DNA of 61,244 nucleotides from Candidatus Poribacteria bacterium (GTDB lineage: Bacteria; Poribacteria; DTPJ01; WJIO01). Where the stretch lies: the NCBI GenBank assembly GCA_014730235.1, contig WJIO01000421.1:1-61244 (forward strand). Reading direction: 5' to 3'. This document shows positions 1 to 61,244 of the stretch, piece by piece. The position numbers and the translations under genes are program-made. The notes under the pieces are model-generated. The model searched no databases, had not been told where the DNA came from, and was given only the letters and a program-made list of their open reading frames with translations. How positions within the stretch are numbered: the first letter of the stretch is position 1; every line of letters begins with the position of its first letter.

Positions 1-1
1 A

Positions 2-715
2 CATTATGTGGGGCATCGTGAGTGGAATATAGTGGAGGTAGGATCAGGTGATCCTAATTCATACATACAATCTCACCTTTGCTTCAAATTACCTAATGAA
101 GTCGACCTGGAAAGTTGTGCCTTGCTGGGTGTTACAGGCGTTGGCATGAGGCATATAAGGAGAATTGATGTTAGACCTGCTCAGAAAATTATGATCGCAG
201 GTTTAGGCCCTATAGGGCAATCCGCGGCCCAGTCAGCCAGAGCTTTTGGAGCTCATGTCACAGTATCAGATCTGAATCAGCAGCGTTTAAATGTGGCGAA
301 GGAACTAGGGGCACATGTATGTATAAATATATCCGAACCTCCCGGTTATGATTTACTTAAAGCTGGTGGGCCGTATGATTACATCGTTGATGCCTGCGGG
401 GCAAAATCCTTGTTTTCTGACATTATGGAATATGGTCTTTTAGCCCATAAAGGGGTTATTGGTGCTGTAGCCGTTAGGAGTGAAACTACCTTCCATTGGG
501 GAATGCTGCATGGTACCGAGGCATCCATTGAAGTTTCATGTCATTTCAGCCTGGATGATTTAAGAGTTATAATGCACTTTCTCATGTTAGGTATAATTAG
601 ACTTGAACCACTTATATCACATAAAGTCAGCATAGAAGAAGCACCGGAAATATACTCCATAATGAGGGATAAACCCTCTAACCTTCTGGGGGTTGTTTTT
701 AACTGGAAAGAATAA
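2..715 (+). CDS. Zinc-type alcohol/polyol dehydrogenase, C-terminal part (5' end outside window)
   Basis: The frame is open to the left edge, so this is the C-terminal ~two thirds of a medium-chain dehydrogenase. An internal GTG at 8 is probably not the real start. The Rossmann nucleotide-binding segment is clear: IAGLGPIGQSAAQSARAFGA, followed by the acidic residue of VSDLNQQRL that usually contacts the NAD(P) ribose. The N-terminal GroES-like domain with the catalytic zinc ligands would lie upstream. Family members oxidise sugars, polyols or alcohols; the substrate cannot be told here. The next gene is a mannitol-1-phosphate dehydrogenase-type enzyme, which agrees with sugar-alcohol metabolism but does not prove a pathway. 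The family call is secure and the specificity unknown. Confidence 0.8.
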   Translation, partial: HYVGHREWNIVEVGSGDPNSYIQSHLCFKLPNEVDLESCALLGVTGVGMRHIRRIDVRPAQKIMIAGLGPIGQSAAQSARAFGAHVTVSDLNQQRLNVAKELGAHVCINISEPPGYDLLKAGGPYDYIVDACGAKSLFSDIMEYGLLAHKGVIGAVAVRSETTFHWGMLHGTEASIEVSCHFSLDDLRVIMHFLMLGIIRLEPLISHKVSIEEAPEIYSIMRDKPSNLLGVVFNWKE

Positions 716-760
716 TCTGATTTATCTTTTTATTTAACGATTTAACAATTAAATTATATA

Positions 761-835
761 GTTCTTCCGGGTTTAGTGTGGTAAATATAAGGAACTTCCT
801 TATGCTGTCATTCCTGCTTTTGCAGGAATGACAAA
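761..835. repeat. Family-A MITE-like element, left half only
   Basis: This stretch carries the left terminal sequence GTTCTTCCGGGTTTAGTGTG followed by the hairpin GTCATTCCTGC-tttt-GCAGGAATGAC at 807-832. The matching right terminus (ACCACACTAAACCC...) seen in full copies at 13171 and 18716 is missing, so this copy is decayed or 3'-truncated. The rest of the 716-952 gap holds AT-rich sequence with fragments of a second repeat motif (AACGATTACA / AACGGTTACA at about 890-920) and no gene. Confidence 0.75.
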
Positions 836-952
836 TTTTGTAATTTACCATCATTATAAAGGTATTTTCTAAATACATTTTCCATTTTTTAACGATTACA
901 TTAATATATTAACGGTTACATAAAGTCACAATAAAAACAGGTTGGAATAATA

Positions 953-2179
953 ATGTCTAAAAAATTTATACAATACGGAGCTGGTAATATAGGTCGCTCT
1001 CTAGTCGGTCAATTGTTTTCAAAAGCCGGTTATGAGGTTGTCTTTATTGATGTTGATGAAAAAATAATAGACGCGCTGAATAGGGAGAGGAAATACCTTA
1101 TTCAGGTAAAAGATGAGGTTCCCCAGGATATATGGGTTGAAAATGTCCGGGGAGTCAATGGTAATGATATTGAAGCTGTTGTTAATGAAATAGCTACAGC
1201 CGATATGATGGCAACAGCGGTGGGAACAAACGCCCTCAAATATATATACGAAGTTATAGCTAAAGGCATAAAAGAACGTAAAGAGCCTATCAACATTATC
1301 ATATGTGAAAATTTACGCCATATGTCTAAAATTGTAAGGGAAAGCCTGACACAATATCTCCCGGAAGGTTTTCCTTTCCAGGAAAGAGTCGGTCTGGTTG
1401 AAACTACCATTGGTAAAATGGTTCCCATTATGCCCAAGGAGATAAGCGAGAAAGATCCTTTGTTGGTCTGGTCGGAGGCCTATAATTTGCTTTATGCAGC
1501 CAAAGATGGTTTTATTGGTGAGATTCCCGACATAGAAGGTTTAATTGTGAAATCCAATTTTGATGCCTATGTTGATCGAAAACTCTTCATACACAATCTT
1601 GGTCATGCCATTACTGCCTATCTGGGTTATCTGGTTGATCCTGATAATATTTACATATCCACAGCCATTGAAAATGAATTTGTAAGGCATATTACTGAAG
1701 CGGCTATGTGGGAATCAGGAAGAGCATTAATAAGGGAATATCCCTTTGAATTTGACGAAGACAGCCAGCGAGAACACATAAACGATTTAATATGCAGATT
1801 TGGTAATATCCATCTGGGTGATACGATCTACCGCGTAGGTCGTGATGTACCCCGTAAAATTGGTTTCAATGAACGTCTTATAGGAGCGGCAAGGTTAGGC
1901 ATAAAAAACAACATAATGCCTAAATATACAGCTATGGGTGTAGCTGCGGCATTTTTCTTCCGGGCGGTTGATCAAAATGGCGAAATGTACGAAAATGATA
2001 AAGTTTTTGCCGAGGAACTGGAAAGACATGGTGTTAACTACATATTAAGCAATATATGCGGTCTTGATTCAAAAAAACACGGGGCGTTGATGGCCCTTAT
2101 TCGACATGCTCATAAACTGCTGATAGGCTGGGCCCGGGGAATGAGACAGGCAAAATTTGAAGATAATGAAGAAAAATAA
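953..2179 (+). CDS. mtlD: Mannitol-1-phosphate 5-dehydrogenase family protein
   Basis: A 408-residue member of the mannitol dehydrogenase / mannitol-1-phosphate 5-dehydrogenase family, somewhat longer than typical MtlD (about 380). The N-terminus carries the NAD motif YGAGNIGRSLVGQLFSKAG and the acidic strand end VVFIDVD. The substrate-domain signature FIHNLGHAITAYLGYL (about residues 211-226) has the Lys/Asn/His pattern of the polyol-binding site, with RKLF just before it. No phosphotransferase (PTS) genes lie nearby, so the physiological substrate may be another phosphorylated or free polyol or sugar acid. A hairpin directly after the stop looks like a terminator, so the gene is probably monocistronic. 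Confidence 0.8.
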   Translation: MSKKFIQYGAGNIGRSLVGQLFSKAGYEVVFIDVDEKIIDALNRERKYLIQVKDEVPQDIWVENVRGVNGNDIEAVVNEIATADMMATAVGTNALKYIYEVIAKGIKERKEPINIIICENLRHMSKIVRESLTQYLPEGFPFQERVGLVETTIGKMVPIMPKEISEKDPLLVWSEAYNLLYAAKDGFIGEIPDIEGLIVKSNFDAYVDRKLFIHNLGHAITAYLGYLVDPDNIYISTAIENEFVRHITEAAMWESGRALIREYPFEFDEDSQREHINDLICRFGNIHLGDTIYRVGRDVPRKIGFNERLIGAARLGIKNNIMPKYTAMGVAAAFFFRAVDQNGEMYENDKVFAEELERHGVNYILSNICGLDSKKHGALMALIRHAHKLLIGWARGMRQAKFEDNEEK

Positions 2180-2220
2180 CACAAAAAGAATTTGACAGCC
2201 TAAATTCTTTGTGTTATTAT
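2178..2220 (+). terminator. Probable terminator after the MtlD-like gene
   Basis: An imperfect inverted repeat begins at the stop codon: AACACAAA-aa-GAATTT (2178-2193) pairs with AAATTCTTTGTGTT (2202-2215) and is followed by the T-rich TATTATTGATTT. The stem is AT-rich with a 2-nt bulge, so the call is moderate. TTGACA at 2192 with TATTAT 17 nt later overlaps the hairpin and could alternatively be a promoter. Confidence 0.5.
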
Positions 2221-2347
2221 TGATTTAGATGGATTCTTCGGCGACTTCGATGAAATAAATATCCTCTTAATAAATTAAGAACATAATACCCAAAAACAAA
2301 AATATATAGAAATCTGTTTTCCCCTTATTTTCTGAATAAAATATTTG

Positions 2348-2441
2348 CTATTCCGACTTGAGTGTGGAAATGTAAAAAACATTGTCTAATTAAAACAGAT
2401 AATATCTTTTTTAATTATTACCACACCAAACCCAAAAAAAT
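2348..2441. repeat. Degenerate family-A MITE-like element
   Basis: The left end TATTCCGACTTGAGTGTGGA and the right end TTACCACACCAAACCCAAAA form the same outward-facing terminal pair as full family-A copies. The interior GTAAAAAACATTGTCTAATTAA matches the interior of the copies at 22481 and 29281, but there is no central TCATTCCTGC hairpin. The element lies in the 295-bp gap before the first LamG gene; the rest of that gap shows nothing recognisable apart from the Shine-Dalgarno of the next gene. Confidence 0.65.
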
Positions 2442-2474
2442 CAAAATACTTTATTTCCAAAGGAGGTATTAAAA

Positions 2475-3251
2475 TTGAGAAAAACCATACTGATGGTTGG
2501 TCTGTTTATGTTTATTTTTATTAGTTGCCTTTATGCTTTTGATGATCCTGACCTTACTTTTTATTTCCCATTTGAGGCATTTGATGGTGATACAGCTCTG
2601 GATAAATCGGGCAAGGGTCACAATGGAACCATCAACGGCAATATAAAGATCGTTGATGGTGGCGGAAAAATAGGAAACGCCGCTGAATTTGAGCAGACCA
2701 GTTTTATTGATCTTGATGGTGCTAACTTTCCGCTGGAAGATATACCTGTGGAAGAGATGACTCTGATGGCCTGGATTAAACCGGAAAATACCGGTGGTGA
2801 TCATGCTATATTTAACGCCAGATCTGGTGATTCCACGTGGCTTATACATCCCGAAGCCAAAAGTTCCGGTCAATTTAGATGGCTGCTTCGTGCTGCTGGT
2901 GGTAACACTATCTTTGACATGAAGTTAGGTACGGTAGTCTGGGATGAATGGCAACATTATGCAGGGGTATATGACGGTGATAATGGTATTCTATACATAA
3001 ATGGTCAGAAAGAAGGCGAAATGGCTGGTGGTGCTGATATTTCCCCAGACTGGGCCCAGGGAGCACGTATTGGATATAATATTGATAATAACAGACCATT
3101 CACCGGTGTTATGGATGAGATTTCCCTGTGGAAACGAGCTTTGACACTGGATGAAATTACCGCAATTATGAATAATGGCCTTGAGGACTTCATGGCTGTT
3201 AATCCTGCTGAAAGTCTTTCTACCACATGGGGAAAGATTAAGAGCTTTTAG
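2475..3251 (+). CDS. Secreted LamG-domain protein with C-terminal W-motif (first of a tandem pair)
   Basis: The start is TTG at 2475, chosen because a perfect AGGAGG (2461-2466) lies 8 nt upstream. A Sec signal peptide (hydrophobic LMVGLFMFIFISCLYA) is followed by a LamG/concanavalin-like jelly roll. Its marks are YFPFEAFDG, DKSGKGHNGTINGN, the WIKPENTGGDHAIFNA strand and the closing GVMDEISLWKRALTLDEI helix typical of Laminin_G_3. Such domains usually bind carbohydrate or act in adhesion; no catalytic domain is present. The last residues, VNPAESLSTTWGKIK, match the short C-terminal motif found on six other proteins here. It is a close paralogue of the next gene. Confidence 0.85.
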   Translation: MRKTILMVGLFMFIFISCLYAFDDPDLTFYFPFEAFDGDTALDKSGKGHNGTINGNIKIVDGGGKIGNAAEFEQTSFIDLDGANFPLEDIPVEEMTLMAWIKPENTGGDHAIFNARSGDSTWLIHPEAKSSGQFRWLLRAAGGNTIFDMKLGTVVWDEWQHYAGVYDGDNGILYINGQKEGEMAGGADISPDWAQGARIGYNIDNNRPFTGVMDEISLWKRALTLDEITAIMNNGLEDFMAVNPAESLSTTWGKIKSF

Positions 3252-3362
3252 TTTTATGTTACCGTATGAATAACTTAATTTATTGTGTATATCTTGAGCT
3301 TCAATAACCAGATTTTCTAATTTCAACTAAAATAATTAACATTTCTTGGAGGGAGAAAAATA

Positions 3363-4133
3363 ATGAAGTATACAATTTTAGCCTCAATTATTGCTCTGGT
3401 CATGGTTGCTAGTGTATCAGCCGATCCAGACCTGGTTCTCTATTTCTCATTTGACAATTTTGGTGACGTTGTACCTGATGAATCCGGCAAAGGTAATGAC
3501 GGAATGATTATGGGTTCAGTCGTTATGGATGCTGATGGCAACCGTGGTGGTGCAGCCAGTTTCGCGGATGAAGGTTATATTGACCTTGAGGGGGCAAATT
3601 TCCCTGCCTCTGATATTCCTGTTGAAGCTATGACTTTATGCGCTTGGGCCAAAGTTGAAGATACTGGTGGACACCACGCAATATTCAACGCCAGAGCCAA
3701 TGACGAAACATGGGTAATCCATCCTGAACTTCGTAGTGATGGAGGTTTCCGTTGGTTGCTTCGCGCCGCTGGTGGTAACACCATATTTGACATCCGCGCC
3801 GGTTCATGGACTCCGGGTGAATGGGTTCACTTCGGTGGAGTATACAGTTCCACTGATAGCATGGCCACCCTTTATGTAAATGGTGTGGAAGCTGGCACAG
3901 AAGATGCCCGTATACCTAACGCTCAGATTGTCAGTGATTGGGGTATGGGTGCAAGAGTAGGTAAAAATATTGATGATGCCAGACCATTCACCGGTCTTAT
4001 GGATGACCTGTGCATATACAAGCGGGCCCTTACCGTTGATGAGATCGCTGAAGTTATGGCCGGCGGTCCACCCAGCGCAGCTCCTGTTTCTCCGGAAAGC
4101 AGTCTTGCTGTTACCTGGGGCAGCATTAAATAA
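3363..4133 (+). CDS. Secreted LamG-domain protein with C-terminal W-motif (second of the tandem pair)
   Basis: ATG at 3363 is preceded by GGAGGG (3348-3353). The signal peptide (ILASIIALVMVASVSA) is followed by one LamG jelly roll that aligns along its length with the previous protein: both share HAIFNAR, WLLRAAGGNTIFD and RPFTG segments. The tandem pair therefore arose by duplication. The C-terminus reads VSPESSLAVTWGSIK, again the shared motif, and ends exactly at the lysine. The ligand is unknown; the family suggests glycan or surface binding. A strong terminator follows at 4161. Confidence 0.85.
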   Translation: MKYTILASIIALVMVASVSADPDLVLYFSFDNFGDVVPDESGKGNDGMIMGSVVMDADGNRGGAASFADEGYIDLEGANFPASDIPVEAMTLCAWAKVEDTGGHHAIFNARANDETWVIHPELRSDGGFRWLLRAAGGNTIFDIRAGSWTPGEWVHFGGVYSSTDSMATLYVNGVEAGTEDARIPNAQIVSDWGMGARVGKNIDDARPFTGLMDDLCIYKRALTVDEIAEVMAGGPPSAAPVSPESSLAVTWGSIK

Positions 4134-4160
4134 ATCTTATTTCAATATATAGTCTTGATT

Positions 4161-4202
4161 AACCGTCAGTTCTGAGTTAAAATGAACTGGCGGTTTTTAT
4201 TT
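4161..4202 (+). terminator. Rho-independent terminator after the LamG pair
   Basis: AACCGTCAGTTC (4161-4172) pairs with GAACTGGCGGTT (4184-4195), with one mismatch, and is followed by TTTATTTTAG. This is a classic stem plus U-tract in the sense orientation of the LamG genes. Confidence 0.85.
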
Positions 4203-4205
4203 TAG

Positions 4206-4325
4206 TAACCGTTAAAAAATGAGATTCTTTCGGGTTCAGTGTGGTAAATATAAGAAACTTCTTTATGCTGTCATTCCTGCTTTCGCAGGAATGACAACCA
4301 GGTGATATTCATTTTTTAACGGTTA
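4206..4325. repeat. 120-bp element with perfect 17-bp terminal inverted repeats enclosing a family-A left half
   Basis: The ends are TAACCGTTAAAAAATGA (4206-4222) and its exact reverse complement TCATTTTTTAACGGTTA (4309-4325). Inside lie a family-A left half (TTCTTTCGGGTTCAGTGTGG) and the GTCATTCCTGC-tttc-GCAGGAATGAC hairpin. Related AACG[G/A]TTA fragments occur near 730, 890-920, 22987 and 44468, so this may be a third small repeat family carrying or overlapping family A. Confidence 0.7.
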
Positions 4326-4358
4326 TTTCTAATGTTAAAATAATAGAAGGGAATAATC

Positions 4359-5339
4359 ATGACTCTTAAAGCAGGATTTATCGGTACAGGTGGTATATCG
4401 GCAAAACACCTCAATGCAATGAAGGCCATGAAAGATAAAGTTGAAATCAAGGCACTCTGTGATGTCAGTGAAGATGCAGCCAGAGCCAGGGCTCAGGAAT
4501 ACGGTGGAAATGTATATACGGATTATAAGAAAATGCTGGACGAAGATCTGGATATTGCGTTTATCTGTGTTCCTCCCGATTCCCATGGTGATATAGAGGT
4601 TCAATGCGCAGAAAAAGGTTTGCATATGCTTGTGGAAAAGCCTGTCAACCTTTATCTTGAAGATGCAATTAAAGCCAATGAAGCCATAAAAAAAGCCGGA
4701 GTTATTACCAGTGTAGGTTACCTTGCAGGTTATAATAACGTAGATTTAGCTGTTAAAAAATTCCTGGATGGTAAAACAATAGGTATGATCGTATCAGAGC
4801 GCTGGGGTGGAGTACCTGGTGATGAAAATCACTGGTGGCGCGTAATGGATCGCTCCGGTGGTATGCTTCACGAACAGGCTACACACCAGCTAAACACCAT
4901 GAGATATTACGCTGGTGATGTGGTGGAAGTATACAAAAGAGATGCTCTCCGAATCAACAAGGAACTACCAAATCATACAGTTCCCGATTGCGAAATAGTT
5001 ACCCTGTATTTCAAAAGCGGCGCAATTGGTTATATTACTACTACATGCACCATGATAAACGGCGGGGGATGGGGAAGAATGGATATTATCGTTGAAGGCC
5101 ACATGAGAATACAACCGGGCAGAAACGATTTAAAGGTTATACCTGATGGTGCTGCTGATATTGTGGTAAGTGATGAACCAGTATTGGACCTTGATCAATC
5201 ATTTATTGAAGCTATAATTATCGGTGACAGATCCCTTGTAATTGATAACTACGAAAATGGTCTTAAAACAGCAGCTATTACCCTGGCGGCTAATGAATCA
5301 GCTAGAATAAATAAACCGGTATCAGTATATCAGCCTTAG
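4359..5339 (+). CDS. Gfo/Idh/MocA family oxidoreductase
   Basis: A 326-residue NAD(P)-dependent sugar oxidoreductase. The Rossmann start GFIGTGGISAKHLNAM, the DxxxD-like strand CDVSEDAARA and the family signature VEKPVNLYLEDA (EKP motif, about residues 92-103) are present. The substrate domain follows, with HEQATHQLNTMRYY in the position of the catalytic His/Asp region. Members act on glucose, inositol, N-acetyl sugars or dehydro-sugars; specificity is not readable. No signal peptide, so cytoplasmic. Together with the two dehydrogenases at the left it suggests carbohydrate or polyol catabolism. Confidence 0.88.
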   Translation: MTLKAGFIGTGGISAKHLNAMKAMKDKVEIKALCDVSEDAARARAQEYGGNVYTDYKKMLDEDLDIAFICVPPDSHGDIEVQCAEKGLHMLVEKPVNLYLEDAIKANEAIKKAGVITSVGYLAGYNNVDLAVKKFLDGKTIGMIVSERWGGVPGDENHWWRVMDRSGGMLHEQATHQLNTMRYYAGDVVEVYKRDALRINKELPNHTVPDCEIVTLYFKSGAIGYITTTCTMINGGGWGRMDIIVEGHMRIQPGRNDLKVIPDGAADIVVSDEPVLDLDQSFIEAIIIGDRSLVIDNYENGLKTAAITLAANESARINKPVSVYQP

Positions 5340-5387
5340 TGGCTCAAATGACATTTTAATTTAATACATAAAAGGGCTTTTTGTTTA

Positions 5388-5416
5388 TTGACATAGAATG
5401 GCTAAATATGTATAAT
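5388..5416 (+). promoter_or_regulatory. Consensus sigma-70-type promoter for the ECF sigma gene
   Basis: TTGACA at 5388-5393 and TATAAT at 5411-5416 are separated by exactly 17 nt, a perfect match to the housekeeping consensus. Transcription would start near 5423 and leave about 150 nt of leader before the sigma-factor ORF. No riboswitch-like fold was recognised in that leader. The rest of the 233-bp gap shows nothing else. Confidence 0.75.
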
Positions 5417-5572
5417 AAGGTTAAATATTTAGGTATTCTAATCAATTGTTCTGCATTGTCAATTGTTGTCATCTAAACACATTTGTTCTTTGCAGAAGAT
5501 GTAGTTGCTATTTAACAGAAATGATTATAGGATTATCATGAAATATTATTACGAAGGGAAATGTTAATGTAA

Positions 5573-6118
5573 ATGGAGAAACTTAGAAAGGAATTTGAAG
5601 ATACAGCTTTAGAGCATATGGGAGCTATATATAGCGCAGCCTTGCGAATGTCTAAAGATAAATCTGAAGCTGAGGATCTGGTTCAGGATACATATTTAAG
5701 AGCTTATCGTTTTTTTGATAGATTTGAACCGGGCACTTCGATTAAAGCCTGGTTATTTAGAATACTTAAAAATACATATATAAATAATTTTAAAAAAAGA
5801 TCAAAAACTCCTGAACACATAGATTTTGATCGGCTTAGATTATCCGAAGAGGAACCAACAAGCTCTCATAATCCGGAGGAGGAAGTGTTATATAGCACCT
5901 TTGGTGATGAGCTTATGCGCTCAATAGAAGCTTTACCGGAAGAATTCCAAAAAGTTATAATGCTGTCTGATGTCTACGGATATTCATATAAGGAAACGGC
6001 CAAAGAGCTTGGTCGTCCAATAGGAACTGTTATGTCAAGATTGCATCGAGGACGAAAATTATTAAGAATTAGCCTTTATGAACAGGCTAAAGAATTGGGG
6101 TATGCAATCGAAGGCTAA
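5573..6118 (+). CDS. ECF-type RNA polymerase sigma factor, SigR/SigH-like
   Basis: A 181-residue sigma factor with sigma-2 (about residues 15-80: AALRMSKDKSEAEDLVQDTY, RAYRFFDRFEPGTSIKAWLF, RILKNTYINNFKKR) and sigma-4 (about 120-175: ALPEEFQKVIMLSDVYGYSY then the HTH ETAKELGRPIGTVMSRLHRG). The GTSIKAWLFRILKNTYIN stretch is characteristic of the SigR/SigH (ECF12-type) group, which in actinobacteria is controlled by a zinc anti-sigma factor and senses thiol oxidation; I infer a redox-stress role from that likeness. No anti-sigma gene is adjacent: a terminator-like hairpin and then a cysteine desulfurase follow. The start has only a weak Shine-Dalgarno (GAAGGGAAA). Confidence 0.85.
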   Translation: MEKLRKEFEDTALEHMGAIYSAALRMSKDKSEAEDLVQDTYLRAYRFFDRFEPGTSIKAWLFRILKNTYINNFKKRSKTPEHIDFDRLRLSEEEPTSSHNPEEEVLYSTFGDELMRSIEALPEEFQKVIMLSDVYGYSYKETAKELGRPIGTVMSRLHRGRKLLRISLYEQAKELGYAIEG

Positions 6119-6142
6119 TTATACTGAACTAAAAAATGAAAT

Positions 6143-6180
6143 AAAGACCGGATTCCTGATCAGGTTTCCGGTCTTTAGTA
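6143..6180 (+). terminator. Terminator-like hairpin between sigma factor and cysteine desulfurase
   Basis: AAAGACCGGA (6143-6152) pairs with TCCGGTCTTT (6167-6176), with a nested CCTGATCAGG palindrome (6155-6164) that extends the stem. A short T-containing tail follows. It lies only 10 nt before the Shine-Dalgarno of the next gene, so it may attenuate rather than fully separate the two genes. Confidence 0.65.
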
Positions 6181-6196
6181 TTTATAGGAGATGAAT

Positions 6197-7378
6197 ATGG
6201 AAAGAATTTATATGGATCATAACGCTACAACTCCTGTTCACCCGGAAGTTCTTGCTACTATTTTACCTTATTACAATGAAAAATTCGGAAATGCCTCAAG
6301 TGTTCATACTTTTGGACGAGAGGCAAGAGCTGATATGGAGGAAGCCAGGGAAAAAATTGCTGATTTTATTGGTGCCCAGCCCAGGGAAATCATATTCACC
6401 AGTGGAGGAACTGAATCGGATAATATGGCCATACTGGGTGCTGTATCTAAAAATGTTAAAAAAGGCAAGCATATTATAACCTCATCCATTGAACATCATG
6501 CAGTATTAAACACATGTAAATATCTGGAAAATAAAGGCCACGAGGTTACATACCTGAATGTAGATAAATATGGCGTGATTAATCTTGATCAACTCAGAGA
6601 TTCCATAAAAGATGATACTGTTTTAATTACCATAATGCATGCAAATAATGAAAATGGTACTATCGAACCTATAGAAGAAATAGTTAAAATCGCCGCAGAA
6701 AAAGGTGTGTTGGTACATTCGGATGCAGTCCAGACGTTAGGAAAAGTGCCTATCAATCTCAAAGAGCTGGGTGTTGACCTTATGACCTTTTCAGCTCATA
6801 AAATTTACGGTCCAAAGGGCATTGGTATACTCTATATCCGGCGAGGAACCCGGATAGACCCTTTAATCCGGGGGGGACATCATGAAAGGAATTTGAGGGG
6901 TGGAACTGAAAATGTTCCAGCTATTGTTGGTTTTGCAAAAGCCCTGGAAGTTGCCAATTCTGATATGGATGAAGAGCAAAGCCGCCTGTGGAAATTAACA
7001 GAAAAGCTTAAAAACGGCTTGCTGGATCAGATTGATGACTTGTTTATAAATAGTCATCCGGAAAACCGGGTACCCGGCACAATGAATATTTCTTTTGACT
7101 ATCTTGAAGGTGAGTCTATAATCCTAAGCCTTGATATGAAAGGTGTGGGAGTTTCTACGGGTTCAGCATGCACATCCGGAACTCTGGAACCATCCCATGT
7201 ATTATCAGCCCTGGGTTTACCAATAGCTGCTGCTCAGGGGGCTATAAGATTTTCACTGGGTAGATCCAACACTGAGGAACATGTGGATTACATACTGCAG
7301 GAATTACCTCCTATAATTAAAAGGCTAAGGGATATGTCACCCTTATATGCCGATAAGATGAAGAATAAGTCCTGTTGA
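6197..7378 (+). CDS. Cysteine desulfurase, NifS/IscS family
   Basis: A PLP enzyme that takes sulfur from cysteine for Fe-S clusters and thiolation. Visible marks are YMDHNATTPVHPEVL at the N-terminus, TSGGTESDN, the conserved SIEHHAVLN histidine pair, DAVQTLGK, the PLP-lysine motif SAHKIYGPKGIG, RGGHHERNLRGGTENV, and the active-site cysteine loop STGSACTSGTLEPSHVL. An ATG at 6191 directly abuts AGGAG (6186-6190); the ATG at 6197 has proper spacing and is preferred. The group-I-like long cysteine loop suggests Fe-S service. It might also supply selenium for the candidate selenoprotein in this window, which is speculation. Confidence 0.92.
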   Translation: MERIYMDHNATTPVHPEVLATILPYYNEKFGNASSVHTFGREARADMEEAREKIADFIGAQPREIIFTSGGTESDNMAILGAVSKNVKKGKHIITSSIEHHAVLNTCKYLENKGHEVTYLNVDKYGVINLDQLRDSIKDDTVLITIMHANNENGTIEPIEEIVKIAAEKGVLVHSDAVQTLGKVPINLKELGVDLMTFSAHKIYGPKGIGILYIRRGTRIDPLIRGGHHERNLRGGTENVPAIVGFAKALEVANSDMDEEQSRLWKLTEKLKNGLLDQIDDLFINSHPENRVPGTMNISFDYLEGESIILSLDMKGVGVSTGSACTSGTLEPSHVLSALGLPIAAAQGAIRFSLGRSNTEEHVDYILQELPPIIKRLRDMSPLYADKMKNKSC

Positions 7379-7410
7379 TTTGTGTTTATATTTGCTATAT
7401 TTATAATTAT

Positions 7411-7440
7411 AGGGCACGCGCTGGCGTGCCCTATATTCTT
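7411..7440. terminator. Bidirectional terminator between convergent genes
   Basis: AGGGCACGC (7411-7419), loop GCTG, GCGTGCCCT (7424-7432), followed by TATATTCTTTATTTT on the plus strand and preceded by an AT-rich stretch that gives U-rich RNA on the minus strand. It sits between the convergent cysteine desulfurase and propeller-protein genes. Confidence 0.85.
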
Positions 7441-9356
7441 TATTTTGCTATGGTGATCTTTTTTGTGGCGGCAAATTCGCCAGCTTTCAAGGTATAGAAA
7501 TAAACGCCGCTTGCCACACGCTCTCCTGTCTCGTTTGTGCCATCCCAACGTGCAGCTTTGTCTTTTGTTACATAAACGCCGGGTTCCTGACTTCCTAGTT
7601 TTATGGTCTTTATCAACTGGCCGTTTACGCTGTGTATATCTATAGATACTTCACCAGCCTGGGGTAGCTGATATGGTATCCAAACTTCCGGGTTTGCTGG
7701 ATTTGGGTAGCTGTCCAGAGCAGCGAATTCCAGGGTTGTTTTGGTTTGCGCTGCCGGAGCTGCTTTTGAGCCATGGGCAGGAATCAGATCAGGTGGGTCT
7801 TCCATGAATATCCTGAAATAGGGCCTACCCAGCCATACTTCTGTTCCACCGTCGCTATCTGTACCAAATTCCAGGTCACCCTGTGTAAAGGGATTACCTG
7901 TAGTAATAAAAAGCCCTACAGGTGATGAAACCATAGTACGAGCGCCGTAATTCAGAGGATTGCCAAATCCTGTTTGTGTTACCTGATACCATTTCCATCC
8001 GTTCCAGCTTTTCCACAGGTCAAAACCACCCTGGTTAGCCCATATAGAGGGCATCAGGTAATTTTCTAAAAGCTCTATAATGACCGGGGGCAATTCACCT
8101 ATATCTATAAGCTGTTGTAAAGCCGCTATATCCATAGGTAGATATACACTGGTTGAGTCAAGAACAGCGACATAAAGCCAACCTTCATGCTCTTCCATAG
8201 CCCATACATAACCGGCAAACAGGTTACCAAAACCGCCCTCTTTACCGCTTATGGGCCATTTTCTTCCCTGGTCTGTATCTACCTTGTCGCCGCAAACTAC
8301 CTGCCAGTAGCCGTTAGGCCATATCCTGGTGACACCCGGATATGTTCCCGGCGCGGGATTACCTTCGCCCACATACATTTTTCCCTTGAACGGTTGTAGA
8401 GTCATACCTAAAGGAATTTGCTGTCCTCGACCTGCGCCTCCTGTTATAATAGGTTCCCATTGATAAGGACGAACGCCGGTGGTTTTAGCTCTCCAGACTT
8501 CATATCCGTTAAAGTTAAATGTTCCCACATAAAGGTAATTTCTCAAAACAGCCATATCAAAAATACCAACGTTATCAAGATTACCAAAAGCAACCTCGCT
8601 GGCAGGTCTGAAAGTAATTGTATCACCTGCTACAGTACCCTCAAAGATTACCGGCACACCGCCTTCTGCAGATGCTGTATATAATTTGCCGTTATGGGAA
8701 ACCAAAGCCCTGTAAGAGCTTATATATCCACCAGGATCAGGGATTACGTCCCAATCAAATATAATTTCCATAGGTGTAAAGGTAATTCCGTCAGTTGTCC
8801 TGAGGATTCGCGCCGCCAGCCCGATTTCTGTAAAACCCCCAAAACCCAGAGGTGAGTTACCAATATAAAGCGCACCATCATGAACCACCATATCCCGATA
8901 GCCATGATCCAATGGCAGAGCAAACACTTCGGGATTATCGGGTGGATTTATAAATGGTGGGCCAATTTCCAGGTCTATAGTTTCTGACTTATAGGCCAGA
9001 CGCCACTGTTTGGTTGATGGTGTATATTCCCATACTTCAGCTCGCAGGTCTAATGCCAGGAGTTCCTGGAAAGTCTCTGGTATGATAACCTTGTTGTTCC
9101 CTCCCGGAGACTGACCCTGGCTGATAGCTCCGGATAATTCAAATATGTGCCTGCAAGTTCCTACATAAAACTTACCATTGAACCATGCACTCGACCAACC
9201 ATAACTATTCCCCGAATCGCCAATGCCATTGCCGGCAATCCTTTTAAAATCGCTAAAATACAGGGATCGGGAATAAACTTGAGAATAAGTTATAACGGTA
9301 AATAATAAGGTTAATAATAAAATTTTTAAAATACTTTTTGAAGATACCTTTTTCAT
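7440..9356 (-). CDS. Secreted beta-propeller-like protein with FlgD/T9SS type-A-like C-terminal domain (copy 1)
   Basis: 638 residues. A signal peptide (KILLLTLLFTVITYSQVYS) precedes repeated blades with the pattern N/D-G-x-L/F/M-Y-V/I-G (NGKFYVGT, DGALYIGN, NGKLYTAS, RNYLYVGTFN, KGKMYVGEG, EGWLYVAV), a kelch-like or other beta-propeller repeat. The last ~90 residues form an FlgD-Ig-like beta-sandwich starting at SYPNPANPEVWIPYQLP and ending SGVYFYTLKAGEFAATKKI...AK. That layout is the type-A C-terminal domain used for secretion by the Bacteroidetes type IX system. Function of the propeller is unknown. It is a paralogue of the neighbouring upstream gene. Confidence 0.8.
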   Translation of the reverse strand: MKKVSSKSILKILLLTLLFTVITYSQVYSRSLYFSDFKRIAGNGIGDSGNSYGWSSAWFNGKFYVGTCRHIFELSGAISQGQSPGGNNKVIIPETFQELLALDLRAEVWEYTPSTKQWRLAYKSETIDLEIGPPFINPPDNPEVFALPLDHGYRDMVVHDGALYIGNSPLGFGGFTEIGLAARILRTTDGITFTPMEIIFDWDVIPDPGGYISSYRALVSHNGKLYTASAEGGVPVIFEGTVAGDTITFRPASEVAFGNLDNVGIFDMAVLRNYLYVGTFNFNGYEVWRAKTTGVRPYQWEPIITGGAGRGQQIPLGMTLQPFKGKMYVGEGNPAPGTYPGVTRIWPNGYWQVVCGDKVDTDQGRKWPISGKEGGFGNLFAGYVWAMEEHEGWLYVAVLDSTSVYLPMDIAALQQLIDIGELPPVIIELLENYLMPSIWANQGGFDLWKSWNGWKWYQVTQTGFGNPLNYGARTMVSSPVGLFITTGNPFTQGDLEFGTDSDGGTEVWLGRPYFRIFMEDPPDLIPAHGSKAAPAAQTKTTLEFAALDSYPNPANPEVWIPYQLPQAGEVSIDIHSVNGQLIKTIKLGSQEPGVYVTKDKAARWDGTNETGERVASGVYFYTLKAGEFAATKKITIAK

Positions 9357-9518
9357 TTTTATATACCCCTCTTTATCTTCTTTAAAAATAATACCCTCTA
9401 AGCCCTAATAAATAATTAATCATACATCCCCAGATTTAATTATCACCCCTTCCCTTGCTTATTTAGATATAATTCCACTTCTTTTCCCCTCCCGGAATAA
9501 TTCAATGAAATTAAAATT

Positions 9519-9559
9519 ATAGTTAAAAGGGGTGTGTATTACACACCCCTTTTAACTAT
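9519..9559 (-). terminator. Strong terminator downstream of propeller gene copy 2
   Basis: A perfect 19-bp stem, ATAGTTAAAAGGGGTGTGT (9519-9537) with its complement at 9541-9559 and a 3-nt loop. It ends the ferritin-side minus-strand unit. The 219-bp gap 9357-9575 contains nothing else but the leader of copy 1. Confidence 0.88.
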
Positions 9560-9575
9560 ATTTATTTTGCAAAAT

Positions 9576-11453
9576 CTACTTTGCTATGGTAATTTTCTTT
9601 GTAGCGGCAAATTCGCCAGCTTTTAGAGTATAGAAGTAGATTCCGCTGGTTACTCGCTCTCCTGCCAGGTTTGTGCCGTCCCAGTAGGCAGCTTTGTCTT
9701 TAGTCATGTAAACGCCGGGTTCCTGGTTTCCCAACTGTATAGTCTTTATCAACTGGCCGTTTACACTGTGGATATCAATTGATACTTCAGCGTTATAGGG
9801 AAGCTGATAGGGTATCCAAACTTCCGGGTTTGCAGGATTAGGATAGCTTTCCAGAGCAGCGAATTCCAGAGTTGTTTTGGTTTGTGCTGTCGGAGCTGCT
9901 TTTGAACCATTGGTGGGAATCAGATCAGGCGGATTTTCCAGTAAAATTCTGAAATATGGTCTACCCAGCCACACTTCTGTTCCGCCTTCATAACCCATGT
10001 TATAGGCTGTATCACCCTGGGTAAAGGCGTTGGCGGTACACAGGAAAAGTCCTTCAGGTGATGATGTAAAGGAGCGAACACCATAGTTTAATGGATTGCC
10101 AAAACCTGTCTGGGAAATCTGGTACCACTTTCTGCCGTTCCAGCTTTTCCAAAGGTCAAAACCACCCTGGTTGGCTCTAATGGACGGTATGGTGTAATCT
10201 TGTAATAATGATCCAAGAATAGGTGGAAAGTCCGGTATATCTGAAAAGTCTATATAAGGTAGGAATGAACTGGTTACGTCATAAGTACCGGCATAAAGCC
10301 AGCCATCATGCTCTATCATGCGCCAGACATATCCTGTAAAAATGTTATCGAAGCCGCCCTTCATGCCGCTGATTGGCCATTTCCAGCCCACTCTATCTCC
10401 GCAGACTATCTGCCAGTAGCCATTGGGCCATATTCTTATTAAGCTGGGATAAGTTCCGGGAATTGGCATAGGCATACCTGTGCCTACATACATCTTGTTT
10501 TTGAATTCATACATACTCAGCACTGCACCGGCCATCTCTCCGCCGCCAGCGCCGTTTTCTATTATCCTTGTCCAGTTATATGGACGACCACCACTAACGT
10601 CAGACCTGTAGACTTCATAACCGTTGTAATTCATGGTACCGGCGTATATACAGCCTCTCATTTTTGCCAGGTCAAATATACCGGTGTTATCCGGGTTGCC
10701 AAAAGCGGGAAAACTTGCTGGTCTGAAAGTGGCCGTATCACCTTCTATAGTGACTTCAAAGACTATAGGTGTGCCACCTTCTGCTGGTGCTGTATAGAAT
10801 TTGCCGTTCAACGGAACCAGAGACCTGTAAGAGCTTATGAAACCTGCAGGTTTAGGCATTACATCCCAGTCAAAGACAATATTCATAGGTGTGAAGTTTA
10901 CGCCATCGGTGGTCTTGAGTATTCGGGGAGTAAGACCATACATGGATAACATTCCAAAACCTACAGGTACAGTCGTAATATAGAGCGCTCCATCATGAAC
11001 CAGCATTGCCCGATAACCATTATCCTTTGGGATCATGACTTGTGTTGGTGGAGTTGCAAAAGGAGGCCCAATAACAACAGGTTCTGGCGTAGTTTTAAAT
11101 GCAAGTCTCCACTGTTTTGTATTGGGTGTATACTCCCAAATTTCCCCGGCCAGGTCCAGTGATATTAGCTCTTCAAAAGATTCCGGCACATCTACGTTTG
11201 GAGCAGGCATTCCCATAAGGGACATCATTTCCAACACATAGCGTTCTGTCCCCACATAGAGCTTACCTTTAAACCATGCGCTGGACCATCCGTAGCTGTT
11301 GCCGGGATCGCCGAAACCGTTTTCGCTGATTTTTGTAAAATCACCTCTATACAGAGACCTGGCATAAGTTAGTTGGTTGGTTGACAATAAAAACAGAACA
11401 ACGAGGGCAAATGTCAACAACAATCCCATGCGATTTTTCCATATTTTTCGCAA
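9576..11453 (-). CDS. Secreted beta-propeller-like protein with FlgD/T9SS type-A-like C-terminal domain (copy 2)
   Basis: This is a full-length paralogue of the 7440-9356 protein: same SLYRGDFTKI start of the mature region, same GNSYGWSSAWF-GKLYVGT blade, same C-terminal NPANPEVWIPYQLP...TKKITIAK domain. The preferred start is TTG at 11453, because GGAGGA (11466-11461) lies 7 nt upstream. An ATG at 11468 is also in frame but has no Shine-Dalgarno and follows the rubrerythrin-like stop by only 2 nt. The signal peptide is LLLTFALVVLFLLSTNQLTYA. The two paralogues probably share a role as exported, surface-attached proteins. Confidence 0.8.
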   Translation of the reverse strand: MRKIWKNRMGLLLTFALVVLFLLSTNQLTYARSLYRGDFTKISENGFGDPGNSYGWSSAWFKGKLYVGTERYVLEMMSLMGMPAPNVDVPESFEELISLDLAGEIWEYTPNTKQWRLAFKTTPEPVVIGPPFATPPTQVMIPKDNGYRAMLVHDGALYITTVPVGFGMLSMYGLTPRILKTTDGVNFTPMNIVFDWDVMPKPAGFISSYRSLVPLNGKFYTAPAEGGTPIVFEVTIEGDTATFRPASFPAFGNPDNTGIFDLAKMRGCIYAGTMNYNGYEVYRSDVSGGRPYNWTRIIENGAGGGEMAGAVLSMYEFKNKMYVGTGMPMPIPGTYPSLIRIWPNGYWQIVCGDRVGWKWPISGMKGGFDNIFTGYVWRMIEHDGWLYAGTYDVTSSFLPYIDFSDIPDFPPILGSLLQDYTIPSIRANQGGFDLWKSWNGRKWYQISQTGFGNPLNYGVRSFTSSPEGLFLCTANAFTQGDTAYNMGYEGGTEVWLGRPYFRILLENPPDLIPTNGSKAAPTAQTKTTLEFAALESYPNPANPEVWIPYQLPYNAEVSIDIHSVNGQLIKTIQLGNQEPGVYMTKDKAAYWDGTNLAGERVTSGIYFYTLKAGEFAATKKITIAK

Positions 11454-11470
11454 TTTCTTCTCCTCCATAA

Positions 11471-11974
11471 TTATTGCTTAATTGATTTCATAGCTTGAGC
11501 AATATAAGCTATATGACTCATCTCCTCTTTGATAACCTGTTCCACTTCCTCCTTTCCGAGATTTTCGGGAACCATTTCTTTCATTCCAAGATAAAAAGCA
11601 ACGGAATCTTTTTCCACAGTCATTGCAGTCTGAAGAATATCCTCCATAGTTTCTTTACCGGTAAAATTTTTGGATGGATCTTCTTTGGTGTTGAATATAT
11701 GACCATCAGCTATAGCGTTTAGGTATAAGGCTGTTAAATTATCTCTGTCAAAATTAGGATCTACTACAGGAGTTTCATTTTGTTGAACTGCTTTTGCATG
11801 CATGTCAGCAAAAATTTGCCTGTGTTTTTTTTCCATATTGGCCAGAAGCTCCAGTAGTTTACGGCTTTCGGAATCTTTTGTTAATTCAGCAGCCCGGGTG
11901 TAAAATTTTTCACCGTTGATTTCTATACGTTCTGCTATTTCATATATCTCATCAGCATTGAATTTTATGCTCAT
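11471..11974 (-). CDS. Rubrerythrin-like ferritin-superfamily protein
   Basis: A 167-residue four-helix-bundle protein. Helix pairs carry diiron-type ligands: EIAERIEINGEKFY (Glu), LANMEKKHRQIF (ExxH), TAMTVEKDSVAFYLG (Glu) and EEEMSHIAYI-like VIKEEMSHIAYI (ExxSH). This spacing is that of the rubrerythrin/erythrin group, without a C-terminal rubredoxin domain. Such proteins reduce peroxide or handle iron. It lies between ferritin and a secreted propeller gene on the same strand; a strong hairpin separates it from ferritin. Confidence 0.82.
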   Translation of the reverse strand: MSIKFNADEIYEIAERIEINGEKFYTRAAELTKDSESRKLLELLANMEKKHRQIFADMHAKAVQQNETPVVDPNFDRDNLTALYLNAIADGHIFNTKEDPSKNFTGKETMEDILQTAMTVEKDSVAFYLGMKEMVPENLGKEEVEQVIKEEMSHIAYIAQAMKSIKQ

Positions 11975-11998
11975 GTTTTATAAATTTACCCCTATAAA

Positions 11999-12037
11999 AA
12001 CAATGACAGTTCTGGTTAAACCAGAACTGTCATTGTT
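11999..12037 (-). terminator. Terminator downstream of ferritin
   Basis: A 19-bp stem AACAATGACAGTTCTGGTT (11999-12017), one-base centre, and the complement at 12019-12037. Reading on the minus strand it follows the ferritin stop by 12 nt. Confidence 0.85.
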
Positions 12038-12049
12038 AATCAAATTTAG

Positions 12050-12538
12050 CTATTCACGCTTGCCTAACTGTACGTCCAGCATAATCATGCCGTTGCCGGA
12101 ATCACCAATGCGTTCCAACCATTCGACAATTTTAGATACGCTGGCTTCTTCTTCCACCTGTTCGGTAACAAACCACTGGAGCATAATACCCGCAGGTTTG
12201 TCGTCTTCTTCAGCAGCCAGGTCAACCAGATCGTTGATTCTTCCAGTTATATATTTTTCATGCTCGTAAGCGGCTTTGAAGGCATCCAGAGCCGAATCCC
12301 AATCAGACTGAGGCTGTTCAATAGCTTTTAACATGACCCTTCCGCCTCGTTCAACTATATGACCATATATTTTCATGGCATGGCCCATTTCCTCTTTTGC
12401 CTGGGCCTCCATCCACTTTGCCATACCTTCCCAACCACCGGCATGGAAACATGTGGCCATGGAAAGATAGATATAATACGAAAAGAGTTCGGCATTAATC
12501 TGATCGTTAAGAGCATCCTGCATTTTTTGTCCTATCAT
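12050..12538 (-). CDS. Bacterial non-heme ferritin
   Basis: 162 residues, the usual length for bacterial ferritin. N-terminal LNDQINAELFSYYIYLSMA contains the first ferroxidase Glu, MEAQAKEEMGHAMKIYGHI the ExxH pair, and YEHEKYITGRINDLVDLA plus QWFVTEQVEEEASV the remaining Glu/Gln ligands. It stores iron as a 24-mer in the cytoplasm. It forms an iron/oxidative-stress group with the flavoprotein upstream (24-nt gap) and the rubrerythrin-like gene downstream. Confidence 0.93.
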   Translation of the reverse strand: MIGQKMQDALNDQINAELFSYYIYLSMATCFHAGGWEGMAKWMEAQAKEEMGHAMKIYGHIVERGGRVMLKAIEQPQSDWDSALDAFKAAYEHEKYITGRINDLVDLAAEEDDKPAGIMLQWFVTEQVEEEASVSKIVEWLERIGDSGNGMIMLDVQLGKRE

Positions 12539-12562
12539 AATTTTCCTCCTGATTTTTATTTC

Positions 12563-13159
12563 TTATGTTTTTATGGGTTCTGAGAATTTTTTTACAGCCT
12601 CTGAACCCAGTTCAAACGCTTCTTTCAGGGCATCACTGTTTTCCAGTATGGCCCCTTTTTTATCAACTCTTCGATAGAAAAGTCCTCCTTCGTAGCTCAT
12701 ATCCAGAGCATCAAAGAAGTATTTTGCGGTTAATTCAACACCGGTAAAAAGATTGCTTCCTCTGGTCGCCCCTACGGCGATCAGATAGCCTTTACCGCTG
12801 TCGTAGTGTTTTCTTTCTTCTTTTGTCTTTTCCAGCATACGCTTTGCCCACATAGCCTGACATCGGTCAATCAGCAGTTTGACCTGTGCGCTCATATCGT
12901 AAAAGAATATGGGAGAAGCAAGAATTATTATATCCGCAGCCTGAATTTTCGGGTATATTTCCTGCATAGGGTCTTTGACAACACATTTACCGGTTTTATC
13001 ACATCCGCCGCATTCCCTGCATCCGGAGATATCCAGTTTTCGGGCATATACAGCTTCCACTTCAGCACCGGCGGCTTTTGCACCTTCTAAAGCCTTATCC
13101 AGAAGTATATCGGTATTTCCTCCTTTACGAGGACTTCCATAAATTCCTAATAATTTCAT
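12563..13159 (-). CDS. Iron-sulfur flavoprotein / NAD(P)H-dependent FMN reductase family
   Basis: 198-residue flavodoxin-fold protein. The FMN phosphate loop GIYGSPRKGGNTDILLD is followed by a compact cysteine cluster CRECGGCDKTGKC (Cys47, 50, 53, 59), the [4Fe-4S] motif of the archaeal/anaerobe ISF family, and the SPIFFYDMSAQVKLLIDRCQ segment. ISF proteins pass electrons to O2, peroxide or ferredoxin-type partners. The position just upstream of ferritin suggests a role in releasing or reducing stored iron or in oxygen defence; this is inference. Confidence 0.85.
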   Translation of the reverse strand: MKLLGIYGSPRKGGNTDILLDKALEGAKAAGAEVEAVYARKLDISGCRECGGCDKTGKCVVKDPMQEIYPKIQAADIIILASPIFFYDMSAQVKLLIDRCQAMWAKRMLEKTKEERKHYDSGKGYLIAVGATRGSNLFTGVELTAKYFFDALDMSYEGGLFYRRVDKKGAILENSDALKEAFELGSEAVKKFSEPIKT

Positions 13160-13170
13160 AAGATTTTTTT

Positions 13171-13287
13171 GGTTCTTCCGGGTTCAGTGTGGTAATAATT
13201 GAAAATTCTCTTAGCTTGTCATTCCTGCTTTCGCAGGAAACAGCATAAAAAGTTTCTTATCTTTACCACACTAAACCCAGAAGAACC
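13171..13287. mobile_element. Complete family-A MITE-like element (117 bp) with 9-bp target duplication
   Basis: The left end GGTTCTTCCGGGTTCAGTGT (13171-) and right end ACACTAAACCCAGAAGAACC (-13287) are inverted repeats of about 24 bp. The interior has GTCATTCCTGC-tttc-GCAGGAA. The flanks are the identical 9-mer GATTTTTTT at 13162-13170 and 13288-13296, as expected of a target-site duplication. No ORF inside, so non-autonomous. Confidence 0.82.
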
Positions 13288-13302
13288 GATTTTTTTGCTA
13301 TA

Positions 13303-13321
13303 GGGCATATATGATATGCCC
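13303..13321. terminator. Small hairpin after the P460-like cytochrome gene
   Basis: GGGCATAT (13303-13310), loop ATG, ATATGCCC (13314-13321). It lies 19 nt past the stop of the minus-strand cytochrome operon but lacks a U-tract on that strand, so the terminator role is uncertain. Confidence 0.4.
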
Positions 13322-13339
13322 CATATAAATATTACTGTG

Positions 13340-13915
13340 TTACATTTTGTCGTTGAAGAACAGATAATCGCTGTCTTTCGCGCCTTTATGGCAGGCTATA
13401 CAGCCAGCATCCATACCTTTTGCGACTCTACCGGCCATGGCCATACCTTTTGGGTTCTTATCAAGAGAACCGTCAGCCAGGTATTTGGCCCAGAACCAGT
13501 CGTTGTTGTCAGGATCATAACCTTTCTTTTGCTGGAGCATAATGGTAACTGCCGCAAGGTATTTCTGAGGGTCTTTTGCCACGTCTTCCATGGAAAGCTT
13601 ATTACCTGATTTATCTTTGCCCATGTAGTTATCTTTTATTATGATGTGATATGGTGTTTCATTAACGGTGACTACACCATAAAACATTTTCAGATAAGCT
13701 CCATGAGGTGACTGACCGAGATATACATCGGTCTTGAAAGGCCAATCGGTATAACCTTTCATGGCTTTCCAGAGCTTTTTAGCAAATTCCACATCATCTT
13801 CAGTACCAAAAGGCATAGTCATTTTTTCTTCACCAACTACATACTGGGGTACTACTGCAAGAGAAAGGGCCAGAACCAGTATAAAGGCTGATAAGGATAC
13901 GATAAGAGACTTCAT
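13340..13915 (-). CDS. Exported cytochrome P460-like monoheme cytochrome
   Basis: 191 residues with a signal peptide (SLSAFILVLALSLAVV) and a single CIACH heme site near the C-terminus (residues 172-176). The domain ahead of it resembles cytochrome P460 / cytochrome c-prime-beta folds: PHGAYLKMFYGVVTVN and DNYMGKDKSGN. P460 enzymes oxidise hydroxylamine via a lysine-heme crosslink; whether this protein does so cannot be told. It is last in a four-gene minus-strand operon after the flavocytochrome (33-nt gap), so it likely exchanges electrons with that membrane protein in the periplasm. Confidence 0.75.
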   Translation of the reverse strand: MKSLIVSLSAFILVLALSLAVVPQYVVGEEKMTMPFGTEDDVEFAKKLWKAMKGYTDWPFKTDVYLGQSPHGAYLKMFYGVVTVNETPYHIIIKDNYMGKDKSGNKLSMEDVAKDPQKYLAAVTIMLQQKKGYDPDNNDWFWAKYLADGSLDKNPKGMAMAGRVAKGMDAGCIACHKGAKDSDYLFFNDKM

Positions 13916-13948
13916 TTTTTACCTCCGGAATTAGTGGTTTGTGTATGA

Positions 13949-15244
13949 TTATCTTAGAGCAAAGACCTCATAATGGATTTTGCTCTTTTCCGCACCGAGG
14001 GACAGAAGATGATTTTCCACCGATGTCATCATAGGCGGTGGACCGCACAGGAAGAACTGAGTATCCTGAAAATCTTCTACATATTTTCGGATTATATCGG
14101 CATCAACATAGCCTTTTTCTCCATGCCAATCTTCCTGTTCCGACATCACATGAACTACTTTTAAAGATGAAATCTCTGATTCTATCTTCTGTAACTCTTC
14201 TCTGAAAACAATATCCTGATCAGTTTTATTTCCCCAAATTAGAGTAACACGCCTCTCTATACCTTTTTCATGAATATACCTAAGCATGCTCATAAAAGGG
14301 GTTATACCTATACCACCGGCGATAAAAATCAGGTTTTGCGCGTCATGGTTTAAAAAGCTAAAAACGCCGTAAGGTGCATCTATATAGGCTTTATCTGACA
14401 CTTCTGTGTCTTTTATTGTGGAGGTAAAATCACCCACAGATTTAACGCTAATGGAAAGCCGATCCATTGTGGGACTTGCTGAAATAGTAAAAGGATGGGA
14501 TTCCGAAGTCTTGCCGTTCCTTATTAGATTGATAATCATAAATTGCCCGGGTTTGTAGTTGGGTTTATCGCCATCAAAGTAGAGACTCCATGTATCATGG
14601 CTTTCCTGAACTACATCGGAAACTTTGTAGGGGTTTCTTACCACCCTTATCCTGTTAAATATCCTGTATATTGGCACAGTTAGATAAATACCCGCCAGCG
14701 CCAGCCAGTATATCTTCAAGGGAGTCCAACCATACTGAAAATCAGTACCCAGAAAAAAGCTGTGCAAAAAAACCAAAGGGAATATTACATAGCCAACCCT
14801 GTGTATATTTTTCCATGTTTCATATTTTATGCTGATCCTGCTGTATAAAATAGCCGCTCCGGCGGTGACAATCATTATAGAAAGAGCAACTATACCCACG
14901 ATTTTCCAGGGTGGAAAACCCGGTATGTAACCTTGTATAAAAGGACCAACGTAAAGCAAGGCCGGGTGTATAAGGATCAATATAAGTCCTATTATACCGG
15001 TTTTACGGTGTAACGCAAGAAGCTTATCCATCCCCATTCCCCGCTCTATAAACCTCAATCTGGAACTCATAATATATTGAAAAAGCAGAAATATGAACCC
15101 AACCAAAGCCAACATTCGCGCTGCTTCTGTCATTATGGAAATATAATAAGGTTCATAAAGCCGGGGGATCATGTCTTGAACCCAGAAGATCAAAGGAAAT
15201 ATTATAAATAAACCCATTATAATCAGCAGAACTGACCGCTTCAT
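13949..15244 (-). CDS. Ferric reductase-like transmembrane flavocytochrome (FAD/NAD(P)-binding)
   Basis: 431 residues. The N-terminal half has about six membrane helices with paired histidines (ALHRKTGIIGLILILIHPALLY, KYETWKNIHRVGYVIFPLVFLHSFF), the b-type heme arrangement of ferric reductase / NOX proteins. The C-terminal half is a ferredoxin-NADP reductase module: HPFTISASP (FAD), FIAGGIGITPFMSMLRYI (NAD ribose), and FFLCGPPPMM near the end. It moves electrons between a pyridine nucleotide and heme across the membrane. It overlaps the diheme cytochrome gene by 4 nt, so the two are translationally coupled. Confidence 0.88.
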   Translation of the reverse strand: MKRSVLLIIMGLFIIFPLIFWVQDMIPRLYEPYYISIMTEAARMLALVGFIFLLFQYIMSSRLRFIERGMGMDKLLALHRKTGIIGLILILIHPALLYVGPFIQGYIPGFPPWKIVGIVALSIMIVTAGAAILYSRISIKYETWKNIHRVGYVIFPLVFLHSFFLGTDFQYGWTPLKIYWLALAGIYLTVPIYRIFNRIRVVRNPYKVSDVVQESHDTWSLYFDGDKPNYKPGQFMIINLIRNGKTSESHPFTISASPTMDRLSISVKSVGDFTSTIKDTEVSDKAYIDAPYGVFSFLNHDAQNLIFIAGGIGITPFMSMLRYIHEKGIERRVTLIWGNKTDQDIVFREELQKIESEISSLKVVHVMSEQEDWHGEKGYVDADIIRKYVEDFQDTQFFLCGPPPMMTSVENHLLSLGAEKSKIHYEVFALR

Positions 15245-15924
15245 TTCCCATCACCAACTTTAATTTTCTCATTGTTGCTCAGAGATGTAACATAAGTTGT
15301 AAGAGCAACCATCTCTTCGCTGTCCAGCTTTAGGGATTTTCCTTCCATAATCATTGATATACACATGTTATTCATCATGGACAAAGTAATAACGCGTTTT
15401 GCCGATTCTTTGAACTTGGGGAATGTAGCCGCTGCACCTTTTAGGGTGGGTATTTTCATATCCATCATCTGTCCACCGGTGGTTTCACCGTTGGGATGAC
15501 AGCTATTACAGCTTGTTCCAGTTGTTCCCAGTTTGGTATCGTTGAATAGGGCTTTACCTTTTGCAATAACTTCAGCTATGGGATCATTAATACCTTCGGG
15601 TTTGGATTTTGGGTCACCGGGATGAGTGTTAGCAGCAAATTCCTTGTCATTGGTGTACCCGTCTTTATCGGAATCCAGCTTGGCCAGTTCGTCAACGTAC
15701 CTATCCCCGGATTTCATGGCAATATTGCGCCAGTCTTCACCAAAATCATTACGTTTTCCGCCGCCTTTGGGATTTTCATGACATGTGCCGCATCCAAAAC
15801 TTTCACCCTTATCCGGGAGTCTACCCAATCGGAAAGGTCTACCTGAAACAACAGAAATTAAAGTCAGGGTAAAAACAATACACGTAGTGATTGCGATAAT
15901 ATACTTTTTTGATTTACTTTTCAT
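15241..15924 (-). CDS. Exported diheme cytochrome c with EF-hand-like loop
   Basis: 227 residues; signal peptide (AITTCIVFTLTLISVVSG), heme sites CGTCH (45-49) and CNSCH (139-143), and an EF-hand/thrombospondin-type-3-like loop DSDKDGYTNDKEF (84-96) between them, which may bind calcium. The second half is a class-I-like cytochrome c domain with AKGKALFNDTKLGTTG before the heme and a late Met-rich segment LSMMNNMCISMIM that could give the axial ligand. Encoded 14 nt after the multiheme fusion gene and overlapping the flavocytochrome gene. Confidence 0.82.
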   Translation of the reverse strand: MKSKSKKYIIAITTCIVFTLTLISVVSGRPFRLGRLPDKGESFGCGTCHENPKGGGKRNDFGEDWRNIAMKSGDRYVDELAKLDSDKDGYTNDKEFAANTHPGDPKSKPEGINDPIAEVIAKGKALFNDTKLGTTGTSCNSCHPNGETTGGQMMDMKIPTLKGAAATFPKFKESAKRVITLSMMNNMCISMIMEGKSLKLDSEEMVALTTYVTSLSNNEKIKVGDGK

Positions 15925-15938
15925 AAGTTCACTCCTAT

Positions 15939-18500
15939 TTACTTTGTTATAAAATGATAAATATCCCTTCCTTCGGACAGAATTTGGAATATAACGGCTG
16001 ATGTTATAGTTGCTGATGTAACGGCGTCAGTCTTTGCATCAAAATCAAAGGGTTGCAGTATTGATCGACCAATAACATTATTCCGCATTTTTTGCACGTC
16101 TTCCTCACTCCAGACTTTGTTTCCATACTTTGTAAGGTGTATCGGTTCAAAGGCTATGACCTTACCTTTTTCATCAAAGGCATAGATAAATTGTATCGCA
16201 TGACATATGTCACAGACCGATTCTTTGTTAGCGACAACAATGTAATATCTTTTATTATCGCTTATTGTCTGATAGACTTTATTTTCATCTTGTGTAGGAA
16301 CGGATTCTTTCTCTACGATTATTCCCTCATCTTTCGTTATGCTGACAAAAACTTCTTTAACTTTGTTATACAAAGCCTTTCCTGTTAGTTTAAATTCCGT
16401 ATATTCAACAAAATCCTGGGATTTAATCCTATCCTGTTCCTGCTGTACTATTTCATCCTTGTATTCCAATACCCGTTTGATTTCACCCAGATAAGATTCA
16501 TACGATCTTATCAGACCCACATGGGCCTCTACCGCCACCAGATTTCCATTTATATTTCGTCTGAGAGTTACGGTGTATGGGGTTCTAATAGAGTTAGCCA
16601 GAGCTTTATATGTTGAAAAATCCGGGTCGGGCATTATTGGATAAGGTACATTACGTTTTTCCTTGAAATCATCCACTTCGTTCTGATTGTTGCCTACACC
16701 TACGCCTATTATTTTTATGCGGTTTACCAGTTCTGAATCATTTTGTATAGCTGAAAAAAGCTGATTAAATATAGGAGCCTGCATCTGGCAACTGGGACAG
16801 TATACGTTCATAAACTCAAGTATAACTATATCTGCCTTTGCTTTATTTAATACAGGTCTAGCTCCTTCTTCAAGCCCCAAATAGTTTTTTTCCTCATCGT
16901 TTAACTGAGAAATATCAATAGATGCAAAACCCTCCAATTTACCTTCCTCTACAGGCATACTGATACTGGTACTTTTTTCTACCAATTCGGGAAAAGTTTC
17001 TGCATTTCCAGTACCCTCGGATATTGAAGCAAACATATCCTGCAAATTGCTGTTAAGATTCCACCAACCGTTCTTAAAAGAGGTATAATCCGGCGCTCCG
17101 GTCATGGCTGAAGCGTAGCGAATGGAATTGGTATAAAACAACCACTGGCGCATCCATTTATGTTCTATGGATTCATCGAAGGGGTTGCTGTTATCAGCCA
17201 GCTTTGCATCCCAGGCTTTTTGCATGAGTTCGGTGGAAGTTTTAATCATCAGGTCAGTTTCTGCGATAGTCTTATACATCTTTCCAAAATGGGCTGTTAC
17301 CCATGTAGAACCGTGACAGGATTTGCAGATATTTTCCATTTCTCTCTGGCGCTTGGTCTGTTCTTCCTCGTCCAGCAAAAATTCCGATGCAAACTCACCG
17401 TCAAAAGTTACCGGAAGAGGTAAGCCATCTTTATTTTTAATCTCATAGGTTTTCCCGCTTTTGGGTTGAGGATGGGAATATATAAGGCCGAAAATTCTTA
17501 CCCATAATCTTTCCCCAAAGTCATGAGTTCTTTCGGCTATGGTTCTGCCCTCAGAAGTTACGACCATGCTGTTATGACAGACAGAACAGGTAGGCGCGCT
17601 GAAATGTTTGCCCAGTTCCCAGGGAACCTGATCCCACTGCCATTCATCATGCTTGGAGTTGTATATATTGCCGTGTTTGCTTTCGTTATAAACGTTCCAG
17701 GCCGGAACATCCGGTTCCAGGTGACACTGAGAACAGGTGTGAGGTTTTCTGGCAATTTCTATGGAAAAACTGTGGCGAGGGTGACATGCGGTACATGCCC
17801 CACGAGTTCCATCCGGATTTATCCTTCCCACACCTTGATTCGGCCAGTTGCTGAATACCGGCAGTTTCATTTCACCCACATCAGTATAGACTTCCTTCAT
17901 CCAATCCACCCGGACTTCAGTTCCATGGCAGGAGTAACAGGTCTCCTGTTTTGTGGAGTCGCTGGCCGGAAGACGGTGCATCATATCATTGTTAAATTCC
18001 CTTAAGCCTGTAGTTGTTTCCACAAGGCTGTGAAATACAGGATTTTCCCGCAGGTTATCCAGGGCATGGGCTTTTTTGCTACCCGTAAACTGATCCACCT
18101 CTGTCGGATGGCATATCTTACAGTCACCGGGGGAAACAATTACATTTATGGGAACGCCGGCATGCTCAAAGTTATCAGTATGATCCTGAGGGTTGAGGCC
18201 ATGACATTCATAACATCCAACGGCTACGGATTTAAGTTCGTCAGGTACGCTTTCGGCTGAGAACCTGCGTTGATTTTCCGGAAGGTTCATGGCCTGCTCC
18301 GGGGTCATTCTGGCATGCCTGCTGTTTCGCCAGTCCTCTATTATGCCCGGAGAATAGTTTATATGGCACTCTATACAAATTTCTGTATCTTCGCTGAGGG
18401 GTGGACTCGTCACGGATTCTTCCGATTGGGCATATACCAGGACTGTAATTATTACTAGGGATAAAAATGCCGCTAATGTTACTATCCGTGATGTTTGCAT
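15939..18500 (-). CDS. Octaheme (HAO-like) cytochrome fused to TlpA-type thioredoxin and FMN-binding-like domain
   Basis: 853 residues with a signal peptide. Eight CxxCH sites lie in the first 400 residues (42, 96, 127, 188, 236, 256, 305, 392), with HAO/octaheme-family context such as YNESKHGNIYNSKHDEW between hemes 6 and 7. Residues ~555-680 form a thioredoxin/TlpA fold with an intact redox pair VYCPSCQMQAPIFNQLF (Cys568/571). Residues ~700-850 resemble an FMN-binding domain of the RnfG/NqrC type: it carries DAVTSATITS, aligning with the DAISGATITS flavinylation motif (Gly replaced by Ser), and also a ninth CxxCH at 763-767. I know no standard protein with this three-part layout. It heads the cytochrome operon and is presumably periplasmic or surface-exposed. 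Confidence 0.85.
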   Translation of the reverse strand: MQTSRIVTLAAFLSLVIITVLVYAQSEESVTSPPLSEDTEICIECHINYSPGIIEDWRNSRHARMTPEQAMNLPENQRRFSAESVPDELKSVAVGCYECHGLNPQDHTDNFEHAGVPINVIVSPGDCKICHPTEVDQFTGSKKAHALDNLRENPVFHSLVETTTGLREFNNDMMHRLPASDSTKQETCYSCHGTEVRVDWMKEVYTDVGEMKLPVFSNWPNQGVGRINPDGTRGACTACHPRHSFSIEIARKPHTCSQCHLEPDVPAWNVYNESKHGNIYNSKHDEWQWDQVPWELGKHFSAPTCSVCHNSMVVTSEGRTIAERTHDFGERLWVRIFGLIYSHPQPKSGKTYEIKNKDGLPLPVTFDGEFASEFLLDEEEQTKRQREMENICKSCHGSTWVTAHFGKMYKTIAETDLMIKTSTELMQKAWDAKLADNSNPFDESIEHKWMRQWLFYTNSIRYASAMTGAPDYTSFKNGWWNLNSNLQDMFASISEGTGNAETFPELVEKSTSISMPVEEGKLEGFASIDISQLNDEEKNYLGLEEGARPVLNKAKADIVILEFMNVYCPSCQMQAPIFNQLFSAIQNDSELVNRIKIIGVGVGNNQNEVDDFKEKRNVPYPIMPDPDFSTYKALANSIRTPYTVTLRRNINGNLVAVEAHVGLIRSYESYLGEIKRVLEYKDEIVQQEQDRIKSQDFVEYTEFKLTGKALYNKVKEVFVSITKDEGIIVEKESVPTQDENKVYQTISDNKRYYIVVANKESVCDICHAIQFIYAFDEKGKVIAFEPIHLTKYGNKVWSEEDVQKMRNNVIGRSILQPFDFDAKTDAVTSATITSAVIFQILSEGRDIYHFITK

Positions 18501-18715
18501 ACTATTAACCTTTCAATACTTGGGGATTCTTACTTTATGTATGTAAACGGCATGTGATAAAAGATTCAAAAGAGCACACTAACACTGTTTAAAGCCCTTG
18601 ATGAATTATCTTTGGACATATTGTCTCATATATTTAACATATTTTCAATATTAATTTTCCAAGCTTCGGATATCAGATGCTTATTTTTTTTTGGGGATCT
18701 TAATTTGAAAAATTT

Positions 18716-18879
18716 GGCTCTTCCGACTTGAGTGGGATAAAGATAAGAAACTTCTTTATGGTGTCATTCCTGCGGAAGCAGGAATCTAGTCTTTATGCGC
18801 ATCTACTGTATTCCTACTTCTGCAGGAATGACAAGCTGAGAGCATTTTCAATTATTACCACACTAAACCCGGAAGAATC
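18716..18879. mobile_element. Complete family-A MITE-like element (164 bp) with 8-bp target duplication
   Basis: The left end GGCTCTTCCGACTTGAGTGG (18716-) and right end CACTAAACCCGGAAGAATC (-18879) are inverted; inside are two facing copies of the ATTCCTGC/GCAGGAAT hairpin sequence (18762-18785 and 18809-18832). AAAAATTT occurs at 18708-18715 and 18880-18887, consistent with a target duplication. The right copy overlaps the stop codon of the LamG gene on the minus strand. The remaining 18501-18715 leader holds nothing recognisable. Confidence 0.8.
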
Positions 18880-18886
18880 AAAAATT

Positions 18887-19681
18887 TTAATTCAGCATCT
18901 TGATCCTTGCCCATGCAATACCAAGCTTATCTTTTGGTGTAACAGCCAGCCCGTCGGCCTGGAAATTTTGCTGTACTTCTGCCTGAGTAAGGGCTTTTTC
19001 GTAGATGCGCACCTCGTCTATATATCCCTGTATAGTATCAGTGTTTTTGCCGTCTGCCCGATCTCCGATACCAAAGAATAAATTTCCACCTACAAAGTTA
19101 CTGGAAAGAGAGTAAGTTTTTACAGCTACACCGTTTTCGTAGTATTTCACAGTCTTACCATCCCATGTTCCTACCAGGTGCAGCCAATCCTCCAGGGGTA
19201 TATCCTCCTGTATCATATCATCTTCAGCCGCACAGCTTTCCCCATCTGCTCTAAGGAAAAAGCCATGCTGATCATCGTCATCATCGTAATAAAGACTGGC
19301 CACGTTTAGATTACCTGCGTCGGTATCATCCAGGGATAAAATACGGTTCCAACTATCGTCAAGGGCATTTATAAAGACCCAGCATTCCAGGGTTATCTGC
19401 TGATAATCTCTGTTAATTACCTCAGAATTAATCAGGATACAATCGGCATCACCATCGAGAAGCAGACATTCACCTATTTTACCTGGGGCCAGCTCCGGAT
19501 CACCTTTGATCTCTCCATGACTCTCGCCAAAAACATCCTGGACAATATTATCGGCTATAGTAGCTTCATCCATAGGCCAGTAAGCCAGCAAACCATTAGT
19601 GACAGCACCAGCCCTGACTAATTGTGGATAGAATAAGATTATTAAACATGATAGAGAAAAACTTACTAAAAAACCTTTCAT
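18887..19681 (-). CDS. Secreted LamG-domain protein with C-terminal W-motif
   Basis: The start is ATG at 19681, chosen because AGGAGG lies 11 nt upstream and a signal peptide (GFLVSFSLSCLIILFYPQLVRA) begins there; the frame extends further upstream but into the preceding gene's end. One LamG jelly roll: GLLAYWPMDEATIAD, LLLDGDADCILI, ITLECWVFINALDDSWNRI, WLHLVGTWDGKTVKYYENG and the closing GYIDEVRIYEKALTQAEV. It ends VTPKDKLGIAWARIKMLN, the shared W-motif with three extra residues. Last gene of a minus-strand unit after a P1 peptidase and a glycosidase-like gene. Confidence 0.83.
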   Translation of the reverse strand: MKGFLVSFSLSCLIILFYPQLVRAGAVTNGLLAYWPMDEATIADNIVQDVFGESHGEIKGDPELAPGKIGECLLLDGDADCILINSEVINRDYQQITLECWVFINALDDSWNRILSLDDTDAGNLNVASLYYDDDDDQHGFFLRADGESCAAEDDMIQEDIPLEDWLHLVGTWDGKTVKYYENGVAVKTYSLSSNFVGGNLFFGIGDRADGKNTDTIQGYIDEVRIYEKALTQAEVQQNFQADGLAVTPKDKLGIAWARIKMLN

Positions 19682-19713
19682 AATTTCAATTTCCTCCTTT
19701 GTAAATTCATGAT

Positions 19714-20790
19714 TTAACCAATTCCATAACCGCATTTTCTCATACATTCTATCACTTTTTCAACAGGCACAGCATGTGCTGTATTACCATCGCGTCCGAC
19801 CATCTTATTGGCCCGAAACAGGGAATTTATTATAGCCTCTTCAATGGATTCGATACATGCTCTGAAAAAACTGGTGATGTTTTTCCATACCAGGGACATA
19901 TCATGAGAAGCACCCTGGAATAGTGGAACGGTGGAAAAAGCCAGAGCAATGTCGCCGCTTCCGTGAGTGGCCATCCCACCGGTTCGGGCCAAGCCAAAGC
20001 TGGCCCTTCTGGCAATGCGTCTCAGACCTACAGGATTAAACGGTGCATCGGTGGCAATTACCATAATTATCGATCCCTTTGATTCTTTTTCAGACTTCTG
20101 CTGGATCATCCTTCCCACAGGTACTCCGTCAATACACAGATCCCCGGTACCTCCCATATTATTCAGGGCCAATGCCCCCAGGACGTAGGTCTCTCCGCCG
20201 CAGTCAACCAGCCTGGATGCCATACCGATACCGGATTTATAACCAAAACTGCGCATTCCTGTACCTGCGCCAATACATCCTTCACTCAGGTCTTTTGAGG
20301 CATTTTCCAAAGCGTTAAAGACATGTTCCCGGTCAACATGCATGCCCCATATATCGCTTAGATTGCTGTCGTTACACTCCATAACAACAGGATTGACGGA
20401 TAATATGCGATGGTCTATTTGCATCATCCATTCCACCAGATGTTGACTGACTTTTCCTACATTCAGGGTATTGGTAAGCAATACAGGTGTTTCTATCTCC
20501 CCCAGTTCATCAATTTGCATCAATCCTACAGATTTTCCAAAGCCGTTTATAACATCAACGGCAGCCGGGAGTTTATTTCTATGGGGTGACATATCCTTAT
20601 CCGGTATTATAGCTGTTACGCCGGTTCTCACAGGGCCTTTGCCCCTGACAAGTTCCCCTGCACCCCAGACTAATGTTGAATGTCCAATTTTTACATCGGC
20701 TACATCACATATAGTGTTGGTTTCCCCGATAGGCATTATGCCAATTTTTATCCCTAGTTCTCTGGCTCTTGGTCGTTCAGATGTTTGCAT
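19714..20790 (-). CDS. P1 family peptidase (DmpA / beta-aminopeptidase type)
   Basis: A 358-residue Ntn-hydrolase-like aminopeptidase. N-terminal TNTICDVADVKIGHSTLVWG and VRTGVTAIIP, the conserved GAGTGMRSFGYKSGIG, and HGSGDIALAFST (the Gly-Ser where DmpA self-cleaves and exposes the nucleophilic serine) are all in place. The family trims N-terminal residues from small peptides or beta-peptides. No signal peptide, so cytoplasmic. Gap to the upstream glycosidase-like gene is 13 nt, so they are likely co-transcribed. Confidence 0.88.
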   Translation of the reverse strand: MQTSERPRARELGIKIGIMPIGETNTICDVADVKIGHSTLVWGAGELVRGKGPVRTGVTAIIPDKDMSPHRNKLPAAVDVINGFGKSVGLMQIDELGEIETPVLLTNTLNVGKVSQHLVEWMMQIDHRILSVNPVVMECNDSNLSDIWGMHVDREHVFNALENASKDLSEGCIGAGTGMRSFGYKSGIGMASRLVDCGGETYVLGALALNNMGGTGDLCIDGVPVGRMIQQKSEKESKGSIIMVIATDAPFNPVGLRRIARRASFGLARTGGMATHGSGDIALAFSTVPLFQGASHDMSLVWKNITSFFRACIESIEEAIINSLFRANKMVGRDGNTAHAVPVEKVIECMRKCGYGIG

Positions 20791-20803
20791 CCGGATTTTT
20801 CTC

Positions 20804-22309
20804 CTATAACTTCTTTACTTCTACTCTTTTAACTGTCAAATCTCCTCCAATAACGGCGAAGCGGAAGTCTGCGCCGTTATTGCGGTTTACAAACCGGCCG
20901 TCGGTAACTTTAAATTTCGCTTTCTTCCATTCTTCAGTTTCACCAACAGAAACATCTCCACCGGCTTTAAAAGCACCTTCCCTGACTGAACCCTCGGGAT
21001 CTGTGCTATCATACTGCAACACGATCCTTTCACAGCCGGCATCCAGGTATGTCAGTTCTATTTCCACAGGGATTTCCTGATCAAATAAAAAGCTGTCGTC
21101 TATTTTTACATACAGATAGCGACCACCGTATGGGTTAGAGCGAGTATGCACGGCGGGTATATCATCAATTTTAATTTGCTCTATCAACCCATCTCCTGAA
21201 ATTGGTATACTTAAACCGTTTTCACCTTCCACGCTGTCCCAGTATACATGATCAGCTTCACTGTAAGGCCCGTCAGGGGTTAGCTGTATATCTTCCTTGA
21301 ACATACCGGCATATTTAGCCGTCATCTCTATATATTTACGTCCATATTCTACTGTATGGCATATATCCGTTCCCTCATGGAGTTCATTCCATGTCTCCAC
21401 CATCACCATATTAGCCCTTCGTTTGGGACTTTGAGCCAGCAGCATTTCCCAGGCCCGGGCGTAGAACTGACCACCTTCCCTGTCCACTACCAGGGGTTTA
21501 CGGCCGGGAACGGCGTGATGATCATATCCCGGTCCCAGGGCTACAACGTCATTCCATCGAGGGCCTAAAGCTCCACCCCAGGCGTAGGTAGCATCGGCAT
21601 CCCCCTGCCAGGATATTTCCTTTACTATGTAAGGGCGACAGGCGAAGTCCTTCTCAAATTCACTGTAGACATAATTCAGGGCGGCTGGATCCTGCTTTGC
21701 GGCAAAGGCGGCGGAATACAGGAATATAACAGGACTTTCATCAACCATAGCCCACATACGAGGCGGTATGAGCGAATAATAATCCCGAATGGTGTTATAC
21801 AACCATTCCTTGCCCTCTGGCGTGGTAAGATCTACATGGATTTGCTGTGGGTTGTGACTCAGGGTGCTGGTGTCATAAAAAAGCCCTACTCTAGGAGGTG
21901 ACTCATCAGCTTTATCCAATTCATCCCAGGCCTCCACCAGCTTTGGCAGGCCTTCAAAACTCCATGATTCATAGCCCGGAACGCCCCAGTAAACCGGAGC
22001 GATAAAATCAATCCTTGCGGCTTTTACGTCCTGTAACTCCCGTTTCCACCAGTCTGATGAATCATAGCTGTAATCCTCTGTATTAGCAGGATGGTCTACC
22101 AGTGCATCGCTGCCATCTGGATTGATAAAATGCTCCTTTGTATGTATATTATACCAGTAAAAGAAATATGTTCCCACTAAAGGTTCATTAATGCCGTAAC
22201 TATCAGCTCTGGATAAATCTTCTTTTGTAAGGTTAATGTATTGGCCGGGGGGTGATGGAAAAGCTGCTAAGCATGAAACACAACATGTTACTGCCAGGTA
22301 AATAAGCAT
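20804..22309 (-). CDS. Exported glycoside-hydrolase-like protein (GH99/DUF5010-like barrel plus beta-sandwich)
   Basis: The start is ATG at 22309 with AGGAGG 5 nt upstream; the signal peptide is LIYLAVTCCVSCLAAF. Residues ~30-370 read as a TIM barrel: PLVGTYFFYWYN, RIDFIAPVYWGVPG, MWAMVDESPVIFLYS and MVMVETWNELHEGTDI, a layout seen in DUF5010 and GH71/GH99-like proteins. The Glu of WNELHEG is a candidate catalytic acid. The C-terminal ~110 residues look like an all-beta accessory domain. Substrate unknown; a mannan or other marine polysaccharide is possible. The first gene of a three-gene unit with the peptidase and the LamG protein. Confidence 0.7.
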   Translation of the reverse strand: MLIYLAVTCCVSCLAAFPSPPGQYINLTKEDLSRADSYGINEPLVGTYFFYWYNIHTKEHFINPDGSDALVDHPANTEDYSYDSSDWWKRELQDVKAARIDFIAPVYWGVPGYESWSFEGLPKLVEAWDELDKADESPPRVGLFYDTSTLSHNPQQIHVDLTTPEGKEWLYNTIRDYYSLIPPRMWAMVDESPVIFLYSAAFAAKQDPAALNYVYSEFEKDFACRPYIVKEISWQGDADATYAWGGALGPRWNDVVALGPGYDHHAVPGRKPLVVDREGGQFYARAWEMLLAQSPKRRANMVMVETWNELHEGTDICHTVEYGRKYIEMTAKYAGMFKEDIQLTPDGPYSEADHVYWDSVEGENGLSIPISGDGLIEQIKIDDIPAVHTRSNPYGGRYLYVKIDDSFLFDQEIPVEIELTYLDAGCERIVLQYDSTDPEGSVREGAFKAGGDVSVGETEEWKKAKFKVTDGRFVNRNNGADFRFAVIGGDLTVKRVEVKKL

Positions 22310-22400
22310 AATAACCTCCTGGAATTCGGATTTTAATTTCAAATTATATATCTGTCCTATCATATTTTACATCTTTAATCTTTCTATGTCTACACATTTT

Positions 22401-22698
22401 CCAAGCATAAATTTTACATCCCTGTGTTATTGCGAAGAACGGAGTAACAAATAAATTTTTTAGTCTATATCAGAAGTTTTGGTTCATCCAGTTTGAGTGT
22501 GGAAGTATAAAAAACATTGTCCAATTAAGAAAAAACATCCTCCATTTGTCATTCCTGCGGAAGCAGGAATCCAGAAGTATCAGCACAAATACTGGGTTCC
22601 CGATTCCGCAGGAATGACAAGCTGAGAAAATTTTCAAATTATTACCATACTCAAACCAGAAGAGCCAAAGTTTTCACGGACATAAATTTTATACTTGG
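22401..22698. mobile_element. Composite element: family-B MITE (298 bp) with a nested family-A copy and 8-bp target duplication
   Basis: The outer ends CCAAGCATAAATTTTACATC (22401-) and CATAAATTTTATACTTGG (-22698) are imperfect inverted repeats. The flanks are identical: CACATTTT at 22393-22400 and 22699-22706. Inside, a family-A copy spans 22481-22666 (ends GGTTCATCCAGTTTGAGTGT and ATACTCAAACCAGAAGAGCC) with AAGTTTT on both sides. The same composite recurs at 29201-29494. It occupies much of the ~800-bp gene-free stretch 22310-23114. Confidence 0.8.
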
Positions 22699-22828
22699 CA
22701 CATTTTAACTATTTTATTTATGGGAAAAAGATGTTAAAATGTTATTAGGACTGATATTTCTCAAAATTAACTAAAACCAGATGTTGCAGTGCTTAAAGAG
22801 ACACTAGCAAATGAAAATGCTATCAGGC

Positions 22829-22877
22829 TGTCATTCCTGCTTCAAGCTTTTTCAAAAAGCTTGAAGCAGGAATGACA
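22829..22877. repeat. Perfect 24-bp inverted repeat of the ATTCCTGC type
   Basis: TGTCATTCCTGCTTCAAGCT... (24 bp, 22829-22852), a single central C, then the exact complement (22854-22877). It uses the same TCATTCCTGC core as family-A hairpins but with a longer arm containing CAAGCTTTTT. No coding context. A family-A-like right terminus (TTACCACATTTAACCTGAAA, 23048-23067) further along is a probable remnant. Confidence 0.7.
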
Positions 22878-23114
22878 TAGAACTATATTTTTGGAGCATT
22901 TTCATCCGTTTCTTGATGCTGAATTCTTATAAACATTGGTTTTAGAGATTTTTTAGAATTCTCAGTTATAAGGATTTTACATTTTTAACGATTACAGAAA
23001 CGACAGACAAAGTAGTTTTCTCTTGTTTAATTTGCGATCTTTCTCCATTACCACATTTAACCTGAAAAAAACTCTCTTTTTTATTACGATTTATTACGAA
23101 AGGAATTATAGTAA

Positions 23115-24521
23115 ATGAAGGATAAGAGACCAAATATCTTATTTATAATGTCCGATGACCACGCGTCCCATGCCATGAGTTGCTATGGAAGCAGGATAAA
23201 CGAAACGCCGAATCTGGATAGAATCAGCGAAGACGGTGTAAGATTTGACAACTGTTTCTGCACAAACTCCATTTGCACACCCAGCAGAGCCACAATTCTC
23301 ACTGGTACATATAACCACATCAACAATGTAACAACTCTGGCCAGCAGGATGGATAACCAGCTTCAAACTTTCCCAAAACTGTTAAGACAAAGCGGATACC
23401 AGACGGCCATCGTGGGTAAATGGCATCTGGGGCAGGGGCCGGAGCATGAGCCAACAGGGTTTGATTTCTGGCGGGTTCTTCCGGGTCAGGGACTTTACCA
23501 TAATCCTATAATGATTGATAAGGACGGAAAACGGGAGCACAAGGGATATGTTACCGACGTTATAACGGACATGAGTCTGAACTGGCTTAAAGAGCGGGAT
23601 AAAAGCAAGCCTTTCTGCCTGCTGTGTCATCATAAAGCCCCGCATCGTCACTGGGAACCGGATGAAAAACACGCCCACATGTATGACGACATAGACATTC
23701 CGGAGCCTCCTACTTTTAACGACGATTACAGCAACCGGGCATCTGCCGCCGAAGCTGCTGCCATGCGCGTTGATCGAGATATGAACGAAAGAGACCTCAA
23801 AATGCCAGTGCCCGAAGGCTTGACCAAAGAGCAGGAAAAAAGCTGGAAATACCAGAGATACATAAAAGACTATCTACGGGTTGTAGCCTCAATTGACGAT
23901 AACGTGGGTCGTCTGCTGGATTATCTGGACGAAGAGGACTTAACTGAGGATACACTTGTGATATACACATCGGATCAGGGCTTTTTCCTGGGTGATCACG
24001 GCTGGTATGACAAGAGGTTTATGTATGAAGAATCCCTTAGAATGCCCTTTATAGTACGCTATCCCAGGGAGATAGAACCGGGAACTATAAACAAGGATAT
24101 GGTTCTTAACCTTGATTTTGCTCCGCTGTTTCTTGATCTTGCCGAAGTTGATATTCCCGATGATATGCAGGGAAGAAGCTTCAGGAAGATATTACAGGGA
24201 GATACCCCTGACAATTGGCGTACATCAATGTATTACCGATACTGGATGCATAAAGCCCATCACAACGTATATGCCCATTACGGAATCCGAACGATGGATT
24301 ACAAGCTGATATATTACTACTCCGACGCCCTGAGTCAACCTGGTGCTGTGGATGAAACCTACGAACCGGAATGGGAGCTTTTTGATCTGAATAAAGACCC
24401 GTATGAATTAAACAGTGTTTACGACGATCCGGCCTATGCCCATATAGTTAAAGAACTGAAAGACGAAATGCACCAGCTTCAGTCAGATGTGGGCGATGAA
24501 AGATATGAAAAAGACAAGTAA
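23115..24521 (+). CDS. Sulfatase (arylsulfatase / GlcNAc-6-sulfatase-like), no signal peptide
   Basis: 468 residues. NILFIMSDDHASHAMSCYGS supplies the metal-binding Asp pair, and ICTPSRATILTG contains the formylglycine signature C-x-P-S-R with Cys54. KWHLGQGPEHEPTGFDFW, CHHKAPHRHWEPD and YTSDQGFFLGDHGWYDKRF (second metal site and His) complete the active site. No signal peptide is visible, so it would act on imported sulfated oligosaccharides or small sulfate esters unless a start was missed. A formylglycine-generating enzyme is not in the window. It is directly coupled to the UPF0280 gene. Confidence 0.92.
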   Translation: MKDKRPNILFIMSDDHASHAMSCYGSRINETPNLDRISEDGVRFDNCFCTNSICTPSRATILTGTYNHINNVTTLASRMDNQLQTFPKLLRQSGYQTAIVGKWHLGQGPEHEPTGFDFWRVLPGQGLYHNPIMIDKDGKREHKGYVTDVITDMSLNWLKERDKSKPFCLLCHHKAPHRHWEPDEKHAHMYDDIDIPEPPTFNDDYSNRASAAEAAAMRVDRDMNERDLKMPVPEGLTKEQEKSWKYQRYIKDYLRVVASIDDNVGRLLDYLDEEDLTEDTLVIYTSDQGFFLGDHGWYDKRFMYEESLRMPFIVRYPREIEPGTINKDMVLNLDFAPLFLDLAEVDIPDDMQGRSFRKILQGDTPDNWRTSMYYRYWMHKAHHNVYAHYGIRTMDYKLIYYYSDALSQPGAVDETYEPEWELFDLNKDPYELNSVYDDPAYAHIVKELKDEMHQLQSDVGDERYEKDK

Positions 24522-24522
24522 T

Positions 24523-25245
24523 ATGTATGAAGAGAGAAAATACAGAGGTTGGGTAAAACACAGAGACCTGGTTCCCTTCAATGTTATGGTGGAGGAAACG
24601 GACTTGATGATACTATGTGATACAGATTTATCTGTAAAAGCAACTGAATTCATCAAAAAACACAGGAAGCAGATCAAAGATTATATCTTTCATCACAAAG
24701 GCTTTGCTGAATCCCTGAAACCTTTGAAGATTTCCCATAATGCACCTCAGATAGTTAAGGACATGGCAAAAGCTTCATCTTCTGCTGATGTTGGCCCTAT
24801 GGCATCCGTAGCCGGGGTTATGGCCGAGTATGTGGGTAAGGATTTGCTAAATCTAAGCAGTCAGGTTATCGTGGAAAATGGCGGGGATATTTTTATCAAG
24901 AGCGATAAAGAGCGTTTAATGGGAATATACGCGGGTAAATCCCCCTTTACCGGTAAGCTGGACATGAAGATAAAACCAGAACAGACTCCCCTGGGAATAT
25001 GCACATCATCGGGAACTGTTGGTCATTCCCTGAGCTACGGTAAAGCCGATGCGGTTATCACCATATCAAAGACGACAGCCCTGGCCGATGCTGTGGCCAC
25101 AGCCGCCGGTAACGTGGTAAAATCCGCCCATGATATACAAAAGGGAGTGGATTTTGCCAGAAATATTGATGGTATTGACGGCGTGGTGGTTATAGTGGGA
25201 GACAAAATCGGTGCCTGGGGTAACGTGGAGTTGACCGGTAAATAA
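24523..25245 (+). CDS. UPF0280 (ApbE-like fold) family protein
   Basis: About 240 residues beginning YEERKYRGWVKHRDLVPFNV, the typical start of UPF0280 proteins; ATG at 24523 follows the sulfatase stop by one base (TAATATG), suggesting coupling, although in-frame ATGs exist from 24487. Conserved blocks are SADVGPMASVAGVMAEYVGK, IVENGGDIFI and GICTSSGTVGHSLSYGKADA, which resemble the flavin-transferase ApbE fold. The biochemical role of UPF0280 is not established. Placement between a sulfatase and a ceramidase-like gene gives no clear clue. Confidence 0.85.
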   Translation: MYEERKYRGWVKHRDLVPFNVMVEETDLMILCDTDLSVKATEFIKKHRKQIKDYIFHHKGFAESLKPLKISHNAPQIVKDMAKASSSADVGPMASVAGVMAEYVGKDLLNLSSQVIVENGGDIFIKSDKERLMGIYAGKSPFTGKLDMKIKPEQTPLGICTSSGTVGHSLSYGKADAVITISKTTALADAVATAAGNVVKSAHDIQKGVDFARNIDGIDGVVVIVGDKIGAWGNVELTGK

Positions 25246-25294
25246 TCATGAAAAGAGGCACTAAATGTTGGAATAATTAATACAGGAGAAAATT

Positions 25295-26539
25295 ATGATG
25301 AAATTATACATAATGGCTGTTTTTATCATGTTTAACATAGCATCGTTATGCTGGACTGATATTTATGCAGGGGTTGGAAAACGCGTTGTTACCCCTGATC
25401 CTCTGCTGCCGGTTTCCGGTGGAATCGGCCCATCCACTCCAGCCACGAGAAAATTTGGTGACCTGTGGGTTCGGGCTATGGTGTTGGAAAAAGATGACAC
25501 AAGAGTTGCTATCGTCGGGGCGGATTTTCTGGGCTTTCCCAAAGTTCTGGGAGATCAGGTGCGGAAAAAGGTGAAGGGAATTCCGCCGGAAAATATAATT
25601 ATCGGTGCAACCCATACCCACAGCGCGCCGGATATGTATGGATTCCCTGACGAAGAGGGAAATTTCTCCATTGACATGGAATATGTGGAAGGGGTATGCG
25701 AACAAATGGCCCATGCAGTAAATGAAGCTGTGGATAACCTGCAACCCGTCGTTATTAAAATAGCCACAGGAGAAGCTCAGGAAGGTATAGCCTATAATTA
25801 TTACGCTCCTGACCTGTATGATCCCCGATGCGATGTTATCCAGGCCCTTGGCCGGAACAATAAGCCTGTAGTTACTTTGGTAAATTACGCTGTCCATCCC
25901 GAAGTATTCGGTTCCCGAAGGGGTATTTGCAGTCCGGATATGATCGGCCCTTTTTATGAGTATATAGAAGAGAAAACCGGCGGTATGGCCATTTTCATGA
26001 ATGGGGCCCAGGGTGGAATGGTAACAGCGGACAACAGAAACCCGGGAACCGGCGAGGAAAACCACATATGGGAAGAATGTCAGCGGATCGGAAATTTGCT
26101 AGCCAAAGAAGCGTTAAAGATAATTAATGATGCAGAAATACAGGAAAATCCAAGGCTGGAATGTTACGCCAGAACCTTTACCTTTCCTATGGATTCAGAG
26201 CTTTTAAGAATGATACTGGAAATCTCACCCCTGGGATACGAAGCCAATCCTGACGGTTCAGCACCTACCCAGGTAAACCTGATAAATCTTGGTAACGCCC
26301 GGATATTAACCATACCCGGAGAGGCCTTACCCAATATCGGTTACTATCTAAAACGTAAAATGCATGGTGATCATAATTTTCTCTTTGGACTTACCAACGA
26401 TGCTTTTGGTTATATACTAACCAAAGTAGATTGGAACAGTTTTAAACGCTATGATTATATTTCCAAAACATGTCTGGGTGAAATGACCGGGGAAATATTT
26501 ATTGAAGAAGCCTTAAAGTTTGCTGATGAGCATCCTTAA
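25295..26539 (+). CDS. Exported neutral/alkaline ceramidase-like hydrolase (short form)
   Basis: 414 residues with a signal peptide (LYIMAVFIMFNIASLCWTDIYA). The mature start GVGKRVVTPDPLLPVSGG, the zinc/active-site segment IGATHTHSAPDMYG (His-x-His-Ser, matching the THTHSxP of neutral ceramidases) and LVNYAVHPEVFG are present. Classical neutral ceramidases are about 650-700 residues with an Ig-like C-terminal domain that is absent here. Many environmental bacteria encode such short ceramidase-like proteins of unproven substrate. RBS CAGGAG lies 8 nt before ATG 25295. Confidence 0.78.
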   Translation: MMKLYIMAVFIMFNIASLCWTDIYAGVGKRVVTPDPLLPVSGGIGPSTPATRKFGDLWVRAMVLEKDDTRVAIVGADFLGFPKVLGDQVRKKVKGIPPENIIIGATHTHSAPDMYGFPDEEGNFSIDMEYVEGVCEQMAHAVNEAVDNLQPVVIKIATGEAQEGIAYNYYAPDLYDPRCDVIQALGRNNKPVVTLVNYAVHPEVFGSRRGICSPDMIGPFYEYIEEKTGGMAIFMNGAQGGMVTADNRNPGTGEENHIWEECQRIGNLLAKEALKIINDAEIQENPRLECYARTFTFPMDSELLRMILEISPLGYEANPDGSAPTQVNLINLGNARILTIPGEALPNIGYYLKRKMHGDHNFLFGLTNDAFGYILTKVDWNSFKRYDYISKTCLGEMTGEIFIEEALKFADEHP

Positions 26540-26545
26540 AAAATG

Positions 26546-26664
26546 GGTTCTTCCGGTTTTAGTGGGGTTATAATTGAAAATCCTCCCAGCTTGTCATTCC
26601 TGATTTCGCAAAATGACATTATAAAAAAGTTTCTTATCTTTACCCCACTCAAGCCGGAAGAGCC
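26546..26664. mobile_element. Complete family-A MITE-like element (119 bp) with 8-bp target duplication
   Basis: The ends GGTTCTTCCGGTTTTAGTGG (26546-) and CCCCACTCAAGCCGGAAGAGCC (ending 26664; quoted partly) are inverted repeats. AAAAAATG stands on both sides (26538-26545 and 26665-26672). The central hairpin is decayed (TCATTCCTGATTTCGCAAAATGAC). It inserted immediately after the stop of the ceramidase-like gene. Confidence 0.82.
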
Positions 26665-26760
26665 AAAAAATGGAATAAAACTATACTTTTATTCTGTTTT
26701 AAAATCGATTCTAATCAAAAGGCTTTGAACATAAATAAAAATATAAAAACGGAGGAAAAA

Positions 26761-27429
26761 ATGGAAGAAAGCAAAGGTATGCTCTTGATTGGGGACAAAG
26801 CTCCCAGTTTTGAGGCTTCAACATCACATGGAACTATAAACTTTCCAGAGGATTACAAAGGCAAATGGGTAGTTCTGTTCTCTCATCCTGCCGACTATAC
26901 ACCAGTATGTACAACGGAATTTGTAGCTTTTGCCAAACGTAACGACCAGTTCCAGGAATTGAATACGGAGCTTGTTGGGCTTTCTATTGACCAGGTATTC
27001 TCCCATATCAAATGGGTAGAATGGATCAAAGAAAATCTTGATGTTGAAGTTCCCTTCCCAATCATTGCTGACAACACAGGCAGTATAGCCGCTAAGTTTG
27101 GTATGCTTCACGCCGAAGCATCTGGCTCTCAGACAGTCCGGGCAGTATTCGTTATTGACGACGAAGGTATAATCAGGGCGATAATCTATTATCCTTTGAA
27201 TATCGGTAGAAATATGGACGAAATAGTAAGGTTGGTAAAAGCTTTACAGACTTCCGACGAAGCGGAAGTAGCTTTACCGGCAAACTGGCCAAATAACGAA
27301 CTTATTGGTGACCATGGAATAGTGCCTCCTGCAACTTCTGAAGAAGATGCTAAAAAGCGTCTTGAGGCGGCTGAAGCCGGTGAAATGGAATGTTTTGACT
27401 GGTGGCTCTGCCATAAGAAAATAAAGTAA
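26761..27429 (+). CDS. Peroxiredoxin, Prx6-type with C-terminal Cys pair
   Basis: The start is ATG 26761, with GGAGG 5 nt upstream; an upstream in-frame ATG at 26725 lacks an RBS. 222 residues. The peroxidatic cysteine is Cys50 in [10 protein letters not shown], and the Arg in [11 protein letters not shown] fits the active site. The tail [10 protein letters not shown] has Cys211 and Cys217, the same 6-residue spacing as archaeal thermostable Prx6-type peroxiredoxins that form large ring oligomers. It reduces H2O2 and organic peroxides. A terminator follows. Confidence 0.93.
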
Positions 27430-27438
27430 ATAAAATGT

Positions 27439-27475
27439 TTCAGGGACGGAACGATATTTCCGTCCCTGAATTCAT
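27439..27475 (+). terminator. Terminator after peroxiredoxin gene
   Basis: TTCAGGGACGGAA (27439-27451) pairs with TTTCCGTCCCTGAA ending at 27470, then TTCATTGG. GC-rich stem, 9 nt after the stop; it may serve the convergent minus-strand gene as well. Confidence 0.8.
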
Positions 27476-27512
27476 TGGCTTGATCGCTTTTGATAGCAAA
27501 AATCAAAGCAAT

Positions 27513-28052
27513 CTAAGGAATCGTGGCGTTATCATAATCCAACTTATTAATCTGATTAAAAGATTCATCAATTTCCAGTAAGATCTCTTTAGCCGATGAA
27601 ATTGGTTCGGTATTACACACCGGGATTTTATGAAACCGGTTTAATTTCATATCCTGAGAAAAAATCCTGGCCTTGTCTTCATCCAGGTTGTTTATCTCCT
27701 GTTCAATTTCACCGGCCAGAGCTATAACCTGTGATGCAAGATGGTTATAACGTCTCGCTTTTTCATACAACCTTGTGGTTGCTGCATTATGATGCCTTAG
27801 AAATTCTGAGCGTTCTATATCTTCTATCTCCCTCTGCAATTCCTTTCTGCGGTAATTTAAAGAATCTACATAATCTTCCAACTCAGTCAGTTCCTTATAT
27901 AATTCTTTTGCAGGAATTTTTCCCCTCATGGAATCATCAGCCGCATTTTCTAATATATCAATTTCTTTCTCAAGCTTATGGATTTTAGCACACGATTCTG
28001 AAATTTTTTCATTAATCCTCTTTAGCTTTGCCTGTATAATCGCTTTACTCAT
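27513..28052 (-). CDS. Coiled-coil protein of unknown function
   Basis: 179 residues, highly charged, with no signal peptide or membrane segment. Residues ~5-130 show heptad-like spacing in stretches such as KLKRINEKISESCAKIHKLE and ELTELEDYVDSLNYRRKELQ, so a long helical coiled coil or hairpin is likely. I recognise no family. It stands alone on the minus strand and converges on the peroxiredoxin gene. The 193-bp gap to the next gene (28053-28245) shows nothing recognisable. Confidence 0.6.
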   Translation of the reverse strand: MSKAIIQAKLKRINEKISESCAKIHKLEKEIDILENAADDSMRGKIPAKELYKELTELEDYVDSLNYRRKELQREIEDIERSEFLRHHNAATTRLYEKARRYNHLASQVIALAGEIEQEINNLDEDKARIFSQDMKLNRFHKIPVCNTEPISSAKEILLEIDESFNQINKLDYDNATIP

Positions 28053-28245
28053 AAATATTACCCCTCTGTATATAAATAAATACGAATCGTGAAGGCACTG
28101 AGCAATGAGGAATTTTATAAGATTTTAGCTTAAGGCAATTATTATTTTTATAGAATGTGTTTGAAAGTAAAATCGCAGGTTCCTCAGACCTTTTAACAAA
28201 TTAGTCGTTATTTATGCTAATAATCGGTTGCTTGGAAAGTATATA

Positions 28246-29100
28246 TTACTGCTTTACATCACCCCATACCGTTGATAATTTACCAGCGGGTTCAACTGGT
28301 GCCAGAGTACCGAGATAACCCATAATATTTTCGTGGAGTTTAATCATAGCATCGGCAAATTCACAATCCTCCTCCACTGAACGGAAAACAGTAAATCGCC
28401 AACCGCTTATTATGATTGTTCCGTCACCAACTTCATATTCAACCAGGGGGCATACCTGACCAAACCAACCCTGGGGGTGGGGCTCCTGATAAGCCATTCC
28501 CAAAACCCTACCCTCTTGCGGCGGGCCGGCTGGATAAAAATCACACATGGCATCATGACCATAACAGTCTATATTGAAACCTTCTGCAGGATCTAACCCT
28601 AATTCATCAAAACCGGCAAAAACCGGATGTTCTTCCTCACCAGGAGCGGCTATTATACCCGATGGTGAATGGTCAACATTAGGAGCACAAAACCTTGGTT
28701 CCAGGCTTTCCAATTCCAGATCGAATACATAGTGAAAAGCTACCTGGGAAAGAAAAAGAGATCCACCGGATTCTACAAAATCCATAAAAGCGTTCATGGT
28801 TGCCTGCTCCAGAAACACAGGTGGTATGTCCTGCTGATTTGCCCTGTGCCACCATACTACCTGGAAATCCCCAAGTTCAACCGAATTCCCATTTTCATCC
28901 TCAAATTTACCCGATCCTGCTGGATGAATAAGAGTCGCGTTATAATTATCCACAGCCCAGTTATATTCAGCTTCATCCTCTGGTGGCACATCAGCCTCTG
29001 CTTCCAGAAAAGCCATGTTAATACCAGCGGCAAAGATAACCTGAGCAGAAATCAAACTAATAAAGCAAATAAGTACCGATATATAGAACTTATTCTTCAT
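28246..29100 (-). CDS. Secreted GATase1/ThuA-like-fold protein with C-terminal W-motif
   Basis: 284 residues with a signal peptide (YISVLICFISLISAQVIFA). The core alternates beta and alpha, with VVWWHRANQ, MNAFMDFVESGGSLFLSQVAF and the late strand GDGTIIISGWRF. This resembles glutamine-amidotransferase-like (ThuA/DUF4960-type) domains common next to carbohydrate genes; the fold call is tentative and no catalytic triad is obvious. The end VEPAGKLSTVWGDVKQ is the shared C-terminal W-motif. Reading direction and flanking repeats suggest a single-gene unit. Confidence 0.7.
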   Translation of the reverse strand: MKNKFYISVLICFISLISAQVIFAAGINMAFLEAEADVPPEDEAEYNWAVDNYNATLIHPAGSGKFEDENGNSVELGDFQVVWWHRANQQDIPPVFLEQATMNAFMDFVESGGSLFLSQVAFHYVFDLELESLEPRFCAPNVDHSPSGIIAAPGEEEHPVFAGFDELGLDPAEGFNIDCYGHDAMCDFYPAGPPQEGRVLGMAYQEPHPQGWFGQVCPLVEYEVGDGTIIISGWRFTVFRSVEEDCEFADAMIKLHENIMGYLGTLAPVEPAGKLSTVWGDVKQ

Positions 29101-29200
29101 TATTATACCTCCCTAAAGGTAATGATTTAGTAAATTTTACCGAAATTACAATAAGATATTAAACCAATTAATTGCAATTGTCAACTTTCATTTACTGAGC

Positions 29201-29494
29201 CCAAGCATAAATTTTACATCCCTGTGTTATTGCGAAGAACGGAGTAACAAATAAAGTTTTTAGTCTGTATCAAAATTTTTGGTTCATCCACTTTAAGTGT
29301 GGAAGTGTAAAAGACATTGTCCAATTAAGAAAAAGCATCCTCCATTTGTCATTCCTGCTTCAAGCTTTTTGAAAAAGCTTGAGCAAAAAGGAATAAGAGT
29401 TTCGCAGGAATGACAAGCTGAGAAAATTTTCAAATTATTACCATACTCAAATCGGAAGAGCCAAAGTTTTCACGGACATAAAATTTATGCTTGG
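29201..29494. mobile_element. Second composite family-B/family-A element (294 bp)
   Basis: The ends CCAAGCATAAATTTTACATC (29201-) and CATAAAATTTATGCTTGG (-29494) are inverted, and most of its length matches 22401-22698, including CTGTGTTATTGCGAAGAACG and the nested family-A copy at 29281-29463. The central hairpin is disrupted by an insertion around 29385-29400. No matching flanking duplication was found here. It fills most of the 29101-29628 gap; the rest is AT-rich leader. Confidence 0.78.
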
Positions 29495-29628
29495 TGTAGG
29501 AGATAATGTATTGATCATAACCGGAGAAAATGGTATTATATTAAAATGTGATATTGAGATACCATATCCATAAAAATTAAGAAGAAAAATAAAATGATAT
29601 ATAATGTTATTAATAAGGAGTATAACAA

Positions 29629-30384
29629 TTGCGATTCAAAGACAAAACAATACTGGTTACTGGCGGAGCTATGGGCATTGGGTCGGCTACAGTAAAACGC
29701 CTTGCTCATGAAGGGGCAAACGTTATTATGGCCGATATTGACGAAGCGGCAGCCAATGAAAGAATAAAGGAGATAGGATCCAAGAGAGTATTTTACCAGT
29801 TTGTAGACCTTTCAAAGCCCGATTCTATAACAAAGATGGGTCAGGAAGTCGCCGGGAAATTCGACAGCTTAAATGGTCTGGTAAACAACGCCGGAATAGT
29901 TAATCCTACTTCCATCGCAGACACAGGCGACAAAGACTGGCATCCCCAGATGACAATAAACTTACGGGCCCCGGCTTTATGCTCAAAATCACTGCTTCCA
30001 TTGCTAAAAAAAGGTCCTGGTCACATAGTAAATGTGTCATCAGAAGGCGGATTTCGTCCCAGACCCGGTAACTGGGTATACGATGCGTCCAAAGCCGGAA
30101 TATGTGCCTTAAGCCGAACAATGGCCTGCGAGTTTATCCATTATGGCATGAGGGCAAATACAGTAGCCCCCGGATGGACAGTCACTGAAATGCACTTCAG
30201 CAAAGCTGAAGAACCGGCAAAACGCAAGGAAGAGCTTGAAAACTTGTCCTATAACGGGGCAATAATCCAGAGACTGGCCCGACCGGGGGAAATAGCTGCT
30301 GCCATCGTCTTTTTGTTAAGCGACGATGCTTCGTTTATAACAGGTACGACAATTCATGTTGATGGCGGAAGAGTGGGGAATTAA
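29629..30384 (+). CDS. Short-chain dehydrogenase/reductase (SDR)
   Basis: The start is TTG 29629, preceded by AAGGAG (29615-29620) 8 nt upstream. 251 residues, classical SDR: TGGAMGIGSATVKRL (NAD glycine motif), MADID acidic strand end, NNAGI, NVSSEGG (catalytic Ser), YDASKAG (YxxxK) and a final GTTIHVDGG. Substrate unknown, probably a sugar or hydroxy compound. No neighbours on the same strand. Confidence 0.9.
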   Translation: MRFKDKTILVTGGAMGIGSATVKRLAHEGANVIMADIDEAAANERIKEIGSKRVFYQFVDLSKPDSITKMGQEVAGKFDSLNGLVNNAGIVNPTSIADTGDKDWHPQMTINLRAPALCSKSLLPLLKKGPGHIVNVSSEGGFRPRPGNWVYDASKAGICALSRTMACEFIHYGMRANTVAPGWTVTEMHFSKAEEPAKRKEELENLSYNGAIIQRLARPGEIAAAIVFLLSDDASFITGTTIHVDGGRVGN

Positions 30385-30438
30385 GTAATTGCTAAAAAAA
30401 ATGAAAGATATGTTTACTCTACTCGCTTTAATCTTGCA

Positions 30439-30717
30439 TTAATAAGACATCTTTATTCCACCCCAAACGGTTGTTATAGGTGGCACACCGGTCAGCTTTT
30501 TAACTTGGGTCGGTGTATCAATACCCACGCGCACAACCTCGTATTCAGTATCAGCCGTAGGTTCAGCCAAATCAAAGCGAGCGTTTACAGCATACAGTGA
30601 ATCTTCAAATTTTGCTATCGTCGTAGGAACCCGGAAATCTGGGTTGGTTATATACTCCATAACAACCCCCGAAGTAAGATCAGAACTTACCTGCACCACA
30701 GCGATCTGGTTCTGCTT
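30439..30717 (-). pseudogene. 3' remnant of a secreted SMP-30/gluconolactonase-like gene, W-motif retained
   Basis: Only the last ~90 codons are left. The residues VPTTIAKFEDSLYAVNARFD and EYEVVRV look like the final blade of SMP-30/NHL-type propellers that I know as a much longer exported protein. The open frame continues upstream of its only ATG (30699) to about 30717 without a start or signal peptide, and runs almost into the stop of the DUF6785-like gene (30733). The tail LTGVPPITTVWGGIKMSY keeps the C-terminal W-motif. A deletion has presumably fused this remnant to the 3' end of the membrane-protein gene. Confidence 0.6.
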
Positions 30718-30732
30718 TCAGGTAATGGAATA

Positions 30733-32655
30733 TCAGGGAAAAGGTTGATAAATAGTGGTATCCAGAGCCACGCCGATTATGCTCCATATGCTTCCTATTG
30801 TCAGATCGCCCAGGGCAAGGCCGAGAAACAGCGGAACTGAACGGCGATATAGTTTAAGGCCTCCGTATTTCAGGATGATCCACTTGGCCATGTAGCTTGC
30901 AAAGAAGCAACTCCAGAGGTTATACATGCCCCAGTCGCCAGCCATAGCATATCCCAGGGGATGAAAGGGAAACCATAGGAATCTGGTTCGCAGGAATGTG
31001 AGCGCGGATGCTATTAAAAATCCCACACCCATAAAGATAGTTCCTATACTGTTGGGTTCGGTAGGATAATATATCCAGTTTTGCAGTCGGGAGTATGTTT
31101 CATTACCAAGACCAAGGGTCCAGGGGCCGAAATATCCCGATGAAGCACCGGTTTTATAATATAGATGCAGGTAAATCCAGAAACAGGCTATCACCGTTAC
31201 AAAAGCCGATAGCACTATACCCAGGGACAACCTTCGGGAGCGATATCCCGAAAGATTAGTCATCTTCATACCCTCAAGCATGTGGGGCATAGGATGACTT
31301 CTGTAAGTCCGGTTAAAGAAGCTATACATGGCAAAGGCTGTCAGGGAATTCTTACCGATGCGCTGACTGCCAAGAGCTGTTATCATCATCTGTCGGGGGT
31401 TAAGACCACTCAGGCTGTGTACGCTGAGCCCCAACTCGGCCCGCATTCGGGTAATGAAGGTGGCGATTAGATAATACATTAAAAAAAAGATTGGGATCAT
31501 ATATATGGACATACCGATCCTGGATGAAAATACAGAGAGAATAATAAGACCAACCACAAAACCAATAACAGCTGTTCTATAGGATAAAGGTTCATCAGAA
31601 TCTTCATGAGGTACAGGTTTAAAAACCCTTATGATAACATTTTTCAAATGTTCCCGACCCATCCACAGACTGAAGATAATCACACTTACCACAGCACCAA
31701 AGGCCTGCTCGCTTTGATACGGGAAATTGGGTAGACTCCTGAAACCCACCAGTCCACCCACCATTAACTCCGCCTTGTAAAACCAGTAAAACGACCAGCA
31801 CGACAGCAGTAAATCTATAGGTATAAGAAAGCTCATACCGATAACAAAGGGATAGAAAGAAAGTCTGACACCTCCCATAAGACTCCAGGGCCTTTCAGTA
31901 AGGCCTGCCAGATTTCTGCGCTTTACTGGAATTTCCGGTATAGTTGGAACAAAATATTTCAGGCCGTTCACGACGCTTATAAAAGCCGCTATGCCAAATC
32001 CTATCCACATTAGTTTATTTCTGAAGAATTTGCTCTTTTCGGTAGTCATTTCCAGGGGAAGCCGTATCATGGGATATGTAAGCTTTTCCCGTTCTGTCCA
32101 TTGCTTTCGCAGGATACTGCAAAGACATAACATGGTAAAAACCAGAAGTGTAATAAAACCAAGCCATATTAAAACTGGTAAAACCCAGGGCTTTATATTT
32201 CGCCAGAAATAAAGGCTTGACGAACCTTTGTAGTAACCCTCCAGAGCCGTTTCGTCATTAACTACCAGATACCGAGGTAAGTTGTCCCAGATCAATTCCT
32301 TCCACTCATTTTCTGGCGTGGCAAAGTAAAAAGCATGTCCCATATTGGAAACCAGTATCTGAAGCATATCTATAGAGGCCAAACCTGAAGATACACTGAG
32401 CATTACATAAATAGTAATAAGCTCCCCCTGGTTCAATACTGTCCTCTTAAAGACTTTCTCAGAAAACAGGTTAAACAGGAAGGCAAACAGGAAGATAAAA
32501 ACTACATTGAAAAACGGAATTATCAGCGTGGGATGGGTATACCTGACGACTTCCAACTGGGCAATCCAATAGACGTTGATCGGTATAAGCAATATGCTGA
32601 GTATTATGGCTCTGAAACCTATGGTTCGTTGATTCGATGTAGAATTGCCTTTCAT
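30733..32655 (-). CDS. DUF6785/DUF6784-like polytopic membrane protein (copy 1)
   Basis: 640 residues, about 12-14 hydrophobic helices. Family blocks shared with the two other copies in this window: ATPENEWKELIWDNLPRYL, RKQWTEREKLTYPMIRLPLE, TRMRAELGLSVHSLSG, HPMPHMLEGMKM and WFPFHPLGYAMAGDW, ending with ALGDLTIGSIWSIIGVAL. I recall this family as DUF6785 with a C-terminal DUF6784; no function is known to me. The transporter-like architecture and position downstream of a sulfatase suggest uptake of a sugar or oligosaccharide (inference). Fourth gene of the 38652-to-30733 minus-strand unit. Confidence 0.75.
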   Translation of the reverse strand: MKGNSTSNQRTIGFRAIILSILLIPINVYWIAQLEVVRYTHPTLIIPFFNVVFIFLFAFLFNLFSEKVFKRTVLNQGELITIYVMLSVSSGLASIDMLQILVSNMGHAFYFATPENEWKELIWDNLPRYLVVNDETALEGYYKGSSSLYFWRNIKPWVLPVLIWLGFITLLVFTMLCLCSILRKQWTEREKLTYPMIRLPLEMTTEKSKFFRNKLMWIGFGIAAFISVVNGLKYFVPTIPEIPVKRRNLAGLTERPWSLMGGVRLSFYPFVIGMSFLIPIDLLLSCWSFYWFYKAELMVGGLVGFRSLPNFPYQSEQAFGAVVSVIIFSLWMGREHLKNVIIRVFKPVPHEDSDEPLSYRTAVIGFVVGLIILSVFSSRIGMSIYMIPIFFLMYYLIATFITRMRAELGLSVHSLSGLNPRQMMITALGSQRIGKNSLTAFAMYSFFNRTYRSHPMPHMLEGMKMTNLSGYRSRRLSLGIVLSAFVTVIACFWIYLHLYYKTGASSGYFGPWTLGLGNETYSRLQNWIYYPTEPNSIGTIFMGVGFLIASALTFLRTRFLWFPFHPLGYAMAGDWGMYNLWSCFFASYMAKWIILKYGGLKLYRRSVPLFLGLALGDLTIGSIWSIIGVALDTTIYQPFP

Positions 32656-32709
32656 TTTTGCCTTTCTTTTAAACTAATCGCTAAAAAATGAATATAACTT
32701 TATTTGTAT

Positions 32710-32762
32710 AATTTGTGGTTCTTCTTCATTACCACACAAAAAGCTGAAGAACCACACAAATT
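32710..32762. repeat. Degenerate family-A copy forming a hairpin between the two DUF6785-like genes
   Basis: AATTTGTGGTTCTTC (32710-32724) faces GAAGAACCACACAAATT (32746-32762), with CATTACCACAC between. It carries both family-A end sequences in collapsed form. It starts 2 nt past the upstream gene's stop and could fold in the transcript, but there is no U-tract directly after it. Confidence 0.5.
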
Positions 32763-32763
32763 A

Positions 32764-34683
32764 TCAATTCCAACCAGCCCCGGATGAGGGCATGTAAACC
32801 TTAAACACAAGGCTGACTATACTCCATATACTCCTCAATGTAAAATCTCCCAGAACAAGACCCAGGAAGAAGAATGTGGCCTTACGGTGGGTTTTTATGC
32901 CGCCATATTTCAGGATTATGGACTTAATCATCCAGCTTACCATTACCGGAAACCAGAAATACACCATTCCACCCCACGCGCCGCCAGAAAGGACGTAGCC
33001 CGATGGATACAGGGGCCACCACAAAAAGCGTGTGCGCATAATATGCAAAAAGGTCACAAACAAAAATCCCCCGCCCATGAACTGCAAGGCTTTTACATCC
33101 GTTCCCTGGGGATACTGAAGCCAGGCCTGGAGAGGGTTATAGACTTCCCATCCAGCATTACCTATCCAGCCCTGAAGCCTTCCCAGCGTGCCGTAATGAT
33201 ATGTAAAATGAAGGTATGACCAGAAACTTGCTATGGCCCCAAATCCAACGGCCAGAAGTATAGCCTGAACCAGTCTTTTGTTGTTCATTCCTGTTCGTTC
33301 CGCTATCTTAAAGGCTTCTATCTGGCATGGCATAGGATGGGCCCGGTTGCACCTGTTGAAGGGGTAGATGAAAGACATGATAGTAAGATTGTTTCCAAGA
33401 AGTCGCCTTGAACCGAACATCTGAACCATAATACCCCTGGGGTTGATACCAACAACCTCGTGATAAGGAGGACCTAATTCAGCCCTTACCCGGGCTATAG
33501 CTATGGCGAAGAGTATATATATAGCAAAGAAAACTAGTATGGCCCATATAGACATACCAGCGAAACGACAGAACAGCACAAGAACCAGAAGACACACAAC
33601 AAGCATGATTGCGGCTGTCCTGTAACGCATAGGCTCTTTTGAATCGTCCATCTTCTCTAAACCTAACAGGTGCTTGCCAAAGGCCACAAGATGCCGACGG
33701 GCAAGCCATAAGGCAATTAGTGCAACACCTATCCAGGCTCCTGATGCCCTTTCGTTAAGATACAGTTGATTCCATCCTACAGCAGATGCAAACACCCTCT
33801 CAAACCTTGTAAGCCAGAAGAAGAACCAGCACGAAAAGGACAGGTTCAGTGGCATAAAGTACGTAAGCCCCACAATACCAAGATTGAAAAACAGTGTGAC
33901 ATAACCGATGGCGTTCCAGGGTTTTTCGGTGACGAACTGGTCTATCCTGTATGTATAGGGAATAGAAGGCACGGCAGGAACAAGGTCGTGTATGCCATTG
34001 AAAAACCTTATAGATCCAGCCACGGCCAGACCTATCCACATGAGCTTTGTCTTATAAAACTTTCGATCTGCTGCCATAGCCAGGGGAAGCTGGATTATGG
34101 GATAGCTGAGTTTTTCGTTTTCCGTCCATTGTTTCCGCAGGATGGAACTGATGCACAGCAGGGAAAAGTAAAGAAAGAAAATAAAAGCCGACCACACCAT
34201 AACCGGCACAAGCCATGCTTTCATGTTTTCCATTACATGAAAACCCGATTCGCCGGTAAAATAACCTGACAATACATCCATATCCGAAACTGTCATCCAT
34301 GATGGTATATACTGCCAGAATAAGCTCTGCCATTCGTTTTCCGGTGTTGCAAACCAGTAGGGCTGTGTTAATGTTGCCAGCAGCGGCGTCATGGTTGTGT
34401 GGCCCGATATAGTAGATACCATAGTAACCATGACATATATGACCAGAAGTTCAGCCGGCGACAGGGCCAGCTTGCTGGAAATCCTGCGGAGGAAAAATCC
34501 TACCGTGATCAAAAAAGTGAGGGTAAAAATAGCGTTGGAAAAGGGATTTACCAGCGTAAACATGCAGTACCACTGCTCGCTGGATATTCCCACCCAATAT
34601 GCATTTATAGGCACCAGTATAAGACCCAGGATGATGGCCCTTAAAGTTATATCATCCCGACCCGATTTTTCGCTGTAGTTCAT
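32764..34683 (-). CDS. DUF6785/DUF6784-like polytopic membrane protein (copy 2)
   Basis: 639 residues, many hydrophobic helices. It carries the same blocks as copy 1: ATPENEWQSLFWQYIPSWM, RKQWTENEKLSYPIIQLPLA, VRAELGPPYHEVVGINPRG, HPMPCQIEAFKIAERTGMN and WWPLYPSGYVLSGG, with SIILKYGGIKTHRKATFFFL near the end. Two divergent copies next to each other argue for paralogues with different ligands or a heteromeric carrier. Encoded 15 nt after the toroid/propeller protein, so in the same transcript as the sulfatase. Confidence 0.75.
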   Translation of the reverse strand: MNYSEKSGRDDITLRAIILGLILVPINAYWVGISSEQWYCMFTLVNPFSNAIFTLTFLITVGFFLRRISSKLALSPAELLVIYVMVTMVSTISGHTTMTPLLATLTQPYWFATPENEWQSLFWQYIPSWMTVSDMDVLSGYFTGESGFHVMENMKAWLVPVMVWSAFIFFLYFSLLCISSILRKQWTENEKLSYPIIQLPLAMAADRKFYKTKLMWIGLAVAGSIRFFNGIHDLVPAVPSIPYTYRIDQFVTEKPWNAIGYVTLFFNLGIVGLTYFMPLNLSFSCWFFFWLTRFERVFASAVGWNQLYLNERASGAWIGVALIALWLARRHLVAFGKHLLGLEKMDDSKEPMRYRTAAIMLVVCLLVLVLFCRFAGMSIWAILVFFAIYILFAIAIARVRAELGPPYHEVVGINPRGIMVQMFGSRRLLGNNLTIMSFIYPFNRCNRAHPMPCQIEAFKIAERTGMNNKRLVQAILLAVGFGAIASFWSYLHFTYHYGTLGRLQGWIGNAGWEVYNPLQAWLQYPQGTDVKALQFMGGGFLFVTFLHIMRTRFLWWPLYPSGYVLSGGAWGGMVYFWFPVMVSWMIKSIILKYGGIKTHRKATFFFLGLVLGDFTLRSIWSIVSLVFKVYMPSSGAGWN

Positions 34684-34698
34684 ATCACTCCCTGTGTT

Positions 34699-37143
34699 TT
34701 ATTTTTTCCACCATTGGGCGTCAGCGTCATCTTCTGTAATAAAGTTGTGATACCTTCCCATCCAGTAGGCTGTCAGATAACCTGCGCCGCTTATCTCCGA
34801 ACGTATGGCCCCGTCTTCCTGGGGAATAAGGGATGTATCCGTCCATGTTTGTCCCTTATCATTGCTAATATACATCCCGGCAGGAGTTCCTATCATAACT
34901 AACTGCTCATGACGAGTGGTATGTATAGTATAAACCCTGGGTATATCCAGACCATCACTACTTACAGACCAGTTTTTGCCTGCGTCAGTGGTTACGGCAA
35001 CACCGTTTTCCAAAACTCCGTACCAAATATCCGGATTTAAAAGGTCAATCCTTATATCGCTGATTTGAAATTCTTTCATAATCTGAAATAAGCATCGCAT
35101 TTCTTTCCGGGTTATATTGGGTGATCCCTTGGAACTTGAAGCCCATTTAAAGAGGGGTTCCAGCTCGCGAACAACAGGACACCAGCTTTGACCACCGTCT
35201 TCGCTGAAACTTACCATGACACCCCTTCGTTCCATCTCCACAGCCCGGAATATCCGCCCTTTTATATGAGGATCGCTTCTTAACCACAATGGCCTGCCGC
35301 CGATGGTATCAACACTGGAAAAACCCCGTTGGCGTTTTGGTTGAGGGAGGGCTTTCCATTCCAAATCCCTTTCCCTTTTTATATGAATTCCATGTCTGGT
35401 CATGCAGTAAATAACAGCGGAAGTTTCATTTAACTCCAGAGCCAGTGTTGAAGCAGGCGGAACGCCTCCACTTATGCAGTTCCACATTGTTCCCATATCC
35501 CTTTCACCCAATTCAATGCTCTTATATACGCCGTTTTTGCCTACAGCATACAGGACATGGGTATTATCGGGATCAAATCGAAGCTCTGAAGCCGGTTTTT
35601 TGTATACAGAACTCCATTGAACCCCGCCGTCCAGAGTGCGGTATATACCATCATCTGTAGCCGCAAAAGCCAGCCAGGGATAATCCGGGGAAAACAGGAA
35701 ATCGTTTACTTTTGGCAAACCTTCCATCTTATGCCATATCTCACCCTTGGTGTTGCTATAATATGAGTAACCAGAGGTGTCTGCGGCAAACTGGACGTAA
35801 GGATCATGGGGGGAAATTTCCAGTACCGATACGATCCGGGATGTCCACCCATCAAGTTTAAAGGGGCTTCCCTTCCATTCATACTCGTTATCCGATGCTC
35901 TTTCATATACCGGCAGGGGATTTAAGGCTTCTTTTTTACCGTCGGAATCGTAAAATTCAATATCTGTTCTTATACTGTTCATTCGGGGTTGGAAAATCCT
36001 ACAGGTGGGGTGTGTCTGCAAATTCCACAAAGAGCCTTCTTTGTCCGCGTAATCTTCGCCCAATACAGCACCGTAAACAAAATTGAACCAGGCCATTTTT
36101 TCATCCTTATGAGATTCCCATGAATCTTTTATGCATTTGCGATAGAAGGCTAATAGTTCCTTGTCTTGTTCAATAATATTCAATAGGTAAAGGTCACCCA
36201 GAAGATGATCTGTATCATCATAATTCCCCCTAGAAGGCCCCATTATGCTTTCCTGATTACGTTCCAGATCTTTCAGACCAAGTTTCTCTGTCCATTCCTC
36301 GTATAATGCCTTAACTTTATCATTGCCTGTGATTAATGCAGATATTTTTAAACCTGTAAGGGCCATAACCGAACCGCCAGAAGGTCTGTCGTTACCAGCC
36401 ATACCACGCCATCCACCGATTAACTCGGTGCTTATTCTTTCGTTATCTTCCAGCATGACAACCATATTGTTATTAAGGTGGGCCCAGTTTGACATATCTG
36501 TAACAATTTCTTTTATCTTGCCTTTCTGGGCAGGATCTGCGGCGATAAAATAGTATATACCTAATCCCCTGAAAACCTGATCGTAATTATGGTGGCTGGG
36601 GCCTCCCCGATAACGTAAATGGGAGAATTCACCAACCCCCTGCTTCCATAAATCCCGGGTTCCCACTCCGGCCCGTTCTTCGTAGGATGTACCATGACCC
36701 AGAGCCACTCCCCTAGCAAGGTAACCGGGCTGACCGCTGACCAACGTCAGAACACGTATAGAGTCAATAATCTCATCGGCTCTGGCGTAGGCTTCCCGGT
36801 ATTCTGCGCTGGATTCACCATAACGATTTTGCATAAAAGCCAATCTAAAAGCCTGGGATGTGAGAAGACATCCAGTCCATGAACTGGTGTGGGCTACGTT
36901 TGAAAGTCCTGTAGTACCATGATCAAACGTCCATCCGTTAGGCAGTTCGCCGGTTTCAATGATCTGTTGCCATGCACCTTCCTGAAGTCCGGCATAGTGT
37001 TTTGGCGGGATCAACCTTACGGATGAAGGATAAGAACCAAGTATATTATGACGCTCCTGGGCGTTTTCTTCAAAAAAAATCGCTTTATAGTGAAGTGTCT
37101 TCTTCCAGCTTCCTCGGTCATGATAGGTATATAATTCATACAT
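34699..37143 (-). CDS. Two-domain protein: helical (alpha/alpha-toroid-like) N-terminus and BNR/sialidase-like propeller C-terminus
   Basis: 814 residues. The first ~400 are mostly helical with aromatic-rich motifs (GLSNVAHTSSWTGCLLTSQA, RYRGGPSHHNYDQVFRGLGI), like (alpha/alpha)6 toroids of glycan-active enzymes. From ~440 on, Asp-box/BNR-type repeats appear: DDGIYRTLDGGVQWSSVYKK, ENGVAVTTDAGKNWSVSSDG, PAGMYISNDKGQTWTDTS, typical of sialidase or VPS10-like propellers. No signal peptide is seen, which is odd for this domain set and next to an exported sulfatase. Enzymatic activity cannot be assigned. Lies 21 nt after the sulfatase stop. Confidence 0.65.
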   Translation of the reverse strand: MYELYTYHDRGSWKKTLHYKAIFFEENAQERHNILGSYPSSVRLIPPKHYAGLQEGAWQQIIETGELPNGWTFDHGTTGLSNVAHTSSWTGCLLTSQAFRLAFMQNRYGESSAEYREAYARADEIIDSIRVLTLVSGQPGYLARGVALGHGTSYEERAGVGTRDLWKQGVGEFSHLRYRGGPSHHNYDQVFRGLGIYYFIAADPAQKGKIKEIVTDMSNWAHLNNNMVVMLEDNERISTELIGGWRGMAGNDRPSGGSVMALTGLKISALITGNDKVKALYEEWTEKLGLKDLERNQESIMGPSRGNYDDTDHLLGDLYLLNIIEQDKELLAFYRKCIKDSWESHKDEKMAWFNFVYGAVLGEDYADKEGSLWNLQTHPTCRIFQPRMNSIRTDIEFYDSDGKKEALNPLPVYERASDNEYEWKGSPFKLDGWTSRIVSVLEISPHDPYVQFAADTSGYSYYSNTKGEIWHKMEGLPKVNDFLFSPDYPWLAFAATDDGIYRTLDGGVQWSSVYKKPASELRFDPDNTHVLYAVGKNGVYKSIELGERDMGTMWNCISGGVPPASTLALELNETSAVIYCMTRHGIHIKRERDLEWKALPQPKRQRGFSSVDTIGGRPLWLRSDPHIKGRIFRAVEMERRGVMVSFSEDGGQSWCPVVRELEPLFKWASSSKGSPNITRKEMRCLFQIMKEFQISDIRIDLLNPDIWYGVLENGVAVTTDAGKNWSVSSDGLDIPRVYTIHTTRHEQLVMIGTPAGMYISNDKGQTWTDTSLIPQEDGAIRSEISGAGYLTAYWMGRYHNFITEDDADAQWWKK

Positions 37144-37164
37144 TTTTTGCTTATCTCCTGTTAT

Positions 37165-38652
37165 TTACTGCTTCATTCTTTTCAATTCCTCTTCCCACCA
37201 CTTCAGGTATTCTTCAGGTGAGGCATCCGGTTCAAGTCCCCGGGATTTCATATTTTTAGCAAATCTTGTTTCAGCTTCGTTATCCCAGTAAGCCATAATA
37301 TCTTCATCTTCCGGCACTTCTCCATGATCACCGGTTTCTTTTATCCATGAATCCAGCTTTGAACTCAGGTCTTTGAGTATTTTCTGATGCTCAGGATCAT
37401 CAGCCAGATTATTTATTTCGTGGGGATCATTTTTCAGGTCGTAAAGTTCCTCTTCCGGTCTGTTTGGGGCCGTAAATCGTGCCTGTTCCGGTTTTAGTTC
37501 TCCTCTTTCCTGCATGATCTCCATAAGGGTTAAAACAGGATAAGCCTGTTTCTTGTATGCGTTGAAGTAGGTGTAAGGTCTTTCAGGATGGAAATTGCGT
37601 ATATATTTGTATTTCTTTGCTTGCACACATCTTATCCGGTCATCGGTTTCATCACAACGATCCCGGGCGGCGATTATATATTCCCTTTCGGTAAAATCAG
37701 AACCAAGAAAATCCTGTCCTTCCATATATTCCGGCACTTCTGCACCAGCTATATTTAACCATGTAGGCGCTAAGTCTACCATGCTGATCAAATCATCCCT
37801 TACCGTACCGGGTTGAATATGCCCGGGCCAGCGGACAATAAGAGGGATGTGTATACCACCATCATAAAGGAACTGCTTACCCCTCAGCATAGCACGACCA
37901 TGATCACCCCAGAAAAATACGACTGTATTATCTGCAAGTCCTTCATCTTCAAGCCTTTGCAGAACTTTACCGATTTTTTTGTCCAGATTTTGTATTGTTT
38001 CCAGATACAAAGCCCAGTCCAGCCGGGTTATAGGGTGGTCTGGATAATAGGGCGGGATTTCCACATCATCGGGATTGATGGGGTTATCCGGGTCTTTATG
38101 AAACACCCTGTGGGCTTCGTTAAAATGCACTTCAGCAAAAAAGGGTTGGTCTGATTTACGCTGACTCCAATCTGTTCCGTCAAAGGCTTCATCGAAGGAC
38201 ATTTTAAAGTTGTAATCCAGCTTTCCCTGGTGACCATCAGTCATAACCTGGCCGTTGCAGGTAAAATAACCGGCTTCCCGCAGGTAATGGGATATATGCT
38301 TTATATTATCCGGAAGCGGATTATCCCTGTTACTCCGGTGATGATGTCCTCCAAAACTAGTCTGATACATGCCTGTTACAACTGCTGATCTGCTGGCTGA
38401 ACATACTGGAGCAGTTACAAATGCATTGGTAAATTTAACACCTTCATCGGCTAATTGATCTATATTAGGAGTTTTTACCAGCGTGTTTCCGTAGCATCCC
38501 AGATCAGGAGAAAGGTCTTCTGTATCCAGCCATAGGATATTGGGACGCTTTTCAGGTTCTTCAGCATAGGCATTCCGTATAAAAAAATCTGACAACATAC
38601 CAAAGACAATACCGGCATTAAAGGCTTTAAGAAAATTCCTACTCGCAATCAT
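37165..38652 (-). CDS. Exported sulfatase, heparan N-sulfatase (SGSH)-like
   Basis: The start is ATG 38652, with GGGAG 8 nt upstream; an ATG at 38667 has no RBS. The leader SRNFLKAFNAGIVFGMLSDF resembles a twin-arginine signal missing one arginine, then cleavage near AYAEEP. NILWLDTEDLSPDLGCYG gives the metal Asp residues, VCSASRSAVVTG is the formylglycine site of the C-x-A-x-R type (Cys84), and FFWGDHGRAMLRGKQFLYDG the second metal site. It resembles sulfamidases, so N-sulfated or other sulfated glycans are plausible targets. First gene of a five-gene unit with the toroid/propeller protein and two membrane proteins. Confidence 0.9.
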   Translation of the reverse strand: MIASRNFLKAFNAGIVFGMLSDFFIRNAYAEEPEKRPNILWLDTEDLSPDLGCYGNTLVKTPNIDQLADEGVKFTNAFVTAPVCSASRSAVVTGMYQTSFGGHHHRSNRDNPLPDNIKHISHYLREAGYFTCNGQVMTDGHQGKLDYNFKMSFDEAFDGTDWSQRKSDQPFFAEVHFNEAHRVFHKDPDNPINPDDVEIPPYYPDHPITRLDWALYLETIQNLDKKIGKVLQRLEDEGLADNTVVFFWGDHGRAMLRGKQFLYDGGIHIPLIVRWPGHIQPGTVRDDLISMVDLAPTWLNIAGAEVPEYMEGQDFLGSDFTEREYIIAARDRCDETDDRIRCVQAKKYKYIRNFHPERPYTYFNAYKKQAYPVLTLMEIMQERGELKPEQARFTAPNRPEEELYDLKNDPHEINNLADDPEHQKILKDLSSKLDSWIKETGDHGEVPEDEDIMAYWDNEAETRFAKNMKSRGLEPDASPEEYLKWWEEELKRMKQ

Positions 38653-38793
38653 CTGCTTTCTCCCCATTTTATTTGCTCATAAAATTTATTATATCATAAA
38701 AGCTTTAATCAAAAGTATACATGAATCGGCAAATAACATCAATAACGAATATTTCCAGAGAATTTTTTAATAATTAAATCTTTAAATCTCCCT

Positions 38794-38825
38794 CAATCGG
38801 GGATATGAAATCATATCCCCGATTG
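38794..38825. repeat. Orphan perfect hairpin in a divergent intergenic region
   Basis: CAATCGGGGATATGA (38794-38808), AA, TCATATCCCCGATTG (38811-38825). GC-rich like a terminator, but it sits between divergently transcribed genes, so it terminates neither. It may be the leftover of a lost gene or an operator/leader hairpin. Confidence 0.55.
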
Positions 38826-38916
38826 TCCTTATCTTTTACGGATGTCAGATTTCTGATAGCCAGTATCAGATATTAGTGATATTTTTCTCACCAAAACCGA
38901 TTCTTTTTTATTTTTG

Positions 38917-39097
38917 GGTTCTTCTGGCTTTATTGTTTCTATGATTGAAAATTCTCTCAGCTTATCACTTTGTGATTGCGAGGAACAGAGTGACGAAGCA
39001 ATCTCATCCATACATTACACCTTTGAGATTGCTTCGCTTTGCTCATAACATATATAGTATATTCAGAAGTCTTCACGAACACAAACTTTATGCTTGG
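38917..39097. repeat. Mosaic of repeat fragments: family-A left half, an ATTGCGAGG-type hairpin, family-B right end
   Basis: 38917-38964 matches the left half of family A. 38974-39005 is GATTGCGAGGAACAGAGTGA... which faces GAGATTGCTTCGCTTTGCTC (39025-39044), a dispersed repeat type common in many bacterial genomes. 39071-39097 ends in TTTATGCTTGG like the right terminus of family B. This fills most of the 38653-39216 gap; no gene is visible there. Confidence 0.65.
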
Positions 39098-39216
39098 ATA
39101 CCATTTCATCCTCTTAAAATATATAAAATTGGCATGCAGCTTGCAAAAATAGCTTGTTGTGTTTATAAAAATCTGCTTGTATACAATATCTATATCTATA
39201 AGGAGGATTAATAATC

Positions 39217-40269
39217 ATGAGAAAGCTTTTTGTTCTCATAATTTCTATTTTGATGGCTTTAACAATACAGGCCTTTGCGTGTTTTAATCCCACCGATATT
39301 TTTGCTACAGAAGTAGTATTAAACAAACCGGGAATTAATTACGACCTGACATTAATAAAGGCGGCTGATAACGTTACATCGAAAGATGGAACTTATTCTT
39401 ACCGTTCCCATTATGACAGTCGGGTTGCTGTAATTCTGGAAGAGATCAATGAGGGGGAACCGGTAAATTTAAAGGGATTAAGCGTTAGAGTGCAGATACC
39501 CACCCGGGAAACCAGAAGAGTTAATATTGTAGCCAGTGTTGAATTTGAATTGGAAGGTTTAATTGTGGATAACCTGGATAAAGATTTGCTAACTTCCCTG
39601 GGCTACAGTATTGATGTTGATGATATGGAAATTTTCAGACCAGAGGAACCGGGTGATATTGAAGATCCTATATCTCCAATTAATAACGCCGTTTTTCTGG
39701 AAAAAGATAATATTTTAATATCTATGATGGATATTGTAGTTTCTGATAGAAATAAAGTTATAGCGAGGTTCGAAGTCATAGATCAGCGGGAAATTGGCGA
39801 ACAACAGGTCAATGAATTTGGGCATATACTTAAATCCTTTGGTGTTGATGAATCGGTTATAGGTCAGATGTCTGAGAGTATAGAAAAATATGAAAATCAG
39901 GATCTAGCCGAAGCCGTTGATTTGGATAAAGAGAGTTTTGATTTCAAATCAGCCCTTAGAACCGAATTGGATTGGCTTAACATCAATGAAATCATAAAGG
40001 GTATTGAAAGAGAAGATATTACAGCTATTGCTGATATTGCAGAAGCGGGTTATGCTGGATGGAACTCAAGAATAGTTTACGACAGCGGTAAATGGATACC
40101 CTATGTCCAGACAGATAATCCCACTGTATTCCGGTCGCAGGACTGCGGGGGTTTTGACCCTGAAATTCTACCCTGGAATAATGAATCAATTATATTGCCA
40201 GCACCTAGCAGCGTCAGTCCAGAAGCTAAAGCTGTTATGACATGGAGCAGTATTAAGAACGGTATGTAA
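39217..40269 (+). CDS. Secreted protein of unknown function with C-terminal W-motif
   Basis: 350 residues. GGAGG (39201-39205) precedes ATG. The signal peptide is LFVLIISILMALTIQAFA, then CFNPTDIFATEVVLNKPG. The body is acidic, mixed alpha/beta, with no recognised domain; a phrase resembling a metal-binding or structural loop, QDCGGFDPEILPWNNES, stands near the end. The tail VSPEAKAVMTWSSIKNGM fits the shared W-motif. It is a single gene ended by the 40301 terminator. Confidence 0.72.
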   Translation: MRKLFVLIISILMALTIQAFACFNPTDIFATEVVLNKPGINYDLTLIKAADNVTSKDGTYSYRSHYDSRVAVILEEINEGEPVNLKGLSVRVQIPTRETRRVNIVASVEFELEGLIVDNLDKDLLTSLGYSIDVDDMEIFRPEEPGDIEDPISPINNAVFLEKDNILISMMDIVVSDRNKVIARFEVIDQREIGEQQVNEFGHILKSFGVDESVIGQMSESIEKYENQDLAEAVDLDKESFDFKSALRTELDWLNINEIIKGIEREDITAIADIAEAGYAGWNSRIVYDSGKWIPYVQTDNPTVFRSQDCGGFDPEILPWNNESIILPAPSSVSPEAKAVMTWSSIKNGM

Positions 40270-40300
40270 TACCATCATCCAAATTTAGCTTTGTATAATA

Positions 40301-40345
40301 AACATTGTAGTGACACAGCACGCTGTGTCACTACAATGTTTGATT
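40301..40345 (+). terminator. Terminator after the unknown secreted-protein gene
   Basis: A perfect 19-bp stem AACATTGTAGTGACACAGC (40301-40319), 2-nt loop, complement to 40340, then TTGATTTATC. It also faces the convergent ABC-permease gene. Confidence 0.82.
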
Positions 40346-40408
40346 TATCTGGTGCCTTTGGGATATAAGTCAGCGCGTATCTGACAATACAATTACATTG
40401 AATTCAAG

Positions 40409-41515
40409 TTATTTGACCAATGCCCTCTTAGCCATCTGGCGACCTGTCCGGGTTAAGTATAGCCGTCCATTTTCCTGTTCGACTATATCTCTTTGTTTTG
40501 CATGAGTCAAAACCTTTTGGGCATATTCCCTGTCCCAGCCCACATGTTCATGCAGATGATCAACTCTGTTCTCAGTAGCTGATTCTGGCAGGTTTTCATG
40601 ATTAAACAGATGAACGGCAAGAGTCCACAGGGCAAATTCCCACCTGTTACGGGCATGTCTACGAGCCAGAGCAACCATACCCCGCTCCGGTGCAAAAAGA
40701 AGCCCCAGTATAAAGAAAATGCCAGTCATTGTAGCCATACATCCGGCTATGGAAGCATCCATAAAACGGGCCAGCCAGTATCCACTTATTCCGCTAATCA
40801 CACCTATTGACACACTTAAGCCCAGCATCCACATAAGGCTGTCAGTCAACAGGTATGCGGTGGCCGGGGGTGCGATCATCAAAGCAACAACAAGTATCGA
40901 TCCTACAGCTTCAAAAGCCCCAACGGTGGTAATAGAAACCAGGGACATAAGGGTATAGTGGATAAAAACAGGAGAAAATCCCAGAGCAGCCGCTAGTCCA
41001 GAATCGAAGGTGGCCAGCTTAAGCTCCTTGTAGAAAAGAGCGATAAAGAGAATATTAACTAGAAGCACAGCGGACATAACATACAGAGCTTGAGGCCCCA
41101 GATCGTATCCTGAAATCACAATACGGTTAAAAGGTGCAAAGGCTAATTCACCTAGTAGTACCGCGTCGGTATCCAGATGTACATTACCGGCATACCGGGC
41201 AATTAATATTACCCCGATACTGAAAAGCACCGGAAAGACAAGCCCTATGGCTGCATCTTCCTTTACCAGTCTGGTTCGGTTAAGCAGTTCCACCAATACC
41301 ACAGTTATTACTCCGGTAAAAGCCGCGGCGATTATAAGAAAAGGTGATGCAATGTTCTTTGTGACAAAAAAAGCCAAGACTATTCCTACAAGTATAGCGT
41401 GACTTATGGCATCACTCATTAAAGCCATTCTGCGCAGGACAAGAAAAACCCCCGGTAAAGCACACGCAGCCGCTACAACCGATGCAATAAGCTGAATTTC
41501 TATTTCTGCATTCAT
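40409..41515 (-). CDS. Metal ABC transporter permease with C-terminal winged-helix domain (second permease)
   Basis: 368 residues. The first ~280 are an ABC-3 (Mn/Zn/Fe) permease with several hydrophobic helices and the signature stretch MALMSDAISHAILVGIVLAF, EDAAIGLVFPVLFSIGVILI and TVGAFEAVGSILVVALMIAP. Residues ~285-365 form a soluble tail with winged-helix character (VDHLHEHVGWDREYAQKVLT then NGRLYLTRTGRQMAKRAL), as in DtxR-type repressors. The start overlaps the previous permease stop by 4 nt. Inner membrane; imports a divalent metal with the ATPase and binding lipoprotein encoded upstream. Confidence 0.85.
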   Translation of the reverse strand: MNAEIEIQLIASVVAAACALPGVFLVLRRMALMSDAISHAILVGIVLAFFVTKNIASPFLIIAAAFTGVITVVLVELLNRTRLVKEDAAIGLVFPVLFSIGVILIARYAGNVHLDTDAVLLGELAFAPFNRIVISGYDLGPQALYVMSAVLLVNILFIALFYKELKLATFDSGLAAALGFSPVFIHYTLMSLVSITTVGAFEAVGSILVVALMIAPPATAYLLTDSLMWMLGLSVSIGVISGISGYWLARFMDASIAGCMATMTGIFFILGLLFAPERGMVALARRHARNRWEFALWTLAVHLFNHENLPESATENRVDHLHEHVGWDREYAQKVLTHAKQRDIVEQENGRLYLTRTGRQMAKRALVK

Positions 41516-42651
41516 ACCTTCTTAACCTCTCTATGCTCCAGAATACGGTTTATTTCTTTTACTCCTCCCTGGGTTAAAGCCCATTCATCTTCATTTATAT
41601 TTTGCACCAGTCCTCTCCGTTCAAGTTCTTCCAGGCTTCGTTCTACACCACCCTGACCCATGCTCATAGTATTAAGCACAGATGCGGGATGACCGTGAGA
41701 TAAATCCTCATGTTGTTCCGCCAGCATACCCAGATCCAACAACACAGCTTCCAGGCGCAGACGCCTGTTGTTGCGTCGCTCCCTGAACCAACGCCACAGC
41801 AATCCCCGATTTGGGGCCAGAGTCATGGATACTGCTACAACAAAACTTATACACAGTACTATAGTAGGGCCAGTGGGGAGATGTGCTGTTACACTGCTGA
41901 TAATTGCCCCACTCATACCAGCTAATGCGCCAAAAACTGCCGATAATGCCACCATCAAACCCAGCTTATCAGTCCACTGACGCGCTGACGCTGCCGGTGC
42001 AACTATCATGGCACTCATCAATACAACCCCTACAGTCTGAAGCCCCAGCACAATAGCCACCACTAGAAGTCCGGTAAGAATGAAATCCAGCTTTTTTATA
42101 GGAAAACCAAGGCTCGAACCAAACTCCGAATCAAAGCTCAGCAGCTTAAATTCCTTCCAGAATACCATCATAATGATTAATACAGCCGCTCCCAGCAAAC
42201 CCATGATAATAACATCCCGCTCCATAAGGGTTGCAGCCTGACCAAAAAGAAAATTATCCAGACCGGCTTGAGTCGCTTTAGGCATTTTCTGAATAAAAGT
42301 CAAAAGCACAAGACCAAAACCGAAAAATACCGAAAGCACTATGCCCAACGCGCTGTCATCTTTTATACGTGTCTTGTTGAGAACTGCCATGATAAACAAA
42401 GTTCCCACCCAACCTGCTGCCGCTGCTCCCAGGATAAGCACAAGTGGAGCTTTACTTCCGGTTAGAATAAAGGCGATAGCTATACCAGGCAGGGCGGCAT
42501 GGGACATGGCATCACCTAAAAGGCTTTGTTTTCGCAATACAGCATAAACACCTAAGGCCCCGCTGACAATTCCCAGTATGCCGGAACCCAGAGCGACAGT
42601 GCGCAAAGTATAGTCGAACATAAGACCTTTAAGTATTTGCATTAGATTCAT
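41512..42651 (-). CDS. Metal ABC transporter permease with C-terminal winged-helix domain (first permease)
   Basis: 379 residues. ABC-3 permease core with [40 protein letters not shown] and [20 protein letters not shown]. From ~295 on, a cytoplasmic tail [20 protein letters not shown] and [20 protein letters not shown], then [16 protein letters not shown], reads as a winged helix of the DtxR/iron-dependent repressor type. A permease with a DtxR-like tail is known in chlamydial YtgCR; here both permeases have one. It overlaps the ATPase gene by 4 nt. Confidence 0.85.
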
Positions 42652-43445
42652 TGTTTATCACCATCTGACAAAGAATTCTTCTGCTCTTTCGATTCTCTGG
42701 AAAAAGCCACCCGACCTGCATAAGTCAGGTGCAGATTTTCGTCAGTAAATACCTCTGCTACAGGTCCACTGGCAATACTACGGACATTCAGGAGAGTTAC
42801 CCAGTCGAAATATTCAATAACCGTCTGTAAATCATGATGAACTACAGCAACAGTCCGACCATCGGAGCGCAATTGCTGTAAAAGTTCCACAATTGCCTTT
42901 TCTGTTGTAGCATCTACACCCTGAAAAGGCTCATCCATCAGGTACACTTTGGCATCCTGAACCAAAGCCCGGGCCAGGAATACCCTCTGTTGTTGGCCAC
43001 CGGAAAGCTGGCTTATCTGGCGATTGGCGAAGTCCTGCATCCTCACCTTTTCCAGGGCCTGCATGGCCAGTTCCCGATCTTCTCTGCCGGGACGGCGTAT
43101 CCATCCGATGATACCGTATCTACCCATCATTACCACATCAAGAACACTTGTAGGAAAATCCCAATCCACACTTTCCCTCTGTGGAACATAACCTACAAGG
43201 CTTCGTTGTTGTTGGTATGGCTTGCCGTATATAAGCACCTGGCCTGCCGCAGGTTTAACCAGACCAAGTATAGATTTAATCAGTGTTGTCTTACCTGCGC
43301 CGTTGGGACCTACGATAGCCATCAATACCCCCGGCGGAACATTCAGATCAATATCCCATAATACGGGTTTATCACGATAAGCAACGGTTAGATCGTCAAC
43401 TCTAATTGCTTTTATTTCTTCATTATCCATGTTTTCCTCTTCCAT
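42648..43445 (-). CDS. Metal ABC transporter ATP-binding protein
   Basis: 265 residues: Walker [19 protein letters not shown]-loop [20 protein letters not shown], signature [15 protein letters not shown], Walker [15 protein letters not shown] and switch HHDL. The GYVPQRxxVDWxFP segment is typical of Mn/Zn/Fe (Tro/Mnt/Znu) importers. A start 18 nt inside (MDNEEIKAI) is also possible. Operon gap to the lipoprotein gene is 8 nt. Confidence 0.93.
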
Positions 43446-43453
43446 GAATTTTA

Positions 43454-44416
43454 TTATTCCAGCAGAGAATTCACAATGGTATCGATATTATGTTTAACCA
43501 TACCAATGTAAGTTCCTTCAGGTGTATTGGGGTTACCCATTGCGTCGGAAAATAATTCACCACCAATTTCCACATCAAAGCCCCTAGATTTAACTGCCGC
43601 CTGAACTGCCTCAATATTTCGTTGAGGTACAGATGATTCTACAAATATAGCCGGAATTTTTCGTTCGGCAATAAAACTGGCTAAACTCTGGACATCCGCG
43701 GTTCCAGCTTCTGAAGCAGTGCTTATTCCCTGCAATCCCCTTACTTCAAAACCATAAGCGCTTCCAAAATAATTAAAAGCATCATGGGCTGTAATCAAGA
43801 CCCTTTTTTCAGCAGGAACTTTTTCCGCCTGATTTTTGACATATTCATGTAATTGTTTCAGTTCGTTAATATATTTTTCGGCATTTTGCTCATAGGTTGT
43901 CTGATTTTTTGTATCCAACTGGATCAATGAGTTCTTAATAGTTTGGGCGGCAGTTATCCATAAAGATATATCAAACCATATATGGGGATCATGAGCACCT
44001 TCAAATCCTGGTGGTGATTTTAGCAGGGATGGATTTACATCCTTTGTTATCGCTACAGTTTTAATGCCTCTACCTTGCATCTGCTCAAATACCTCAGCCA
44101 TTTTTCCCTCAAGATGCAGACCGTTGTAGAATATAATATCGGCTTCAGAAAGCCGACGCATATCACCTGCACTGGCTTTATATAAATGGGGATCAACACC
44201 GGGGCCCATAAGTCCTGTTACCTGTATCAGATCACCGCCGATCATCTCTGTGGTATTGGTAATCATGCCTGTAGTAGTGACAATTTTTAATTTTCCCTGG
44301 GATTTATCGGTGGCAGCTTTTTTGTCTTCTTTTGAACAACCGTTTGTTATCAAAATAAAAACTGAAAATATAAAAATTAAAGCACAAAGTTTTGATAATG
44401 AGCTTTTTTTCATCAT
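43454..44416 (-). CDS. Metal ABC transporter substrate-binding lipoprotein (TroA/MntA type)
   Basis: The start is taken at ATG 44416 (or 44413) after AAAGGA; the frame runs further upstream without support. The lipobox is ITNGC after a hydrophobic leader. Metal-site blocks: [14 protein letters not shown]-like [60 protein letters not shown] and the C-terminal [18 protein letters not shown]. The VESSVPQRN and late Asp pattern favours the TroA/MntA (Mn/Zn/Fe) branch over ZnuA; no His-rich loop is present. First gene of the four-gene importer operon. Confidence 0.9.
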
Positions 44417-44508
44417 ACATCCTTTCCCGGCAAATAATATCATTCTCTATCTTTGCTTGGTCATATTTTAACGACTACATAATGTAAATAACAGAAGATT
44501 AACAAGAT

Positions 44509-44527
44509 ATATATAAGTATTATATAT
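44509..44527. promoter_or_regulatory. AT-rich palindrome in divergent promoter region, possible operator
   Basis: ATATATAA (44509-44516), GTA, TTATATAT (44520-44527), located between the divergent metal importer and the third DUF6785-like gene. Its size and position fit a dimeric regulator site such as a DtxR/MntR-type box, but in AT-rich DNA such palindromes can arise by chance. Nothing else is recognised in 44417-44647 apart from a TTTTAACGACTACA repeat fragment. Confidence 0.3.
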
Positions 44528-44647
44528 TGTTTTGTCAAGTCCTTTTTCTCTGAATTTAACAATGCGTTAGAACTCCAAATATGATATAATTCCCTATCGA
44601 CCTTTGGTAATTTTAAAATTATCTATATACTTACATGGAGAGTAAGG

Positions 44648-46567
44648 ATGGAGCAAAGCAAATTTAATTTAGGTCAGGATAAAAGATCCGTCGGTGTTAC
44701 CTGGAGAGCATTGCTGATAGGGATAATCCTTATTCCCATAAACGTATACTGGATTATGGATTCAGGTGGACAGGGCTATCCCACAACTGTATCCCTCTAT
44801 TTCAACGTTATCTTTTGTGTATTTTTATTAATAATTCTGAACCATATTACTAGTCGTATCTTTCCCAAATTAAGCTTCAGTCAGGGAGAATTACTGGCAG
44901 TTTACGTTATGCTTTCAGTATCCTCATCCATAGCTGGACATGATATGATGAGAGTCTTATCATCAATGCCAGCCCATCCGTTCTGGTATGCAACTCCCGA
45001 AAACGAATGGCAGGAGCTTTTTCATAGATATATACCCACATGGCTTTCTGTTTCAGATAAGAATATGCTGAACGACTACTTTAAGGGTGATTCCAGTTTT
45101 TACAGTATGCAAAACCTTAAATTCTGGCTTAAACCAGTGTTGTGGTGGAGTTCCTTTGTCTTTTGCCTACTTTTCGTTATGCTTTGTGTAAATACTATAG
45201 TCCGTCGTCAATGGACAGAACAGGAAAAGCTCAGTTATCCAATTATACAGTTGCCTTTGGAAATGACAACCAGCGGTGGTATAAAGGGTTTGATGCTGAA
45301 TAAGCTTATGTGGATCGGTTTTGGTTTGGCGGCTGTTGTAGATATAATAAATGGTCTTAATTTTCTGTATCCCTCCGTTCCCAGCATTGGCGGCAAATTA
45401 TACGACCTGCGACCTTTTTTTACTACAAAACCCTGGGATGCTATCGGTTGGACTCCTGTTGCTGTGTTTCCCTTTGCCATTGGCATTGCATTTTTCATAC
45501 CCCTTGATCTTTCCTTTTCATGCTGGTTCTTCTATTTATTCTGGAAGGTTCAGCGTATTCTCGGTTCAATTCTGGGACTCAGAAGTCTGCCGCGCTTTCC
45601 ATATATTGAAGAGCAGGCTTTTGGTGCATATATGGGATTATTTGTCATAGCCATATGGGCTACCAGAAAACATCTGATGGAAGTCATTAAGAAATTCTCC
45701 GGAATAAAATCCAGGGTTGATGATACCAAAGAACCGCTTCCCTACAGGTGGGCAGTTCTTGGTTTAATAGTCGCTTTTGCTTATCTGGTTGGATTTTGCT
45801 ATGTGGCCGGCATGTCCATATGGGTAGCAGTTTTATTTTTTGTAATATATTACGCAATTTCAACGGCAATATGCCGCATGAGGGCGGAATTAGGATCACC
45901 TGTCCACGATCTGCATTTCATTGGCCCTGATCAAACACTTCCCAAAATATTTGGCACTCGCCATCTGGGCGCAGCCAATCTTACCATGTTTGCATATCTT
46001 TATTTCTTCAACAGAGCATACAGAGGACACCCTATGCCGCATCAATTGGAGGGATTCAAGCTGGCCGAAAGGACAGGCATGAATTCCCGGCGGCTTCTTA
46101 TTGCAATGGTTATATCTGTTCCACTGGCGGCTCTGGCTTCGTTCTGGGCGCACCTGGATATATCCTATCGGGTTGGCGCGCCGGCCTGGTTTGCATGGGA
46201 ACCTTTTAACCGTCTCCAGAGCTTTTTATCCGCACCACAACCGCCGGATTATGGGGCAATTGTGGCATCCAACGTAGGATTTATTACCACGATTTTGTTG
46301 ATGTTTATGCGGGTTAAATTTTTCTGGTGGCCCTTTCATCCGGCCGGTTACGCTGTATCTAGTAGCTGGTCAATGAATGTGTTCTGGTTTTCCATAATGT
46401 TAAGCTTCTTTGCTAAGTATATCATAATGAAATCAGGTGGGATCAAGACACATAGAAAAGCTATTCCCTTTTTTCTTGGGCTTATACTGGGTGAATTTAT
46501 TGTGGGAAGCGTTTGGAGCATAATTGGTGTATCCATGCACAGACCCATGTATAGATTTCTATATTAA
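44648..46567 (+). CDS. DUF6785/DUF6784-like polytopic membrane protein (copy 3)
   Basis: 639 residues; the third member of the family in this window. Blocks ATPENEWQELFHRYIPTWLS, RRQWTEQEKLSYPIIQLPLE, CRMRAELGSPVHDLHFIGPD, HPMPHQLEGFKLAERTGMNS, WWPFHPAGYAVSSSW and GGIKTHRKAIPFFLGLILGE match copies 1 and 2. GGAG directly upstream (AUGGAGAGUAAGG) sets ATG 44648. Unlike the other two it is a single gene, divergent from the metal importer and followed by the SprA-like gene. Confidence 0.76.
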   Translation: MEQSKFNLGQDKRSVGVTWRALLIGIILIPINVYWIMDSGGQGYPTTVSLYFNVIFCVFLLIILNHITSRIFPKLSFSQGELLAVYVMLSVSSSIAGHDMMRVLSSMPAHPFWYATPENEWQELFHRYIPTWLSVSDKNMLNDYFKGDSSFYSMQNLKFWLKPVLWWSSFVFCLLFVMLCVNTIVRRQWTEQEKLSYPIIQLPLEMTTSGGIKGLMLNKLMWIGFGLAAVVDIINGLNFLYPSVPSIGGKLYDLRPFFTTKPWDAIGWTPVAVFPFAIGIAFFIPLDLSFSCWFFYLFWKVQRILGSILGLRSLPRFPYIEEQAFGAYMGLFVIAIWATRKHLMEVIKKFSGIKSRVDDTKEPLPYRWAVLGLIVAFAYLVGFCYVAGMSIWVAVLFFVIYYAISTAICRMRAELGSPVHDLHFIGPDQTLPKIFGTRHLGAANLTMFAYLYFFNRAYRGHPMPHQLEGFKLAERTGMNSRRLLIAMVISVPLAALASFWAHLDISYRVGAPAWFAWEPFNRLQSFLSAPQPPDYGAIVASNVGFITTILLMFMRVKFFWWPFHPAGYAVSSSWSMNVFWFSIMLSFFAKYIIMKSGGIKTHRKAIPFFLGLILGEFIVGSVWSIIGVSMHRPMYRFLY

Positions 46568-46660
46568 TCATGCCTGAAAATATGTAAACCCTTTTTTTCA
46601 TTATGCGTTTTAAGAAGTCGTAAGCAAAGATAATTCCCTAACTTGATCAGGAGTTGTATA

Positions 46661-49600
46661 TTGCATAGCATATCCAAAATCCGGTGCGACAAGAAATTAA
46701 AATTATTTACCCCACCGTTATTTTTGTTGTATATAATCATTTATGGATTAACGGTTTTTTGTCCATCCTTTGCCAAAGAAGCTAAAACCGAATTATCAGC
46801 AAAAAAACATGATAAATTTAATATACATCTTTTGCAAAAAGACGAAACTCTATCCCATGTAGCTCTAAGATATTACAAGGATATTTCAATGGTAGGATTG
46901 CTGGCAAGGTATAATGATATAAACGATGTGCGGCGTATACCCGAAGGCAAAGAAATTAAAGTTCCCTATGAAATTTCATATACAATCAAACCCAATGATT
47001 CATTATCGGAGATAGCCCAGAAACTTCTGGGAAGCTGGCAGAAATACAGCATAATTGCTGAATATAATAAGCTGGAAGATCCCGGATTTGTGATCGCTGG
47101 TAGAGTTTTGAGGATACCGCTGCTTAAGCCTGATACTGAACCCCCAGAACCAGAAGCACCCCCTGCTGAAGTTGTGGAAGAAGACAAGCCAGAAGAACCT
47201 GAAAGAAAGAAAGTAGAAAAAGAATATCCAGTCGTTACCGAATCAGAAAAAGAAGAGAAAACCAAAGAGATAATAGAACCTACAAAAGAAACAGAAGAAG
47301 ATGTTTCCACAGAACCGGATGTAGATATAGAAAAAGAAACTAAACCGGAAACGGTGGTTGAGCCGCAGGAACCGGTTGAGGTAGAAACTGAAACCAAAGT
47401 TATTCCGGAAATATCCGAAGAACCCCCATCCCCTGCCTCAACGGAAGAATTAAAACAGGAAAAACCCAAAGACCATACCGCACCTATAGGCCCTATGCCT
47501 CAATCCAAATTCAGACTCGTCAGGGTAAAGCCAGATGATAAGGAAGAAGAAATCATACAGGAAGAATTTGGTGTGGAGCAGGAATGGCCCCTGGCCTCCC
47601 CCTGGGCCAGAAAAAAACTACAACCATCAGAAGAGGAAATAACCGAACCGGACAGGCTGTCGGCTGTATTGGATGCACTGAAAACCTGGGATCGTCCTAT
47701 TGAGGAATTAGAGGATAGCAAAAAAGCCCGATTTGACGAAAAGGGCATAAACCTGCCTATGGATTCACTGCTTCAGGTAACAGGATATAAATCCATCACA
47801 ATCCAGTATAATAAAACCCACTATTTTGGAAAATCCGATATAAACCGATACAGCGGATATTATTCCGGTGGCTATGGTTCAGGCTTTTATGATTATGATT
47901 ACGGTTATGATTCCTATGGTTACGGTAGTAGCTACAATAGCTACAGCAGTGGTTACAGCAGTTATGGAAGCGGCTACAGTTCCTCCAGGTATGGTTATGG
48001 CTATGGTCAACGAGAAGGCCCAAATATTGAACAGGAATTTGACATTCATATTCATGGACGAGTTGGTAAGCATACTCATGTGGATGTTGATTACAATGAT
48101 ACCGGCAGATCTCAATATGGCGGAATGGGTCAGAAGGAGCAGAAAATTTCTGTGTGGTATGAGGGCGATCCGGAGGATATAATCCAAAGAGCTGCATTCG
48201 GTGACATTCGCCTTGAATTACCCAACAGTCGCTTTCTTAATATGGGCAGAACCCTCTTTGGCGCACAAATGGTGGCAAAATTGGGTGATCTTAAATTAAC
48301 TGCCTTTGGAACCAGAACCAAAGGTATCAAAGGAACCTGGACATCCAAAGGTCAGTCCAGAAGGGCCGGAGGTGGAACCGGTACCAGGATCATGGATATT
48401 AATTATATTAAAGAAAGATATTATGCCATAAATGTGGATGAAGACGGTTTTATTAATGATTCGTATTTACCAATAGAAACAGGCAGCGAGCAGATTTATA
48501 TAGACGATGGTATCGGTACAAATAACGATTCAGGTATATCAACAGCCCAGGGATATTTCGACTATCAATACCCCGGTGATGATTACAGCATTGATTACTC
48601 TACCGGACAGATAGAATTTTTAAAGAATATATCCACAGGTTTTAAAATTGTGGTAGCTTACAGATATCGGGGTGGTGATGGTGGTTCTGTGGGTAATCCG
48701 GATTCTGTATTTGTGGATGATGATGATGATGGTATAACGGATGGATTAGACGATCCTGATGATCCTGTGGGTTATGTAGTTATAAAAGATTCAGCGGCTC
48801 ATGGTTCGGAACTGCGGAATGTATACAGTCTTGGAAACAGGAATATCGGCAGACGCAACTTTGAATTAAGCATCTGGCGTGAGGGTGCAACGGATTCTTT
48901 TGAAACAGGTGATGGTAAGGTAGCATATATACGTATATTCGGCTTGGATTCGGACAACGACGGTCTGGTTGATCCTGAACTTATAGACTTTGAAAGGGGA
49001 ATACTTACTTTCCCAAATCCCAAACCCTTTATCATTGATGATCCTGCAAGTCCTTATTATCAATACAGGGATGAATTAAATAACGAGGCAATATACTCAG
49101 AAAACCCCAACTATTCCGATCAGAAATACATTATCCAGGCGGATTATTCATACCAGACACCGAGTTTTTATCTTGGAAGATTAAATATAATACCTGAAAG
49201 TGAAGAAGTAAGGGTAAACGGTCAAAGATTGAATAGAAATACAGATTATATGATGATCTATGAGGTGGGCTCAGTAGAGATATTCAGGGAACTGGATGAA
49301 TATGACGAAATTACAATTGATTATGAATATATGCCTTTTGGCGGTCAATACCAGCAGACAATAGCAGGTATATGGGCTGAATATTCGTGGAAACCGGGCA
49401 AGAAAAAGGAAGAAAAGAAAAAAACTCACACAGATATGTATAGGGAAGACGGGGCCAGTCCCTTCTCCCAGGATACAGACAGCAGTGATTCCGACTACAG
49501 TCGTTATGGAAGCTCAAGCTCAAGTTTCGGTAACTATGGGTCTTTTGGCGGCAGCTATAATAGCTATGGAAGCAGTTATGGAAGTAATTACGGTAGTTAT

Positions 49601-52600
49601 GGTGGTTATGATAGCTTTAGTTCATATAGAGGCAGAAGAGGAAGTTTTGGATCAAGCCGGAGTTATGGTTCATCCCGCAGCAGTTTTTATACACCCCGAA
49701 CTGGTGAAGGCTTGAACCTCTCTATGGGATATGTATATAATACAGGAGAAAGAACTTCCGCAATTCCCGACGTTAATTCCGCTCCAAGTCGTCTCCAGGC
49801 TTTGGTATTTGGTGGAAACTGGGGTGATAAATTCAATATGGCCAGGGTTTTTGGACTTCTTCCCTTTGTATCAATAAAAGGCGAAGTGCCTTTTACGGTT
49901 TACCTGGATGGTGAAGCTGCCTATAGCCGTAATAATCCCAACAGCGTTGGCTATGCCATGATTGACAGTATGGAAGGTGCAAAAGAGAGCGCAAAAATGC
50001 CCACCTATAAGTTCTCCTGGAAAACTGCAAGCGTGCCAATGGATACGGAATCGGATAACGATATTTCAATTGATAACAGGGCGATTTTTCATATAGAAGA
50101 ATATGACGAAGATGCCAGCTACGGCAACTATATGAAAAACCGGGAAACCTCCGCTATTGAAATTAATCCCTTATCCAGAGCAACCCAGCAGCATCTTGTT
50201 ATGGAGATCGGGTATGATTTAAACGATGCTGCATCATGGGGAGCTTTAGCCTATCCTGTTTCTAACACCGGTGCAGATTTTAGCGAATATGAATTCCTTG
50301 AAATATGGATGAAGGTTGACGGTGATGAAAATGTAAATCTGCATCTGGATTTTGGTGTTATAAGTGAAGATACGGATGATGATTTTCGTTTGGATAGCGA
50401 AGACCTGCCCAGGGATATGCTCGACAGCAACGGTGATCATAAAATAGATATACTCGATCTGGATAAAGAAGACCTGCCGGAAGAGCATAAATATAAAGGG
50501 AACGGAAGCCTTGACCTGCGTGAAGATAACGGATGGGTCTACAACGATTTTAGTGGAAATGTAATTGACACTATTGGCAGGGAAAACTCGGTTCTGGATT
50601 CTGAAGACCTGGATGGAGACGTGGTATTGGATACAAACAATTCATATTTCGGTTTTACCATACCATTAAATAATATACCCAATGACTGGATCCGCAAAAA
50701 AACCAGCAAGACAGGATGGATATTCCTGAGTATACCTCTGGAAGAGGCTCTTCCAAAAGGACGTTCACCAAGCTGGGCAGTTATTAAGCATATGCGATTA
50801 TGGTTAGAGAAAAATATTCCCGGTTCTATAAATGGTAAATTCCAATGGTATTCAATAACTGTCGCTGGTAACAGATGGGAGAAAGGCCTTGTTGTTGAAA
50901 ATGAAACAGGCAAGCTTTCAGAAGATCTCACAAATGAAATTCTGGTTGGTACAAAAAACAACCACGAATTTGAAGATTACCTGGAAGAATACAGAAAGAT
51001 AGAGGATAACGAAGATTTTGATGTCCTGCATCCATATGTGGAAAGCGCATTTGGTCTGGAAAGCGACCAGAAAGAGCAATCATTAACTCTGAATTATGAT
51101 TTACAACCGGACACAACTGGTTACACCATGCGGGAATTATCCGGGGTTCGTCGTGGCGAAGGTCAGGATTTTTCAAAACATAGAGAGATGCGTATATGGT
51201 TGCATGGTGATGGTAGCGGTTTACCTTTCTTGATCAGGATGGGAAGCAATACCGATGATTTCGGAGCAGGAAGTCCTATAACAACAAAAGATGATGACAA
51301 TAACGATCCATATAACAATTATAACTATACTTATTCGTCATATTCATCAAGGTATGGAGCAAAAGGTTATTATGAGTATATCCTTCCCCTTGATTTTAAA
51401 GGATGGAAACTAATAAAAATATCATTTGCGGATAAAGATGATGATGGACATCCGGATGAATTAACGCCTATAAACGATCCTGCCATTAACAATATCCACG
51501 AAATACTTGTGGGTATTAAAAACGAATATCAGTATCCTGTAACAGGTGAAATATGGGTTAATGAAATACATTTAACAGATCCATTTGTCAAATCCGGCTG
51601 GGCAAGACGTTTTAATTTATCCGCAGATTTAGCCAATATTTTTGATATCAGAGCTGGTTATGCAAAGCAAGACAAGAATTTTGAAAATTCCGCAGGTCAA
51701 ACAGGCAGATCAAGCATGCGTTCTTATGGCTACAGCACCAGTAGTTATGATTATAATGTTGACACCCAATTTAAACTAATCTCATGGCTGCCTATGAGTT
51801 TTGGTATAAGTCACCGGGAATCGGAAAGCAGCAGTCTTTACGGAATAATCAGTTCCTATCAAAGCGGTCTAACAAAAACCGATAACAAGACTTTCAGCAT
51901 TAGCCTTGATAAAAGCCCTATCCCTCGGTTGTCTTTTTCATACGACAAGCAGAGACAGTGGAATGAAGTCAGAGGGGTGGAATTGAGTGACCTTTATTCA
52001 TCGGATGTGGGATATTCTCTTGGCAGTGTTTTGACAATTAACCTTGATTATTCCCATGAAGTATTGACAACGGAACAGGATTCATCGGAAGATGACACCA
52101 CTCCAACAAGTTCTTATTACTATTACGGCAGAGATACCGATACAATAGTTGACCGAGGCGGCATATCCCTTAGAATATCCCCTATAAAAAGCTTTAGCCT
52201 TGATCCATCTTATGAAGTCAGAAGGGAAATGGAGCGGGAGAAAGACGAAGATGACATAGAAGGTGGATTTCTTATTTCATCCAGAGACCAAAGAATATCC
52301 CTTAGACCGACCCTGAGAAAATTCTGGGGGGTTAAACCATCAATAAACGGCAGATATGGTTTCAGTGAAGACTGGTTTGGCGGCGAAAAGGACGTATCCC
52401 TCAACACAGATCTCGGTTTTGGGTTAAACTTTACCTTTAAGGACTGGTTTAAACCCAAGAAAGGGAAAGATGAACGAGGACGGGATAGGTTAACGGAATT
52501 GGGTAAAGATATTGACCTGTTGACTGAAGAAGACCTTCGCTCCCTGAGTGAGGAAGATATACAGGAACTCCTGGATGAAAAAACTCAGCAGGAACGGGGT

Positions 52601-53536
52601 AACTGGATCGAAAAGGAAAAGGATGAAATAAAGGAAAAGCTGCGTCAGCGAAAACTCGAGGAAGAAATGGATATAGAGCCTGATGCTGAAGGTGGTAATT
52701 TTGCCTTCCGGGCCTTAAAAAGAAGTGTATCAACTTTTTCCATTAATACTGATTTAAGATACAGTATCAATGACTACCTTCGCCGTTTAGATCCCACAAT
52801 GGGATTTTCGGATATAATGAAGCTGGAAGATGAATCCGAATTCCGAACAAGGTCTACCAAAACCAGAAGGTTTACCATCAGAGCAAATATGGATCCCATG
52901 ACGTGGGCTTCTCTGGGAACCAATATGTCACTAACCAACAGGTTTACTAAATCATCAGGAACAGCATCCGATTCTGATTCATCAACCGTTGGCGGCGATA
53001 TTAAAATATTTAGCTCTCAGACATCCTTTATGCTTAAATACAATATGACCACTCAGGATTCCAGCAACCAGAGCGGTAAAATATCCGACAGCATATCCCA
53101 TAATCCATCAGTTACTGTGCGAAAAAGCTGGTCTTCAGGAATCGGCTCATCTCTGGGATTTAGAATTACCTTCCGAGATTATGAACGTGGTGGAATAGAG
53201 ACAAGGTCAAGAATTTATGCACCAAACTTTAATATAGATTACGATCTGCATGTAAAGGGTGATGTTGATCTACCATTTGTACGCAAAATAAGCCTCGATC
53301 ATAATCTGGATATGAGCAATACAGTTTCAGTAATGGTACGTCGGGAAAAGCTGGGAATAAACCGGGATGAGAAATCAGAGCAGTATGGAACTTCTCTTGA
53401 TGTTAGTTATAATCTACGACAAACACTCAGAGCAAGTATGAGATTCTCTTTGGACTATAACCATGATAGGGTGGAAAAAGATGCAGATTATATATCTGTT
53501 TCAGGGTCCCTCATGCTAAGGGGTGAGTTTAGATAA
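46661..53536 (+). CDS. sprA: SprA/Sov-like outer-membrane translocon with N-terminal LysM domains
   Basis: About 2290 residues, the normal size of T9SS SprA/Sov. The start is TTG 46661 after AGGAG (46649-46653); a signal peptide (PPLFLLYIIIYGLTVFCPSFA) follows. Two LysM modules (about 53-101 and 105-155) are followed by a Pro/Glu-rich spacer (~160-285). From ~450 on the SprA pattern appears: EFDIHIHGRVGKHTHVDVDY, DIIQRAAFGDIRLELPNSRF, GRTLFGAQMVAKLGDLKLTA, FKIVVAYRYRG and EIWVNEIHLTDP, ending in amphipathic beta-strand repeats that close with an aromatic/charged residue. Asp-rich calcium-type loops (DSDNDGLVD, DDDDDGITDG, DKDDDGHPDE) occur between. Unusual Tyr/Gly/Ser-rich stretches lie at ~395-450, 943-1010 and 1546-1570. 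In Bacteroidetes this protein is the pore through which T9SS cargo passes. I place it by motif memory, not by search. Confidence 0.75.
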   Translation: MHSISKIRCDKKLKLFTPPLFLLYIIIYGLTVFCPSFAKEAKTELSAKKHDKFNIHLLQKDETLSHVALRYYKDISMVGLLARYNDINDVRRIPEGKEIKVPYEISYTIKPNDSLSEIAQKLLGSWQKYSIIAEYNKLEDPGFVIAGRVLRIPLLKPDTEPPEPEAPPAEVVEEDKPEEPERKKVEKEYPVVTESEKEEKTKEIIEPTKETEEDVSTEPDVDIEKETKPETVVEPQEPVEVETETKVIPEISEEPPSPASTEELKQEKPKDHTAPIGPMPQSKFRLVRVKPDDKEEEIIQEEFGVEQEWPLASPWARKKLQPSEEEITEPDRLSAVLDALKTWDRPIEELEDSKKARFDEKGINLPMDSLLQVTGYKSITIQYNKTHYFGKSDINRYSGYYSGGYGSGFYDYDYGYDSYGYGSSYNSYSSGYSSYGSGYSSSRYGYGYGQREGPNIEQEFDIHIHGRVGKHTHVDVDYNDTGRSQYGGMGQKEQKISVWYEGDPEDIIQRAAFGDIRLELPNSRFLNMGRTLFGAQMVAKLGDLKLTAFGTRTKGIKGTWTSKGQSRRAGGGTGTRIMDINYIKERYYAINVDEDGFINDSYLPIETGSEQIYIDDGIGTNNDSGISTAQGYFDYQYPGDDYSIDYSTGQIEFLKNISTGFKIVVAYRYRGGDGGSVGNPDSVFVDDDDDGITDGLDDPDDPVGYVVIKDSAAHGSELRNVYSLGNRNIGRRNFELSIWREGATDSFETGDGKVAYIRIFGLDSDNDGLVDPELIDFERGILTFPNPKPFIIDDPASPYYQYRDELNNEAIYSENPNYSDQKYIIQADYSYQTPSFYLGRLNIIPESEEVRVNGQRLNRNTDYMMIYEVGSVEIFRELDEYDEITIDYEYMPFGGQYQQTIAGIWAEYSWKPGKKKEEKKKTHTDMYREDGASPFSQDTDSSDSDYSRYGSSSSSFGNYGSFGGSYNSYGSSYGSNYGSYGGYDSFSSYRGRRGSFGSSRSYGSSRSSFYTPRTGEGLNLSMGYVYNTGERTSAIPDVNSAPSRLQALVFGGNWGDKFNMARVFGLLPFVSIKGEVPFTVYLDGEAAYSRNNPNSVGYAMIDSMEGAKESAKMPTYKFSWKTASVPMDTESDNDISIDNRAIFHIEEYDEDASYGNYMKNRETSAIEINPLSRATQQHLVMEIGYDLNDAASWGALAYPVSNTGADFSEYEFLEIWMKVDGDENVNLHLDFGVISEDTDDDFRLDSEDLPRDMLDSNGDHKIDILDLDKEDLPEEHKYKGNGSLDLREDNGWVYNDFSGNVIDTIGRENSVLDSEDLDGDVVLDTNNSYFGFTIPLNNIPNDWIRKKTSKTGWIFLSIPLEEALPKGRSPSWAVIKHMRLWLEKNIPGSINGKFQWYSITVAGNRWEKGLVVENETGKLSEDLTNEILVGTKNNHEFEDYLEEYRKIEDNEDFDVLHPYVESAFGLESDQKEQSLTLNYDLQPDTTGYTMRELSGVRRGEGQDFSKHREMRIWLHGDGSGLPFLIRMGSNTDDFGAGSPITTKDDDNNDPYNNYNYTYSSYSSRYGAKGYYEYILPLDFKGWKLIKISFADKDDDGHPDELTPINDPAINNIHEILVGIKNEYQYPVTGEIWVNEIHLTDPFVKSGWARRFNLSADLANIFDIRAGYAKQDKNFENSAGQTGRSSMRSYGYSTSSYDYNVDTQFKLISWLPMSFGISHRESESSSLYGIISSYQSGLTKTDNKTFSISLDKSPIPRLSFSYDKQRQWNEVRGVELSDLYSSDVGYSLGSVLTINLDYSHEVLTTEQDSSEDDTTPTSSYYYYGRDTDTIVDRGGISLRISPIKSFSLDPSYEVRREMEREKDEDDIEGGFLISSRDQRISLRPTLRKFWGVKPSINGRYGFSEDWFGGEKDVSLNTDLGFGLNFTFKDWFKPKKGKDERGRDRLTELGKDIDLLTEEDLRSLSEEDIQELLDEKTQQERGNWIEKEKDEIKEKLRQRKLEEEMDIEPDAEGGNFAFRALKRSVSTFSINTDLRYSINDYLRRLDPTMGFSDIMKLEDESEFRTRSTKTRRFTIRANMDPMTWASLGTNMSLTNRFTKSSGTASDSDSSTVGGDIKIFSSQTSFMLKYNMTTQDSSNQSGKISDSISHNPSVTVRKSWSSGIGSSLGFRITFRDYERGGIETRSRIYAPNFNIDYDLHVKGDVDLPFVRKISLDHNLDMSNTVSVMVRREKLGINRDEKSEQYGTSLDVSYNLRQTLRASMRFSLDYNHDRVEKDADYISVSGSLMLRGEFR
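47847..48012 (+). repeat. Tyr/Gly/Ser-rich low-complexity coding segment 1 in the SprA-like gene
   Basis: About 55 codons of repeated S-Y-G / Y-G-Y / S-S-Y units (e.g. YDSYGYGSSYNSYSSGYSSY). The matching DNA repeats (TAYGGTTAYGG, AGYTACAGC) give long spurious open frames on both strands. A related segment lies at 49490-49690. Confidence 0.8.
49490..49690 (+). repeat. Tyr/Gly/Ser-rich low-complexity coding segment 2 in the SprA-like gene
   Basis: About 67 codons with units such as SSFGNYGSFGGSYNSYGSSY and GSFGSSRSYGSSRSSF, including Phe-Gly and Arg. It resembles the composition of prion-like or FG-type disordered segments. A shorter stretch (NNYNYTYSSYSSRYGAKGYY) is at about 51310-51370. Confidence 0.8.
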
Positions 53537-53537
53537 T

Positions 53538-54137
53538 TTACCTTATTGCACTCCAGACTGTAAAAGTATATTTTGATCTTTCAATTAAAAAAGCTGGAGT
53601 ATTTGGCCTCCCGGGGGTAATAACAGAAAAGACGACAAAATCCATCTGATTGTTATCGGTATCAAGCCCGTCAGGTCGTCTTCCGATGCTGTATCCTGAA
53701 ATATCCAGAGTCGGTTCACCTTCCCCTGCAAAATTATTATCGACAAAATCGCCATATCCCACAGCGTCGGCAATTTCATTTCCCATATACAGCAATATAT
53801 TGTCAGGCCCGTTCTGAAAATTCACTTTAGGATTTACTACATCCGCATTTTCCACAGAATTGTCCTGAGCTACAACAAAGTAACCATCATGGGGTATTTC
53901 ATATCCTGCCAGTTCTATTCGGTTATATTCCTTTCCGCTGCCTCCATTAATCCCCAGGAGATAATATTCATCCAGGTTCATTCCCGGTTGTCCGGTCAAT
54001 TCAACAAAACAACCGGTATCAACTCCCGGAGAATCATAGAGGACTTCATTTATTACCAACCGGGCGAATACATAGTCAGAATAAAATAGGAAAAATAAAA
54101 TAAAAACAATGATTAAATTTTTTCGCCCCGCACACAT
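53538..54137 (-). CDS. Secreted lamin-tail-domain (LTD) protein with C-terminal W-motif variant
   Basis: 199 residues. The signal peptide LIIVFILFFLFYSDYVFA is followed directly by LVINEVLYDSPGVDTGCFVE, the hallmark start of LTD folds, then LDEYYLLGINGG, GYFVVAQDNS and DAVGYGDF. The tail IERSKYTFTVWSAIR matches the W-motif with Arg in place of Lys. The gene begins 25 nt inside the 3' end of rpe (different frame) and converges on the SprA-like gene with no gap, so the W-motif protein and the translocon gene end 1 nt apart. Confidence 0.75.
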   Translation of the reverse strand: MCAGRKNLIIVFILFFLFYSDYVFARLVINEVLYDSPGVDTGCFVELTGQPGMNLDEYYLLGINGGSGKEYNRIELAGYEIPHDGYFVVAQDNSVENADVVNPKVNFQNGPDNILLYMGNEIADAVGYGDFVDNNFAGEGEPTLDISGYSIGRRPDGLDTDNNQMDFVVFSVITPGRPNTPAFLIERSKYTFTVWSAIR

Positions 54138-54787
54138 TGACGAAGTTTCTCCATACCTTCCCTGATAGACATATCTCTATGAAAAACACTTGACGATCCA
54201 GCCACTAAAATCTCCGCACCAGCAGCGACCATCTTTGGAGCGTTTTCAAAACTCACATTACCATCAACTTGTATTTGGACGTCTAAACCCGCCGAATCAA
54301 TTTTATTCCTTAGTTCTCTTATCTTTCTGATGGCACTGGGTATCATCTTCTGTCCTGCAAATCCCGGATCAACAGACATAATTAAAACCATAAAAACCTG
54401 TTCAAGAATATAATCCAGGGATGATAAAGGAGTAGCGGGATTAATAGCGACTCCAGCCATTGCCCCGTTTTGCTTTATCAGGTCTACTGTTCTGTGGAGA
54501 TGCTTGCAGGCTTCCGTATGTATAACAAGCAAATCACTGCCAGTCTGGATAAAGCTTTCCACGTATCTCTCAGGATCATAGACCATGAGATGGGTATCAA
54601 AAGGTACATCAGTCATATTCCTTATAGATTTCAGCATATCAGGTCCCATGGTGAAATTTGGAACAAAATGACCGTCCATGATATCAAAATGAAGATAATC
54701 CGCACCTGCGTTTTCCAGTTCCTTAACTACTTCCCCAAGTCGGAGAAAATCGGCGCACATAATCGAAGTTGATACTTTTATATCCAT
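54113..54787 (-). CDS. rpe: Ribulose-phosphate 3-epimerase
   Basis: 224-residue TIM barrel. STSIMCADFLRLGEVVKELE, LHFDIMDGHFVPNFTMGPDM (metal-binding His/Asp), DTHLMVYDPERYVESF, MSVDPGFAGQKMIPSAIRKI (second metal Asp) and QVDGNVSFENAPKMVAAGAE are all typical. Interconverts ribulose-5-P and xylulose-5-P. Encoded 18 nt after rsmD and overlapping the LTD gene downstream. Confidence 0.96.
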   Translation of the reverse strand: MDIKVSTSIMCADFLRLGEVVKELENAGADYLHFDIMDGHFVPNFTMGPDMLKSIRNMTDVPFDTHLMVYDPERYVESFIQTGSDLLVIHTEACKHLHRTVDLIKQNGAMAGVAINPATPLSSLDYILEQVFMVLIMSVDPGFAGQKMIPSAIRKIRELRNKIDSAGLDVQIQVDGNVSFENAPKMVAAGAEILVAGSSSVFHRDMSIREGMEKLRQCVRGEKI

Positions 54788-54805
54788 AATACATCCTGTT
54801 TTAAA

Positions 54806-55372
54806 TCAAATGTTTTTCTGTGAATAGAAGGATAGCAATTTGGTACCATAACTATTTTGCCTGATAAGGGTCAGATTCCCCTCGCTTTCAAGGACATCCT
54901 CTTTAACGTCATGTTCCGCTATCAATAATCCATTATCTGCCAGTATGTTGTTTTTAAATATATGATTTAGGCTTTCTTTTACCAGACCTTTGCGATACGG
55001 TGGATCAAGAAAAATGATGTCAAACTGTTTGTTCTGCTTGTTAAAAAAAGCTGTAGCCTTTGACATATTCATCTTCAATAGAGTAATACCGGGAGAGTTA
55101 GGAGATAAGCTGATTTTAGCCAGATTCTGGGAAATTGCCTTTATACAAACTGGATTAGCATCAACAAATGTAACCTCAGACGCACCTCGACTGATTGATT
55201 CAATTCCCACATTGCCGCTTCCGGCAAATATGTCCAAAAACCTGGCATCAATAACCTTATCCCTGAGTATGCTAAACAGGGATTTTTTTACACGATCTGC
55301 CGTATACCTTATATCTGCGCCTTTTACTGATGATATTCTTCTGCCTTTATATTCCCCCGCAATTATCCTCAT
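54806..55372 (-). CDS. rsmD: 16S rRNA (guanine966-N2)-methyltransferase RsmD
   Basis: 188 residues. RIIAGEYKGRRISSVKGADI and YTADRVKKSLFSILRD are the RsmD N-terminal signature; DIFAGSGNVGIESISRGA binds AdoMet and IFLDPPYRKG is the N2-guanine methyltransferase DPPY motif. ATG 55372 lies 2 nt after the stop of the rhodanese frame (TAAATATG) and no Shine-Dalgarno precedes it, so initiation probably depends on ribosomes finishing the rhodanese ORF, i.e. on reading through its internal UGA. Confidence 0.93.
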   Translation of the reverse strand: MRIIAGEYKGRRISSVKGADIRYTADRVKKSLFSILRDKVIDARFLDIFAGSGNVGIESISRGASEVTFVDANPVCIKAISQNLAKISLSPNSPGITLLKMNMSKATAFFNKQNKQFDIIFLDPPYRKGLVKESLNHIFKNNILADNGLLIAEHDVKEDVLESEGNLTLIRQNSYGTKLLSFYSQKNI

Positions 55373-55374
55373 AT

Positions 55375-55821
55375 TTAGCTGTTAAATTCGGTTGGGTAAC
55401 CGCTTTTTTCCCACTCAGGCAAGCCGCCTTTAAGAAGTTTAAGATATTTCCTGTCAAAACCCAGTTCCTCTTCCAGTAATTGCGCCGACCTGGCGCTTGT
55501 GGCTTCTGACAGTCAGCTACAATAGAGAATTATATCTTTATCCTCTGGCAGTTGATTAACTTTTTCCCGCAAACCATCGGGATAGCTCATCCACAGCGCA
55601 TCTGGTATATGGGATATATCGTAACTTTGTTTACCGCGTACATCCACTATCACAATATCAGCTTGAGAATCTATTAGCTTTTTCAACTCATGGACGGTAA
55701 TTCTCTCGTAATCAGTTGTATCGTTATTATCAACATTATCAACAGAATTAGATTTTCCACAGCCGAAAGACATCATCATAATGAAAAGTAAAACAATATT
55801 TATAATAATAAGTTTTTTCAT
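55375..55821 (-). CDS. Lipoprotein rhodanese with in-frame UGA: candidate selenoprotein
   Basis: 148 residues if UGA is read as selenocysteine. ATG 55821 (a TTG 15 nt upstream is also possible) is followed by a leader ending MSFGC (lipobox, Cys21). The rhodanese domain: ITVHELKKLID, IVIVDVRGKQSYDISHIPDA, LPEDKDIILYCS, then UGA at codon 103 (55515-55513), then LSEATSARSAQLLEEELGFD and LKGGLPEWEKSGYP before TAA. The frame beyond the UGA encodes exactly the expected second half of a rhodanese, including the EATSAR part of the active-site loop. From memory, relatives have C-x-C-P-x-E-A-T-S-A-R, so the UGA takes the second Cys position. A SECIS-like hairpin follows. The alternative is a nonsense-mutated pseudogene; preservation downstream and coupling to rsmD argue against it. 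Confidence 0.72.
55482..55496 (-). promoter_or_regulatory. SECIS-like hairpin downstream of the in-frame UGA
   Basis: In the mRNA the stem GCGCC, loop AGGUC, stem GGCGC begins 17 nt after the UGA, so the loop lies at nt 22-26. Bacterial SelB-recognised SECIS hairpins have a G/U-containing apical loop at about this distance; the loop of the classic E. coli formate-dehydrogenase element is very similar (AGGUCU, from memory). The bulged U of the E. coli element is not evident here. Confidence 0.6.
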
Positions 55822-55822
55822 G

Positions 55823-56749
55823 TTAAATTTTTCCAATAAGGTTTAATTGATCAATAAATTTCTGGGGTATCAAACCTGATATATCTATAGGAACATCCCA
55901 GGTGACAACGCCGCCTTTAGAATTTACATCCTTAGTATAACCAACTACGAATTCATCCACAAACCGGGGTTCACCGTGTCCCCAACGTTCCCCAAGATAG
56001 CTGAGTATGTGATACTGCGTTCCGTTCAGCCACCGGTTTGGGCAGATAGGAAATATTGTCGATATTTCCCCGGCTGTATAATCTTCATATTCCGTCAGGG
56101 TTATTACAGGGGTTTTAACTCCCGGATTAAAAGCTATTATGCTTTCGGGATTTCCGACTTTCAGGGCATAGGCAAAGCTCTTAAAGTTTGGCGGATCATC
56201 ATGTCTATACATTTCATCGGAGAAATAGCACCCGTCAATCCACCATCCATGAACCTTATTTCCCCATCTTAAAGACCATTCCCTTATTATCTTTTCCCAT
56301 TTTAACTGGAACTCGGCCAGTCGTTTGCCTGTTCTCTTTGGCCCACCTGAAGGCCATTGCCCTTCATAACCCCATTCCCATCCCAGACGTTCCATAGCTA
56401 CAGGATCAGCCGCCGGTGCACCGCTGGGTAGATAGACCATAAGCCTGATACCCTCTTTGGTCAAAGCATCTGCCAGTTCCATGATGAGATCGCGCTTTGA
56501 GCATTTGCTGGGTTTTATGCCCACAAAGGAATCATAGGTATCGTTAGGGGAACAATAATGACCGGAGTTTTGCCCTATGGTTATGAAATAATATGGAGTT
56601 CCTGTTGCTTTTAGCTGTTCTACCAGTCCATCTACGTTGAAATTATCAATCTGTGAATTCCAAACTTCTGCTGTGGTTTCTTTTCCTGTCAAATAGTGAG
56701 TAAAAACACCCCATTTAGCATCTTTGAACCAGTCTGTATTTGATTTCAT
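55823..56749 (-). CDS. GH29-like (alpha-L-fucosidase-family) protein
   Basis: The start is ATG 56749: the longer frame would run through the terminator at 56791, so it is not used. 308 residues. WFKDAKWGVFTHYLTGKET starts the barrel as in GH29, TPYYFITIGQNSGHYCSPND covers the His region, and HGWWIDGCYFSDEMY holds the likely nucleophile Asp of the WxDG motif. It is shorter than full fucosidases and lacks a signal peptide and C-terminal sandwich, so the substrate may differ. Its stop abuts the rhodanese ATG by 1 nt. Confidence 0.75.
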   Translation of the reverse strand: MKSNTDWFKDAKWGVFTHYLTGKETTAEVWNSQIDNFNVDGLVEQLKATGTPYYFITIGQNSGHYCSPNDTYDSFVGIKPSKCSKRDLIMELADALTKEGIRLMVYLPSGAPAADPVAMERLGWEWGYEGQWPSGGPKRTGKRLAEFQLKWEKIIREWSLRWGNKVHGWWIDGCYFSDEMYRHDDPPNFKSFAYALKVGNPESIIAFNPGVKTPVITLTEYEDYTAGEISTIFPICPNRWLNGTQYHILSYLGERWGHGEPRFVDEFVVGYTKDVNSKGGVVTWDVPIDISGLIPQKFIDQLNLIGKI

Positions 56750-56790
56750 GGTTTCTTTTCTTAATTTATGGTATTTGGTGAAAAGCACAC

Positions 56791-56825
56791 AATGACCGCC
56801 CCGATTGAAAATCGGGGCGGTCATT
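56791..56825 (-). terminator. Terminator after queD
   Basis: A 15-bp GC-rich stem AATGACCGCCCCGAT (56791-56805) with ATCGGGGCGGTCATT (56811-56825), loop TGAAA. It lies 8 nt after the queD stop on the minus strand and closes the metV-metF operon. Confidence 0.87.
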
Positions 56826-56833
56826 GAAAATAT

Positions 56834-57205
56834 TTAACGGGCAGAATAAGCGGCAGAACTGGTGGGAGATTCCCAGACCATCACTTTGCTGATCTTTCGT
56901 GAGTCCTTGTTAAAAACCTTTGACAACTCGTCAAATATCAGCTTTGCCATATTCTCTGTGGTGGGATTAATTTCGTCAAAGGGAGGAACTTCATTAAGGA
57001 ATTGATGATCAAACCTGTTCATCAATTCTTTGGTTTCTTTTTTTAAGTCTTTGAAGTCAATAACCATCCCCAGGTCGTTAAGTTCTTCAGAAGCCACAGA
57101 AACCTTAACCACCCAGTTGTGCCCATGCAACCTTTCACACTCACCGTTATAATGTCTTAACCTGTGGGCTGATGAAAAATGTGTTTCAATAGTTACTTCG
57201 TACAT
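56834..57205 (-). CDS. queD: 6-carboxy-5,6,7,8-tetrahydropterin synthase (QueD / PTPS family)
   Basis: 123 residues, normal length. THFSSAHRLRHYNGECERLHGHNW gives (split) the zinc His and the Cys-x3-HGH motif, MVIDFKDLKKETKELMNRFD the tetramer strand, and NPTTENMAKLIFDEL plus VMVWESPTSSAAYSA the pterin-binding Glu region. Acts in queuosine precursor synthesis; other queuosine genes are not adjacent. Encoded 18 nt after metF. Confidence 0.9.
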   Translation of the reverse strand: MYEVTIETHFSSAHRLRHYNGECERLHGHNWVVKVSVASEELNDLGMVIDFKDLKKETKELMNRFDHQFLNEVPPFDEINPTTENMAKLIFDELSKVFNKDSRKISKVMVWESPTSSAAYSAR

Positions 57206-57223
57206 TTTAACTCCTGCCAGAAA

Positions 57224-58114
57224 CTACATACCGGCAGCTTCCAGAATATCAGGAACTTTGTCCTCTTTGCCTATGGCCATGATATGCACACCGTCACAGA
57301 TTTTTTCGTCTTTAATCTCCTTTATCATGCGACCGGCGATCTCAATACCCTTTCTAAGGGCATTACCTTTGCCCTTAGGCACATTTGCCATTTCGTCTAT
57401 AAGTTCGTCAGGAACGAATATGCCCGGTACGTTGGCGTTCATAAATTTGGCCATCCTTGACGACACCAGAAGAACCAGTCCGGCCAGTATTTTAACATCA
57501 AACTGTCGTGCATATTTCATGAAATCTTTGAATCTTTCCAGATCATATATGGCCTGGGTCTGGAAAAACTCAGCACCGGCTTCAACTTTCTTCTCAAACT
57601 TCATCAACTGGGGTTCGATAGGGTTAGCCTCTGGTGTGACGATAGCACCAACGCAAAATTCCACAGCACCCTCTAATTCATTGCCGCCCAGATCAAATCC
57701 GGATTCCATGGTTCGCACCATCTTTACAAGCTGGACAGAATCCAGATCAAACACGCTTTTGGCTTCCTTGTGATCACCAACTTTAATGGAGTCACCTGTG
57801 AGGCACAGGACATTCCTAACTCCGCCGTAATAGGCAGCCAGAAGGTCTGACTGAAGGGCCAAACGATTTCTATCCCGACCCGTCATCTGAAGCACTGGTT
57901 CGCCGCCCCGGCCTTTTATCATTATTGATGTGGAAACAGACGGAAAGCGCATGACCGAACTCTGGTTATCGGTTACATTGAGGGCGTGTATCCTGTCTTT
58001 TAAGAGGTCGATGTGATGCAGCATGCTTTCCAGGTTAGTTCCCTTTGGAGGCCCGATCTCTGCTGTTACAACAAATTCACCGGAATTGAGTACTTCCCTG
58101 AAGGGTTTAGGCAT
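57224..58114 (-). CDS. metF: Methylenetetrahydrofolate reductase
   Basis: 296-residue MetF barrel: VVTAEIGPPKGTNLESMLHH, HALNVTDNQSSVMRFPSVST, LQMTGRDRNRLALQSDLLAA, NVLCLTGDSIKVGDHKEAKS and the FQTQAIYDLERFKDFM substrate region. It reduces methylene-THF to methyl-THF, the last folate step of the methyl branch of the Wood-Ljungdahl pathway or of methionine synthesis. The start overlaps the MetV stop by 1 nt, and three NADH-dehydrogenase-type genes lie upstream. Confidence 0.95.
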   Translation of the reverse strand: MPKPFREVLNSGEFVVTAEIGPPKGTNLESMLHHIDLLKDRIHALNVTDNQSSVMRFPSVSTSIMIKGRGGEPVLQMTGRDRNRLALQSDLLAAYYGGVRNVLCLTGDSIKVGDHKEAKSVFDLDSVQLVKMVRTMESGFDLGGNELEGAVEFCVGAIVTPEANPIEPQLMKFEKKVEAGAEFFQTQAIYDLERFKDFMKYARQFDVKILAGLVLLVSSRMAKFMNANVPGIFVPDELIDEMANVPKGKGNALRKGIEIAGRMIKEIKDEKICDGVHIMAIGKEDKVPDILEAAGM

Positions 58115-58779
58115 TATTCTGACTCCTCTCTGCTTCCAATCAAAACTTTACCTGGTTTATCAACTTTTTGATGGTTACGGGGTGGATAGTATTTTTTCAT
58201 GGAATCCAATTTCCCCAGTTCCTCAAGACGTTTATAGATAAGAGTCCACGCACAGTCTTTTTCTGGATCTTCCTCACATTTACCATCGTTTGTTCCACCA
58301 CACGGCCCGTTAAGCAATCCTTTGGCACATTTGGTAACAGGACAAATTCCGCCTGTATATGCGATTACACAGTCACCACACTGCTGGCACACTTCGGCAA
58401 ATAGACCGAATTCTCCGCCCTCTTTGCCAATAAACAGGGTATCCAGGGCCGGATATGTGGGTTTATCCGAAAAAGAAGCCACAGTCTGAGTACCAAAAGC
58501 GCAGGCCATAACCAGAATGGAATCGGCTTTTTCAATTTTATCGGCCTGATCCTTCAGGGCATCATTAGTTAAATCGTCGCATGTAGTGGGTATAACCATC
58601 CAACCTACAACTTCTTTTCCTGCTTCCTGGAGCTTTTCCTTCATCTCCAGGACTTCATACTTGCCGCCGGTATGGCACATAGTGGCACATGTCCCGCAGC
58701 CTATAATATATACTTTTTCGTCTTTTTCAAGACATTCCTGAATTTGATCAAAGCTTTTCTGCTCTGTAATAGTCTTCAT
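58114..58779 (-). CDS. metV: MetV-like methylene-THF reductase C-terminal (zinc/Fe-S) subunit
   Basis: 221 residues, no barrel. The N-terminal half has CGTCATMCHTGGKYEV (cysteine pair), and the C-terminal half the cluster CQQCGDCVIAYTGGICPVTK-like run with further cysteines in AKGLLNGPCGGTNDGKCEED and DCAWTLIYKRL. This is the MTHFR C-terminal family, MetV in acetogens, which forms a complex with MetF and hands on electrons through Fe-S or zinc-linked sites. Directly upstream of metF with a 1-nt overlap. Confidence 0.85.
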   Translation of the reverse strand: MKTITEQKSFDQIQECLEKDEKVYIIGCGTCATMCHTGGKYEVLEMKEKLQEAGKEVVGWMVIPTTCDDLTNDALKDQADKIEKADSILVMACAFGTQTVASFSDKPTYPALDTLFIGKEGGEFGLFAEVCQQCGDCVIAYTGGICPVTKCAKGLLNGPCGGTNDGKCEEDPEKDCAWTLIYKRLEELGKLDSMKKYYPPRNHQKVDKPGKVLIGSREESE

Positions 58780-58804
58780 TAAACCACCTCATGATTAAGA
58801 GGAT

Positions 58805-60010
58805 TTAAACTTTCACTTTATCGTTTACTCGTGATTCATATTCTTCTCTGTAAAATTCCATTGTATCAACAACAGAATTTGGCGCAGCCTGTCCTAATCC
58901 ACACAGGGAAGTAAGGGCCATGGTTTCCGAAAGGTCTTCCAGGAATTCCAAATCGATTCTGGATGCTGTACCTTCGGTAAGACGTTCCAGTATTTCCAGC
59001 ATGCGCTTTGTTCCTTCGCGACATGGAAAGCACTTTCCACAGGATTCCTCTTCAAAGAATTCCGCGTTCTTTTTCACCATCTCTATGACATCCCTGGTGT
59101 TATTAAAGACCAGCACACCACCTGCGCCTAATACTGTCTCAAATGTAAGCGGTGTATCAATATTTTCAAAAGGCACGATCCTGCCGGATGCGCCGCCTAC
59201 CTGCACCATTTTCACGTTTTCAGCGCCGGCTAAATCTTCCACTAGCTCTTTCAGGGAGCTACCCATGACCATCTCATATACACCGGGTTTGTTTACATCA
59301 CCGGAGACTGAAAGAACCTTTGTACCTTTACTGCTTTCGGTTCCTATGCTGTTGAACCATTCTTTGCCTTCAGCCATTATACGGGGGATGTTCATCAAAG
59401 TTTCCACGTTGTTGACGATAGTAGGCTTTCCCCACAGGCCTTCTGATGGCGGAAAAGGTGGTCGGGGACGGGAGTCACCCCGTTTTCCTTCTATGGATTC
59501 GATCAAAGCCGTTTCTTCACCGCAGACATAAGCACCTGCACCCTCGTATATTATAATATTAACATGGTCAAGGAATCCTTTGTCCTTAGTCTGATCTATG
59601 GCGTTTTGCAGGTTTTCCAGCAGGTAATGATATTCGGCTCTCAGGTATATGAAGGCTTCTTTCGCACCAATGGCATAACTGGCAATTGCAACAGCCTCAA
59701 TCAGACTAAATGGGTCTTCTTCCAGGATCACCCGATCCTTGAAAGTGCCTACCTCGCCTTCATCTGCATTGCAGATTACATATTTTTCATCACCTTTAGC
59801 TTTGCTGGCAAAATCCCATTTTAAACCTGTGGGAAAACCAGCACCGCCGCGACCTCTCAGGTTTGAGTCTTTGATTTCCTGTATGACTTCCGACGGCGTC
59901 ATATCCATTGCCTTTTTCAATCCGGCAAAGCCACCGTTGGAAATAAAGCTTTCTATATCTTTTGGGTCAATAACCCCGCAGTTTTTTAAAACAACTCGCT
60001 TCTCTGGCAT
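58805..60010 (-). CDS. NADH dehydrogenase 51-kDa-type (NuoF/HydB-like) flavoprotein
   Basis: 401 residues. SNLRGRGGAGFPTGLKWDF binds FMN, VICNADEGEVGTFKDRVILE the NADH, IYEGAGAYVCGEETALIESI and RPRPPFPPSEGLWGKPTIVN follow, and CGKCFPCREGT with the later Cys of LTSLCGLGQAAPN holds the [4Fe-4S] cluster. It lacks the ferredoxin extensions of full hydrogenase HydB. It should take NADH or give electrons to NAD+ within a complex with the NuoE-like and HoxU-like subunits encoded just upstream (31-nt gaps), and probably MetV/MetF. Confidence 0.92.
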   Translation of the reverse strand: MPEKRVVLKNCGVIDPKDIESFISNGGFAGLKKAMDMTPSEVIQEIKDSNLRGRGGAGFPTGLKWDFASKAKGDEKYVICNADEGEVGTFKDRVILEEDPFSLIEAVAIASYAIGAKEAFIYLRAEYHYLLENLQNAIDQTKDKGFLDHVNIIIYEGAGAYVCGEETALIESIEGKRGDSRPRPPFPPSEGLWGKPTIVNNVETLMNIPRIMAEGKEWFNSIGTESSKGTKVLSVSGDVNKPGVYEMVMGSSLKELVEDLAGAENVKMVQVGGASGRIVPFENIDTPLTFETVLGAGGVLVFNNTRDVIEMVKKNAEFFEEESCGKCFPCREGTKRMLEILERLTEGTASRIDLEFLEDLSETMALTSLCGLGQAAPNSVVDTMEFYREEYESRVNDKVKV

Positions 60011-60040
60011 TAAGATCCTCCTGATGAGCGGAGTTGAGAG

Positions 60041-60487
60041 CTACTTATATTCTTTAAGAATCTCGATAACTTTTTCTGAAGTCAGATTACCGTATATTTT
60101 ATCATTTATCATCATTGCAGGGGCTTTGTCACAAGCTCCAATACAGTTAGTCAACTGTAGAGAGAATTTATTATCTTCGGTAGTCTGACCTATACCAATA
60201 CCCAGTTCTTTCTCCACCGTTTCTACTATTACATCACAGCTTTTGAGAAAGCATGGGGTGCTTTTACATATTCTTATAACATTTTCGCCAAGAAGCCCTG
60301 TGGAAAGGAAGGAATAAAAAGTCGCTACCTCGTATACTTCATTTATGGAAACTCCTAATCCCTCTGCCACTTGAGATATGGCTTCTTCCGGGAGATACCT
60401 GCATTTTTCCTGCACGTCTTTTAATACCGACAATATGCTGGTATTGTTATTGTGCCGGTTCAGCACCTCCTCAACGACCTTTTCCAT
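60041..60487 (-). CDS. NADH dehydrogenase 24-kDa-type (NuoE/HydC-like) [2Fe-2S] subunit
   Basis: 148 residues. Helical N-terminus with CRYLPEEAISQVAEGLGVSI and EVYEVATFYSFLS, then the thioredoxin-like [2Fe-2S] domain: CKSTPCFLKSCDVI supplies the first cysteines and NCIGACDKAPAMMINDKIYG the second pair. Typical for NuoE/HydC. It pairs with the NuoF-like flavoprotein 30 nt downstream. Confidence 0.92.
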   Translation of the reverse strand: MEKVVEEVLNRHNNNTSILSVLKDVQEKCRYLPEEAISQVAEGLGVSINEVYEVATFYSFLSTGLLGENVIRICKSTPCFLKSCDVIVETVEKELGIGIGQTTEDNKFSLQLTNCIGACDKAPAMMINDKIYGNLTSEKVIEILKEYK

Positions 60488-60514
60488 TACATACCTCCTG
60501 ATGGAATATCGGGT

Positions 60515-61192
60515 TTAACCAGTTATTAAAAGGGGTTTTCCCTTCTTTTTCCCGGCGAATTGTTCTTCCTTCTTTGTAAGAGCGCCAACCGGACATACTT
60601 CCACGCAAACGTCACAGGATTTACATACATCTTCCAGCGCTTGGTCTGTATCAACGGTCACATTGGAATCAAAACCTCTTCCTACTATCCCCAGAACACC
60701 CTCTTCTTTCAACTCCCGACAAGCCCTTACACATCTACGGCACATTATGCACTTGGTCATATCCCGGACAATATATGGATTAATTTCATCAGGAACATAG
60801 TAATGCTTTTTACCTTTAGCGCGGGTCAACGTCATACCCAGATCCGCTGCGATTTTACGAAGGTCGCAAATATTGGCTTTATCACACATCAGGCAGTCAC
60901 CGGAATGATCCGCAAATACTAATTCCAGTATTGCTTTTCGGGCTTTTATTACCTTGGGGGAGTGAGTTTGAACATCCATTCCCCGGCTTATTGGAGTATG
61001 GCAAGAAGCGACCAGGGTTCTGGAACCTTTTACTTCTACTACACATATACGACATGAACCTGTTGGAGTTAAGTCTGAAAGATAACATAAGGTGGGAATT
61101 TCTATGCCGTTTTCCTCGGCCAGTTCTAATATAGTCATTCCCTCTGAACCTTTTACATAAACTCCATTCAGAGTTAGTTCTACTTCACCCAT
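60515..61192 (-). CDS. HoxU/NuoG-N-terminus-like multi-iron-sulfur subunit
   Basis: 225 residues. A plant-type [2Fe-2S] ferredoxin domain (IPTLCYLSDLTPTGSCRICV, VASCHTP), the His-Cys [4Fe-4S] site of DHSGDCLMCDKANICDL, and two ferredoxin-type [4Fe-4S] sites (CIMCRRCVRACRELK and CKSCDVCVEVCPVGA). The protein stops before the molybdopterin- or hydrogenase-like domain, so it is a HoxU-size electron-relay subunit. First visible gene of the operon; the promoter lies near or beyond the window edge. TGAGGA precedes ATG 61192. A catalytic partner may be encoded upstream outside the window. Confidence 0.9.
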   Translation of the reverse strand: MGEVELTLNGVYVKGSEGMTILELAEENGIEIPTLCYLSDLTPTGSCRICVVEVKGSRTLVASCHTPISRGMDVQTHSPKVIKARKAILELVFADHSGDCLMCDKANICDLRKIAADLGMTLTRAKGKKHYYVPDEINPYIVRDMTKCIMCRRCVRACRELKEEGVLGIVGRGFDSNVTVDTDQALEDVCKSCDVCVEVCPVGALTKKEEQFAGKKKGKPLLITG

Positions 61193-61244
61193 AAATTATA
61201 TCCTCATTTACTAGTTAGTAGTCTTGTCTAAAGCCATATGTAGG

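Follow-up and report, generated by a model that had tools for sequence, protein, structure and literature searches.

Many exported proteins of a Candidatus Poribacteria genome end in a short conserved peptide that resembles an address label for delivery to the cell surface, possibly through type IX secretion (T9SS). This tail had been reported in an earlier note on seven proteins encoded in a stretch of 61,244 nt (here referred to as the window). Our analysis confirmed that the tail is real and far commoner than the seven cases first reported. It is phylum-wide in Poribacteria and is also found in at least two unrelated lineages.

All seven tails were present in the sequence of the window at the positions where they had been claimed (Table 1). 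The same note had attributed a signal peptide to every complete member, and we indeed found an N-terminal one in the six complete ORFs; the start region is absent from the seventh, ORF 30439-30699. The description of this last ORF as an SMP-30 remnant remained unconfirmed, as Pfam assigns it no domain. Concerning the bodies of the other proteins, the three LamG assignments and the DUF4960/ThuA-like one stood, while the LTD match fell below the Pfam cut-off. The protein encoded at 39217-40269, previously listed as unknown, resembles in its N-terminal part TIGR04292, a "CGP-CTERM-anchored Cys-rich protein."

Table 1. Positions in the window of the seven tails, the SprA/Sov-type translocon and two type A sorting domains
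Feature	Position	Strand	Description
Tail VNPAESLSTTWGKIKSF	3198..3248	+	C-terminus of LamG protein 2475-3251
Tail VSPESSLAVTWGSIK	4086..4130	+	C-terminus of LamG protein 3363-4133; disordered outside the LamG fold (AlphaFold)
Tail VTPKDKLGIAWARIKMLN	18890..18943	-	C-terminus of LamG protein 18887-19747
Tail VEPAGKLSTVWGDVKQ	28249..28296	-	C-terminus of DUF4960/ThuA-like protein 28246-29100
Tail LTGVPPITTVWGGIKMSY	30442..30495	-	C-terminus of 86-aa gene fragment 30439-30699; no Pfam domain
Tail VSPEAKAVMTWSSIKNGM	40213..40266	+	C-terminus of protein 39217-40269; TIGR04292 match
Tail IERSKYTFTVWSAIR	53541..53585	-	C-terminus of LTD protein 53538-54137; most divergent of the seven
SprA/Sov-type T9SS outer-membrane translocon, LysM near N-terminus	46643..53536	+	TIGR04189, PF14349; candidate exit route
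Type A T9SS sorting domain (CTD) of 7440-9356	7443..7709	-	TIGR04183, 31.1 bits, cut-off 23
Type A T9SS sorting domain (CTD) of 9576-11468	9579..9845	-	TIGR04183, 29.7 bits, cut-off 23

Anatomy and C-terminal position of the tail

The consensus of the tail is A-V-x-P-x-[GD]-K-L-x-T-T-W-[GA]-x-I-K, located 0 to 8 residues ahead of the stop and built around the core Thr-Trp-Gly-x-Ile-Lys. Counted from the Trp, the positions are A(-11), V(-10), x, P(-8), x, [GD](-6), K(-5), L(-4), x, [TS], T, W(0), [GAS], x, I and K(+4), and mostly 0 to 5 residues separate the final Lys from the C-terminus. The only substitution of the Trp, by Phe, was seen in a Tat-type phosphotriesterase-family protein (L123:2644-3738).

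The conserved Val, Gly, Thr, Ile and Lys are each encoded by several synonymous codons, which indicates that conservation and selection act on the peptide and not on the DNA. The position of the tail near the stop codon would also suit a signal in the RNA or DNA, i.e., a 3' gene element of which the shared peptide is a by-product; given the codon variation, we consider this reading hardly credible.

In the AlphaFold2 model of the LamG protein 3363-4133 (mean pLDDT, 86), residues 242 to 256, which are exactly the tail, have a pLDDT of <50. Similarly, residues 303 to 325 are <50 in the AlphaFold model of a PD40 propeller (pLDDT, 85). Hydrophobic moments favored a strand in Poribacteria and in genome G203 and both helix and strand in genome G217 (both from outside the phylum), with z-scores that are inflated by related sequences. 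Taking the moments and the AlphaFold disorder together, the tail may be either a helix or a strand.

To place the seven tails in their genomic context, we analyzed the window and 60 further stretches, about 957 kb of a 5.53-Mb genome. Most of these stretches come from contigs on which the motif, searched as DNA, has a match; tagged genes are therefore overrepresented, and our tests compare positions and protein classes within the sample. In these 957 kb, the pattern W[GSA]x[IVL][KR] occurred 70 times in called ORFs, and 54 of these occurrences were 9 or fewer residues from the C-terminus, compared to 2 of the 27 matches obtained with the reversed motif. A genome-wide motif search with a shuffled control had been proposed in the earlier note. 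Here, 53 of the 696 proteins of at least 100 aa were tagged, against a mean of 0.71 and a maximum of 4 in 300 runs in which the last 30 residues were shuffled. With a profile of the tail at a threshold of at least 6 bits, we detected 110 C-termini versus 2 other places among 1,299 ORFs from several genomes; as the profile was trained partly on the same tails, this positional contrast is evidence but not a measure of sensitivity. Scaling the strict-pattern count by the share of the sampled tagged proteins that it captures gives a rough estimate on the order of 150 tagged proteins for the whole genome.

Signal peptides were called by a simple hydropathy rule and not by SignalP. By this rule, 49 of the 53 tagged proteins carried a signal peptide, compared to 146 of the 643 other proteins (Fisher P = 7e-25). 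Here and in other genomes, those lacking a called signal had miscalled starts, were fragments, lay at contig edges or, in a single case, had a Tat signal; this protein (L123:2644-3738) is the one Tat substrate among the tagged proteins, and all others with an intact start are exported by Sec. No lipobox was detected in the tagged set. The tail had been said to be absent from cytoplasmic proteins, and among the tagged proteins we found none that was recognizably cytoplasmic.

Independence from the protein body and spread across lineages

When the tagged proteins of this genome (n = 56) were grouped by the similarity of their bodies, we obtained 20 clusters, one of which, a LamG cluster, holds 28 proteins. 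The bodies include LamG, 3-keto-disaccharide hydrolase, Kelch, PD40, F5/8C and esterase domains, together with metalloprotease-like, phosphotriesterase, LTD and DUF4960 proteins. LamG proteins make up 27 of 54 tagged proteins, often encoded in tandem, as could be expected if the tail were the terminal strand of a single inherited domain or a hitchhiking product of gene duplication. Against this explanation stand the 20 unrelated body clusters, the recurrence of the tail in other lineages on other domains and the disorder of the tail in the LamG and PD40 models. Moreover, LamG matches stop before the tail: in a LamG protein of 258 aa, the Pfam match spans residues 82 to 228 and ends ahead of it. 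We therefore agree with the earlier note that the tail is separate from the domain that precedes it, and regard inheritance with a single domain as very improbable. A PDB fold search with the LamG model yielded the common lectin-type fold and nothing else. Tandem arrangement was also seen on contig C8 of genome G007 (L069-L071), in which about 30 PD40 beta-propeller genes follow one another, nearly all of them encoding both a signal peptide and the tag.

We then compared genomes by counting the DNA pattern for T-W-[GA]-x-[IVM]-K. Nearly every one of the 84 genomes of the phylum gave more matches to this pattern than to its backwards control, often 30 to 70 versus 2 to 6; the enrichment was weak in two groups. 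A strict DNA pattern run over GTDB 220 gave 4 matches, all titled Candidatus Poribacteria, from which we inferred the phylum; this pattern is too strict to exclude other taxa. Genome G003, which seemed motif-free at first, was considered as a tag-free genome for a partner screen and was rejected since it carries a W-x-x-L-K form. Consequently, no genome of the phylum is a clean negative for an absence screen.

Among 155 genomes outside the phylum, most pattern counts were at background, and six genomes stood out (pattern versus control): G203 (30 versus 2), G151 (22 versus 0), G217 (21 versus 2), G181 (15 versus 0), G186 (12 versus 0) and G111 (10 versus 1). In G217, in stretches picked by motif matches, 14 proteins have C-termini such as ATEPTTWGGIKQLYR, of the type TWGxIKALYR immediately before the stop, and nearly all of these tails have exactly four residues after the Lys. 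In 22 contigs of G203 that were not picked by motif, 9 of the 12 occurrences of W[GASC]x[IVLM][KR] were tails, such as NVVTTTWGVIKADF, with the form TWGxIKADF before the stop. The tagged proteins of both genomes are exported or are fragments, except for one with an unclear start. None of the NCBIfam tag models matched the nine tagged proteins scanned from lineages outside the phylum. We detected no tag in the 40 kb of G151 examined and no convincing C-terminal tag in G116, which has 5 pattern matches; the latter result indicates that small pattern excesses mean little.

Candidate machinery for reading the tail

Tagged proteins combine an N-terminal Sec signal (Tat in one case) with a C-terminal signal, as T9SS clients do. 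The window encodes a SprA/Sov-type protein that matched TIGR04189 with an E value of 9e-54 and 182 bits, under the cut-off of 200, and PF14349 above its cut-off. The earlier note had suggested looking for SprA, PorV and PorU alongside the tail, and homologues of all three were present in each of the 20 genomes tested. Every genome had SprA matches, 13 to 25 PorV family matches over the cut-off, PorU-like sortases (one over the cut-off in this genome, 460 versus 420 bits) and 26 to 78 matches to the type A CTD (47 in this genome). The outer-membrane parts expected for a T9SS client are thus encoded here, with SprA under the TIGR04189 cut-off. In a previous study of Poribacteria, CTDs were noted and no Por structural genes (Kamke et al. 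2014, PMC3909097), which left the export route open. The SprA homologue of the window and the PorV- and PorU-like genes elsewhere contrast with that statement.

No protein carried both the tag and the CTD, among 29 CTD proteins and about 110 tagged ones. The two signals do occur on related proteins: members of one esterase family carry the tag in G000 and G001, the CTD in G000 and G015, and neither in G016, and at one locus, of two members with 37% identity over 317 residues (E = 2e-55), one ends in the tag and the other in the CTD. G217 and G203 also have CTD-like domains. At locus L170 of G217, consecutive genes alternate between CTD, tag, CTD and tag.

A conserved peptide on a flexible linker would suit any common binding partner of exported proteins, and the tail might accordingly be a periplasmic docking or chaperone-binding peptide for retention, quality control or scaffolding, and not a sorting signal. 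This reading is at odds with the homologous esterases, which carry either the tag or the T9SS CTD at the same place. It is also at odds with protein 39217-40269, which resembles a CGP-CTERM-anchored family of archaea but ends in the tail, where its archaeal relatives, judging from the TIGR04292 family name, presumably have a CGP-CTERM anchor. We consider a docking peptide of this kind quite improbable.

We also examined whether the tag is connected to individual T9SS components. An association between SprA and tagged genes was rejected, as tagged genes make up 3 of 26 SprA neighbors, which is not significant relative to expectation. PorV copy number showed no clear relation to tag number (Spearman 0.40, P = 0.08, 20 genomes, phylogeny ignored). 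The idea that the tag is the final strand of the type A CTD was likewise rejected because CTD tails went unmatched by the complete tag profile. Its columns -6 to -1 alone scored 4.0 on CTD ends versus about -0.3 on other proteins (shuffled CTD tails, 1.39; standard deviation, 0.49); since CTDs are related to each other, which inflates z-scores, this likeness in the strand part stays a hint.

Alternatively, the tail could be a sorting or anchoring tag for a separate, non-T9SS machine, for example one that involves DUF6785/DUF6784 polytopic membrane proteins. DUF6785 genes were found 2 or fewer genes from tagged genes 14 times, compared to 4.1 expected (P = 8e-5 before correction). They number 7 to 41 per genome, and this number tracks that of the tags (Spearman 0.73, P = 2e-4, 20 genomes, phylogeny ignored). 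A separate machine would also be in line with the silence of the GldM model in the 20 genomes, but this model was silent in all control genomes too. On the other side, DUF6785 has no invariant Cys or His, and hence no sortase-like active site is evident, and the closeness of the genes may simply reflect shared substrate-use gene clusters. A separate machine of this type appears unlikely to us. Three DUF6785/DUF6784 proteins are encoded in the window, at 30733-32655, 32764-34683 and 44648-46567.

Several findings weigh against a reading by T9SS: the GldM model is silent, as it is in the controls, SprA neighbors are not enriched in tagged genes, and PorV numbers show no clear link to those of the tag while DUF6785 numbers do. 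We infer that the tail is very probably a sorting signal on exported proteins that is read after export. That it is read by T9SS is a more tentative proposition, a shade short of evenly balanced.

A proposed sorting role compared with known systems

The explanation that we favor as a whole, with somewhat better than even confidence, is that of a dedicated sorting tag with a PorV-family receptor and SprA. According to this model, the tail would act as a dedicated C-terminal sorting tag of about 15 to 20 residues. The tagged protein would first be exported by Sec, rarely by Tat, and its unstructured tail would remain exposed after export. The tail would bind a single shared receptor, probably by forming a short edge strand that shows the Trp, the Ile and the near-invariant Lys, and docking would direct the protein to the outer membrane or the cell surface. 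The most likely receptor would be a PorV-family shuttle of T9SS, acting together with the SprA translocon. The tag may serve small lectin-like and propeller proteins in the way that the type A CTD serves large ones.

With such a tag, much of the exported and probably surface-located proteome could be listed for uncultured Poribacteria, which are sponge symbionts, and for other lineages; its reach in this genome would be about 150 proteins, compared to 47 known-CTD matches. Should the tag prove to be a T9SS signal, it would represent a minimal form of such signals and raise the question of what T9SS really reads. To us, it is a toss-up whether about 15 residues without any domain form a complete signal for outer-membrane secretion or anchoring, serving about 150 proteins here and used throughout Poribacteria and in at least two further deep lineages, with dedicated PorV-like shuttles or another machine as its reader. 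A complete signal of this length would be far shorter than the T9SS signals found in the literature.

We found no published description of the tail in the open-access literature, and no NCBIfam or Pfam model covers it. PEP-CTERM, GlyGly-CTERM, MYXO-CTERM and LPXTG tags are similar in being short C-terminal tags on many unrelated exported proteins of one genome. In these tags, a hydrophobic transmembrane helix is followed by a tail of basic residues. The position profile of the tail shows no hydrophobic helix followed by basic residues, and the NCBIfam tag models were unmatched, in keeping with the earlier statement that it contains neither a hydrophobic helix nor a known tag.

Within T9SS, several unrelated C-terminal signals are used with different shuttles, including types B and C (PMC12618676, PMC10202324). 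Type B CTDs have about 100 residues and five motifs, and type C requires a 100-aa region; NCBIfam gave no match of this kind for the tail. No known T9SS signal has fewer than 40 residues, and the short CTDs of Prevotella intermedia have 40 to 55 residues in three strands (PMC11969387). The 22 C-terminal residues of a type A CTD reportedly suffice for the secretion of GFP (PMC10202324, citing PMC3120885). CTDs also have a near-invariant functional Lys close to the C-terminus (PMC10994853).

TIGR04183, the type A CTD model, was absent from the families listed for the 54 tagged proteins (25 of 27 families) and from those listed for the tagged proteins of the window, and a local CTD profile matched none of about 110 tagged proteins. 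No folded Ig-like beta-sandwich of about 70 to 90 residues was seen at the tail, whose pLDDT is <50 in both models. The tail and the type A CTD share their C-terminal location, their occurrence on Sec-exported proteins of many folds, a Lys near the end that is functional in the CTD, and host genomes with SprA, PorV and PorU homologues. They differ in that the type A CTD is a folded domain of about 70 to 90 residues, whereas the tail described here comprises about 15 to 20 residues with an almost invariant Trp.

Follow-up and report, generated by a model that had tools for sequence, protein, structure and literature searches.

The window analysed here, a stretch of 61,244 nucleotides, carries on its minus strand a small rhodanese-like gene that is interrupted by a single in-frame UGA and flanked closely on both sides by other open reading frames. 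The features of this locus are listed below.

55823..56824, minus strand: upstream neighbour of 333 amino acids, alpha-L-fucosidase-like by reading of its sequence, ending 1 nt before the rhodanese ATG.
55375..55821, minus strand: predicted rhodanese-like selenoprotein gene, 148 amino acids, running from ATG to TAA across a single in-frame UGA.
55759..55821, minus strand: N-terminal signal sequence with a lipobox-like MSFGC (Cys21), matching the PROSITE lipoprotein pattern.
55405..55698, minus strand: rhodanese domain, residues 42-139 (Pfam PF00581, E 1.9e-15, 57.6 bits against a cut-off of 22.2).
55519..55521, minus strand: Cys101 codon (UGU) at the catalytic rhodanese Cys position; UGA (Sec) in 11/15 homologues.
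55513..55515, minus strand: UGA codon for the predicted Sec103, which closes the Cys-Ser-Sec motif; all 15 homologues have UGA here.
55482..55496, minus strand: SECIS-like hairpin GCGCC-AGGUC-GGCGC, with a stem of 5 bp, an AGGUC loop and its start 17 nt past the UGA.
54806..55372, minus strand: downstream neighbour, an RsmD-like methyltransferase of 188 amino acids by reading of its sequence, for which TGA is the real stop.

When the UGA at 55515-55513 is translated as U, the frame from 55821 to 55375 runs on as DIILYCSULSEATSARSAQLLEEELGFDRKYLKLLKGGLPEWEKSGYPTEFNS to its end, this codon being the sole interruption in a frame that has no other stop or frameshift, and the Pfam search recovers a complete PF00581 domain that spans it. 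The earlier note's description of one continuing frame, in which the normal second half of a rhodanese follows the UGA up to a TAA and nothing is shifted or decayed, is borne out by these observations and by the retention of the 3' half as protein among relatives. The downstream RsmD-like ORF starts at 55372, 2 nt past the rhodanese TAA, and this tight packing makes the TAA look like the true end of the gene. Elsewhere in the window TGA acts as an ordinary stop in 7 of the 45 long ORFs. Residues 11-21 of the protein (LLFIMMMSFGC) fit the PROSITE lipobox pattern, with an atypical Ser at -3, and a short spacer separates the MSFGC N-terminus from the rhodanese domain. Export through the N-terminal signal to a location outside the cytoplasm is very likely, and lipid anchoring at Cys21 is probable from the sequence; the initial designation as a lipoprotein holds as far as the pattern match goes and is weakened by the unusual -3 residue. 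In the active-site loop, YCSULSEATSAR, Cys101 occupies the catalytic position, two codons upstream of the UGA. By reading, this loop (CSULSEATSA) appears two residues longer than the CxxGxxSA type of ordinary single-domain rhodaneses, and classical thiosulfate sulfurtransferase activity therefore cannot be assumed. A structure model computed from the single sequence (pLDDT 53) is readable for helix and strand order only.

The hairpin lies at 55496-55482, with the position and sequence first described for it: its first base is the 17th nucleotide past the UGA, and the gap between UGA and loop is 21 nt. Published constraints for bacterial SECIS elements comprise a loop of 3-9 nt, a stem of 4-16 bp, a spacing of 16-37 nt, an MFE <= -7.5 and a G within the first two loop positions (PMC13188914). 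In the folding check that the earlier note had proposed, the window hairpin fell within all of them, with a 5-nt loop (AGGUC), 5 bp, 21 nt and -8.3 kcal/mol, and an 81-nt fold around it gave z = -1.69. Of 2216 TGA trinucleotides across the window, 26% precede some such hairpin and only 1.1% precede one with dG <= -8.0 kcal/mol; because of these chance rates the single window hairpin is suggestive and not decisive, and the decisive part of the hairpin evidence is conservation among relatives. An Rfam scan of the rhodanese locus returned chance hits only and no SECIS-type match.

Homologues were sought in 97 related genomes, 84 of them from the phylum, including the genome of the window. A first search gave strong homologues in 13 other genomes, all with an in-frame TGA (10 YUSU and 3 window-like YCSU when translated), and a profile search gave 15 matches of at least 110 bits including the window, again with TGA at the site in every one; the fifteenth, in genome G071, reads YUGU. 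The next matches, at no more than 78 bits, are other rhodaneses, the best of which have no internal TGA. Drawn from six families of the phylum, the 15 homologues thus divide into YUSU in 10, YUGU in 1, and YCSU in 3 relatives plus the window, and the 84 phylum genomes searched yielded no member of this subfamily with Cys alone. That every one of the 15 homologues has UGA in this alignment column argues that the codon is not a recent mutation. The relatives of the window gene are all distant, at about 35-50% identity, and none is a close sister. On the best tree, which has weak support, the CSU form requires two changes, and either CSU or USU may be ancestral.

The RNA element is conserved across this distance. 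A 5-bp stem begins exactly 17 nt past the UGA (the second UGA in USU genes) in 14 of 14 CSU/USU genes, its cells are paired in 100% of them, and the second loop base is G in all. In two of these sequences one stem pair is C-G instead of U-A, both bases having changed through synonymous third positions. The covariation score of the stem, at two cells, was equalled by 7 of 500 shuffles and is limited since one stem pair alone covaries. More telling than covariation is the freezing of codon choice, which occurs around the hairpin only: where residues are the same, codons are identical in 78% of pairs from -1 to +10 around the UGA vs 48% elsewhere (p = 1e-4), with the Ser before the UGA encoded by AGC in 14/14, Glu at +3 by GAA in 14/14 and Ala at +9 by GCG in 13/13. 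Over the whole part past the UGA, differences between the window and its relatives amount to 0.46/0.29/0.61 by codon position, and to judge from these values the gene beyond the RNA element diverges in a protein-type manner.

Most relatives have signal-peptide-like N-termini without a lipobox, and most end in a tail, KPKGKRxTLWGRIKS, that resembles a motif common on exported proteins here; together these features fit a location outside the cytoplasm for most family members. The motif itself, approximately V.P..KL.T.WG.IK, stands at the very end of exported ORFs. It was counted in 15 of the 1053 long ORFs, where 0.8 would be expected, and has the look of a C-terminal sorting signal used across the lineage. 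The similar tail occurs on the rhodanese homologues of relatives and is absent from the window rhodanese.

Plus strand, ends at 3251, 4133 and 40269: window ORFs with the C-terminal motif.
Minus strand, ends at 18887, 28246, 30439 and 53538: window ORFs with the C-terminal motif.
Loci L099, L101, L103 and L104: further ORF ends with the motif.

Outside genus g8, in which the rhodanese gene has a flavin disulfide oxidoreductase-like ORF nearby, no conserved gene neighbourhood or partner was found. Family members numbered 0 among 4, 1 and 40 genomes of three other phyla, an absence of little weight since these are small sets that gave no positive-control match, and a search of viral contigs yielded no rhodanese homologue. 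A scan of genome contigs matched only an ordinary Bacillus rhodanese (32%) and a plasmid search matched one Deinococcus rhodanese (35%). Two of the double-Sec sequences in relatives are described separately. One is a second rhodanese type with the motif YUGUPGEGSAA, apparently lacking a signal peptide:

L096 (G071:C33), about 5850-6193, plus strand: second double-Sec rhodanese type.

The other, L036 of G079, is a UxU rhodanese that continues in frame into parts named by reading as HEAT-like and AhpC/TSA-like; a third UGA, in ADWUGYC, would make it a possible triple-Sec fusion protein.

The window genome, a MAG of 5.53 Mb in 451 contigs (91.6% complete, 4.8% contaminated), contains selA, selB, selC and selD, a check that the earlier note had proposed. 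Its tRNA-Sec, with anticodon UCA, scores 79.1 bits, over the cut-off, and has an 8-bp acceptor (GAGGGAAG/CTTCCCTC), G73 and an encoded CCA; selB scores 366.6 bits. There are two selA-like genes (530.2 and 424.1 bits, both over the cut-off), on contigs C246 and C64 of the window genome, G000 (L015, L016), the better of which covers model positions 68-452 only; their joint presence would reflect a paralogue or a binning mix. The selD gene (394 bits) has an in-frame TGA of its own in GAGUACK (GxUACK), so Sec would be used elsewhere in this genome too:

L101:2004-3182, plus strand: selD with in-frame UGA, its own downstream GCAGGUUCUGC hairpin, adjoining hypD/hypE-like ORFs.

As the genome is a MAG, the link between machinery and gene rests on composition and not on one contig: the tetranucleotide signatures of the Sec-machinery contigs correlate with that of the window at r 0.68-0.81. 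Two parts of the window compared with each other give 0.67, and relatives do not exceed 0.45.

Among the 15 genomes with a UGA-rhodanese, tRNA-Sec was found at high score in 13, a co-occurrence that discriminates little because tRNA-Sec is common in the phylum. A UCA tRNA-Sec was not found in G067 and G079, both about 80% complete. In G067 neither selB nor selC was found; since selB adjoins selC in the relatives G056, G061 and G071, the absence of a single locus from a MAG that is 80% complete accounts for this case. G079 has selB, together with only a GCA-anticodon Sec-like tRNA:

L144:1502-1595 (G079), plus strand: tRNA-Sec-like tRNA, anticodon GCA, U after the acceptor stem.

This tRNA has a BadF/BcrA-type ATPase ORF on one side and a cysteine desulfurase-like ORF on the other, and it resembles the selC* tRNA-Cys of PMC7609411.

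A rhodanese selenoprotein with a CxU motif has already been catalogued, as NF041203 rhodanese_LYCAU ('rhodanese-like domain-containing protein form 3', TKB26178.1; PMC13188914) and as 'COG0607 form 2' in PMC9312934. Like NF041203, the window protein is a small, single-domain rhodanese with Sec two residues past the loop Cys (YCxU, a motif present in the window and 3 relatives, with YUSU in 10 and YUGU in 1), and its alignment covers nearly the whole model. Unlike it, the window protein scores 80 bits against an equivalog cut-off of 115 (seven relatives tested scored 58.7-108.1), and the window family appears to be mostly UxU with two Sec and exported; the protein therefore works like this kind without reaching its membership cut-off. 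The novelty suggested by the earlier note is for that reason narrower than proposed and concerns only the occurrence in this lineage, a lipid anchor that is likely, and the UxU relatives. No double-Sec rhodanese of the UxU type turned up in the 2026 review (PMC13188914), and the newness of this type is provisional because literature outside open access and genomes beyond the phylum were hardly covered. The nearest double-Sec rhodanese in that review is TsoB (NF045694, UxxxxU), a rhodanese/DsbD fusion-like protein that shares with the relatives a rhodanese domain with two Sec but has a 572-position fusion model and another motif, of which the window protein matches the rhodanese part only (38.6 bits against a cut-off of 805). 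Rhodanese selenoprotein forms 1, 2 and 4, with UxxS and UxxG motifs (PMC13188914), and the rhodanese-related selenoproteins of marine surveys (PMC1088965, PMC2398784) likewise carry Sec in a rhodanese-related protein, whereas the window protein differs from the single-Sec forms 1, 2 and 4 in that Cys occupies the catalytic position and Sec follows at +2. The single-domain rhodaneses GlpE and PspE share the fold of the window protein but have Cys only and a shorter loop, and the window protein scores 33 bits against a GlpE cut-off of 102.

Taken as a whole, the Sec machinery, the UGA in 15/15 homologues and a hairpin kept in both position and pairing give strong support to the proposed selenoprotein, and we put the probability that the UGA at 55515-55513 is read as Sec at roughly 0.95. 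The contrary reading, in which this UGA is a true stop, a sequencing error or a recent mutation and the 3' half a decaying remnant, can draw on the fact that a standard gene finder stops there and on the chance frequency of bSECIS-like hairpins (26% of TGAs). Against it, homologues from six families all have UGA at the same codon and in none is the Cys form found, the 3' half is kept as protein without a further stop or frameshift, and the next ORF starts 2 nt past the TAA. We consider it extremely improbable, and a pseudogene interpretation was rejected on the shared UGA and the intact, conserved 3' half. Hardly more credible is insertion of Cys by a selC*-type tRNA-Cys (UCA), or genome-wide reassignment of UGA: selC* tRNA-Cys with UCA anticodons do exist (PMC7609411) and G079 has its GCA selC*-like tRNA, but the window UCA tRNA has a Sec-type 8-bp acceptor and G73, not U73, SelA, SelB and SelD are present and a conserved hairpin follows the UGA. 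TGA terminates 7/45 long ORFs, and both versions were rejected on the G73 tRNA-Sec, the Sec machinery and the TGA stops in use.

Other alternatives accept Sec insertion and concern what is made of it. Vicinal CxU or UxU pairs should, from general chemistry, bind soft metals well, and the pair might accordingly not be redox-active but bind a metal or metalloid or accept selenium, as part of an exported selenium/metal chaperone or sensor. Metal-binding double selenoproteins are indeed catalogued (PMC13188914), yet the loop occupies the persulfide-forming position of rhodaneses and no partner genes recur beyond one genus, and we regard this function as unlikely. We are still more doubtful that both a truncated, selenium-free lipoprotein and the full selenoprotein are made in a ratio set by selenium supply. 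According to PMC4513850, Sec readthrough of UGA competes with termination and needs sufficient selenium; against this, the 102-residue product would lack half of the fold and no special feature suggests regulation.

Under the preferred reading, Sec insertion followed by export, SelA, SelB, SelD and tRNA-Sec (UCA) would act with the hairpin to insert Sec at the UGA, reading would continue to the TAA, and the N-terminal signal would direct export of the product, with Cys21 as the probable site of a lipid anchor. The rhodanese fold would then set Cys101 and Sec103 in the lengthened active-site loop, where the pair may cycle between reduced thiol/selenol and a Cys-Sec selenylsulfide or, alternatively, sulfane sulfur may be carried on one of the two and released by attack of the other; the Sec-Ser-Sec relatives would use a diselenide. 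This complete account, combining insertion, export and a redox or sulfur-relay C101-U103 pair, appears very likely from the sequence evidence, and the putative function would be that of an exported selenol/thiol redox or sulfane-sulfur carrier, although for the specific role of the C-x-U pair in redox chemistry or sulfur relay we would give only even odds.

In summary, a clean and conserved selenoprotein family, with genes that ordinary gene finding would truncate or split, is added to this phylum. With a confidence that is evenly balanced, we propose phylum-specific exported rhodaneses with a Sec-x-Sec site, probably a diselenide, encoded by two UGAs 6 nt apart with one SECIS hairpin, of which the Cys-Ser-Sec of the window would be a mixed selenylsulfide version. 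In the UxU relatives the single hairpin begins 17 nt past the second UGA and 23 nt past the first, so that either SelB accepts two spacings within one message or the first insertion is needed for the second. The natural CxU/UxU series would allow the benefit of a second selenium in an exported thiol protein to be examined.
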